The position numbers and the translations under genes are program-made. Below are positions 1-36,996 of a stretch of 36,996 bases of DNA, piece by piece (the stretch's first letter is position 1; the number at the start of each line of letters is the position of its first letter). Origin of the DNA: Bacteroidota bacterium (GTDB lineage Bacteria > Bacteroidota > Bacteroidia > UKL13-3). The stretch spans positions 1 through 36,996 of the forward strand of contig JAIYAT010000016.1 in the NCBI GenBank assembly GCA_027488905.1, in the 5' to 3' direction. The notes beneath the pieces are model-generated. The model did no database searches and was not told the DNA's origin. It saw nothing but the letters and a program-made list of their open reading frames with translations.

Positions 1-237
1 TATATACTGATAGGTGAACAGGATATTGATCCTAACTCAGATGGTTTGAGGCACAATGAAATTGTAGATAAACAAGGGTTGAACCGATTAACAAGAGCCC
101 AATACTTCTATACCCAATCCAGGGCAACAGCCAATCAGAGTGGGGCTGCCTTTAATTGGAAATATTACCCACTCAAAGGAGTTGCACATGATTTTTCAGC
201 GACATCAAATGCAGCGGCTATTTACTTTTATCAATAA
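1..237 (+). CDS. C-terminal end of an alpha/beta-hydrolase-like secreted protein (5' partial)
   Basis: The reading frame is open from base 1, so the gene begins upstream of the window; only the last 78 residues are visible. An in-frame TTG at 46 could be read as a start but is far too late to be real. The visible part contains an acidic loop near GEQDIDPNSDG and ends with GVAHD, a context typical of the catalytic acid and catalytic histidine of alpha/beta hydrolases (esterase or depolymerase-like secreted proteins). There is no T9SS sorting tail after the hydrolase end. It is followed 21 bp later by a T9SS-secreted protein in the same direction, so the two may be co-transcribed. A 9-bp GGTTGAACC repeat site lies at 77-85. 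The hydrolase assignment rests on a short fragment and is tentative. Confidence 0.5.
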   Translation, partial: YILIGEQDIDPNSDGLRHNEIVDKQGLNRLTRAQYFYTQSRATANQSGAAFNWKYYPLKGVAHDFSATSNAAAIYFYQ

Positions 238-258
238 ATTAAATTAAACAAATACAAC

Positions 259-1548
259 ATGAAAAGAATTCTTTTACCATTTTTCTTACTTGTGCTTTCA
301 ATGAATTTGAATGCACAAATGACTATTGAAAATTTTGCGTATGGCGCAACTTCTGGCACAAGTGCAGACACGCTCACCAATCCTGCTATAGGCGGAGGTG
401 TTTGGAGAAGACATAGCGGAACTACTGGACCAGTTGCTTACAAAGGAACTTCATTGAGTTATACTGGATATTCATCGTCTGGCGTTGGAGGTTCAGCTGG
501 ATTTACATTTGCTACTGGATTTGCAGAAGATGTTAATAGAGTTACAACCACATTTAATTCGGGTAGTGTTTATATTTCCTATTTACTAAGTATTTCAAAC
601 GCAGGTGGCACAGGAAGTTCTGATGCTTATTTCTTTCACTTGTTAGATACAAGTTTTATGACTGCATTTAGAGGCAGACAATTTATTAGGAATGGATCTG
701 TTGCTAATACGTTTAACATTGGCTTAGGCAAATCGGCTACATCTACACCAGCCTATTCAAGCGTAGATTACCCTCTAAATACACCAATTCTTGTTGTGAT
801 GAAATACACCTTTGACCCCTCAGCGCTAGATTCTGTTAGATGCTATATTTTCACTAGTGGTGTTCCTGCATCTGAACCTGCCACGGCACAAGTAATTGCA
901 ACAGATGTTTCTGCAACTGATTTAGCTAGAATAAACGCAGTTGCCATTAGGCAACACCCAACGGGTAGCACAATGATTGGAACTATTGACGGAATCCGTG
1001 TTTCTAATTCATGGGCCAACTCAGCGTTGCCTGTAAATTTAACCTCTTTTGAAGGTCAAATAACAGAACATCAAACCACTTTATTAACTTGGACTACCGC
1101 TTCTGAAATCAATAACAAAGGATTTGAAATTGAAAGTAGCCAAGACGGAATTAATTTTGAAACCATTGGATTTGCAGAGGGGGTTGGTAATTCAAAAACT
1201 ATTCAAAAATATCAATTCGAATATAACAGTAATACCAATGCTTATTACAGGTTAAACCAAATAGACTATGATGGAGAATCTACCTACTCTCAAGTGATTA
1301 CAGTTAAAAATCAAGAAAATGAAACTAAGTTAAGTCCAAACCCTTTCAATGATTTTATTGAAATAACAACCAATAGTCCAATCCAACGTGCCGAAATTAT
1401 TGACATTACAGGTAAAATAGTGATGAGCGAAAACTTAGAAAGTAATACAGTTAAATTAAACGCCAAAGAACTTTTAAATGGCATTTATTTCGTCAAGTTA
1501 TATCAAGGTGATGCAGTTATCACTAAGCGTATTATAAAAACGAATTAA
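259..1548 (+). CDS. Secreted protein with T9SS type A sorting domain
   Basis: A 429-residue exported protein. Residues 1-20 form a signal peptide ending LNAQ. Residues about 21-255 are rich in Gly, Ser and Thr and look like a beta-sandwich (LamG/concanavalin-like spacing), but I do not recognise the family. From about 256 (ALPVNLTSFEG) there is the Ig-like module common in Bacteroidota surface proteins, with TWTTASEINNKGFEIE and a YYRLNQIDYDG strand. The last 75 residues, beginning SPNPFNDFIEI and including a GIYFVKLYQGD-type strand, are a Por_Secre_tail sorting domain recognised by the type IX secretion system. The protein is therefore expected on the cell surface or in the medium. Its function is unknown. 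Transcription ends at the hairpin at 1571-1600. Confidence 0.85.
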   Translation: MKRILLPFFLLVLSMNLNAQMTIENFAYGATSGTSADTLTNPAIGGGVWRRHSGTTGPVAYKGTSLSYTGYSSSGVGGSAGFTFATGFAEDVNRVTTTFNSGSVYISYLLSISNAGGTGSSDAYFFHLLDTSFMTAFRGRQFIRNGSVANTFNIGLGKSATSTPAYSSVDYPLNTPILVVMKYTFDPSALDSVRCYIFTSGVPASEPATAQVIATDVSATDLARINAVAIRQHPTGSTMIGTIDGIRVSNSWANSALPVNLTSFEGQITEHQTTLLTWTTASEINNKGFEIESSQDGINFETIGFAEGVGNSKTIQKYQFEYNSNTNAYYRLNQIDYDGESTYSQVITVKNQENETKLSPNPFNDFIEITTNSPIQRAEIIDITGKIVMSENLESNTVKLNAKELLNGIYFVKLYQGDAVITKRIIKTN

Positions 1549-1553
1549 TACTT

Positions 1554-1563
1554 GGTTCAAACC
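1554..1563. repeat. Intergenic copy of the GGTTYRAACC palindrome
   Basis: GGTTCAAACC inside a longer symmetric stretch, TTGGTTCAAACCAA (1552-1565). It lies six bases after the stop codon at 1548 and just before the terminator hairpin, outside any gene. It is one of three exact copies in non-coding DNA, which shows that the repeat is not a by-product of a protein motif. Confidence 0.85.
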
Positions 1564-1570
1564 AAAATAA

Positions 1571-1605
1571 AAACGACTAATCTTTGCAGATTAGTCGTTT
1601 TTTTA
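1571..1605. terminator. Bidirectional Rho-independent terminator
   Basis: A perfect 12-bp stem (AAACGACTAATC at 1571-1582 with GATTAGTCGTTT at 1589-1600) and a 6-base loop TTTGCA, with a T run on the plus side and an A run (T run on the minus strand) on the other. It sits between the convergent genes ending at 1548 (+) and 1626 (-), so it can end both the secreted-protein transcript and the long minus-strand operon. Confidence 0.9.
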
Positions 1606-1625
1606 TGCTTAAGAAATTATTAGAT

Positions 1626-2837
1626 TTAGCCAACTACCTCTTTAAAAGTTTGCTCATCAAATTCATTTTCGTTTTTAGCAATCACTAGCGTAGCCACCGC
1701 ATTTCCTATTAAGTTAGTAATCGATCTTCCTTCGCTCATAAACTTATCTACCCCCCATAAAAAGCCCAATCCTTCTAAAGGAATAGTTCCCATTGAAGCG
1801 AGTGTAGAAGCAAGTACCACAAAACCACTGCCCGTAACCCCTGCCGCACCTTTAGAGGTAATCATTAAAATGCCTAACATCATTAAAATTTCTCCTAAAC
1901 TCAGTGGCACATTATAGATTTGAGCCAAAAAAATGGTTGCCATTGAAAGGTAAATAGAAGTGCCATCAAGGTTAAAGGAATATCCTACTGGAATAACCAA
2001 TCCAACAATTGTTTTTTTACAACCTGCTTGTTCCAATTTATGCATGATACTAGGCAAAGCAGATTCAGAAGAAGAAGTTCCTAATACCACCAATATTTCT
2101 TCTTTAATGTATTTAAGAAACTTCCAATTACTTAGGCCGTAATACTTCATGATAGCACCCAATACCAAAAAGATAAAAATGGCCATGGTGAGATAAACAC
2201 TCAACATGAGTTTACCCAATGGAATTAAGGTATGCAAACCAAATTTTGCAACAGTAAAAGCCATGGCTCCAAAGGCTGCAACAGGCGCAAAATACATGAC
2301 AAACTTTAGCAATAAAAAAACCTTCTTGGAGGTATAGGTAAATGCTTTGATGATAGGATCTTTGCGAGAGAATAGGTTCAAAACGATACCAACAACAATA
2401 GCAACTAATAATATTTGAATTGTGATGTTAGATTGTAAAAAATTTAACCAACTAAAAGGCACTTTACCTTGCGCTGTAAACTTTGAAACATCCCCAATTG
2501 GAATCTGGGTTCTATCAATGTTTCCGGGCTTCATGATTAATGCCACTGCAATTCCAATGGCCAAAGAAAAGGTAGAAATTATCTCAAAATAAATTAGGGC
2601 TTTTAATCCAATCTTACCAACCTTCTTTAAATCGCCCATGTAACAAATTCCCAATACGATAGTAAAGAAAATAATGGGTGGAATAAATAGCTTAATGACT
2701 TTGATGAAGTAGCTCCCAATAAACTCTAATTGCAGTCCTTGTTGCGGGTAGTAATGCCCAAGCAAAACGCCCGAAACTATCGCAATTACTACATAAAAAG
2801 TGAGATGACTAAATAAGCCTTTTATTTTGTTTAGCAT
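1626..2837 (-). CDS. dctA: Dicarboxylate/amino acid:cation symporter, DctA-like
   Basis: A 403-residue inner-membrane carrier of the DAACS family (GltP/DctA). The family signatures are clear: the serine-rich re-entrant loop TSSSESALP at about 254-262, NLDGTSIYLSMATIFLAQ at about 289-306, and the C-terminal FMSEGRSITNLIGNAVAT stretch, which resembles DctA more than GltP. It should couple uptake of succinate, fumarate, malate or aspartate to H+ or Na+. It is the last gene of the eight-gene minus-strand operon, 9 bp after a porin gene, and the terminator at 1571-1600 lies just downstream. The length is normal for the family. Substrate (C4-dicarboxylate versus aspartate/glutamate) cannot be fixed from sequence; the presence of iadA in the operon makes aspartate or its C4 products plausible. 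Confidence 0.85.
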   Translation of the reverse strand: MLNKIKGLFSHLTFYVVIAIVSGVLLGHYYPQQGLQLEFIGSYFIKVIKLFIPPIIFFTIVLGICYMGDLKKVGKIGLKALIYFEIISTFSLAIGIAVALIMKPGNIDRTQIPIGDVSKFTAQGKVPFSWLNFLQSNITIQILLVAIVVGIVLNLFSRKDPIIKAFTYTSKKVFLLLKFVMYFAPVAAFGAMAFTVAKFGLHTLIPLGKLMLSVYLTMAIFIFLVLGAIMKYYGLSNWKFLKYIKEEILVVLGTSSSESALPSIMHKLEQAGCKKTIVGLVIPVGYSFNLDGTSIYLSMATIFLAQIYNVPLSLGEILMMLGILMITSKGAAGVTGSGFVVLASTLASMGTIPLEGLGFLWGVDKFMSEGRSITNLIGNAVATLVIAKNENEFDEQTFKEVVG

Positions 2838-2846
2838 GTCAAAAAC

Positions 2847-4079
2847 TTAAAACACCAATTGCACAAACAGGGCTCCAAGTAAGGTACGGTTTGAACCAAC
2901 TGTTAAATGAGTTAAAGAAGCATTGATTTTAAGATGGTTTGCTTGCACATATTTGGTAATGCCATAAGTTAGTTCTTGCTGGTCTTTTATAACAGAATTT
3001 TCATTTGCACCAAACTCTCTTTTGGTTGTAGCATAGCGAACATCAATGCCATATTTTTTACGAAACACATAACTTGCATGTGTATTAAAACCTCTTCCCA
3101 AGGCCAAATACTCACTGATTTGTGTCTGCTCTAATCGATTTAATCCAGTAGCATCTGAGTAAGCAATTTCTGGCATTTTTGCTGTGCCAATCACATACTC
3201 TGCCAATAAGGATATCCCCTTAAATTTAAACAAAACATCGTAATATAATTTTCTATAATCTGGCAATTGGTTTTTACCAAGGTTATTATACAACAAGAAA
3301 TTTCCATGGCCTTCACCAGTTACATGTGAAGCGCCTGTGTTATGGCTATATGCCGCACCCATCAACAACTTTGGTTTTGTTTCAAAGGATAAATCTGCAA
3401 GCATTTTATCATTACCCTCTGCAAAACTTCCAAAAGGTAAAACATCTATTCTTGCTGCATATTTAACACCACCCAAATCATAATCTGCACCGTTACTGCC
3501 AAAAGAATTCCTGCCATCACCAGAAGTAACTGAAGCTTTGGGCAAAATAAGTATATTTCCTAAACTTATTTCTGAGGCTAATACCAATCCAAACTCTCTG
3601 CCAGTTGCACTATATTGTGTGCTTAACAAACTCCTTTCTAAAAATTGCAAATTGGTTTCCATAAAGGTCATTTCGCGATTATTAGCAATGGCAAGATGTT
3701 GTCCAAAGGTTAGACTTAAATATTTACTGGGTGCATAAGCAACCCAGGCATCCAATAAAGGAGTTGCAAGGCTAAAGTCGGTTTGAACCAAAAATGAAAT
3801 TTTCTCTTTTTTGGCCTTTCCAGAAAGATTAAAAAAGGTTCTTTTAGAGTTTAGAAAATAGTTTGCATCTGCAGTGCTGTCTTTTCTAAAACTAACCTGT
3901 GGCTGCACCATCCCACCTATTCTAAATTGATAATCTCCATTGTTGAAATTAAACTGAAGTCCTTTACCCAACACCAAAGTATTGTCATCAGTTTGTGGAT
4001 TGTCTTGCGCCATTAGGTTCAAACCAAACAGTAAAAACAAACCTAATATTAGGCTCTTTGTTTTAGTATAATTTTTCAT
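2847..4079 (-). CDS. Porin of the Porin_O/P type
   Basis: 410 residues with a signal peptide ending LMAQ (about residue 25), then alternating amphipathic strands of an outer-membrane beta-barrel and a C-terminal phenylalanine (LFVQLVF), as expected for Omp assembly. The segments around RIGGMVQPQVSF, RTFFNLSGK and LLDAWVAYAPSKYLSLTFGQ are the usual pattern of phosphate-selective porin O/P-like proteins in Bacteroidota. It is similar in plan to the porin at 5607-6908 (same DAWVAY motif), so the two are probably paralogues. Its start overlaps the end of the upstream peptidase gene by 17 bp, which indicates translational coupling. Three exact GGTTYRAACC sites lie inside it (2888, 3780, 4016). The name phosphate porin should not be taken literally; the context suggests peptide or organic-acid passage. 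Confidence 0.8.
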   Translation of the reverse strand: MKNYTKTKSLILGLFLLFGLNLMAQDNPQTDDNTLVLGKGLQFNFNNGDYQFRIGGMVQPQVSFRKDSTADANYFLNSKRTFFNLSGKAKKEKISFLVQTDFSLATPLLDAWVAYAPSKYLSLTFGQHLAIANNREMTFMETNLQFLERSLLSTQYSATGREFGLVLASEISLGNILILPKASVTSGDGRNSFGSNGADYDLGGVKYAARIDVLPFGSFAEGNDKMLADLSFETKPKLLMGAAYSHNTGASHVTGEGHGNFLLYNNLGKNQLPDYRKLYYDVLFKFKGISLLAEYVIGTAKMPEIAYSDATGLNRLEQTQISEYLALGRGFNTHASYVFRKKYGIDVRYATTKREFGANENSVIKDQQELTYGITKYVQANHLKINASLTHLTVGSNRTLLGALFVQLVF

Positions 4080-5604
4080 CTTTCAGGTATCTATAAATTG
4101 GTAAAACAGCATTTTTTTGAGTAGATAAAATGCCAAAACTCACAAAACTATTGGATGCTTCAGGCTCTAAAACTTCTATTACTAAATTGGCATTTTCTTG
4201 GTTCATATCAATAACAAAGGTGCCTTTGGGTAAGTTAATTGTTTGATTGGCAACCATTGCTTTTGCCTTTTGTTGAAACACTCCCTCATCCTTTATAGCC
4301 TCGCGTTCAAAAGAGCTTATGGTATACGTTTCAACTTCCAAGGTTTTATCATTAGCCAAGATTTCTGCTCGCACACCAAGAGTATGCAACTTTTCAATTA
4401 GGTAAGTTAAGCTACTGTCTAAAAGATAAGCAGATGGACGTGTTCTAGTAAGCACCGGTGTTGAACGAGAAGCATTGTGAATTTCAACTTCTATGTTAAT
4501 TTCTTTGTTGGTTTCCAAATCTATTACCGTTAATGGCTCTTTGGTTATTTCTTTTTTACAAGTTACAACAGCTAAGGGGTTTGGTGTTTCTTGATGCTTT
4601 AAAATTTCAACTACTTCTTCAGTATTGTCATATGCTGAAGTTAGATAAGAAACTCCAATTAAAAAGGTTGTGTAAATTCTACGCTTAAATGAAGTTCTTC
4701 CAATTCCAACTCCTCGCACCTCAATTAAACTTGCCACAGTATTTGCCAATGCATAAGAAGTAGCACTAGACCTGGCATTGTTAGAACCTTGGTTAAAATG
4801 AATATCGCCCTGTTCTTTTTCTGAGGTTAGGTATTCTCTATGCACTAAACCTGCCTTGTCTAAAGCTAGTTTAGCATTTTTAACAAAACGTTCGTTGGTA
4901 TAATTTCGCAACTTTTCAGGTACATTTAAATTGCCAGAACTCATAAACATCACATCTGGCCTAGCCGTAATACCATAAGTGCTCAATTGCATAAACTCTT
5001 TTCGATAAGGCCTAAATTCATGAAAATCTACTGCCACTGCAGGGTTAAAATCGCTGAAGGCTTGTTTTAAAAAAACACTTTCCTTGATGATTAACTTGGT
5101 TTGATCTCTGTTTAAATCCAAACCATTGGCGGCATATCTGTCTTCTTTTTCATAGCCATCAATATTAGCCATGGGCACAATGGCTATTTCTAATTTATTG
5201 AGTAAGTAACGATAAGTGCTATCATTTAATAACCTATCTAAAAGATAAAACATCCCTTCTGTACTTGCCATTTCATCGCCATGCAAGCCACCCTGAAACC
5301 AAACCCGTAACTTCTTAACCTTACTATTATTATTGAGCATTACCAAGGGTATGGCTTTTCCTTTCTGACTTTCACCAATAAACTTGATGTCCATTACATC
5401 AGGATGCTGTTGTTTAAGCGTATTTAAAAAGGCTATCATTTCTTCATAGTTGGTGAAGCCTTTGCTCTTTTTAAAGGCAGGCGTTTGCATGTCTATCTCC
5501 AACTCTGGAAAAAACTTTTGGGTGATTTCTTTGGATTGCGGACTAAAATCTTGTACAAAGCCAAACCACAAAAACAGCAGAAATATGACAGCGATTTTTC
5601 TCAT
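4063..5604 (-). CDS. M14-family zinc metallocarboxypeptidase, exported
   Basis: 513 residues with an N-terminal hydrophobic signal (about 3-18). The M14 fold is visible with its zinc site: H108 and E111 in GGLHGDEMASTE, the substrate-binding R166 in GLDLNRDQ, the third ligand H195 in VDFHEFRPYRKEF, and the likely catalytic E295 in SLIEVRGVGIGR. It should remove C-terminal residues from peptides in the periplasm or at the surface. Residues after about 340 form an extra domain of unknown role. It lies between two porin genes in the operon (2-bp gap upstream, 17-bp overlap downstream). Peptide trimming ahead of import fits the downstream and upstream transport genes. The exact specificity is unknown. 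Confidence 0.85.
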   Translation of the reverse strand: MRKIAVIFLLFLWFGFVQDFSPQSKEITQKFFPELEIDMQTPAFKKSKGFTNYEEMIAFLNTLKQQHPDVMDIKFIGESQKGKAIPLVMLNNNSKVKKLRVWFQGGLHGDEMASTEGMFYLLDRLLNDSTYRYLLNKLEIAIVPMANIDGYEKEDRYAANGLDLNRDQTKLIIKESVFLKQAFSDFNPAVAVDFHEFRPYRKEFMQLSTYGITARPDVMFMSSGNLNVPEKLRNYTNERFVKNAKLALDKAGLVHREYLTSEKEQGDIHFNQGSNNARSSATSYALANTVASLIEVRGVGIGRTSFKRRIYTTFLIGVSYLTSAYDNTEEVVEILKHQETPNPLAVVTCKKEITKEPLTVIDLETNKEINIEVEIHNASRSTPVLTRTRPSAYLLDSSLTYLIEKLHTLGVRAEILANDKTLEVETYTISSFEREAIKDEGVFQQKAKAMVANQTINLPKGTFVIDMNQENANLVIEVLEPEASNSFVSFGILSTQKNAVLPIYRYLKDEKLY

Positions 5605-5606
5605 GG

Positions 5607-6908
5607 TTAGAAAGTAAAAGTAGTCATGATGTTAGTGATAAACTCATTATTAGAAATTGGATTGTCAGCAATGTCAACACTACCAGCGCCAAGTTTAACA
5701 TAAGTAAAAGAACCTTGTATTTTAAAACCATAATTTCTACTCAGGTATTTAGACAATCCAATGGTATAATATTTTGGTCTATTATAAAACTTAGGATTAT
5801 TTAAGTATGAATTTACATCTGCATCTAACTGGGTATAGCGTGCATCTATCGAAAATTTACTCCTAAAAATATAACCCGCTTGAATGTTATAACCCTTGCC
5901 CAACATCATTCGGCCTTTTACATAATTGCTTACATCTTGCACACCATTTACTAGAAAAGTATTGGCAGTGCTTCCATCGTTTCTAACCCTAGTAGTAATA
6001 GTATTTGGCACTGTTGCCGTGCCATATAAAAACTCTCCTATAGCACTTAAACCTCTGTATTTAAATAGAAAATCTACACCATATTTTGTATAAGTTGGTA
6101 AGGCATTATTACCATTCTTATCTAAATAAAGTATGGCGCCACTTGCCTCACCTCGTCTGCTGCTAACACCCACGTTTTTGCTATAGGTAAAACCAATCAA
6201 AAGCTTTGGGGTTAATTCCCTTACAATATCACCTTGGCGAAATTGCCCCAAATTGCTAAACTTACCAAACGTTAATACATCTAACCTTCCACCGTATTTA
6301 AAACCACCAAGGTCCTTGTTAAAGGTATTCGGCCCATCACCATTTGTGAGAGTTAAAGCAGGTTTTAAGATAAGGTTTTGGTTGAACCTAACCTCGCCCG
6401 AAACAAAAAGTCCAAACTCTCTAAACACTGCAAATGCCGAGGTAAGCCTGCTCCTTTCGGGCAATTGCAGACTATTTGAAATCATAAGTATCTCCATATT
6501 TTCTGTGGGAGAAGAGCTTTGTCCGAATTTTATTTGCAAGAAATCAGTTGGGTCATAGGCCACCCAAGCATCAAAAAGCATGAAGCTGGTTTCATCACCA
6601 ATTTCGGGAGTGCCACTAAAATCTGCTTGCAAGCGATATTGTAGCTTATACTTAGGTAAATCACCAGAAAGTCTCAATCTTAACCTGCGCATTCTAAACC
6701 TTAAATAGGTATCTTGAATAGTATCATCATTATACTTTTTAATCTCTAAAGAAGGCTGAATAAAACCTGCAAGGGTATAAGTTGAGTTATGCTTGTCTGT
6801 AAATCTTAAACCTTCGCCTAAAGTGTATTTATTTAAGCTAGGGTTTTGGGTTGAACCAAGGAATGCTAAAAAGCAAAAAAACATAAAAAGAATAAATTGT
6901 TTTTTCAT
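5607..6908 (-). CDS. Porin of the Porin_O/P type
   Basis: A predicted outer-membrane beta-barrel of 433 residues. I start it at the ATG at 6908, giving MKKQFILFMFFCFLAFLGS as a signal peptide; a start ten codons earlier would overlap iadA and spoil the signal. The arginine-rich strand RFRMRRLRLRLSGD and the DAWVAYDPTDFLQIKFGQ segment match the Porin_O/P family, and the C-terminus ends in phenylalanine (MTTFTF). It is a probable paralogue of the porin at 2847-4079. It lies 7 bp downstream of iadA and 2 bp upstream of the M14 peptidase gene, inside the eight-gene operon. Two 9-bp GGTTGAACC repeat sites fall in it (6380-6388 and 6849-6857, the second in the signal-peptide region). Confidence 0.8.
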   Translation of the reverse strand: MKKQFILFMFFCFLAFLGSTQNPSLNKYTLGEGLRFTDKHNSTYTLAGFIQPSLEIKKYNDDTIQDTYLRFRMRRLRLRLSGDLPKYKLQYRLQADFSGTPEIGDETSFMLFDAWVAYDPTDFLQIKFGQSSSPTENMEILMISNSLQLPERSRLTSAFAVFREFGLFVSGEVRFNQNLILKPALTLTNGDGPNTFNKDLGGFKYGGRLDVLTFGKFSNLGQFRQGDIVRELTPKLLIGFTYSKNVGVSSRRGEASGAILYLDKNGNNALPTYTKYGVDFLFKYRGLSAIGEFLYGTATVPNTITTRVRNDGSTANTFLVNGVQDVSNYVKGRMMLGKGYNIQAGYIFRSKFSIDARYTQLDADVNSYLNNPKFYNRPKYYTIGLSKYLSRNYGFKIQGSFTYVKLGAGSVDIADNPISNNEFITNIMTTFTF

Positions 6909-6915
6909 AGTGTAT

Positions 6916-8055
6916 TTATTCAAAGTGCCCCTTCGCAATTAATGTTGTATTATCCATCATTTGTTTGCCCATTGCAAAAACATCAGTAAGGTTAAAATCG
7001 GCATCTAAGCAACAGAAATCTGCATCATAATCAAGTTTAATGTATCCCTTATTTTTAAGTCCTAAATTAATAGCAGGATTACAAGTAATTAACTTAATAG
7101 CCTCTTCAATTTTAACTGTAGAATTTTGAATGAGTGCTTTTACTTGCAAGTAATTTTGGTCGATAGGTGCGCGGCGAAAGCCAATTAAGTTTCCTTTATC
7201 ATCTAGCTTATCCAAGCCCGCATTGCCATCGGTGCTAAAAGTCATTTTATCCATCGAAGCTCCTTGTTCAAGTGCATACAAAACTGCCTTGTAAGGTTCG
7301 GTGTACTTAGATGCGCCAGTAGTAATATCAATCATCCCTCCTAGTTTTGCAAAAGCAATAGCATGGTCGAAAAGATCTTTTGTTCTTGCTACATGGGTAG
7401 GGGAAATATGTGAAATTGGAAATTCATGTTCTTCTACCAACCTAAACAAAATATCCATTTTAGTTTTAAGTGCTCCTAAATGCAAGTGTAGAATTCCTTT
7501 TTTATTAGCAAGCATTCCACCTACTTTCACTTGACGAAGAATTCTGAGCAAATCTAAGTCGGTTGGATAAGATGAACGTATATCTGTAATAGCAATTTTG
7601 CAGCCCAAAACTGGTTCAATAAAAATCATGTCTTCCTGAACCGACTCTGTAATATGAACTGGGTCTAAGCCATAATAACCTGTAAACATGTAAGCAGTAA
7701 TGCCTTCACTTTTTAATGCTTTTGTTTTTGCATACAAACTTTTGATGCTTCGTGAAGCACCATCTGTTCCCAATAAACCAACTACTGTTGTACTTCCACA
7801 GGCAATAAGTTCGGAAAGCTTTATTTCAGGTGTCATAGAACCAAAGCCATGCTTGCCGCCTGCGCCAATAATGTGAATATGCTGGTCTATGAAACCTGGG
7901 CAAACAATTTTACCATTGGCATCCCAAACTTGGTATAAGTTATCAGGGTTTTGGATGTGGTCGGCTATTGCAAGAATTTTTCCTGCAGCAACAAGTATAT
8001 CTTTTTTGCCTAAAGGTTGAGGAGCATAAACCTGAGCATTTTTAATTAGAAGCAT
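6916..8055 (-). CDS. iadA: Isoaspartyl (beta-aspartyl) dipeptidase
   Basis: 379 residues of the amidohydrolase superfamily, closely matching the layout of E. coli IadA. Predicted metal ligands are H59 and H61 in GFIDQHIHIIG, K153 (expected carboxylated bridging lysine) in GCKIAITDIRS, H192, H221 in SPTHVAR, and D276 in TFSTDGNAG. The VVGLLGTD and FDHAIAFAKLGGMIDIT segments are also IadA-like. The enzyme splits beta-aspartyl dipeptides to L-aspartate and an amino acid in the cytoplasm (no signal peptide). Its start overlaps the end of the DcuC-like gene by 10 bp, and a porin gene follows after 7 bp. Context suggests a catabolic role, feeding aspartate to central metabolism, rather than only protein-damage clearance. 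Cyanophycin-derived beta-Asp-Arg is another possible substrate; no cyanophycinase is in the window. Confidence 0.88.
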   Translation of the reverse strand: MLLIKNAQVYAPQPLGKKDILVAAGKILAIADHIQNPDNLYQVWDANGKIVCPGFIDQHIHIIGAGGKHGFGSMTPEIKLSELIACGSTTVVGLLGTDGASRSIKSLYAKTKALKSEGITAYMFTGYYGLDPVHITESVQEDMIFIEPVLGCKIAITDIRSSYPTDLDLLRILRQVKVGGMLANKKGILHLHLGALKTKMDILFRLVEEHEFPISHISPTHVARTKDLFDHAIAFAKLGGMIDITTGASKYTEPYKAVLYALEQGASMDKMTFSTDGNAGLDKLDDKGNLIGFRRAPIDQNYLQVKALIQNSTVKIEEAIKLITCNPAINLGLKNKGYIKLDYDADFCCLDADFNLTDVFAMGKQMMDNTTLIAKGHFE

Positions 8056-9419
8056 AGGCCAAAATGGTATATTAACAAGGTTAGTAAAACAGCGCCAATC
8101 GGAATTAAATTTCGTTTGACAATATCCATTACAGGAACACCTGCAACGTTTGCGGTTGCAATTAAAACACCAGCAATCGGACTAATGGCTCTACCCATTG
8201 AGGCAGATAAATTCATGGGTAAAAGTATGGAAGTGCTAGAAACACCAAACTGCTTGGCTACATTTGGAATAAGCGGACCAAAAGCAAAGAAAGCTGCATT
8301 GCCACTTCCCATCAATATGGCAGCAAAAAATATCATCAAAGTCATGATAATACCAATTCCTTTTGCGTTCAAACCAACCCCTTGAGACAAAGCAATAAGG
8401 CCATCCATAAAACCCAAAGCTATTAAGCCACTGGCAAATATCTCTGCCACGATGATAAGCGAGACCACCGATTTAAACATCTCTCCCATGCCATCTAAGA
8501 ACACTTTAAAAGAGGCAAACAAAGCTTTACTGTTTTTGGTTCGAACCAACTCAAAAAACATCCCAACAAACAAACTAATTAGCATTGCAGTGGTAGTTTC
8601 TATTTTAAGCTTAATTGGAAACACTTCAAATACGCCAGAAAAAGTAAGCAATAAGATTAAAGGTAACACTGGTAGCAAAGCATAAATGGAAGGAGCAGCT
8701 TCACTTGTCTTTGGTTTTTCTTGTATTTCTATGGGTGCTAATTCATCTTTTTTGTCGAAGTACTTATTGACAAAAAAGTAGGAAACCATTAAAACTACAT
8801 TTAGAATAATAGCAATTGGAATTTGTTGATTGATAAAATAGGGAACTGTTTCTATTTGGGCAATTTCAACAGCAGAAGCAGTAATTACGGAGGCCGGACC
8901 GATGCAAAAAGAGGTGCATCCTGTGATAATGGAAACTGCAGCTAACCTGCTTACACCTAAATTGACTAAAATTGGAAATACAGAAGCCATCAATAACAAA
9001 CCAAAACCTGCGGCAGAAGGCACACAAATAAAGATAAGTTGCCCAATTGGAATAACAGCCACAGCAGTAATGTTTGGATAATTTTTTAGAAAAGCCAATG
9101 GTCTAAGGGCTGCTTTTACCAAAGCTTCAGATGCGCCAATTTTGTCCATATAGGCCACAAAGCCACCAATGGTCATAATCATTAAACCAACATTGGCATT
9201 TGTTTTAGAAAAAGCAGATTGAATAAACTCAAAAATATCCAAAAGTACAAAGCCAGAGCTAGGTTCTACATCCGGAACGCTTTGTTTCATAAAGTTTGCA
9301 GCAAGCAACATAGCAATGCCAGCGATCAACAAAACTGCTTGAGGGAAGAAATCCTTCAGCAGCAATCTTGCCACAATTACAATGAATACAATAGAAATGG
9401 CTAACCCTGCAAACAACAT
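8046..9419 (-). CDS. dcuC: DcuC-family anaerobic C4-dicarboxylate carrier
   Basis: 457 residues with about 12 hydrophobic segments. It resembles DcuC: VGLMIMTIGGFVAYMDKIGA, AAGFGLLLMASVFPILVNLG, an ILMGSGNAAFFAFGPLIP loop and SASMGRAISPIAGVLIAT near the C-terminus. DcuC carries out succinate efflux and fumarate/succinate or aspartate exchange; related members move other acids, so the substrate is not certain. It is directly upstream of and overlaps iadA, and 12 bp downstream of the lamin-tail lipoprotein gene. Together with the DctA-type symporter at the other end of the operon, the cell would have two C4-acid carriers in one transcript, perhaps one for uptake and one for exchange. One exact GGTTCGAACC site is at 8538-8547. 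Confidence 0.8.
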   Translation of the reverse strand: MLFAGLAISIVFIVIVARLLLKDFFPQAVLLIAGIAMLLAANFMKQSVPDVEPSSGFVLLDIFEFIQSAFSKTNANVGLMIMTIGGFVAYMDKIGASEALVKAALRPLAFLKNYPNITAVAVIPIGQLIFICVPSAAGFGLLLMASVFPILVNLGVSRLAAVSIITGCTSFCIGPASVITASAVEIAQIETVPYFINQQIPIAIILNVVLMVSYFFVNKYFDKKDELAPIEIQEKPKTSEAAPSIYALLPVLPLILLLTFSGVFEVFPIKLKIETTTAMLISLFVGMFFELVRTKNSKALFASFKVFLDGMGEMFKSVVSLIIVAEIFASGLIALGFMDGLIALSQGVGLNAKGIGIIMTLMIFFAAILMGSGNAAFFAFGPLIPNVAKQFGVSSTSILLPMNLSASMGRAISPIAGVLIATANVAGVPVMDIVKRNLIPIGAVLLTLLIYHFGLCF

Positions 9420-9431
9420 AATGTGTTTAGA

Positions 9432-10394
9432 TTAAAAAGGTGAGCCGTTGATTTTAGTGCCTGGCGAAAACTTCAACGCTGTTGAGGCTGAATGTTGTTC
9501 GAAGACACCAATTAAATCTGGATTACGAGTATATGATTCGTTGGGATTATCAGACAAAGGGGTAATGTCGAAGCTTAAGATAACATTGTTATCTGCATCT
9601 GTAATGGTTAAAATATCACCTGCATTGTTAAGGTTCATATCACCAGAAGTAGATTTTTGAACCAACGCACCTCCAAAAGTGCCAGTTGGTGAGCCACCTC
9701 CAAAAATTAGTAATGCCTTAAGCGGTTGAATTATGGTTCCACTTGGTATTATATGTCGTGGTGTACTAGAAGACAATGCTGTTGCATCAAAAATTTTGAA
9801 GCCACTTACATCAATAGGTTTTGAAGAATTATTGATGAGCTCTAGAAACTCATCCTCATTTTGCGCATAAACACCATCACCATTGGCATCTCCGTCTAAA
9901 CCAGCATTTGAAGGGTCATATAAAATTTCATTTAACAACAAATTGAAGGAAGCAGGTGCATCATCATCTTCAATGTTTAAGCCTATGATTTGGGTGCCGT
10001 CTTCGCCACCACCAAAAACCGTATCAACAGAAATAATAACATCTTCTACTCCTTCTTTCAAGGTATCTTGAATAGCTAAAAGAGTTGTAGTATTTGAAAG
10101 CGTACCCGCAGCAATTACAATAGAAAGGTTTGAACTGAAATCTTTTTCCAAAGTGGCTTTACCTGAATAGGCCAATTTAACCTCAACATCTACACTTGAC
10201 ACTTTAGACAAGGTTGCAGTTAACTCGGCAGTACCGCCTGCTTCAGCAATATTATTGGCATTTAAAGATAAACTCACCAAACTTCCTAAATCGGGTTTTA
10301 TGATGGGCAAAACGTCTTCTGTTTTGCATGCACTTATGGCAAACAGAAAAGCTATTGCAATAAGATTTCTAAACTTCATATTCATGACTGCCAT
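9432..10394 (-). CDS. Lipoprotein with Calx-beta-like and lamin-tail (LTD) domains
   Basis: 320 residues. A lipobox ISAC puts the lipidated cysteine at residue 23; if translation starts at the third nearby methionine (10379) it is residue 18, which gives a more ordinary signal. Residues about 35-145 resemble a Calx-beta repeat (GGTAELTATLS, VEDVIISVDTVFGG, IEDDD). Residues 150-320 are a lamin-tail domain: LLNEILYDPSNAG, an aspartate-rich loop DGDANGDGVYAQNEDEF, then FLELINNSSKPIDVSGFKI. It is probably surface-exposed and membrane-anchored. It shares the LTD, including NPNESYTRNPDL and the SPGTKINGS end, with the protein encoded immediately upstream, so the pair arose by duplication. Function is unknown; the context suggests binding of polymer or peptide substrate at the surface. 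Confidence 0.75.
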   Translation of the reverse strand: MAVMNMKFRNLIAIAFLFAISACKTEDVLPIIKPDLGSLVSLSLNANNIAEAGGTAELTATLSKVSSVDVEVKLAYSGKATLEKDFSSNLSIVIAAGTLSNTTTLLAIQDTLKEGVEDVIISVDTVFGGGEDGTQIIGLNIEDDDAPASFNLLLNEILYDPSNAGLDGDANGDGVYAQNEDEFLELINNSSKPIDVSGFKIFDATALSSSTPRHIIPSGTIIQPLKALLIFGGGSPTGTFGGALVQKSTSGDMNLNNAGDILTITDADNNVILSFDITPLSDNPNESYTRNPDLIGVFEQHSASTALKFSPGTKINGSPF

Positions 10395-10406
10395 AATTTG
10401 TTGTAC

Positions 10407-12344
10407 TTAATTTTTAACCACTTTATACCTTACCCATTGTGAGTTCACGCTTAAATCTATCAAATAAATGCCTGGCTGCAAATTGCTCATGTCTACTTGC
10501 TGAGCAATGACTTGGCCTTCCATAAGCAGTTTTCCTTGAATTGAATATATGGTGTAAGTCGCTATAGGCATATTAGAGTTAATACTTAAATAGTTTTCAA
10601 CTGGATTTGGATATACTTTTAAGTTAACTTTTTGAACTCCTTCTAATCCATTACTTTGCCCCGAGATAACAACATTTTTACTACCTTCTATTCCGCTTCC
10701 ATCTTTGGCTGTTGCTTTTACTCGAACCGTTCCATTTGCCAATGCAGTTAATAATCCTGTTGCCGAAATGCTAGCTAAATTTGTATTGTTAACTGACCAT
10801 GTTACTTCTTTATTTTCTGCATTTATTGGCAAAACACTAGCAAGCATTTGCAAGGTACCATTGTTTTGAGTGATAGTAGAATCATTGTTTTGACCCGAAA
10901 CCACAATGGAGCTTACTTTTGCACCCTCACAAATTGGAAAAATGCAATCTGAATCAAAAATGGTTGTGCTACTATCAGTGCAATTAACGTCACCTACAAT
11001 CCATTTACCAGCGGCATTTTTATAAGCCCATGCGCCTGTATATTCCCAATCTTCGCCAGAGCCGTCTACATTTACATCCCCAAAGGTTTCGATGGACTCA
11101 CCTACTCTAAACAATTCAATAGCATCATTTCCATTTTGGTTTACAACGCCAAAAGTATCAACCAAGACAACAGTAAATTTCGACCAACAACTACTCATGT
11201 AAGTAGCCAAAGCAGCACTGTCTCTTGCCAAAACAATCTGACTTCCCAGCGGCACAGAAATAGCTGGAAAACGATATTCTTGGCCGTCTGTGCCACCTCC
11301 ATTATTTGCAATCCCCAAACCATAAATACTCAAATTTGGAATAGCTGCATCTGCAACCAAGTAAATGGCTTTGCCAGATGAACCTGCAGCGGGTGTAATA
11401 AAATCTGTTACTCCTTTTAATGACAATTGATTGGTGCAACGTGAACAAGATTCAAAGCAAGCATTACTTAAAGAAGAATCTGCTTTAACAATCGCAAACC
11501 TATAGATGGTTGCGCCTTCAAATTTCGTACAAATGCTAACACTGGTAAATTGCTCTTGCAAATAATTAGCAGCAGATTTATAGGCAAACTTATAAGTGAG
11601 CGTATCATTAGTTAAAGGCAAGGTTAATTCCCACAAACCATCTTTGTTAGCATCTGTCAAAGGATTACAAGTATTGCAATATTGGTTGAAATTTCCTGTT
11701 ATAAATACGCTATCAACCGCAGTAGGCAAAGCATTAACATCTACTTTAAAAGTTATCTGTTTACTTGGCGTTGTAATAAAACTGCCACCATTAACCTTCC
11801 TACCAGGTGTGAATTTAGAAATATTTACAGTGGTGTGCTGCACAAATGCTCCCGTTAAATCTGGATTTCTGGTGTAGGACTCATTAGGATTATTTGACAA
11901 TGCATCGGAGTTAAAAATAAGAATCGTTTTGCCTGTGCTGTCTTTAATTACAATTACTTCACCACTGTTATTTAGGCTCAAACCAGAAACCCCTGTATCT
12001 GCTAAAACAAGCGCACCACCAAAAAGTCCAACCGGTTTGCCACCACCAAAAACTACCAAAGCACCTTGAGGAGGAAGGATAGTTCCATTTGGGATGGTAT
12101 AAACCATGGTACCAGTTAAAGTATCATCCCAAATTTGATAGCCGCTGAGGTTAAGACTTGCAGTACCTATGTTTACAAACTCAATAAATTCATCCTGTGT
12201 TTGGTCGTAAAAACCGTCTCCATTGGCATCTCCTTCCAACAGTGTATTAGATGGATCATACAATACTTCATTGATGATCAGTTGAGCTTGTGAATTTGCG
12301 CTCAATAAAAGTGAAAAAAGAAATAGAAATAAAATTCTTTTCAT
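10407..12344 (-). CDS. T9SS-secreted multidomain protein with lamin-tail domains
   Basis: 645 residues counted from the ATG at 12344, which gives signal peptide MKRILFLFLFSLLLSANSQAQ; an upstream in-frame extension has no signal and is rejected. Domains in order (residues in this numbering): LTD about 20-190 with the D-rich loop EGDANGDGFYDQTQDEF; a carbohydrate-binding-like beta domain about 195-290 (ITFKVDVNALP, FITGNFNQYC); a second, divergent LTD-like region about 300-465 with several cysteines; a bacterial Ig-like (Big_2) domain about 475-560 (VTWSVNNTNLASIS); and a T9SS type A tail from about 570 (VYPNPVENYLSI). It should be secreted or anchored at the surface. It is the first gene of the minus-strand operon, so its upstream region (12345-12449) is the likely operon promoter, shared with the divergent MocR gene. 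Confidence 0.8.
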   Translation of the reverse strand: MKRILFLFLFSLLLSANSQAQLIINEVLYDPSNTLLEGDANGDGFYDQTQDEFIEFVNIGTASLNLSGYQIWDDTLTGTMVYTIPNGTILPPQGALVVFGGGKPVGLFGGALVLADTGVSGLSLNNSGEVIVIKDSTGKTILIFNSDALSNNPNESYTRNPDLTGAFVQHTTVNISKFTPGRKVNGGSFITTPSKQITFKVDVNALPTAVDSVFITGNFNQYCNTCNPLTDANKDGLWELTLPLTNDTLTYKFAYKSAANYLQEQFTSVSICTKFEGATIYRFAIVKADSSLSNACFESCSRCTNQLSLKGVTDFITPAAGSSGKAIYLVADAAIPNLSIYGLGIANNGGGTDGQEYRFPAISVPLGSQIVLARDSAALATYMSSCWSKFTVVLVDTFGVVNQNGNDAIELFRVGESIETFGDVNVDGSGEDWEYTGAWAYKNAAGKWIVGDVNCTDSSTTIFDSDCIFPICEGAKVSSIVVSGQNNDSTITQNNGTLQMLASVLPINAENKEVTWSVNNTNLASISATGLLTALANGTVRVKATAKDGSGIEGSKNVVISGQSNGLEGVQKVNLKVYPNPVENYLSINSNMPIATYTIYSIQGKLLMEGQVIAQQVDMSNLQPGIYLIDLSVNSQWVRYKVVKN

Positions 12345-12407
12345 AAAAAGTAATTTTTGATTAAACAAATAGTTCAATGATACATTCAAAGTAATGTGGC
12401 TAATGAG

Positions 12408-12415
12408 TATATTTG
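12408..12415 (+). promoter_or_regulatory. Predicted -7 box of the MocR gene promoter
   Basis: TATATTTG is a perfect match to the Bacteroidota -7 consensus TAnnTTTG and lies about 35 bases before the MocR start. I see no good TTTG at the expected -33 position. A weaker minus-strand -7 candidate (TTACTTTG, reading 12394 to 12387) could serve the divergent eight-gene operon. Confidence 0.5.
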
Positions 12416-12417
12416 GC

Positions 12418-12451
12418 ATACCAATTATTAAAATATTTAAATACCAATTAT
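12418..12451 (+). promoter_or_regulatory. Direct-repeat operator of a MocR-type regulator
   Basis: ATACCAATTAT occurs twice in the same orientation, at 12418-12428 and 12441-12451, 23 bp apart from start to start (about two helical turns). The second copy overlaps the ATG of the MocR gene. The whole block is also framed by GGCATA (12415-12420) and TATGCC (12449-12454). Known MocR regulators such as GabR bind direct repeats containing ATACCA, so this is probably the regulator's own binding site. Its place just downstream of the -7 box suggests autorepression, with possible control of the divergent operon. The binding is inferred. Confidence 0.65.
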
Positions 12452-13931
12452 GCCTATTCTTTTAAAGAAAATTTTGGATGAGTATCGGCAAGGCTTCCCC
12501 AAAGCAAAGCAGGGAGACAAATTGTACATTCAATTATATAAGTTACTTTCTAAACAAATTATTAAGTTAGAAATACCAGAAAACTCAATCCTGCCTCCCA
12601 CAAGGATATTAGCAAAAGAACTGGGTATTTCAAGAAGTACAGTGTTGCGGGCTTATGAAATATTGATTTTTGATGGCTTAATAATTTCTATGAAAAGCTC
12701 TGGCTACTTGGTGAAGCCAAAACTTGAAAAATTAGTGGACTCAAACATTGTTAAGGAAGTAGATACCACACAGCTTTCAGAAATTGGAAAATCATTCTTA
12801 GGGTTGAGTGATTTCAATGTTTCAAATAGTAGTGAAAATCTTGCTTTCAGTCCGGGATTACCACCCTTAGATATTTTTCCTGTAACACAATGGAAAAACC
12901 TAACCAATATGTATTGGAAGGAGGTAAAATTTTCTAATCTATCCTATTCACCTTCTTCAGGTATTGAAAAATTAAAATTAAACATTGCCAATTATTTAAC
13001 CTTAACTAGAAATATCAAGTGCGACCCAAGTCAGGTAATCATTGTATCTGGCTCATTACAATCTTTGTATTTAGTGGGCACAATGCTGGTAAACCCAGGT
13101 GAAACTGTATGTTTAGAAGACCCTACCTTTCCCAATGTCCATGCAGTATTCAAAGGTTTGATGGCGAAAATTATGGGTATTTCTTTAGACAAAAAAGGGA
13201 TAAGCTTAGCAGTCCTCAAAAAACTAAAAAATAAACCAAAGTTAATCCACGTAACACCTTCTTGTCATTATCCTACTGGGGTAAAAATGCCTATAGAAAG
13301 GCGACTCGAGTTGTTAAGTTATGCTGATGAACATAAAGCTTACATCATAGAAAACGATTACGAACATGAACTAAATAACTGGGAAAACGCTTTACCATCC
13401 TTGTTTAGCTTGGATAAGAAACAAAGAACAATTTACATAGGTACATTTAATCGCATTTTGCATCCCTCATTGAGAATTGGATACATGATTGTTCCACCTC
13501 AATTAAAGCTACCCTTAGAAATCATGCTTAAACATTCTCATCGCTTTGTGGCACCATCGGTTCAGTTTGTGTTGAACCAATTTATTGAGAAAAAAGTAAT
13601 GCATAATCACCTTAACAACTTAATTGCTATAACCAAAGAAAGAAAGCTGTATTTCATACAAACTTTTAAAGAAATTTTCGAAGGAACAGGTTTAGTCATA
13701 CATCCAAATGAAGGCTTGAGTTTGCAATCTTTGATAAAGTTTGAAAATGAATTTCTAGATAAAGACTTGGTAAATCTACTGAGCCAACATAACCTAAGTG
13801 CACATACATACAGCAAATGTTTTATTTCTGAGCCAAAAGAACAAGGCTTAATCATGGGGCATTGTTCCATTTCAAAGAATATCATTAAAAACAAATTACT
13901 GCGCATGGAGGCAGTGCTTCAAATTAAATAA
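12450..13931 (+). CDS. MocR/GntR-type regulator with degenerate aminotransferase domain
   Basis: 493 residues. Residues about 24-90 are a GntR winged helix-turn-helix (LPPTRILAKELGISRSTVLRAYEIL). A fold-type I aminotransferase domain follows (SGSLQSLYLVG, THPS-type loop TPSCHYPTG at 269-277, ENDYEHEL at 301-308). In normal MocR proteins the PLP lysine sits in a GTFSK-type motif; here the motif reads GTFNRILHPSLR, with arginine 335 in place of the lysine. It should therefore not form an internal aldimine and may sense another ligand. The gene diverges from the eight-gene operon and is followed 3 bp later by an FAD oxidase gene, so both are candidate targets. The start codon lies inside the second operator repeat; a later TTG at 12474 is possible but less likely. 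Confidence 0.85.
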   Translation: MPILLKKILDEYRQGFPKAKQGDKLYIQLYKLLSKQIIKLEIPENSILPPTRILAKELGISRSTVLRAYEILIFDGLIISMKSSGYLVKPKLEKLVDSNIVKEVDTTQLSEIGKSFLGLSDFNVSNSSENLAFSPGLPPLDIFPVTQWKNLTNMYWKEVKFSNLSYSPSSGIEKLKLNIANYLTLTRNIKCDPSQVIIVSGSLQSLYLVGTMLVNPGETVCLEDPTFPNVHAVFKGLMAKIMGISLDKKGISLAVLKKLKNKPKLIHVTPSCHYPTGVKMPIERRLELLSYADEHKAYIIENDYEHELNNWENALPSLFSLDKKQRTIYIGTFNRILHPSLRIGYMIVPPQLKLPLEIMLKHSHRFVAPSVQFVLNQFIEKKVMHNHLNNLIAITKERKLYFIQTFKEIFEGTGLVIHPNEGLSLQSLIKFENEFLDKDLVNLLSQHNLSAHTYSKCFISEPKEQGLIMGHCSISKNIIKNKLLRMEAVLQIK

Positions 13932-13934
13932 ACT

Positions 13935-15062
13935 ATGCAACTTAGCTATTGGGAAAAAACTTCTTTCATTTCTTATGATTACCTCATCTTAGGTGCTGGT
14001 ATCACAGGGCTCTCTCTTGGCATTGAGCTAGCCGATACTTTCCCTAAAGCCAAAATTGCCATTCTCGAACGTGGCATTTTACCAAGTGGAGCCTCCACTA
14101 AAAATGCGGGGTTTGCCTGCATTGGTTCTTTAAGCGAAAAGGTGCACGACCTACAACTCATGGGGCAAGAAGCCTTTTTAACCCTCATTCAAGATCGTGC
14201 AGATGGCTTGCAAATTCTTAGAAATAGACTTGGCGACCAAAACATAGACTTTCAAAAACATGGTGGTTTTGAGCTGCTTTTTCATCACCAAAACATAGAT
14301 TTCCTCCAAGAAATGGAGGCAATAAATCAATTGCTACAACCTTTGTTGGGTAACGAAATTTTCTCCGAAGATTCCACTGCAACTAAGGCCTTTGGGTTCA
14401 ACCCGAAACAGATAAAAACCATTGTTAAAAACAACTGTGAAGGACAATTAGACACAGGCAAAATGATGCAAGCCTTGCAGGCACTTTGTACTTCTAAAGG
14501 CGTTCAAGTATTTACAAATACAAATGTTAATAGCATAGATGAAGAAAACCTAAAGGTGCTTGTCAATTGCGACCAAATTACTTTTAACGCTCAACAAGTT
14601 TTTCTTTGCACCAATGCTTTTACCAAACGCTTTTTGCCTGAAGAAGACCTTCAGCCCGGAAGAGGTCAAGTATTGGTAACCAAACCCATTTCAAACCTAA
14701 AAGTAAAAGGCATCTTTAGCTTCGATGAAGGCTATTATTACTTTAGAAACATCCATGAACGCATCATTTTTGGAGGAGGGAGAAACCTTGATTTTGAGGG
14801 TGAAACCACCACTGAATTTGGTTCAAACCAAACCATTTTAAACAAGTTAAACCAACACCTGCAAGAAACCATTCTCCACCAAACCCCATTTGAAATTGAC
14901 TACCATTGGAGTGGCATCATGGCTTTTGGAGGTAACAAACAACCTTTGGTAAAAAAAGTAAGCGAGCGCATTTTTGTGGGCGCTCGCTTAAATGGAATGG
15001 GTGTAGCTATTGGCAGTAAAGTTGCCAAAAACCTACTTACTCTTCTTCTGCAGCATTCTTAA
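13935..15062 (+). CDS. FAD-dependent amine/amino-acid oxidoreductase (DAO family)
   Basis: 375 residues with an N-terminal Rossmann motif LGAGITGLSLGIELA (G20-x-G-x-x-G) and the acidic end of the second strand at E45 in AILERG, followed by GASTKNAGFACIGS, a pattern shared with glycine/D-amino-acid oxidases of the DAO family. The C-terminal part has the expected FAD-contact segment GARLNGMGVAIGSKVA. It should be cytoplasmic and oxidise an amine, imino acid or D-amino acid; the substrate is not visible. It is 3 bp after the MocR gene and probably co-transcribed with it. The last 26 bases overlap the convergent adaptor gene. It contains an 11-bp perfect hairpin near its 3' end and an exact GGTTCAAACC site at 14820. 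Confidence 0.8.
   Translation: MQLSYWEKTSFISYDYLILGAGITGLSLGIELADTFPKAKIAILERGILPSGASTKNAGFACIGSLSEKVHDLQLMGQEAFLTLIQDRADGLQILRNRLGDQNIDFQKHGGFELLFHHQNIDFLQEMEAINQLLQPLLGNEIFSEDSTATKAFGFNPKQIKTIVKNNCEGQLDTGKMMQALQALCTSKGVQVFTNTNVNSIDEENLKVLVNCDQITFNAQQVFLCTNAFTKRFLPEEDLQPGRGQVLVTKPISNLKVKGIFSFDEGYYYFRNIHERIIFGGGRNLDFEGETTTEFGSNQTILNKLNQHLQETILHQTPFEIDYHWSGIMAFGGNKQPLVKKVSERIFVGARLNGMGVAIGSKVAKNLLTLLLQHS
14959..14990. repeat. GC-rich perfect hairpin inside the FAD oxidase gene
   Basis: TAAGCGAGCGC (14959-14969) and GCGCTCGCTTA (14980-14990) form an 11-bp perfect stem with a 10-base loop, in coding sequence about 70 bases before the stop codon. It is GC-rich against an AT-rich background and has no T run. 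It lies close to the junction with the convergent minus-strand operon and could slow polymerase or protect a 3' end. Confidence 0.6.
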
Positions 15063-16185
15063 GTTTCATCAACAAAGCATAAGAGCCTTTATCGGCAATC
15101 TTTGCTTTTAACCAGGCAGTTTGTGGTGATAAGATTTGCACAAAACCATTGTCTGTAACACCCACTTCCACTTCTTGCATTTTAAAGCCATCGCCTTCTT
15201 GTATAAAAATCACTGGCTTAGCTTCCCAATATTGAATAGCTGTTTCGGGCAAAGTAAGCACAGCTTTGTAAATCCTATTGATTTCGGCATTCATAAATGT
15301 GCCTGGAACCAATCTGTTGTCATAAGAATCAAAGTGACAATGCACATTAATGCTGTTGTCTTCTAGCACTTCCTTACCAATTAAAATGATTTCGCAACTG
15401 TACTTTTTGTTTGAAGCAGCATTGGTATAAGCAGTAACCTTTTGACCAATCTCCAACTCATTGATGTCTTTCTCAAAAACATTTAAACTTAAGTGAATAT
15501 CTTCTGGATTTACCAATTCAAAAAGAATATCTGTTGGGGCAATGTACTTGCCTGTGTTAGCATTAACCCTTCCTACAAAACCGTTGATTGGTGCGCGCAA
15601 AGGAATGGTTCCAGATAAATTATCTGTTGTTAAGGTGGCGGGGTTCAGACCTATTAATTTTAACTGTTCTTCCAACCCACGTAGGCTTGCCACTTGCAAT
15701 TGATAATCTGATTTGGCTTGCTGAAACACCTTTTCACTTGCAGCTTTTGAATCATACAAGGCACTTTGTCTTTCGAAATCTGCCAGTAGCAATTGTAGTT
15801 TACTTTTAGTCATTAAGTATTGCTGCTGAATCTCAATAAACTTGGGGTCTTCAATTAAGGCAATTACATCACCTTTGTTAAAATGCATGCCCGGTAATAA
15901 CTTGGTATATTTTAAATACCCACCTAAGGGTAAACTTAAGGAGTACATATTTTGCGGTGGCACATCTATTTTTCCTTTTACCTTGATATGTGCGCGAATG
16001 TCCTTTACCTCAAAACTGGTTAAACTTAAACCTATGTTCTTGGCTTGAACCGAATCTACTGTAACTTCATCCGATACAGCAGCCTCACTTGCTTCTGCAG
16101 CTGGCTTTGGGTCGGCACAAGCCCAAACAAAAGTACTTAGCAATAAAGCAGCAATACTATTTTTATAACGATTTAAAAACTTCAT
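15037..16185 (-). CDS. RND efflux periplasmic adaptor (CzcB/CusB-like), probable lipoprotein
   Basis: 382 residues from the ATG at 16185, one base after the upstream pump gene; the longer reading frame overlaps the pump gene and is rejected. An N-terminal signal ends WAC, with Cys23 as the probable lipid site (tryptophan at -2 is unusual). The layout is that of a membrane-fusion protein: barrel-sandwich halves about 65-115 and 185-215 (TIPLRAPINGFVGRV), a coiled-coil hairpin about 118-175 (FIEIQQQYLMTKSKLQLLLADFE split between helices), then beta-barrel and membrane-proximal domains. It links the inner-membrane pump to the outer-membrane part. The metal is not determined. The 3' end overlaps the convergent FAD oxidase gene by 26 bp. 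Confidence 0.85.
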   Translation of the reverse strand: MKFLNRYKNSIAALLLSTFVWACADPKPAAEASEAAVSDEVTVDSVQAKNIGLSLTSFEVKDIRAHIKVKGKIDVPPQNMYSLSLPLGGYLKYTKLLPGMHFNKGDVIALIEDPKFIEIQQQYLMTKSKLQLLLADFERQSALYDSKAASEKVFQQAKSDYQLQVASLRGLEEQLKLIGLNPATLTTDNLSGTIPLRAPINGFVGRVNANTGKYIAPTDILFELVNPEDIHLSLNVFEKDINELEIGQKVTAYTNAASNKKYSCEIILIGKEVLEDNSINVHCHFDSYDNRLVPGTFMNAEINRIYKAVLTLPETAIQYWEAKPVIFIQEGDGFKMQEVEVGVTDNGFVQILSPQTAWLKAKIADKGSYALLMKLKNAAEEE

Positions 16186-16186
16186 G

Positions 16187-19100
16187 TTAATTGATTTTTT
16201 GTAATTGAATAATGATTTCATTATAGGTTTGAACCAAAGCCAAATAACGGGTTTGCGTTTGCATGTACTGATTCCAGAGCATGATATAGCTAAGGTAATT
16301 TATTTGTCCAGAGGCATATTGTTTATCTGCTGCCTCTCTTAAGTTTATAGATTGAACCAAGGTGTTTGTTTTAAAATATTGCAACAAAGTATCTTGACGT
16401 TGCAGTTGTTCTTGCAATTGCATTTGTTGATGATTGAGTTGCTTTAATCCATACCTTAGGTTTTTTTCACTAATTGCTAAGCCAATTTTTGCAGCTGCAA
16501 TTCGGTTTTGGTTCGAACCAAAAAATAAAGGAACACCAACACCCACTTGAAAGGTTTGAAAGCGTTTATCGGCTCCATAATAAATATCATCGTTGCCAAT
16601 ACCAGTGATAGATAAATTGCCATAACCTAACAAAACATCTGGTAATAATTTTGCCTTTTCTAAGCGATAATTTGCTTGCGCTAATTTACTTTGTTCTGTA
16701 AGCAGTTTTGCAGTTATACCAAGCGAAGAAGCACTACTATCAAATGGTTTTGGTAATTGTAAATCGCCCACTGGTATAAAAATAGTTTCAGTATCAAACA
16801 GCAATTGCAAACGCAATTGGTAGGCAAATTTGGCAGACAATAATTGATTGAGTTGCAAAAAAGTCTCGGCACGTTGTTGACTTAGATAAGCTGATTCAGT
16901 TACATCAGTTTCACCAGCTTTGTTGCGCAACTTTGCCAAATCTATTAGTTGTATCATTTGCGTGTCTGCCTCTCGATAAAGGTTTTCTAACAATTGGATT
17001 TTAAGCAACTCGGTAAAAGCAATGCTAAGTTCTGCAAGGAGTTCTTTTTCTGTGAGCACTTGTTGCGCTTGCGTAATGGCCCATTCTTGCTTCAACAATT
17101 GTTTTTGCCTGCTGTAAATTGTAGGGAAATCAAAACTTTGAGATACATCAAAGCGGTTATCGATAAAGGCACTGTTAAATTGTCCGCGTTCAAAACTAAC
17201 TGTTGTTTGAGGAATGGTATATGCTTGTTTGCTGAGTTTTTGCGCATACAAAGTTTGCAATTTTGAAGCTTCAAGTTTAGGATTGCGTTGTTGCAACATT
17301 AGTTTGGCCTCCTCTAATGTTAAGGGTTGTTGGGCTGTTAAGTTTTGGTTTGAACCAAAGCCTAGCAGTCCAATTACTAACAACTTAGTTAGTAGCGTTG
17401 TGTGTTTTTTGCGTTCGAACCAAACATATAAAATAGGAAGGATAAACAAAGTAAGCAAGGTAGCGATGAGCAAACCTCCAATTACCACTGTGGCCAAAGG
17501 TCTTTGCACCTCTGCCCCAGCCCCATTGCTTAGTGCCATAGGTAAGAATCCTAAAGAAGCCACTGCTGCCGTCATTAATACGGGCCTTAGTCTTAGTTTT
17601 GAACCATTAATTACAGCATCTTTTAAAGTACTTTCTGGCAATTGTAATTGCCTGTTAAATTCGGTTACTAAAACTATTCCATTTAAAACAGCCACACCAA
17701 ACAAGGCAATAAAACCAATGCCGGCAGAAATGCTAAATGGTAGGCCGCGCAAGGCAAGCGCAAAGATACCACCCATGGCAGAAAGTGGTATCGCCGAGTA
17801 AATTAGCAGGCCTTGGCGTATCGACTTAAAAGCAAAGTATAAAAGAACTAATATTAATAATAAAGAAATTGGAACAGCCACGGCCAATCTACTTTTGGCA
17901 GCTTCTAAGTTTTCAAAAGAGCCCCCATAAGTAATATAATATCCAGGAGGCAATTTAAGCTTTTGCTTCACCTGCGCTTGCAAGTCTTGCACAATGCTTT
18001 GCACATCTCTGCCCCTAACATTAAAACCCACTATCATTCGGCGTTTGGCATCTTCGCGCTGAATTTGGTTTGGACCATTGATAATTTCTACTTCGGCTAA
18101 TTGGCGCAACGGAATGAATTGATGGCCTTGTGCAGGAATAAGCAAATCTTGAATATCAGCTTCAGTTTTGCGATTGGCTTTTGAAAGACGCACAACCAAA
18201 TCAAATCTCCTTTCTGCCTCAAAGAATAATCCAGCTTTTTTACCAGCAAAAGCCGCATTCACAATCGTATTAACTTCGTCTATTTGCAAACCATATTGTG
18301 CCAATACATCCCTTTTGTATTTCACTACAATTTGAGGCATGCCTAAAATACTTTCTACATAAACATCTTTTGCGCCTTCAATATTATGTGATAACTCGCC
18401 AAGGTGCTTACCTAAATGGGCCAATGTATCTAGGTTCTCCCCAAAAATTTTGCACACAACATCCTGTCGCGCACCCGTCATCAACTCGTTAAAGCGCATT
18501 TGAACGGGATACTGAAAACCAAAAGTAACACCAGGAACAGCTTTGAGTGCTTCACTCATTTTTTCTGCTAGTTCGCTAAAGTTTGAGGCGGAAGTCCACT
18601 CTTTTTTATCCTTTAAGATAATCATCATGTCCATGGCTTCAATGGGCATGGGGTCGGTAGGAATTTCGCCACTCCCAATTTTGGTTACTACCTTCTCAAC
18701 CTCTGGAAATTCTTCCAAAATTACTTTAGCAGCAGCAGTTGCAGAAGCAATGCTTACCTTAAGGTTACTACCAGTTAAGACGCGGGTTTCAACAGCAAAA
18801 TCCCCTTCTTCTAAAGATGGAATAAACTCGCCTCCTAAAGTGGTTAACAAATAAATTGATAACCCAAAAAATAGGAGTAACACAATTACCAATTGCTTAG
18901 AAATTTTCATTGCCTTCTGTAATTGTTTTTCATACCAAGTCTCAAGCTTGTGCATCCATCTATCTGCAAAATTAGGCTCATGAGAAATGTTTCTCAACAG
19001 CAAGGCACTCATCATTGGCACGTAGGTTAGCGATAAAAGAAACGCTCCAGCTAAAGCAAAAGCCACTGTTTGCGCCATCGGTTTAAACATCTTACCTTCA

Positions 19101-20515
19101 ATACCTTGCAAACTAAAAATAGGAAGGTATACAATGAGAATGATAAGTTGTCCAAACACTGCGGCATTCATCATTCTGCCAGCAGCATTGCCTACTTCAT
19201 GATCCAATCTATCCTTAGAAAAGCGCGAGTGGCCTTGCAGCTTTTTGCTTTGGGTTAAGAGGTGCATTACTGCTTCCACAATAATAACAGCGCCATCTAC
19301 AATCAATCCAAAATCTAATGCACCTAAGCTCATCAAATTACCACTTACCCCAAAGAGGTTCATCATGATAACAGCAAACAACATTGATAAAGGAATAACA
19401 GAAGCAACTAGAAATCCTGCACGCAAATTACCTAGAAACAAAACCAAGATAAATACTACTATCAAGGCCCCTTCAGCCAAATTGGTTTCTACTGTACTTA
19501 TGGCATTGTTCACCATTTTGGTTCGATCCAAAAAAGCTTCTAATTCTACGCCTTCAGGTAAGGTTTGACGGATGAGTTCAATTTTTTCTTTAACATTTTT
19601 AATGACCAAATTGCTGTTGGCACCTTTGAGCATCATGATAACTGCACCAGCAACTTCGGCTTCGTCATTGTATACCAAAGCACCGTATCGTGTAGCGTGG
19701 CCAATTCTAACTTCTGCAATATCTTTTAACAACAAGGGTGTTCCAGAGCTAGATTGTTTAATGGCTATCTGTTTTAATTGGTCTAATTCGGTTATCAAAC
19801 CTTCTGTGCGGATATATAAAACATTAGAACCCTTTTCAATATAAGCGCCACCTTCATTTTGGTTGTTGCGTTGAATGGCCACATAAACTTCGTCTAGGCT
19901 TATGCCATGGGCCGCGAGTTGGGCTGGGTCTACTGCAATTTCGATTTGTTTTAGGAAACCCCCAAAACTACTTACATCAGCAACCCCTTCTATGCCTAGG
20001 AGTTGACGACGGACAATCCAATCTTGCAAGGTTCTTAATTCTTGGGCATCGTATTTTTCTTCATAGCCCTTTTTGGGCCTAAGTACGTATTGATAAATCT
20101 CGCCAAGGCCAGTAGTAGCTGGACCTAATTCTGGCACACCAATGTTTTCTGGAATAAGACTTTGGACTGAAGTTAAGCGCTCGGATACTTGGTTACGCGC
20201 CCAATACACATCTGTTTCGTCGTTAAAAACAATGGTAACCAAAGACAAGCCAAAGCGTGAAAAACTTCTAATCTCTATTTTCCCTGGAATATTACTGAGC
20301 GCTTGCTCAATAGGGAAAGTAATAAGGCGCTCTATGTCTGGCGCACCCAAAGAGGGAGATTGGGTGATAACCAATACCTGATTGTTTGTAATATCAGGCA
20401 CGGCATCTATAGGTAGCTTTGTAAATTGGTAGCTACCATATCCTATCAGAAACACAACAAATAAACCAATGATTAATTTGTTTCTGATAGAGAACTGAAT
20501 GATTGCATTAAGCAT
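16187..20515 (-). CDS. CzcA/CusA-family heavy-metal RND pump fused to an outer-membrane factor
   Basis: 1442 residues, against about 1040 for CzcA or CusA alone. Residues 1 to about 1035 are a complete heavy-metal-efflux RND pump: FSIRNKLIIGLFVVFLIGYG as TM1, LPIDAVPDITNNQV, and in TM4 the DFGLIVDGAVIIVEAV proton-relay motif of this class. After the last TM (about 1030) comes FERKKHTTLL, then a second hydrophobic stretch LLVIGLLGFGSNQNLTAQ (about 1042-1060) that looks like an internal signal peptide. It is followed by about 380 residues of TolC/CzcC-like outer-membrane factor with long coiled-coil helices (LTLEEAKLMLQQRNPKL). Such fusions are known in Bacteroidota. Whether the tail is cleaved off is not visible. 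The metal (Cu/Ag or Zn/Co/Cd) is not decidable by eye. Confidence 0.88.
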   Translation of the reverse strand: MLNAIIQFSIRNKLIIGLFVVFLIGYGSYQFTKLPIDAVPDITNNQVLVITQSPSLGAPDIERLITFPIEQALSNIPGKIEIRSFSRFGLSLVTIVFNDETDVYWARNQVSERLTSVQSLIPENIGVPELGPATTGLGEIYQYVLRPKKGYEEKYDAQELRTLQDWIVRRQLLGIEGVADVSSFGGFLKQIEIAVDPAQLAAHGISLDEVYVAIQRNNQNEGGAYIEKGSNVLYIRTEGLITELDQLKQIAIKQSSSGTPLLLKDIAEVRIGHATRYGALVYNDEAEVAGAVIMMLKGANSNLVIKNVKEKIELIRQTLPEGVELEAFLDRTKMVNNAISTVETNLAEGALIVVFILVLFLGNLRAGFLVASVIPLSMLFAVIMMNLFGVSGNLMSLGALDFGLIVDGAVIIVEAVMHLLTQSKKLQGHSRFSKDRLDHEVGNAAGRMMNAAVFGQLIILIVYLPIFSLQGIEGKMFKPMAQTVAFALAGAFLLSLTYVPMMSALLLRNISHEPNFADRWMHKLETWYEKQLQKAMKISKQLVIVLLLFFGLSIYLLTTLGGEFIPSLEEGDFAVETRVLTGSNLKVSIASATAAAKVILEEFPEVEKVVTKIGSGEIPTDPMPIEAMDMMIILKDKKEWTSASNFSELAEKMSEALKAVPGVTFGFQYPVQMRFNELMTGARQDVVCKIFGENLDTLAHLGKHLGELSHNIEGAKDVYVESILGMPQIVVKYKRDVLAQYGLQIDEVNTIVNAAFAGKKAGLFFEAERRFDLVVRLSKANRKTEADIQDLLIPAQGHQFIPLRQLAEVEIINGPNQIQREDAKRRMIVGFNVRGRDVQSIVQDLQAQVKQKLKLPPGYYITYGGSFENLEAAKSRLAVAVPISLLLILVLLYFAFKSIRQGLLIYSAIPLSAMGGIFALALRGLPFSISAGIGFIALFGVAVLNGIVLVTEFNRQLQLPESTLKDAVINGSKLRLRPVLMTAAVASLGFLPMALSNGAGAEVQRPLATVVIGGLLIATLLTLFILPILYVWFERKKHTTLLTKLLVIGLLGFGSNQNLTAQQPLTLEEAKLMLQQRNPKLEASKLQTLYAQKLSKQAYTIPQTTVSFERGQFNSAFIDNRFDVSQSFDFPTIYSRQKQLLKQEWAITQAQQVLTEKELLAELSIAFTELLKIQLLENLYREADTQMIQLIDLAKLRNKAGETDVTESAYLSQQRAETFLQLNQLLSAKFAYQLRLQLLFDTETIFIPVGDLQLPKPFDSSASSLGITAKLLTEQSKLAQANYRLEKAKLLPDVLLGYGNLSITGIGNDDIYYGADKRFQTFQVGVGVPLFFGSNQNRIAAAKIGLAISEKNLRYGLKQLNHQQMQLQEQLQRQDTLLQYFKTNTLVQSINLREAADKQYASGQINYLSYIMLWNQYMQTQTRYLALVQTYNEIIIQLQKIN

Positions 20516-20550
20516 AATTCTCTATATAAATTTAATTGAAATTGAGCTTC

Positions 20551-20560
20551 GGTTCAAACC
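20551..20560. repeat. Intergenic copy of the GGTTYRAACC palindrome (longest arms)
   Basis: GGTTCAAACC sits within TTCGGTTCAAACCGAA (20548-20563), a 16-base palindrome except for the central pair. It is in the 89-bp gap between the His-rich protein gene and the pump gene, which is otherwise A/T-rich without other recognisable signals. It might form part of the 5' leader of the pump mRNA or simply be one of the dispersed copies. Confidence 0.8.
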
Positions 20561-20604
20561 GAAACCTTAATAAAAAACACAAAAAGTGAAGAAAAGAAAA
20601 GGAA

Positions 20605-21000
20605 TTAAGCCTGCTTGGGCGGCTGAAACAAACTCCCGATGGGGGCGTAAGCATAATGGTTTTCTGGTAAAAGCTTTGTGTTTACCGCTGCATTAACTGG
20701 TGGCGTAATGTTAACATTAAAAGGATCATGTGTAATGGCGTGAAAAGTGTTTGCCGCACCCTGAAACAAAGGCAAATCATCATGCGATTCGTCTTGGGTG
20801 TGTTTGCTTTCTCCATTGTAATGAATGGCAAGAAACTCCATAAAATCTACTGTTTCGTGCTCTTCTAAATGGTGTTGGTAATGATTAACCAAGGAAGGCA
20901 ATTTCTGAAACTCAGCGCCAAAACCGGGCAATAACGAATTTAGCAGGAAGAAACCCAGCAGAAGAAAAAACGTTATATTGCGATGAAGCTGTTTTAACAC
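20605..21000 (-). CDS. Small histidine-rich exported protein of the metal-efflux operon
   Basis: 131 residues starting with GTG at 21000. Residues 8-29 form a signal peptide or membrane anchor (FFLLLGFFLLNSLLPGFGA). The rest has ten histidines in about 100 residues (H40, 43, 44, 48, 60, 67, 73, 87, 91, 115) plus many Asp/Glu, for example NHYQHHLEEHE and KHTQDESHDD, which suggests weak binding of divalent metal in the periplasm. It lies 89 bp upstream of the pump gene in the same direction and is probably the first gene of the efflux operon. I do not recognise a named family. A role as metal buffer or feeder to the pump is inference from composition and position. Confidence 0.7.
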   Translation of the reverse strand: MLKQLHRNITFFLLLGFFLLNSLLPGFGAEFQKLPSLVNHYQHHLEEHETVDFMEFLAIHYNGESKHTQDESHDDLPLFQGAANTFHAITHDPFNVNITPPVNAAVNTKLLPENHYAYAPIGSLFQPPKQA

Positions 21001-21004
21001 AGTA

Positions 21005-21035
21005 CAAATGTAACTAGAAGAATGTAATTTTCAAT
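21005..21035 (-). promoter_or_regulatory. Candidate promoter of the metal-efflux operon
   Basis: On the minus strand TACATTTG (reading 21012 to 21005) matches the TAnnTTTG -7 consensus and ATTG (21035 to 21032) lies 19 bases upstream as a -33 element. The predicted transcription start would fall within one or two bases of the GTG start codon at 21000, implying a leaderless or nearly leaderless transcript. Confidence 0.45.
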
Positions 21036-21102
21036 ATTTTAAATACCCCTTTAAAAGTTACTTTAGCGCTGTTTAAATTGCTTTCCCAAATTCATAAACT
21101 AG

Positions 21103-21864
21103 ATGAATAAACTTGTTTCAATTATTCTTTTGTTTTTAATAATTTCGCTAAATGGCAATGCCCAAAGGCATCACGAAAGTAAAGATGTCATTCAGAATTT
21201 TGTTCGGGTTGAACCAAAATTATATGCGTGTAAATTTGAAACCACCAATGCAGATTACCAAGCATTTTTACAGGATATTATTCAAAGAAGACCAGAATTA
21301 AAATATACCTTAATTTTGGATACAGCAAAATGGCGCAATGAAAAAAGTGTAAATAAAAAACTGCAAAAGAAATATTTCAATTCGTCAAAATATGCTGCCT
21401 TTCCGGTGGTCAATATTAGCTATGAGCAGGCTAATTTTTATTGTAACTGGTTAACCCAAATGTATCACTTAAACCCAGAAAGACCCTTTAAGAAAGTGGT
21501 TTTTAGGTTACCCAGCAAGCAAGAATGGAATAGGGTGGTTTATGGAGCCACCGCCACAGATAGTTTTCCTTGGATAGGTAGTTTCAAAGAAAAGCCTAAG
21601 CACCTAAAAATAAACAATGGGCGAGTTAATAGCCCATATTTGAAAAAGGTAAATAAAAAACAATACGAGCAAGGAAACATATTGCTTTATCATGCTTTAG
21701 GAAATGCAAGCGAAATGGTAAGCAGCAAAGGGGATTGTGTAGGTGGAAATTTTGCTTCGCACCCCTATTTCTTTAGCAAAGACAGCCAAAATGAATTTTT
21801 CCCTGCGTATGTGCCTTGCCCATTGGTGGGTTTCAGGGTTTTTATGCAAATTATGATAGAGTAA
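21103..21864 (+). CDS. Exported FGE/SUMF1-domain protein
   Basis: 253 residues with a signal peptide ending NGNAQ (about residue 20). The remainder follows the formylglycine-generating-enzyme (FGE-sulfatase) fold: KFETTNADYQAFL at about 45-57, FPVVNISYEQANFYCNWLTQ, the RLPSKQEWNRVVYGA block, LGNASEMV and the C-terminal VGFRVFM. In Bacteroidota this fold is often used structurally (for example GldJ and GldK of the gliding/T9SS machinery) rather than as an enzyme. The copper-binding cysteine pair of true FGE is not evident. It diverges from the His-rich protein gene with a 102-bp shared upstream region, and a DUF805 gene follows after 25 bp. The physiological role is unknown. Confidence 0.75.
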   Translation: MNKLVSIILLFLIISLNGNAQRHHESKDVIQNFVRVEPKLYACKFETTNADYQAFLQDIIQRRPELKYTLILDTAKWRNEKSVNKKLQKKYFNSSKYAAFPVVNISYEQANFYCNWLTQMYHLNPERPFKKVVFRLPSKQEWNRVVYGATATDSFPWIGSFKEKPKHLKINNGRVNSPYLKKVNKKQYEQGNILLYHALGNASEMVSSKGDCVGGNFASHPYFFSKDSQNEFFPAYVPCPLVGFRVFMQIMIE

Positions 21865-21889
21865 TTTTTATTCTGTACCTTGCACCGTG

Positions 21890-22267
21890 ATGAATTACTA
21901 CTTACTCGCATTAAAAGGTTACGCCATCTTTCGTGGTCGCTCTAGGAGAGCAGAATATTGGTATTTTGTTTTAGTACATATTATCATTATGCTCATAACA
22001 AATGTCTTAGATTTCGCCTTCGATTTAACCATTAAGGGAGAGGATGGAGAACCAATTGGAATAATCACTTTGATTTATGGCATACTTACCATACTTCCAC
22101 AATTAGCAGTTTCTATCAGACGACTTCATGATACAGGCCGCAGCGGTTGGTGGATATTAATAGCCTTTACCATTATCGGAATTATTCCACTTATTTTTTG
22201 GTACGCAACAGATTCAGAAGCAGGTAACAATAAATTTGGAGCCAATCCAAAACAAATAATAGTTTAA
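21890..22267 (+). CDS. DUF805 family membrane protein
   Basis: 125 residues from the ATG at 21890 (a GTG three bases earlier is also possible). It shows the DUF805 signature: an N-terminal YAIFRGRSRRAEYWYF, three to four hydrophobic segments, LAVSIRRLHDTGRSGWW in the middle and a C-terminal NKFGANP. It is an inner-membrane protein of unknown function. It ends directly before the ATG of the Crp/Fnr regulator (no gap), so the two may be translated from one transcript. Confidence 0.88.
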   Translation: MNYYLLALKGYAIFRGRSRRAEYWYFVLVHIIIMLITNVLDFAFDLTIKGEDGEPIGIITLIYGILTILPQLAVSIRRLHDTGRSGWWILIAFTIIGIIPLIFWYATDSEAGNNKFGANPKQIIV

Positions 22268-22906
22268 ATGTCAATTAAGGAAAAGCTTAAAACACATTTC
22301 CCTCAATTTGAAAATGATCTTGTTGATTGCATAGTAAAGCATTGTACCCTCCGCACATTTAAAGCTGGCGAGGCCATTATTAGATCAGGCCAGTACATGA
22401 AATCTACCATGCTTTTGACCAGTGGCAAGGTAAAAATTTATACTGAAGGCGAAGAAGGAGAAGAATTCTTTATGTATTTTTTAGAGCCTGGGCAGGCTTG
22501 TGCCATGTCATTTATTTGCGCAGCCAGAAATAAAAAGAGCGATTTAGAAGCATTTGCAACGGAAGATACCGAAGCCATTATGGTGCCCATAGAAGTGATG
22601 GACACTTTTATGGTCAACTATAAATCATGGTATTATTTTGTAGTTGAAAGCTACCGAAACCGTTATCAAGAATTATTAGACTCCCTAAGAAGTGTTGCCT
22701 TCCATGCCATGGATGAACGATTGGAATACTATTTAATGAAATTGAAGAATAGTCAGCAATCCAATTTACTTGCGCTTACCCATGAACAAATTGCAAGGGA
22801 CCTAAACTCGAGCAGGGTTGTGATATCTAGGTTGCTTAAACAAATGGAAATAGCTGGAAAAGTTAAACTGCATCGAAATACCATAGAGTTGTTACCAATG
22901 AAATAA
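22268..22906 (+). CDS. Crp/Fnr-family transcriptional regulator, candidate sulfur/redox sensor
   Basis: 212 residues. Residues about 15-125 are a cyclic-nucleotide-binding-type beta-barrel; 140-212 hold a Crp-type winged helix-turn-helix (LTHEQIARDLNSSRVVISRLLKQME). Four cysteines lie in the sensor part: C21, C26, C78 and C84, the last two in GQACAMSFICAAR on a loop of the barrel. There is no FNR-like N-terminal Fe-S cysteine cluster. A disulfide or polysulfide switch between cysteines is possible. It directly precedes the sulfur genes, whose promoters carry paired dyad sites, so it is the likely activator of that cluster. The effector (persulfide, thiosulfate, NO or other) cannot be read from sequence. 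Confidence 0.85.
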   Translation: MSIKEKLKTHFPQFENDLVDCIVKHCTLRTFKAGEAIIRSGQYMKSTMLLTSGKVKIYTEGEEGEEFFMYFLEPGQACAMSFICAARNKKSDLEAFATEDTEAIMVPIEVMDTFMVNYKSWYYFVVESYRNRYQELLDSLRSVAFHAMDERLEYYLMKLKNSQQSNLLALTHEQIARDLNSSRVVISRLLKQMEIAGKVKLHRNTIELLPMK

Positions 22907-22913
22907 TATTCAA

Positions 22914-22958
22914 TGTAACATTTGTAACCAAACAAACCACTTTAACTTGCCACCTTTG
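22914..22958 (+). promoter_or_regulatory. Promoter with dyad operator upstream of the TauE/SafE gene
   Basis: TGTAACATTTGTAACC (22914-22929) is a near-dyad operator of Crp/Fnr size. Its centre is 29.5 bases before a degenerate -7 box CACCTTTG (22951-22958), which places it near -41, the class II activation position. No TTTG -33 element is present at the usual spacing, as expected for an activator-dependent promoter. The same arrangement recurs before the persulfide dioxygenase gene. Confidence 0.6.
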
Positions 22959-22977
22959 TAATCCAAACAAACAACAA

Positions 22978-23781
22978 ATGGAAATATTAGGTTACATATT
23001 AGCAGCCTTGGTAGGCGTTTCGCTAGGCTTAATTGGCAGTGGTGGCTCAATCTTAACCGTTCCAATTTTAGTTTATATTATGGGTGTAAACCCAGTGGCC
23101 GCGACTGCCTACTCCCTTTTTATTGTGGGAACAACAGCATTGGTTGGCGGTGTCCAAAATGCCTTAGCTGGAAGGGTTGATTTTAAAACAGTGCTTATTT
23201 TTGGTGTCCCTTCCATTGCAGCGGTTTACATAACCAGAATGTGGATAGTGCCTTTGATTCCTCAAGAAATTGTTACCATTGCAGGGCTTGCCATCACAAA
23301 ACCTATTGCACTCATGTTGTTATTTGCAGTAGTAATGCTGATGGCCTCCTACTCAATGATTAAACCTGGCAAAAAAGTAGATGAAGCCGAAGAAGGAGCC
23401 GCAATGACCTATAATTATCCAATGATTTTAGCAGAAGGAAGCATTGTAGGCATATTAACAGGTTTGGTTGGTGCCGGCGGGGGATTCTTGATTATACCAG
23501 CATTGGTTTTATTGGCTAAAATGCCCATGAAACTTGCCGTTGGAACCTCCTTGTTTATTATTGCCGCTAAATCTCTCATTGGTTTTATTGGAGACATTCA
23601 AGGAGGAAACTATATTGATTGGTCACTTTTATCCATTTTTACCTTTTCGGCTGTATTAGGAATTTTTGGAGGGATTTACCTTTCTAAGAAAATCGCCGGA
23701 GCAAAACTTAAAACAGGTTTTGGCTGGTTTGTGCTAATCATGGGCATTTACATCATTGTTAAGGAGCTTTTCTTAAAATAG
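22978..23781 (+). CDS. TauE/SafE-family sulfite/organosulfur exporter
   Basis: 267 residues with about eight hydrophobic segments arranged as two similar halves, each starting with a glycine-rich motif: GLIGSGGSILTVPILV (about 18-33) and GLVGAGGGFLIIPALV (about 161-176). This internal repeat defines the TauE/SafE (DUF81) family of inner-membrane transporters, several of which export sulfite, sulfoacetate or related sulfur anions. In this cluster a role in moving sulfite or thiosulfate out of the cytoplasm fits the neighbouring persulfide dioxygenase, which yields sulfite. A hydrophilic linker KPGKKVDEAEEGA separates the halves. The substrate is inferred from context. Confidence 0.85.
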   Translation: MEILGYILAALVGVSLGLIGSGGSILTVPILVYIMGVNPVAATAYSLFIVGTTALVGGVQNALAGRVDFKTVLIFGVPSIAAVYITRMWIVPLIPQEIVTIAGLAITKPIALMLLFAVVMLMASYSMIKPGKKVDEAEEGAAMTYNYPMILAEGSIVGILTGLVGAGGGFLIIPALVLLAKMPMKLAVGTSLFIIAAKSLIGFIGDIQGGNYIDWSLLSIFTFSAVLGIFGGIYLSKKIAGAKLKTGFGWFVLIMGIYIIVKELFLK

Positions 23782-23787
23782 CTAAAA

Positions 23788-23859
23788 GTAACATTTGTTG
23801 CAGTTAAAGTTTCTTGTAACATTTGTAACAATCAATCTCAAACGGGTTCCCTAAATTCG
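23788..23859 (+). promoter_or_regulatory. Promoter with two dyad operators upstream of the persulfide dioxygenase gene
   Basis: TTGTAACATTTGTAACAA (23814-23831) is the best copy of the operator. A second, weaker copy GTAACATTTGTTGC lies at 23788-23801. The strong copy is centred 29.5 bases before TAAATTCG (23852-23859), a one-mismatch -7 box, exactly the geometry seen at 22914-22958. The 114-bp gap 23782-23895 therefore holds a second promoter within the sulfur cluster. Confidence 0.65.
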
Positions 23860-23895
23860 TATTTACAATTCTAAAATAACAAATAAAATACCTAT

Positions 23896-25311
23896 ATGAA
23901 AATAGAACAAATTTATACTGGATGTTTGGCGCAAGGTGCCTATTACATTACTAGTAACGGTGAAGCTGCTATAATAGATCCATTGCGTGAAGTGCAGCCT
24001 TATTTAGACCGCGCAGAAAATGACAAGGTTAACATCAAATACATTTTCGAAACACATTTTCACGCAGATTTTGTAAGTGGTCATTTAGACCTTAGCAAAA
24101 AAACAGGTGCAGCAATCATATACGGACCTAATGCCGCTCCAGAGTTTGAGTGCATTGTTGCTCTGGACAGTCAAATTTTTGAAATTGGAAAAATCAAAAT
24201 TAAAGTGCTTCACACCCCAGGACATACCATGGAAAGCACTACCTATTTGTTGATAGATGAAAATGGAAAAGACCATGCAATTTTTAGTGGAGACACTTTG
24301 TTCATTGGAGATGTTGGTAGACCAGATTTGGCTCAAAAATCAGCAGCCATGACACAAGAGCAGTTAGCTGCCACCTTGTTTCATTCTTTAAGAAACAAAA
24401 TCATGACTTTGGCTGATGATGTAATTGTATATCCTGCGCACGGAGCTGGTTCGGCTTGTGGTAAAAACATGAGCAAAGAAACTGTTTCTACTATTGGCGA
24501 GCAAAAAGCTAGCAATTATGCTTTGCGTTCAGACATGACCGAAGAAGAGTTTGTAAAAGAAGTAACTGATGGCTTATTGCCACCTCCAGGCTACTTTGGA
24601 ATGAATGTGGCGATGAACAAAAAGGGATATGATAGCTTTGAGTCTGTATTAAACAATGGCATGCGCGCATTAGAACCAGCTGCCTTTGAAGCTGCAGCAG
24701 AAGAAACAGGTGCGTTGATTTTAGACACCAGAGGCGCAGCTGAATTTTACAAAGGTTTTGTTCTTCAAAGTATCAATATTGGTTTAAATGGAGATTTTGC
24801 ACCTTGGGTTGGAGCAATGATAGTAGACGTAAAACAAGCTATTTTATTAATTGCAGAAGAAGGTAAAGAAGAAGAAGCAGTAACCCGCTTGAGCAGAGTA
24901 GGTTTTGACAATGTAATTGGCCACTTAAAAGGAGGATTTAACAACTGGAAAGCTGCCGGAATGGAAGTGGATACCATCAATAGAATTACTGTTGATGCAT
25001 TTGCTCAACAAGTTAAAATTGGAGAAAGTAAAATCATTGATATACGCAAAGAAACAGAATATGCTGCCGAGCATGTAGATGAGGCTTATAGCAAACCCTT
25101 GGCTTTTATCAATGATTGGATTAAAGATATAAACCCAGAAGAGCATTTCTTTATGCATTGTGCTGGTGGATATAGAAGCATGATTGCCGCAAGTATTCTT
25201 CAAGCAAGAGGTTACAGAAATTTTAGTGAAGTTGAAGGTGGCTTTAGCGCCATTGCAAAAACAGAAATTCCTAAAACAAATTTCGTTTGCCAAAGTAAGA
25301 TTTTGAAATAA
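23896..25311 (+). CDS. CstB-like persulfide dioxygenase-rhodanese fusion
   Basis: 471 residues in three parts. Residues 1-240 are a metallo-beta-lactamase-fold persulfide dioxygenase like ETHE1: THFHADFVSGH (H54 predicted Fe ligand), HTPGHT (H110), SGDTLF (D133), and C188 in AHGAGSACG, matching the extra cysteine of CstB. Residues about 260-357 are a rhodanese domain without the active cysteine (loop LIAEEGKEEEAV). Residues about 365-471 are an active rhodanese with C422 in MHCAGGYRSM. In Staphylococcus CstB this order converts low-molecular-weight persulfides to thiosulfate. The protein is cytoplasmic (no signal). It is preceded by a regulated promoter and followed by a rhodanese lipoprotein gene. 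A strict CstB activity is inferred from domain order. Confidence 0.9.
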   Translation: MKIEQIYTGCLAQGAYYITSNGEAAIIDPLREVQPYLDRAENDKVNIKYIFETHFHADFVSGHLDLSKKTGAAIIYGPNAAPEFECIVALDSQIFEIGKIKIKVLHTPGHTMESTTYLLIDENGKDHAIFSGDTLFIGDVGRPDLAQKSAAMTQEQLAATLFHSLRNKIMTLADDVIVYPAHGAGSACGKNMSKETVSTIGEQKASNYALRSDMTEEEFVKEVTDGLLPPPGYFGMNVAMNKKGYDSFESVLNNGMRALEPAAFEAAAEETGALILDTRGAAEFYKGFVLQSINIGLNGDFAPWVGAMIVDVKQAILLIAEEGKEEEAVTRLSRVGFDNVIGHLKGGFNNWKAAGMEVDTINRITVDAFAQQVKIGESKIIDIRKETEYAAEHVDEAYSKPLAFINDWIKDINPEEHFFMHCAGGYRSMIAASILQARGYRNFSEVEGGFSAIAKTEIPKTNFVCQSKILK

Positions 25312-25317
25312 GCTACT

Positions 25318-25369
25318 GGCAGTTGCCTTTTGGTAGTTGGAATTAGCCAATTGCTAAAAGCCAACAGCT
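25318..25369. repeat. Imperfect palindrome between persulfide dioxygenase and rhodanese genes
   Basis: CTTTTGGTAGTTGG (25327-25340) pairs over all 14 positions, counting G-U pairs, with CCAATTGCTAAAAG (25347-25360) around a 6-base loop. The pairing extends with gaps to 25318 and 25369. The G-U pairs occur only in plus-strand RNA, which argues that the structure forms in the mRNA. It may be a dispersed palindromic element or an mRNA processing or stability signal. There is no T run. Confidence 0.55.
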
Positions 25370-25390
25370 AAAACCTAAATAATAAAAAAC

Positions 25391-25777
25391 ATGAAAAACA
25401 AATTAATAGTTGGATATTTAATGTTGGCTTTATCAATGATAGCCATCTCTTGCAATGGACAAAGCACTAAGCCTAAAACCACACAAAAAACAGATTCAAC
25501 AAAAACAATAACAAATAAAAAAGATAAAAATATGAAGACAATTATTGTAGATGTGCGCACCGTAGGAGAATGGAATGATGATGGACATGCAGATTGTTCA
25601 GTAAATATTCCCTTAGATAGATTGCAAGGAAGCATAGAAGAACTAAAAGGCTACGAAAAAGTAATTCTAGTTTGCCGCAGCGGAGCACGCGCAGGTTCGG
25701 CTAAAAGCATGTTAGAAGGCGCCGGTATTTCCAATATCGAAAACCTTGGTGCTTGGCAAAACATAAACTGCCAATAA
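25391..25777 (+). CDS. Rhodanese-domain lipoprotein
   Basis: 128 residues. A signal ending AISC gives a lipidated C21; a lysine/threonine-rich linker (about 25-48) leads to a short rhodanese domain with VDVRTVGEWNDDGH, and C95 in the active-site loop VCRSGARAG. The protein should be anchored in the periplasm or outer membrane, where it could carry sulfane sulfur or pass persulfide to other proteins. It lies 79 bp after the CstB-like gene, with a hairpin between, and 36 bp before the YeeE/YedE pair. Sulfur carriage to the transporter is an inference. C69 and C127 are also present. Confidence 0.85.
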   Translation: MKNKLIVGYLMLALSMIAISCNGQSTKPKTTQKTDSTKTITNKKDKNMKTIIVDVRTVGEWNDDGHADCSVNIPLDRLQGSIEELKGYEKVILVCRSGARAGSAKSMLEGAGISNIENLGAWQNINCQ

Positions 25778-25813
25778 AGCAAATTAACAAACAAAAAAAC
25801 AACAAACTTCTCC

Positions 25814-26383
25814 ATGAACTTTATAGAATTTATTTCTCAACCTTGGCCATGGTATGTGGCCGGGCCACTTATCGGTTTAACCGTTCCAACTTTGCTTATA
25901 ATTGGCAATAAAACATTTGGCATAAGTTCTTCTATGCGACATATATGCGCTGCTTGTATACCCGGTAATTTGCCTTTTTTTAAATACGACTGGAAAAAAG
26001 AAATCTGGAATCTCTTTTTTGTTGCTGGTATATTCATTGGGGGTGTTTTGGCGGTTAGTTTATTAGGTAACCCTGAACCAATTGTGGTTAATCCAAACTT
26101 GACTGAAGAACTAAATGGCTATGGCATTACAGATTACACGAGCCTGATGCCAAACGAAATATTTAACTGGGCTAATTTATTTACCCTCAAAGGATTTATT
26201 ATGATGGTTGTTGGCGGTTTCTTAATAGGCTTTGGGACTCGTTATGGCGGTGGCTGCACAAGCGGTCATGCCATCATGGGACTTAGCACCTTGCAATGGC
26301 CTTCCTTAGTTGCAACCTGCTGTTTTATGCTGGGTGGTATTTTAGTAGCCAATTTTGTACTTCCTTTCATTTTAAACCTTTAA
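25814..26383 (+). CDS. YeeE/YedE-family transporter half, PmpA-like
   Basis: 189 residues with four hydrophobic segments and the family motif FGTRYGGGCTSGHAIMGLS, in which C148 is the conserved cysteine of the thiosulfate pathway. Two more cysteines, C45 and C48, sit in MRHICAACIPG. In E. coli YeeE (TsuA), a single longer protein carries thiosulfate along a line of cysteines; here the function is split between this gene and the next, the arrangement often seen as PmpA/PmpB. Thiosulfate or a related sulfur species is the likely cargo, but direction is unknown. The next gene starts 11 bp later. Confidence 0.85.
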   Translation: MNFIEFISQPWPWYVAGPLIGLTVPTLLIIGNKTFGISSSMRHICAACIPGNLPFFKYDWKKEIWNLFFVAGIFIGGVLAVSLLGNPEPIVVNPNLTEELNGYGITDYTSLMPNEIFNWANLFTLKGFIMMVVGGFLIGFGTRYGGGCTSGHAIMGLSTLQWPSLVATCCFMLGGILVANFVLPFILNL

Positions 26384-26394
26384 TCTAACTTCAC

Positions 26395-26913
26395 ATGGAA
26401 AACATCAATACAACTCCTATAACAGGAACAATTGACCAAGATTTATTACTTCGTGAACAAGACGCCATGTGCGTGAATGAAAGTAAGCTTGAACATAAAT
26501 GGTATCATAACCTAAAATATCTTGCTGTAGGAATAGGATTTGGAATCCTATTTGTAAAGGCTGAAATTATTAGTTGGTTTCGTATTCAAGAAATGTTTCG
26601 CTTTCAATCCTTTCATATGTTTGGTGTAATTGGAAGTGCTGTAGCAGTTGGCATGCTTTCAGTATTTATTATCAAAAAGTTTAACATCAAAACCATTTAT
26701 GGTGAAACTATTGTGTTTCATGTTAAAGAGTTTAACAAAGGAAATATCTATGGCTCGCTAATGTTTGGCTTTGGTTGGGCCATAACTGGGGCTTGCCCAG
26801 GACCGCTATTTGCACAAATTGGTAGCGGCGCAACTGTAATTGCGGTAACCCTTTTAAGCGCCATTGCTGGTACTTGGGTGTACGGCTATTTTAGAGATAA
26901 ACTTCCACACTAA
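26395..26913 (+). CDS. YeeE/YedE-family transporter half, PmpB-like (DUF6691)
   Basis: 172 residues: a hydrophilic N-terminus of about 38 residues (with C26), then four hydrophobic segments, with the conserved FGFGWAITGACPGPLFAQIG (C134) in the third. This is the complementary half to the preceding YeeE/YedE gene and should form one inner-membrane thiosulfate-type transporter with it. The TsdA-like cytochrome gene follows after 21 bp, so all appear to be on one transcript. The N-terminal extension is of unknown purpose. Confidence 0.85.
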   Translation: MENINTTPITGTIDQDLLLREQDAMCVNESKLEHKWYHNLKYLAVGIGFGILFVKAEIISWFRIQEMFRFQSFHMFGVIGSAVAVGMLSVFIIKKFNIKTIYGETIVFHVKEFNKGNIYGSLMFGFGWAITGACPGPLFAQIGSGATVIAVTLLSAIAGTWVYGYFRDKLPH

Positions 26914-26934
26914 TATTAAGATTTAACCTTAACA

Positions 26935-27990
26935 ATGGATTCGCAAGAGTTACATCAAAAATTATCAAAAAGTGTAAAACAACTGATGTGGGTGCTTGCA
27001 ACACTAGCACTTACATTGGTTATTGCTGTAATACTTTATTTTAATAGAGAAGGTTTGAACCAAAAGTTAAATGGAGAAAATACTGAAGCAACAGACTCGG
27101 TTCAAACCGAAAAAAAAGAAACTGCCTTTTGGCAGGCGGTGGACCTTAATTTAATTAAAGACCCAGCACAAAAAGAACTTGTATGGTATGGCAAGGAATT
27201 AATAAGCCATACTTCTAAATATTTAGGACCTAAAGGTAGTGTTACCCAAATTAGCAATGGCATGAATTGCCAAAACTGCCACCTCGATGCTGGCACAAAG
27301 GTGTTTGGCAACAACTACGGCTCAGTGGCTGCAAACTACCCAAAATTTAGGGCCAGAAGTGGCACAGAAGAAGACATTTACAAACGTGTGAATGATTGCT
27401 TTGAAAGAAGTTTAAATGGTAAAGCTTTAGACACCTTAAGCAAAGAAATGCAAGCCATCAAAGCTTATATTACTTATATTGGATCAAACACAGAAAAAGG
27501 AAAAAAAGCAGAAGGATCTGGTTTCAAAGAATTGGCATTTTTAGACAGGGCAGCCGACCCCAAAAAAGGTAAAGAAATTTATGCAGCCAAATGTCAAAGT
27601 TGCCATCAGGCAAATGGGCAAGGCTTGCTAAATGCAGAAGGAACTGAATATAGTTTCCCTCCATTGTGGGGAAAACACGCGTATAATGATAAAGCTGGTT
27701 TGTTTAGAATTACTTTTTTTGCCCGTTACGCAAAATACAATATGCCCTTAGGCGCATCACATGAAAACCCCCAATTAACTGATGAAGAAGCTTGGGACAT
27801 TGCTGCATTTGTTAATTCGCAACCTAGGCCTACCAAGGCAACGCCAAACGATTGGCCAGATATTTCACAAAAACCAATCGATCATCCATTCGGACCATAT
27901 ACCGATGGGTTTTCTGAAACACAACACAAATTTGGACCTTTCAAACCCATTAAGGCGGCTAAGGAAGCTTCCACCAAAAAACAATCTTAA
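26935..27990 (+). CDS. tsdA: TsdA-like dihaem thiosulfate dehydrogenase, membrane-anchored
   Basis: 351 residues with an uncleaved-looking N-terminal anchor (about 18-37). Two c-type haem sites are present: NCQNCH (C112, C115, H116) and KCQSCH (C220, C223, H224). The segment NGMNCQNCHLDAG, followed by RVNDCFERSLNG with C155, is characteristic of TsdA, where that cysteine is the unusual axial ligand of haem 1. M270 in KYNMPLG may serve haem 2. TsdA oxidises two thiosulfates to tetrathionate, passing electrons to a c-type cytochrome or quinone pool; some homologues work in reverse. The protein should face the periplasm. Two exact GGTTYRAACC sites (27052 and 27099) lie 47 bp apart in the linker after the anchor. 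Confidence 0.88.
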   Translation: MDSQELHQKLSKSVKQLMWVLATLALTLVIAVILYFNREGLNQKLNGENTEATDSVQTEKKETAFWQAVDLNLIKDPAQKELVWYGKELISHTSKYLGPKGSVTQISNGMNCQNCHLDAGTKVFGNNYGSVAANYPKFRARSGTEEDIYKRVNDCFERSLNGKALDTLSKEMQAIKAYITYIGSNTEKGKKAEGSGFKELAFLDRAADPKKGKEIYAAKCQSCHQANGQGLLNAEGTEYSFPPLWGKHAYNDKAGLFRITFFARYAKYNMPLGASHENPQLTDEEAWDIAAFVNSQPRPTKATPNDWPDISQKPIDHPFGPYTDGFSETQHKFGPFKPIKAAKEASTKKQS

Positions 27991-28002
27991 CTAGCATAAT
28001 AT

Positions 28003-29430
28003 ATGAAAAAGTTTCATGCAATGCTGCTGTTAATGGCACTTGTTTTTTTCGGTTTGACCCAAACCCTGATGGCGCAAAATTTACCCTATCAGCATTATAC
28101 TGAAAGAGACCAAAATCCTACAGACACCAATAACCTGCAACACTTCTTTAGAAATGGGAGTTTTTATGGACATGCCCGCTATTACACCTCTTTTACTGAT
28201 AATGCCGATGATTTAAGTGATTACTTTGCCAATGCTTTTGGAATGGGAATAGGATACGAAACAGGAAAGTTTAAGAACTTTCAAATTGGCATCAGTGGAT
28301 TTTTCATTTATAACTTATACTCATCAAATCTTGCTAAACCCGATCCATTAACTGGATTGCTTTCTAGGTATGAATTAGGTCTATTTGACATGGAAAACCC
28401 AAACAATCATAAAAACCTAGATAGATTAGAAGACTTATACATTAAATATAATTACAAAAAATCGAATGTTAAATTTGGCAAGCAACACATTAGAACCCCT
28501 TTTATAAATCCGCAAGATGGCAGAATGAGACCTACTCTAGTGGAGGGGATTGTTCTTAACTATAATGAGGTAAAGAACACACGATTGGATATCGGCTTTT
28601 TGTACAAAATTTCTCCAAGAAGCACCATTAAATGGTTTGAGATTGGCGAGTCTATTGGTATTTTTGCCAGTGGCTTAAACCCTGATGGCAGTAAATCAAA
28701 CTATGCAGGCAATCTAAAAAGTAATGGGGCTTTCTATGCAGGTATTACGCACCAATTGAAAAAGCATCACGATTTTCAAGTTTGGAACCTTTATGTAGAG
28801 AATATCTTTAATACGAGCCTTGTTCAATACAATGGAAGTTTTAACTTCAAGAATAAAACAAAACTAAATTTAGGTCTTCAAGGGATAATGCAGCAAGCCA
28901 TCAATGATGGTGGTAACCAAGACCAAAGTAAAACCTATATGCTTAAAGATAATAAGTCATATACCTATGGTGCAAGACTTGAAATTGCTAAAGAAAAAAC
29001 AGGTTCATTCCAACTTAACTATAATAGAATTACTGAACATGGAAGGTATCTGATGCCAAGAGAATGGAGCCGCGACCCCTTCTTTACCTTTATGCCAAGA
29101 GAACGCAACGAAGGCTATGCAAATGTACATGCTGTAAATGCAGTAATAGGGAAAAGCTACGGCAAATCTGGTTTTAGAAGCGATTTTAGCTATGGAAGAT
29201 TTTATATGCCAGATGTAAAAAACCCCGAAATGAATAAATACGCTTTCCCTTCCTATTGGCAGTTTAATGCTGATATACGCTACAAAGCACATAGGTTTTT
29301 TAAGGGATTTGACTTACAACTTTTGTATGTTTACAAAGGACAAATGGGAGACAATTACAAAAACAACAGATACGTTTTTAATAAGGTTGACATGAGCTTA
29401 TATAACTTTGTTATCAACTACCACTTTTAA
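28003..29430 (+). CDS. OprD-like outer-membrane porin of the sulfur cluster
   Basis: 475 residues with signal peptide ending TLMAQ (about residue 25) and repeated amphipathic strands ending with YNFVINYHF, a typical beta-barrel C-terminus. The segments GSFYGHARYYTSFTDN, KSNVKFGKQHIRTPF and PREWSRDPFFTFMPRERNEG resemble the OprD-type outer-membrane channels of Bacteroidota. It lies 12 bp after the TsdA-like gene and 10 bp before the SoxB-like gene and is probably co-transcribed, which suggests a channel for thiosulfate or tetrathionate. The substrate is inferred from position only. Confidence 0.75.
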   Translation: MKKFHAMLLLMALVFFGLTQTLMAQNLPYQHYTERDQNPTDTNNLQHFFRNGSFYGHARYYTSFTDNADDLSDYFANAFGMGIGYETGKFKNFQIGISGFFIYNLYSSNLAKPDPLTGLLSRYELGLFDMENPNNHKNLDRLEDLYIKYNYKKSNVKFGKQHIRTPFINPQDGRMRPTLVEGIVLNYNEVKNTRLDIGFLYKISPRSTIKWFEIGESIGIFASGLNPDGSKSNYAGNLKSNGAFYAGITHQLKKHHDFQVWNLYVENIFNTSLVQYNGSFNFKNKTKLNLGLQGIMQQAINDGGNQDQSKTYMLKDNKSYTYGARLEIAKEKTGSFQLNYNRITEHGRYLMPREWSRDPFFTFMPRERNEGYANVHAVNAVIGKSYGKSGFRSDFSYGRFYMPDVKNPEMNKYAFPSYWQFNADIRYKAHRFFKGFDLQLLYVYKGQMGDNYKNNRYVFNKVDMSLYNFVINYHF

Positions 29431-29440
29431 AACAACAAAC

Positions 29441-31156
29441 ATGACAACTTCTTCTAAAAATGAAAATTCACCTAGGCGCAGCTTTATTAAATCTTTAGGA
29501 AAAATTGGACTTGGTGCTGGCCTTATTCCAACGCTACCAGCCATGGCTGCTGCAGAGGAGTTAGAAAACTCAGAAGTTGGAGGAGAAAAACCTTCGGATA
29601 AAGAAGTAGTTGTTCAAATACTACAAACCACCGATGTGCATTGTCAAGTTTATCCGCATGATGAGTTGTTTTGGGAAAACGATAAAGCAGTTTTTAGAAA
29701 AGCGGGTGGCTATGCGCATTTATCTACCTATCTAAAAAAAGAGAAAAAGAAAAACCCAAATACCTTTATAATAGATACTGGTGATATGTTTCAAGGCAGC
29801 GCTTTGTCTGGAAAAACCACGGGCAAGGCAATGGTTCCTATTTTAAATGCACTAGATTATAACCTTTATCTGCCCGGAAATTGGGAAGTAATTTTTGGCA
29901 AAAGAAATATGCAAACCTTAATGGGAGCCCTACAAGCCCCAAAAGTTTGTGCCAACATGTACCACGATTTAGGTGAAGGCAAAAAAGGCGAACTAATTTT
30001 TCATCCCTATCATATTTGGAATGTAGCAGGAATTAAAATTGGTTTCCTAGGATATACAGATCCATTGGTACCTATAAGACAATCACCAAACTATAGCAAA
30101 GGAATTCTTTATACCAAGCCAGAAGAAAATTTAAAACACTATGTTGAAGTATTAAGAAATGACGAACAATGTGCTTTCATCATAATACTTTCTCATCTAG
30201 GCTTATCCCAACAAATAGCCTTGGCCAATAACCCAGACTGCGAAGGTGTAAATTATATTTTAGGTGGTGATACACATGAAAGGGTAAGGAAACCCATTCA
30301 ATGCAAATACTCAAAAGTGGTTGAACCTGGAGCCTTTGGTTCATTCATAGGCAAACTGCAACTAACCATAAAAAATGGCAAAGTAATTTCAGATAATTAT
30401 TTGCTAGATGAATTAAGTCCTGAAAATTATAAAGCAGACCCCATATTGAGTAACATCATCAAGGAAAATGAACTCCCATTTAAAGAAGAAATTTCACAAA
30501 TAATAGGTTACAGCACTTTGCCCTTGTATCGCTACTTTGTAATAGAAAACACCATCGACACCATGGTGTTAAACGCACTTGCCTGGCAAATGCCTGAAGT
30601 GGATATTGTACTTTCCAATGGCTTTAGGTTTTGCCCTCCAAAGAGCACCCCAGACCATACTGGCAACATCCCCATCAACAATGGCTTTATTTATGATATG
30701 CTGCCTGTAGATAGCAACTTAAAAACAGGCGAAATTACTGGAAAGCAATTGTTAGAGTGGCTAGAAAAAGAACTAAACAATGTGTTTGCCAAAGATGCCT
30801 CGAAACGTTTTGGTGGTTGGGTGATTAAATTTCAAGGGATGCAAATTGAGTTTAAAGCTTTTGAAGCCATGGGAAAAAGGGTTCAAAAAGTATTGGTTAA
30901 AGGAAAACCTATTGATGAAAATGCCATTTATAAAATATGTGCTTGCGAGCGTGATGGCGACCCTGTGGATATGCTTTGTAGAATTAAAGGCGTTGCAAAT
31001 CCAATAACACATTCTTTTACCTTGCACAAAACCATGAAAGACTACCTCATTAAAAACTCACCTGTTACGCCTACTTTGCCTTTAAATGCTAAAATTTTAG
31101 ATGGACCACAAACTTTATTAACCCAAGTTTATGGTGTAGACTATAACTTTAGGTAG
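29441..31156 (+). CDS. soxB: SoxB-like thiosulfohydrolase/5'-nucleotidase-family protein, Tat-exported
   Basis: 571 residues from the ATG at 29441; an upstream TTG extension overlaps the porin gene. A twin-arginine signal SPRRSFIKSLG begins at residue 10. The metallophosphoesterase core shows QTTDVHCQ (D65, H67), DTGDMFQGS (D112, D115), PGNWEVIFG (N147) and LSHLG, then GGDTHERV where 5'-nucleotidases have GGHTHD. The NWE in place of NHE and the ERV after the last motif resemble SoxB rather than ordinary nucleotidases. The C-terminal half is the 5'-nucleotidase domain (SNGFRF). SoxB hydrolyses sulfate off SoxYZ-bound thiosulfate in the periplasm, yet no SoxYZ gene is nearby. It is the last clear sulfur gene of the cluster. 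Confidence 0.75.
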   Translation: MTTSSKNENSPRRSFIKSLGKIGLGAGLIPTLPAMAAAEELENSEVGGEKPSDKEVVVQILQTTDVHCQVYPHDELFWENDKAVFRKAGGYAHLSTYLKKEKKKNPNTFIIDTGDMFQGSALSGKTTGKAMVPILNALDYNLYLPGNWEVIFGKRNMQTLMGALQAPKVCANMYHDLGEGKKGELIFHPYHIWNVAGIKIGFLGYTDPLVPIRQSPNYSKGILYTKPEENLKHYVEVLRNDEQCAFIIILSHLGLSQQIALANNPDCEGVNYILGGDTHERVRKPIQCKYSKVVEPGAFGSFIGKLQLTIKNGKVISDNYLLDELSPENYKADPILSNIIKENELPFKEEISQIIGYSTLPLYRYFVIENTIDTMVLNALAWQMPEVDIVLSNGFRFCPPKSTPDHTGNIPINNGFIYDMLPVDSNLKTGEITGKQLLEWLEKELNNVFAKDASKRFGGWVIKFQGMQIEFKAFEAMGKRVQKVLVKGKPIDENAIYKICACERDGDPVDMLCRIKGVANPITHSFTLHKTMKDYLIKNSPVTPTLPLNAKILDGPQTLLTQVYGVDYNFR

Positions 31157-31180
31157 AACAAGAATTAGTATCTTGCGCCA

Positions 31181-31948
31181 ATGCCATCTGTGTTTTACCA
31201 GAAAATATTACCGCAAGAAAAAGTTAGTGCAGAACAATATCGTGAATTCCTAGAAAGAGGTTGGTATAGGGTGCAACAAATCTTGATGACTACCGACTTT
31301 ATTATGATGGACGGAATGCCCCGCAGGAAAGAATCAATCGAAGATTTTCAAGGTTATTTCCAGTATCAAGGTAAGGAGGTTGGACCAGTATTTTGGCTCA
31401 GGATAAATTTAAACCAACTTGCAAAACCTAAAAAACATCCTTTCCAAAAATACATTGAAACAAATTTCAGGATAGAGGTTAAACCATTTGAATATCAACC
31501 AGCTTACGAGGAACTCTATGCTAAATACCTAAACGGAATTGAGTTTGATGCCTCTCCTACCCTCTTTGATTACATCTTTGATGTTGAGGGTGGCGACTAC
31601 TTTAACTCAACTTCCATCAATCTATACCATAATGACCAACTCATTGCATTTGGTATTTTTGATGAGGCGGATACTTGCAGTGCAGGGATTATCAATTGTT
31701 TCGACCCAAGTTATAAAAAGTACAGCCTTGGGAAGTGGCTTATTCATAAAAAAATAAACCTCTCTATTCAAAAAAAACATACTTTTTATTACCCAGGATA
31801 TTTTAGCACGCGCATTCCAAAGTTTGATTATAAGCTTCAAATTGAACCCAATGCCACAGAAGTTTGGATAAGAGAAGCCCAACAATGGATACCTTTTGAG
31901 CCAAGTCTGATGACCAAGCTAGAAAATTATCTAATTGGTATTTATTAA
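31181..31948 (+). CDS. Arginyl-tRNA--protein transferase-like protein
   Basis: 255 residues, cytoplasmic. The C-terminal two-thirds fit the ATE C-terminal domain: FEYQPAYEELYAKYL, a strand AGIINCFDPSYKKYSLGKWLI, and YYPGYFSTRIPKFDYK. ATE/Bpt enzymes attach Arg or Leu to protein N-termini from charged tRNA. The N-terminal domain is unusual: it keeps LERGWYRVQQILMTT but lacks the CxxC cluster of typical ATE proteins. It may be an uncharacterised bacterial branch with another substrate. The gene is 24 bp after the SoxB-like gene, so it could be co-transcribed with the sulfur cluster, but a functional link is not evident. Confidence 0.7.
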   Translation: MPSVFYQKILPQEKVSAEQYREFLERGWYRVQQILMTTDFIMMDGMPRRKESIEDFQGYFQYQGKEVGPVFWLRINLNQLAKPKKHPFQKYIETNFRIEVKPFEYQPAYEELYAKYLNGIEFDASPTLFDYIFDVEGGDYFNSTSINLYHNDQLIAFGIFDEADTCSAGIINCFDPSYKKYSLGKWLIHKKINLSIQKKHTFYYPGYFSTRIPKFDYKLQIEPNATEVWIREAQQWIPFEPSLMTKLENYLIGIY

Positions 31949-32003
31949 ATTAAAAACATAACGAACAAACAACTTTTAACTTCATAATAAAAAATTAGGT
32001 TCA

Positions 32004-32013
32004 GGTTTGAACC
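32004..32013. repeat. Intergenic copy of the GGTTYRAACC palindrome
   Basis: GGTTTGAACC, 45 bases upstream of the start at 32058, in a 109-bp non-coding gap (31949-32057). An incomplete half copy, GGTTC, lies 9 bases before it. No clear TAnnTTTG promoter was found in this gap. Confidence 0.8.
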
Positions 32014-32057
32014 AAACTTTAGTTGAAGTGTATAACAAGCAACAAACATATTTTGCT

Positions 32058-33233
32058 ATGAAATTACAATCAACATTTCTTATTCTTTTATTGAGCTTTT
32101 CGGCTTTGGGTCAAACCGAAAAACCAGAACCCATTCTTGGATTTGCCATTGAACTAAAACCTACAGAATGGTATTTAAAACAACAACAACTTTGGAAACA
32201 AGTCTTAGATAAAGACAAATCCAATGCCGCCGCTTGGTACAATTATTACCGGGTAAGCAGAAACCTAAGTAGAACCAATCCAGACGAAAAAAGAAGCAAA
32301 GGTGCTATTGACACAGCACTCACAGAAATAGTAAATGAAATGGAAAAACATGTATCCAAATCTTATGAATTCAACCTTTGCAAATGGTTAATTGGCGGCA
32401 ATAGCTTAGAAAACAAAAAATATTTACTCAAAGCCATTGAATTGGGCGAAGGCAAAGCAGAACACCTCCCTGATGCTGTTATACTTTACGAACAAGAAAG
32501 AAACCTTGCTAAAAAAGCTGCATTCTTACAAAAATGGTTAGACTTGGGCGCCTATTCTCCTGGCCTTATGTATTATAATTACAATGTTTTAATTAGCCTT
32601 GAACCAAATGCCATTCTAATTTCAAATGGCGATAACGATACGTATCCTATTTGGCTATTACAACAACGCGGCATTAGAAAAGATGTAACCTTGCTTAATT
32701 CCAGCTTGCTATATTTGGACGACTACAGAAACAAGATGTTTGCAGAACTTGGTCTAAAACCATTTGAGCCTTTTAAAAAGCCTTTTCCTATTACGATGGA
32801 AGAATACGAAGCTGGCGAAAAAAGAATGAGAACTGAGATGTTAGATATTCTATCTCAAAACAAATACAAATCTCCTGTTTATATTGCAGTAACCTGCGGC
32901 GACTTATATGCAAAAGAGAATCAAGATAACTTTTACCTAACTGGATTAACCTATCAATATAGCAAAACCAATATTGACAATATTGCTTTGTTAAGAAAGA
33001 ACTTTGAATTGAATTACGCTTTAGATTACCTAGATAAGGAGTTCTATTTTGACCTAAGCAGTTACTATGCCAAGGAAAGTAACATGAACTATATAATTCC
33101 TATGGTTAAACTTTGGGAACACTACAAATTGTGTGGAGAGAAAAGTAAAGCCGATAAAATAAAACTTCAGATATTGAGTATTGTAAAAGGCAGAGCGGAA
33201 GAAAAGGAAACAGCCGATTATCTTAACCAATAA
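32058..33233 (+). CDS. Exported protein of unknown function, TPR-like, with NGDNDT motif
   Basis: 391 residues starting at the ATG at 32058, which gives signal peptide MKLQSTFLILLLSFSALGQ; an earlier TTG frame (32007) runs through a repeat site and is rejected. The N-terminal half is helical and TPR-like (EWYLKQQQLWKQVLDKD, NAAAWYNYYRVS). In the middle, NAILISNGDNDTYPIWLLQQ followed by RGIRKDVTLLNSSLLYLDDY resembles a segment found at the C-terminus of some DUF2723-type membrane proteins. The molecular role is unknown. The sigma-factor gene begins 3 bp downstream, so this protein and the ECF sigma/anti-sigma pair are probably one operon and may share a stress or envelope function. Confidence 0.7.
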   Translation: MKLQSTFLILLLSFSALGQTEKPEPILGFAIELKPTEWYLKQQQLWKQVLDKDKSNAAAWYNYYRVSRNLSRTNPDEKRSKGAIDTALTEIVNEMEKHVSKSYEFNLCKWLIGGNSLENKKYLLKAIELGEGKAEHLPDAVILYEQERNLAKKAAFLQKWLDLGAYSPGLMYYNYNVLISLEPNAILISNGDNDTYPIWLLQQRGIRKDVTLLNSSLLYLDDYRNKMFAELGLKPFEPFKKPFPITMEEYEAGEKRMRTEMLDILSQNKYKSPVYIAVTCGDLYAKENQDNFYLTGLTYQYSKTNIDNIALLRKNFELNYALDYLDKEFYFDLSSYYAKESNMNYIIPMVKLWEHYKLCGEKSKADKIKLQILSIVKGRAEEKETADYLNQ

Positions 33234-33236
33234 AAA

Positions 33237-33773
33237 GTGTCTCAAACTGACGAGCAGTTATATCAAGCGTTATTGCAAGGCAACCAGCAATCGTTTTCAA
33301 ATTTGTATCACAGATACTTTGATAAACTATGCTGGTTTGCCCAGCAATTTATGTACAACAAACAAGAAGCAGAAGACATTGTGCAGGAAGTGTTTACCAA
33401 AATTATTGAGCAGCCACATCATTTTGATGCCAATCAAAAATTTAGCACATGGGTGTTTACCTTAACCGCTAATCGCTGCAAAAACCGTTTAAAACAACAG
33501 GCTACACAAAGCAATTTAATAAGTCAACATACTTCTTCAGACCAAAGCGTAAATGCAAGTATAGAATTGGATGCTAAATTGCTTAAAGCCCAAATTAGGG
33601 AAATTTTTGCATCACTAAATGAGAAAGAGAAAAAACTATTTGTGTTAAAATTTGAACAACACTTGAGCACAAAAGAAACCTCAGAAATACTAAACATTCC
33701 AGAAGGCTCTGTTAAATCTGGTTTGTTTTATCTACTTAAAAAAATTAAAGAAAAGCTAAACTATCATGGATAA
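33237..33773 (+). CDS. ECF-type RNA polymerase sigma factor
   Basis: 178 residues starting with GTG at 33237, three bases after the preceding stop. Region 2 is at about 20-87 (YFDKLCWFAQQFM, EAEDIVQEVFTKII, KFSTWVFTLTANRC) and region 4 at about 117-172 (LNEKEKKLFVLKFEQHLSTKETSEILNIPEGSVKSG split over two helices). There is no long extension. It should direct transcription of a small regulon. It overlaps the next gene by 8 bp, typical of a sigma/anti-sigma pair. The target promoters are not known. Confidence 0.9.
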   Translation: MSQTDEQLYQALLQGNQQSFSNLYHRYFDKLCWFAQQFMYNKQEAEDIVQEVFTKIIEQPHHFDANQKFSTWVFTLTANRCKNRLKQQATQSNLISQHTSSDQSVNASIELDAKLLKAQIREIFASLNEKEKKLFVLKFEQHLSTKETSEILNIPEGSVKSGLFYLLKKIKEKLNYHG

Positions 33774-34365
33774 TTTTAATAGCGAAAAACTGTATGACCT
33801 ATTGGTTCAAAACAAATTTGAAAGATTAACCGCAGAGGAACAAGCTATTGTTTTGCAAGCCATGTCTTTAGAGGAGTTTACAGCATTACAAAACTTAAAT
33901 AAGGCAGTTTCTGGTTTGAACCAAAGCCGAAAAGACAGCATAGAAGAATTGCTATTGGATAAGCTTCCAACGCCAAAGCCAACAAAACTATTCTGGCAAA
34001 GTACTATTCCAATATGGCAAGCGGCAAGCATTTTAGTGGTGACCATTTTAGGGCAATTGGTTTTAAGCAATAGCTACAAAAAAGAAGGAGGAATGCAAAC
34101 CGCAATGATAGACACCGTTTGGATAGAAAAGCCTATTGAAAAACGCGTTACAGATACCGTATTTGTTTGGTCTACTAAAAACAAACAACTTAAACCAAAA
34201 CAAAAAGAAGACCTTCAAATAAGGCAAATCAGAAATAGAAAATCAGAAACAGCGCAAAGTATAATAAAGGCTCCAGGCAATTTAGGAGAACATCGGAATA
34301 GACTAAACAGTTTAAACCTAGCAGAAGATAGTGTTTTGTTAACTATTGGTTTTGTGAGGTTGTGA
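33766..34365 (+). CDS. Putative anti-sigma factor, single-pass membrane protein
   Basis: 199 residues with a cytoplasmic N-terminal half (about 1-80), one membrane segment (WQAASILVVTILGQLVLSN, about 85-103) and a basic, Lys/Arg/Gln-rich tail outside. The start overlaps the sigma-factor gene by 8 bp, which together with the topology suggests an anti-sigma factor, although no zinc-binding HxxxCxxC motif is present. An exact GGTTTGAACC site lies at 33913. Function is inferred from position and topology. Confidence 0.65.
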   Translation: MDNFNSEKLYDLLVQNKFERLTAEEQAIVLQAMSLEEFTALQNLNKAVSGLNQSRKDSIEELLLDKLPTPKPTKLFWQSTIPIWQAASILVVTILGQLVLSNSYKKEGGMQTAMIDTVWIEKPIEKRVTDTVFVWSTKNKQLKPKQKEDLQIRQIRNRKSETAQSIIKAPGNLGEHRNRLNSLNLAEDSVLLTIGFVRL

Positions 34366-34412
34366 GTTGCAAATAATTAGGATAATCTGTGTTTAGATTT
34401 CAGTTATAATAC

Positions 34413-34420
34413 TATTTTTG
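34413..34420 (+). promoter_or_regulatory. Candidate -7 box upstream of the DUF1801 gene
   Basis: TATTTTTG is a perfect match to TAnnTTTG in the 93-bp gap 34366-34458. A possible upstream element TTTA (34392-34395) lies 17 bases before it. It would give a leader of about 34 bases before the ATG at 34459. Confidence 0.4.
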
Positions 34421-34458
34421 TTTCAACAGAAACAACACCATTAATTGGTTTAATAAAA

Positions 34459-34890
34459 ATGAAAAACAAGCCACCAGCAGCACCAATTATTGTTCCAACT
34501 AACCTTAATCATGAGGTAACTGAGTTTTTAGATGAGCAAAACCATCCCTTTTACAGAGAAATTGATCAATTAAGAACCTATATTTTGTTAGTTGATGAAG
34601 CGATAGTTGAAAACATAAAATGGAATGGCCCTAATTATAGCTATAAAAACCAAGACAGAATTACGATGCGCATTCAGCCCACCACGCATAAGCAAGTCCA
34701 ATTGATATTTCACAGAGGCGCAAAAAAACAAGAAGAACCCCTAGAAAGGTTAATACCCCATAAAAGCAAAATCTTAAATTGGATTGAAAATGATAGGGCT
34801 ATTATAACTTATAAATCCATCAAAGAAATAGAGCAAACCAAGGCTGAATTGGCAGAGATAATTAAAGCTTGGATTGAGGCAAGGTTGTAA
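34459..34890 (+). CDS. DUF1801 (YdhG-like) domain protein
   Basis: 143 residues, cytoplasmic, no signal. It carries the DUF1801 pattern of helices and strands around YREIDQLRTYILLVDEAIVENIKWNGPNYSY (residues about 32-62, quoted here only as a position guide), an RITMRIQP strand and a C-terminal EIIKAWIEARL helix. The family is small, widely distributed and of unknown molecular function. The gene has its own candidate promoter and is followed 13 bp later by an unknown exported-protein gene. Confidence 0.8.
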   Translation: MKNKPPAAPIIVPTNLNHEVTEFLDEQNHPFYREIDQLRTYILLVDEAIVENIKWNGPNYSYKNQDRITMRIQPTTHKQVQLIFHRGAKKQEEPLERLIPHKSKILNWIENDRAIITYKSIKEIEQTKAELAEIIKAWIEARL

Positions 34891-34903
34891 AATATATAGC
34901 GCC

Positions 34904-35821
34904 ATGAAACCTGCATTCATATTCCTATTGTTAATTTCTTTTGGATTCAAAAGTGCTTCACAAATTAATATGCTTGATTCAACTGCTCAAGTAGTTGGAT
35001 ACTGGAATAAGGGCGAAAAAAAAAGTTACCGTATTGTTTTAGAGAAATCGAAGCAACAAGGAAAACAAATATTATCGAAAGATAGTACGGTTTATGAAAT
35101 AGACATTACCTTACTTGAAGCAACAGATAGATACTATTCAATGGAATGGCATTATAAGTATATACAAACAAAAAGTAAAGATCCTTTAGCCCTAAAATTA
35201 TACCAAATATTTAAAGATTTAAAAGTCATCTGCCGAACCGATGAACTGGGTGGATTTATAGAAGTTTCGAATTGGTTAGAAATAAAAATAAAGATGGAAA
35301 AGGCCTTTTCCATCCTAAAAAAGGAGTTTAAGTCGCCTGAAATTGCGGCAGCACTTAAAACATTTGAAAATGTTTTTCTTACTAAAGAAGGGATAGAACA
35401 GATGGGATTAAAAGAAATTCAGCAGTTTTATTATTTCCATGGTGCAAAATTTAAACTTAATGAAAAAGAGGAAACAGAGATTCAAGTGCCTAACCTTTTG
35501 AGTCAGGAGCCGCTATTTGCAAAATTGACAACTGAACTTGAAAAGATTAATTTAACTGATTCCACGATAGAACTTTCTGCCTTGCAAAAGGTGGACCCAG
35601 ACGAACTTACAGAGTTATTGTATAATTATCTTTTACGATTATCAAAAACCATGAAAACCCCAGCACCGAAAAAGGAAGAATTAAAAAACCTAAAAAACGA
35701 AATTCATACAAAAGCCACTATCAATAGCCAAGGCTGGTTAATAAAAAATGTTCAAACTGTAAGGGTTTCATCTGGTCAATATTTAAATATTGAAAAGAGG
35801 AGAATAGAATTGGTGAATTGA
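34904..35821 (+). CDS. Exported protein of unknown function
   Basis: 305 residues from the ATG at 34904 (signal peptide MKPAFIFLLLISFGFKSASQ); an earlier frame start at 34874 overlaps the upstream gene and delays the signal. The mature part is mixed alpha/beta and charged, with YWNKGEKKSYRIVLEK near the start, two long helical stretches and the C-terminal INSQGWLIKNVQTVRVSSG strand. No catalytic motif is recognised. It could be a periplasmic or surface protein. It is followed by the tRNA terminator region on the opposite strand. Confidence 0.65.
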   Translation: MKPAFIFLLLISFGFKSASQINMLDSTAQVVGYWNKGEKKSYRIVLEKSKQQGKQILSKDSTVYEIDITLLEATDRYYSMEWHYKYIQTKSKDPLALKLYQIFKDLKVICRTDELGGFIEVSNWLEIKIKMEKAFSILKKEFKSPEIAAALKTFENVFLTKEGIEQMGLKEIQQFYYFHGAKFKLNEKEETEIQVPNLLSQEPLFAKLTTELEKINLTDSTIELSALQKVDPDELTELLYNYLLRLSKTMKTPAPKKEELKNLKNEIHTKATINSQGWLIKNVQTVRVSSGQYLNIEKRRIELVN

Positions 35822-35876
35822 TGGGAGTCTAAAGAAACTTATTTATTGATCACAAAATGAATTAGGTTGGCCTAAA

Positions 35877-35907
35877 AACAAAAAAGCCGTCAATATTGAC
35901 AGCTTTT
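35877..35907 (-). terminator. Terminator of the initiator tRNA transcript
   Basis: On the minus strand AAAAGCTGTCAA pairs with TTGACGGCTTTT (one G-U pair), closing 35907 to 35882, and is followed by a T-rich run (A-rich on the plus strand, 35876-35885). It lies 8 bases beyond the tRNA 3' end and may also help stop plus-strand transcripts from the upstream gene. Confidence 0.8.
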
Positions 35908-35915
35908 CTATTTAG

Positions 35916-35987
<72 letters not shown>

Positions 35988-36072
35988 ATGTATCTTTTGT
36001 TACTTAAACTTATATATCGCTTTTGATTCCTTAATTGATTTTATAGTTAATTACTCTACCAATTTGGGACTG

Positions 36073-36103
36073 CAAAGATAATAAGCTTTCTTTGTTGTGC
36101 AAA
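36073..36103 (-). promoter_or_regulatory. Promoter of the initiator tRNA (Bacteroidota consensus)
   Basis: On the minus strand TTTG (36103-36100), 19 bases, then TATCTTTG (36080-36073). This is an exact match to the TTTG-N19-TAnnTTTG consensus of the Bacteroidota housekeeping sigma factor, and it supports both the phylum assignment and the use of TAnnTTTG to find other promoters here. Confidence 0.8.
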
Positions 36104-36117
36104 TAAATTATTAATAT

Positions 36118-36996
36118 ATGTCGTTTCAGTCTGGTTTTGTGAGTATTATTGGTAAACCCAATGTAGGAAAGTCAACTCTTTTGAATGCTTTATTAGGCGA
36201 AAAGCTTAGCATTGCCACCCCAAAAGCCCAAACAACAAGACACAGAATCAAAGGAATTCTTAACAAACCCAACTTTCAAATGGTGTTTAGTGATACTCCT
36301 GGTATCATCGAACCTAAATATAAACTTCAAGGAAGCATGATGCAGTTTGTTAATGAAAGCTTGCAAGATGCTGACTTAGTTCTGTTCTTAACAGACTTTA
36401 GCGAATGGAATGAAGAAGCAGAAATGCTAGAACGACTGAAAGTTGTTAAGGCACCAATGATTTGCTTGCTCAATAAAATTGATGAACATGCTCAAAATGT
36501 AGTAGAAGATAAACTCAACTTTTGGCGCAAACAAGGTTTCTTTAAACAAGTAATTCCAGTTTCTGCACTTAATAAATTTAATACGGAATTACTAATTAGT
36601 AGTGTGCTAGAATACCTACCACAAGGAGCACCATTTTATGATGTAGAACAACTTACGGATAGAAGTGAGCGTTTTGTTGCATCAGAAATCATTAGAGAGA
36701 AAATAATGGTGCGATATAAAGAAGAAATTCCTTACAGCGTGCAAGTTGAAATTGAATTGTTTAAAGAAGAAAAGGACATTATTCATATCCATGCGCTTAT
36801 CTACGTATTGCGGGATTCTCAAAAACAAATTATGATCGGCCGAGGCGGAAACGCCTTAAAACAAGTAGGTATTTCAGCACGTCGCGACCTTGAATTGTTT
36901 TTTAAGAAAAAGGTCTTCCTTAAAACCTTTGTGAAAGTTAAAGAAGATTGGAGAGATAGTAGCAAGGCACTTAAAGATTTTGGCTACGAAGGGTAA
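36118..36996 (+). CDS. era: GTPase Era, 16S rRNA maturation factor
   Basis: 292 residues, complete, with the stop codon at the last bases of the window. The G motifs are all present: GKPNVGKS at 12-19, TTRH at 39-42, DTPG at 59-62, NKID at 119-122 and SAL at 149-151. The C-terminal KH domain contains IMIGRGGNALKQVG (about 238-251). Era binds the 3' end of 16S rRNA and assists 30S assembly, and is normally essential. It is transcribed away from the initiator tRNA; a possible promoter is TTTG at 36063-36066 with a degenerate TTTCTTTG at 36087-36094, overlapping the divergent tRNA promoter. Confidence 0.97.
   Translation: MSFQSGFVSIIGKPNVGKSTLLNALLGEKLSIATPKAQTTRHRIKGILNKPNFQMVFSDTPGIIEPKYKLQGSMMQFVNESLQDADLVLFLTDFSEWNEEAEMLERLKVVKAPMICLLNKIDEHAQNVVEDKLNFWRKQGFFKQVIPVSALNKFNTELLISSVLEYLPQGAPFYDVEQLTDRSERFVASEIIREKIMVRYKEEIPYSVQVEIELFKEEKDIIHIHALIYVLRDSQKQIMIGRGGNALKQVGISARRDLELFFKKKVFLKTFVKVKEDWRDSSKALKDFGYEG

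Follow-up and report, generated by a model that had tools for sequence, protein, structure and literature searches.

The genomes of one genus of uncultured lake bacteria contain a short word in about a thousand copies or more, and the over-representation of its palindromic core, GGTTYRAACC, first seen in a window of 36,996 nucleotides (the whole stretch of DNA that was analysed), is confirmed as genuine. The present data allow a model, whose chances are judged a little short of even, in which these sites constitute a chromosome-wide mark read by a dimeric DNA-binding protein. A fuller proposal, offered tentatively and at somewhat below an even chance, is that the word represents a new self-mark, a 14-bp quasi-palindrome evolved within the genus, present in at least a thousand copies and in dialects, whose reader would belong to none of the three methyltransferase families tested and to no type IV pilus, and which would serve nucleoid organization or self/non-self discrimination.

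A recount of the window agrees with the original prediction on 14 exact copies of GGTTYRAACC (seven GGTTTGAACC, five GGTTCAAACC, two GGTTCGAACC and no GGTTTAAACC) and on six copies of the 9-bp form GGTTSAACC, but the ten one-mismatch copies reported earlier proved to be 22, versus 10 for the reversed pattern. The extended form TTYGGTTYRAACCRAA is present in four exact copies. Under a third-order Markov model of the window, GGTTTGAACC/GGTTCAAACC is the top-scoring 10-mer, with 12 copies against 0.185 expected, and the over-representation thus stands. Across the 3.55 Mb genome, GGTTYRAACC occurs 880 times versus 61 for the reversed control, in keeping with the genome-wide, iterated, HIP1-like palindrome in Bacteroidota that had been proposed. 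Codon use is no explanation for the copies in genes, as the 11 copies observed in the window genes compare with a mean of 0.59 and a maximum of 4 in 200 codon shuffles, and 88 copies in genes with a mean of 9.6 and a maximum of 17 (200 shuffles). The Markov model and the codon control had both been named in advance as tests that could refute the word, and neither did. Further, marked information stops about 3-4 bases outside the core and most copies lie in genes, on which grounds a dispersed mobile repeat (REP-like) was rejected; with the codon control, this bears out the earlier view that the word is neither a protein motif nor a mobile repeat.

As a consensus, GGTTYRAACC captured the palindromic core but was too narrow, the actual motif being a palindrome of 14 bp in which some positions are free, T-N-GG-N-T-YR-A-N-CC-N-A (TNGGNTYRANCCNA), found 128 times in 420 kb of DNA from this genome versus 2.5 expected, a 51-fold excess. 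Its fixed positions are palindromic, and its centre and flanks are asymmetric. The halves are unequal, the stronger being TTGGTTCA and the other varying in dialects by species around a common core. A freely varying YR centre, as first described, does not hold: TG/CA forms the centre of 104 of the 110 YR-centred copies in the 420 kb, so that most copies are not exact palindromes. In the specificity profile, positions 2 and 5 are tolerated, and substitutions at T1, G3, G4 and T6 are near background. Unlike halves (C.T with T.C) are preferred, in 32 of the 110 YR-centred copies here and in 30 of 64 in the related genome G013, and in G004, with the dialect form TTGGTTCAGACCAA, the palindrome is often broken by a second half that reads G-N-C-C.

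Within the window, GGNTYRANCC occurs 24 times, 17 of these as full TNGGNTYRANCCNA; the start of each exact GGTTYRAACC is given here in brackets after the 14-bp coordinates. Full sites with an exact core are TTGGTTCAAACCAA at 1552-1565 (1554), intergenic between converging genes, and again at 14818-14831 (14820); TCGGTTTGAACCAA at 3778-3791 (3780) and TAGGTTTGAACCAA at 16224-16237 (16226), at each of which G009 differs by one base; TAGGTTCAAACCAA at 4014-4027 (4016); the exact palindrome TTGGTTCGAACCAA at 8536-8549 (8538) and 16508-16521 (16510); TTGGTTTGAACCAA at 17345-17358 (17347); and TCGGTTCAAACCGA at 20549-20562 (20551), intergenic, and at 27097-27110 (27099). The core is also present in ACGGTTTGAACCAA at 2886-2899 (2888), AAGGTTTGAACCAA at 27050-27063 (27052), CAGGTTTGAACCAA at 32002-32015 (32004), at or just before a gene start, and CTGGTTTGAACCAA at 33911-33924 (33913). 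Degenerate copies that are full TNGGNTYRANCCNA comprise TTGGGTTGAACCAA at 6846-6859, TGGGTTCAACCCGA at 14393-14406 and TCGGGTTGAACCAA at 21204-21217, which correspond to the 9-bp forms at 6849, 14395 and 21207, as well as TTGGCTTGAACCGA at 16040-16053, close to five weight-matrix hits at 16037-16505, TTGGTTCGATCCAA at 19518-19531, TCGGTTTGACCCAA at 28049-28062 and TTGGGTCAAACCGA at 32106-32119. Further degenerate copies are AAGGGTTGAACCGA at 74-87, a GGNTYRANCC site corresponding to the 9-bp form at 77, TAGGCTCAAACCAG at 11973-11986 and the weak GTGGCTTAAACCCT at 28670-28683, with a TA centre. The 9-bp forms had been counted as members of the family, which is correct for four of the six in the window (and 24 of 44 in the 420 kb), these being the same 10-bp site in another register. 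The other two, both GGTTGAACC (6380-6388 and 30319-30327), do not fit this register and are of uncertain membership, and because the same is true of 20 of the 44, the spacing of the site may not be fully fixed.

Among the genomes searched, the site is confined to one genus. All 19 genomes of the genus are enriched in GGTTYRAACC, as against none of the 45 genomes drawn from 13 other genera of its family; a broader form of the motif has 754 copies in this genome versus at most 21 in each of 394 other Bacteroidota genomes, and 477 kb of DNA from the family outside this genus contain four copies of TNGGNTYRANCCNA, versus 2.4 expected. Enrichment in G015 is 174 versus 14 for the whole genome, yet only 3.7-fold in its 80 kb sample. 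In sister genera, 20 stretches totalling 377 kb (nine genera, in sets of 26-80 kb) yielded no analogous word of this strength. The same samples contained tandem repeats in G021, simple CAA repeats in G086 and, in the 40 kb from G031, 8 copies of the word ACAG-N3-CTGT versus 0.5. Viral stretches carry TTTGGTTCAAACCGAA once each in 21 cases, which is about chance level by our own estimate, and 1-2 GGTTYRAACC per stretch. Among open-licence papers, searched by title, no description of these words, or of iterated palindromes or uptake sequences in Bacteroidetes, was found. Within the genus, copies are kept in place by selection or by an equally strong restoring bias: in alignment with G005, 25 of 32 sites are still exact, motif identity is 0.941 versus 0.762 in the flanks, and the free positions are likewise conserved above the flanks (140 of 160). 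Of the synonymous third positions, 75 of 80 inside sites match a relative, versus 4876 of 8431 elsewhere in those genes (p 1e-12).

The sites are dispersed over the part of the chromosome that was sampled, both in genes and in gaps, and show no polarity. In this genome, their density is highest between converging genes (five sites in 2.4 kb, versus 0.23 per kb in coding DNA), as would be expected of a mark whose exact position matters little. Orientation is 384 forward and 370 reverse genome-wide, a sum that would hide a bias flipping at the origin, and 123 versus 104 without clear runs over 500 kb of one G004 contig; polar sites of the Chi or KOPS type were rejected on the basis of these counts. 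Counts per 20 kb are near Poisson (variance/mean 0.96 here, 0.69 in G004 and 1.42 in G009) and reveal no regional bias in the stretches sampled. No clear close pairs or regular spacing were found in this genome, G013, G004 or G005, where neighbours within 60 bp number 1, 9, 4 and 0, respectively, versus 5.0, 4.2, 4.9 and 0.5 expected. That 91 of 109 placed sites in this genome lie inside genes argues against an operator function under an ordinary transcription regulator, such as one of the GntR/HutC type, a reading that appears very improbable. GntR/HutC operators resemble TTGGT-N4-ACCAA, to which the site is akin in shape; GntR domains are present in 9 of 12 genus genomes versus 2 of 12 others tested, and the single GntR protein of this genome is encoded inside the window. 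However, G001, G002 and G014 have no PF00392 match and yet carry 471, 436 and 216 copies, and with three of the 12 genus members thus lacking it, GntR was rejected as universal reader, unless these assemblies miss it.

It is also conceivable, although improbable, that the word is a HIP-type palindrome tied to a methyltransferase of a family beyond the three searched, or to enzymes that differ between species. The site is palindromic, highly iterated and located in genes and gaps, like HIP1 (PMC4390886), and this genome (G000) has C5 methyltransferases. The methyltransferase recognition site of the original prediction is nevertheless weakened, because no enzyme of the three main families is common to the genus: N6/N4 (PF01555), C5 (PF00145) and D12 (PF02086) enzymes exceed the cut-off in 6 of 17, 6 of 19 and 7 of 19 genus genomes, respectively, and G006, G007, G008, G010 and G014 have none over the cut-off, yet 157-487 copies (G010 being only 84% complete). 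In addition, degenerate inner positions and dialects, both present here, are unusual for DNA methyltransferases. Alternatively, the sites may themselves have no function and may have arisen near a recognition motif as by-products of a mutational ratchet, such as biased mismatch repair, a scenario given little credence here. Such a ratchet would scatter sites all over the genome without polarity and could shield existing sites from change. However, a ratchet of the kind proposed for HIP requires a methylated core (PMC4390886), whereas the three methyltransferase families provide no genus-wide enzyme; further, a ratchet would have difficulty in producing a 14-bp site in which some positions are fixed, others are free and the second half differs between species.

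A further alternative, unlikely but of appreciable probability, is a DNA-uptake (self-recognition) sequence that biased uptake and recombination would have spread, as in Neisseriaceae and Pasteurellaceae, but through a receptor that is not a type IV pilin. Equal orientations, random spacing, an excess between genes and limitation to one genus are consistent with this, as are species dialects around a shared core; PMC3630211 describes such dialects for DUS, together with overlapping DUS pairs of dyad symmetry in Simonsiella. An uptake mark, as originally suggested, keeps some probability, since all 17 genus genomes searched have ComEC, although genera that lack the site have it just as regularly (44 of 45). 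The suggestion is weakened because a PilB/PilT-type (T2SSE-family, PF00437) ATPase passes the cut-off in none of 62 family genomes, weak matches below it occurring in 40 of the 62, where most of them cover only a short part of a frame several hundred residues long. We know of no receptor type for uptake sequences other than type IV pilin, which would here be without its motor, since PF00437 is below cut-off in all 62 genomes. Two further observations speak against uptake. There is no sign that newer DNA is poorer in sites, as density is 0.85 per kb in DNA unaligned to G005 versus 0.75 in aligned DNA. In a comparison of six genus with six outgroup comEC loci, the G000 locus has two frames (538 and 583 aa), M1 peptidases by Pfam, that recur in all five other genus loci and in no outgroup locus, and two more, an M28 peptidase and a DUF1223 protein, found in genus loci only; the genus-only genes looked up there are not DNA-binding genes, and a MerR-type regulator at the locus is also present in outgroups.

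Among the three functions suggested originally, a nucleoid or chromosome protein is preferred. The repeated word would be the putative binding site of a sequence-specific DNA-binding protein, presumably one that belongs to the genus and acts as a dimer; a homodimer with one well-fitted and one tolerated half-site would yield the strong TTGGTTCA half and a weaker partner. No reader protein was found, GntR (PF00392) being the one regulator family tried as a candidate. The sites may work as a collective, marking or anchoring the whole genome for chromosome organization or maintenance, and not as gene switches, an architectural role that we infer from their distribution only. A plain homodimer would not be expected to prefer unlike halves, which counts against this reading, as do the second half in G004 and the conservation of the free positions.

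Few lineages are known with short words repeated a thousand times across the genome. Among the genomes searched, the present word belongs to one genus, is conserved at synonymous positions and has dialects, and the tests made here revealed neither of the usual companions, a shared methyltransferase and a type IV pilus. Its sharp taxonomic boundary makes the reader protein searchable by phylogenetic profiling, and profiling across that boundary makes the origin of such words directly testable. Like the DUS/USS of Neisseriaceae and Pasteurellaceae, the word is lineage-limited, occurs at about one per kb with degenerate copies included, in both orientations and with an intergenic excess, and has dialects of a core; unlike them, it is quasi-palindromic, and there is no sign of a ComP-type receptor system, because no T2SS/T4P-type ATPase exceeds the cut-off in the family. 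In MatP/matS, Noc/NBS and SlmA/SBS, too, a dimeric protein has palindromic sites dispersed through coding DNA, as the putative dimeric reader would here, but those sites number tens of copies with regional bias, whereas here there are about a thousand or more, free of regional bias in the stretches sampled. HIP1 of cyanobacteria, the reason for which is still under discussion (PMC4390886), has a different sequence, whereas the present word has asymmetric halves and free inner positions, is limited to one genus among the genomes searched and has no genus-wide methyltransferase in three families; in both cases, however, a short palindrome is highly iterated chromosome-wide, in genes and gaps, with variants that replace one another between species.

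The fourteen exact copies of GGTTYRAACC and six of GGTTSAACC claimed for the window were confirmed at their positions, and when the window was scored against its own third-order Markov model, GGTTTGAACC/GGTTCAAACC ranked first among 10-mers, counted 12 times against 0.185 expected. Across the genome holding the window (G000; 3,551,629 bases in 40 contigs), GGTTYRAACC occurs 880 times against 61 for the pattern read backward, and in a 420 kb sample GGTTCAAACC/GGTTTGAACC reaches 104 against 1.77 expected. The excess also withstood codon control: upon 200 synonymous shuffles within each of 337 genes, 88 observed copies compared with a mean of 9.55 and a maximum of 17, and thus the signal is unexplained by codon and amino-acid use (the reversed control gave 8 against 3.7, maximum 8). 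Weight-matrix matches numbered 438 per 420 kb of G000 DNA versus 89 in reversed sequence, and extrapolation from this matrix, which was trained on the same DNA, gives a genome total of perhaps 3,000 sites. Most motif statistics other than whole-genome counts rest on samples of G000 (420 kb) and of its relatives G009 (220 kb), G005 (150 kb), G013 (193 or 233 kb), G004 (500 kb), G003 (120 kb), G015 (60 or 80 kb) and G018 (60 kb).

The free YR centre of the original prediction was not borne out, as TG/CA occupies 104 of 110 YR-centred G000 copies (CG and TA, 3 each). The halves are coupled, TTCGGTTT with TTTGGTTC being the commonest pair, which yields the oriented form TTTGGTTCAAACCGAA; T stands at position -2 in 96% of copies in G000, 100% in G013 and 93% in G005. 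Single substitutions of TTGGTTCAAACC in G000 DNA are common at positions 2 and 5 and scarce at T1, G3, G4 and T6, and read palindromically this profile gives TNGGNTYRANCCNA, with 128 observed against 2.5 expected in G000, 68/1.3 in G009, 39/0.8 in G005, 78/1.6 in G013, 68/2.8 in G004, 10/0.8 in G003, 3/0.2 in G018 and 2/0.4 in G015, versus 4 against 2.4 in 477 kb from other genera. Single-base departures at the four fixed half positions are still enriched 1.3- to 7.5-fold. The half TTGGTTCA is retained in other species with a different partner half, and these combinations are species dialects; in 226 copies from G004 this half is followed by AACC (26), GACC (13), GGCC (13), GCCA (12) and GCCC (9), and 9 of 14 sampled exact copies in G003 have a CG centre. 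As for the GGTTSAACC forms, 24 of 44 in G000 (4 of 6 in the window) proved to be the same site in another register; the remaining 20 are not. In G000 and G013 together, 11 copies of GGTTCAAACCGAAACC were seen, in which a third half-like ACC follows the site at 6 bp. Other repeated words were encountered in G015 (GTACATCGTA; L198-L200), G004 (CGTAATTCGT; L204-L231), G021 (ACTGATTACT/CAGTAGACAG, probably local tandem arrays; L178-L179) and G031 (ACAG-N3-CTGT, 8 times in 40 kb; L182-L183).

Among 62 to 64 family genomes, some incomplete, GGTTYRAACC was enriched in 19/19 of the genus (64 searched), whose counts run from 109 to 1424 (28 to 347 per Mb) and exceed the control 5.3- to 26-fold, and in 0/45 from 13 other genera, where counts of 6 to 67 never pass 17 per Mb and the ratio to control is highest in G060 (21 vs 9) and G064 (67 vs 46). 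Other families of the class (23 genomes) held 3 to 26 copies, several exceeding small controls (for instance 19 vs 3, 24 vs 7, 14 vs 5). In a phylum sample of 395, the broader pattern TTGGTTCARNCC occurs 754 times in G000 against 9 for the control, and its total in the other 394 Bacteroidota genomes is at most 21 (control in that top genome, 16), with a modest excess in a few, such as G286 (17 vs 2). Judged by Era, the named records closest to the window are metagenome-assembled or uncultured; several have lake or pond titles, several carry the label 'Chitinophaga pinensis', and none of the Era matches of at least 64% identity (L067-L085) is a cultured strain by title. Metagenome genomes with that label (L067, L073, L081) encode Era 68-100% identical to the window's, and the label looks doubtful. 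Just upstream of era, a tRNA-Met (35915-35987, minus strand) explains why a short stretch there is 92-96% identical to relatives, against about 70% for their coding DNA.

The sites are conserved in place. Exact GGTTYRAACC copies of G000 remain exact in 44 of 50 aligned cases in G009 (92-95% identical over aligned parts) and 25 of 32 in G005 (77-79%), identity inside the motif versus its flanks being 0.986 vs 0.926 and 0.941 vs 0.762, respectively; control permutations (6/9 and 0/6) were too few for comparison. TNGGNTYRANCCNA is kept in 52/58 and 31/40 cases, and the reciprocal searches gave 52/59 and 31/36, so that conservation does not depend on the genome searched. Where the amino acid is unchanged, third positions within sites match G005 in 75/80 cases versus 4876/8431 elsewhere in those genes (Fisher p 1.1e-12), and G009 in 123/128 versus 11796/13586 (p 0.0008). 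Fixed positions are kept somewhat better than free ones in G005 (300/320 vs 140/160, p 0.023), with no significant difference in G009 (p 0.28), and free positions are also conserved above flanks (818/1106). From this positional and synonymous conservation it follows that the sites are maintained, through selection or an equally strong restoring process. Density in G000 is 0.23 per kb in genes (long open frames from simple ORF calls), 0.47 in tandem, 0.58 in diverging and 2.1 in converging gaps, the last being 5 sites in 2.4 kb; in G013 it is 1.5, 0.27 and 1.2 in tandem, diverging and converging gaps, and densities of small gap classes are rough. No strand polarity was visible genome-wide in G000 or in a contig sample of G004, spacing has a CV of 0.89 to 1.09, and counts per 20 kb are nearly Poisson. 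Five weight-matrix matches fall within 470 bp (16037-16505) at the junction of an efflux pump and a membrane-fusion gene; a five-match cluster also occurs in G009 (L157 866-1334) and dense matches in G013 (L210 4372-5360), and such clusters may be chance. The minus-strand frame at 16187-20515 encodes an AcrB-type RND efflux pump (residues 5-1033) and then an outer-membrane efflux protein domain (1273-1439), so that pump and channel are apparently fused.

Taken as a whole, absent polarity, scatter through genes, excess in little-constrained DNA and positional conservation point to sites that may act collectively in a chromosome-wide role, and the palindromy of the fixed positions suggests a dimeric protein as the putative reader that would bind them. 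We tentatively favour, at a little less than an even chance, a chromosome mark read by such a protein. Three methyltransferase families were rejected as a shared reader, none being common to the genus: of 17 genomes of the genus searched, 6 had PF01555 (N6/N4) above cut-off, with no match in G000 or G005, and of 19 searched, 6 had PF00145 (C5), G000 included, and 7 had PF02086 (D12), where the frame of G013, the genome with most sites, has two internal stops. G006, G007, G008, G010 and G014 have none of the three above cut-off, yet hold 157 to 487 copies. Two neighbouring C5 frames of 423 and 766 aa lie on opposite strands at G000:C27:346689-352454, in a family that is not genus-wide. That the sites are tied to a methyltransferase of a further family is unlikely. 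A GntR protein as genus-wide reader was likewise discarded, the domain (PF00392; 9/12 genus genomes vs 2/12 others tested) not being found in G001, G002 and G014; the sole G000 match is a plus-strand MocR-like regulator with GntR and class I/II aminotransferase domains (12450-13931). A role as DNA uptake mark, suggested by the same overall picture in uptake sequences, is rather improbable, as PF00437 (type IV pilus/type II secretion ATPases), the pilus motor, exceeded the cut-off in 0/62 genomes, with weak matches in 40; ComEC is present in 17/17 genus genomes and 44/45 others. Uptake sequences have dialects and even dyad pairs, according to PMC3630211, and dialects are shared with the present site; however, a pilus motor was not found with it. 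HIP1, tied to methyltransferases according to PMC4390886, is likewise similar, but for the present site no genus-shared enzyme of the three families was found. Because neither motor nor shared enzyme was found, GGTTYRAACC is placed outside both the HIP1 and the uptake-sequence class and is filed as a 'highly iterated short genomic word'.
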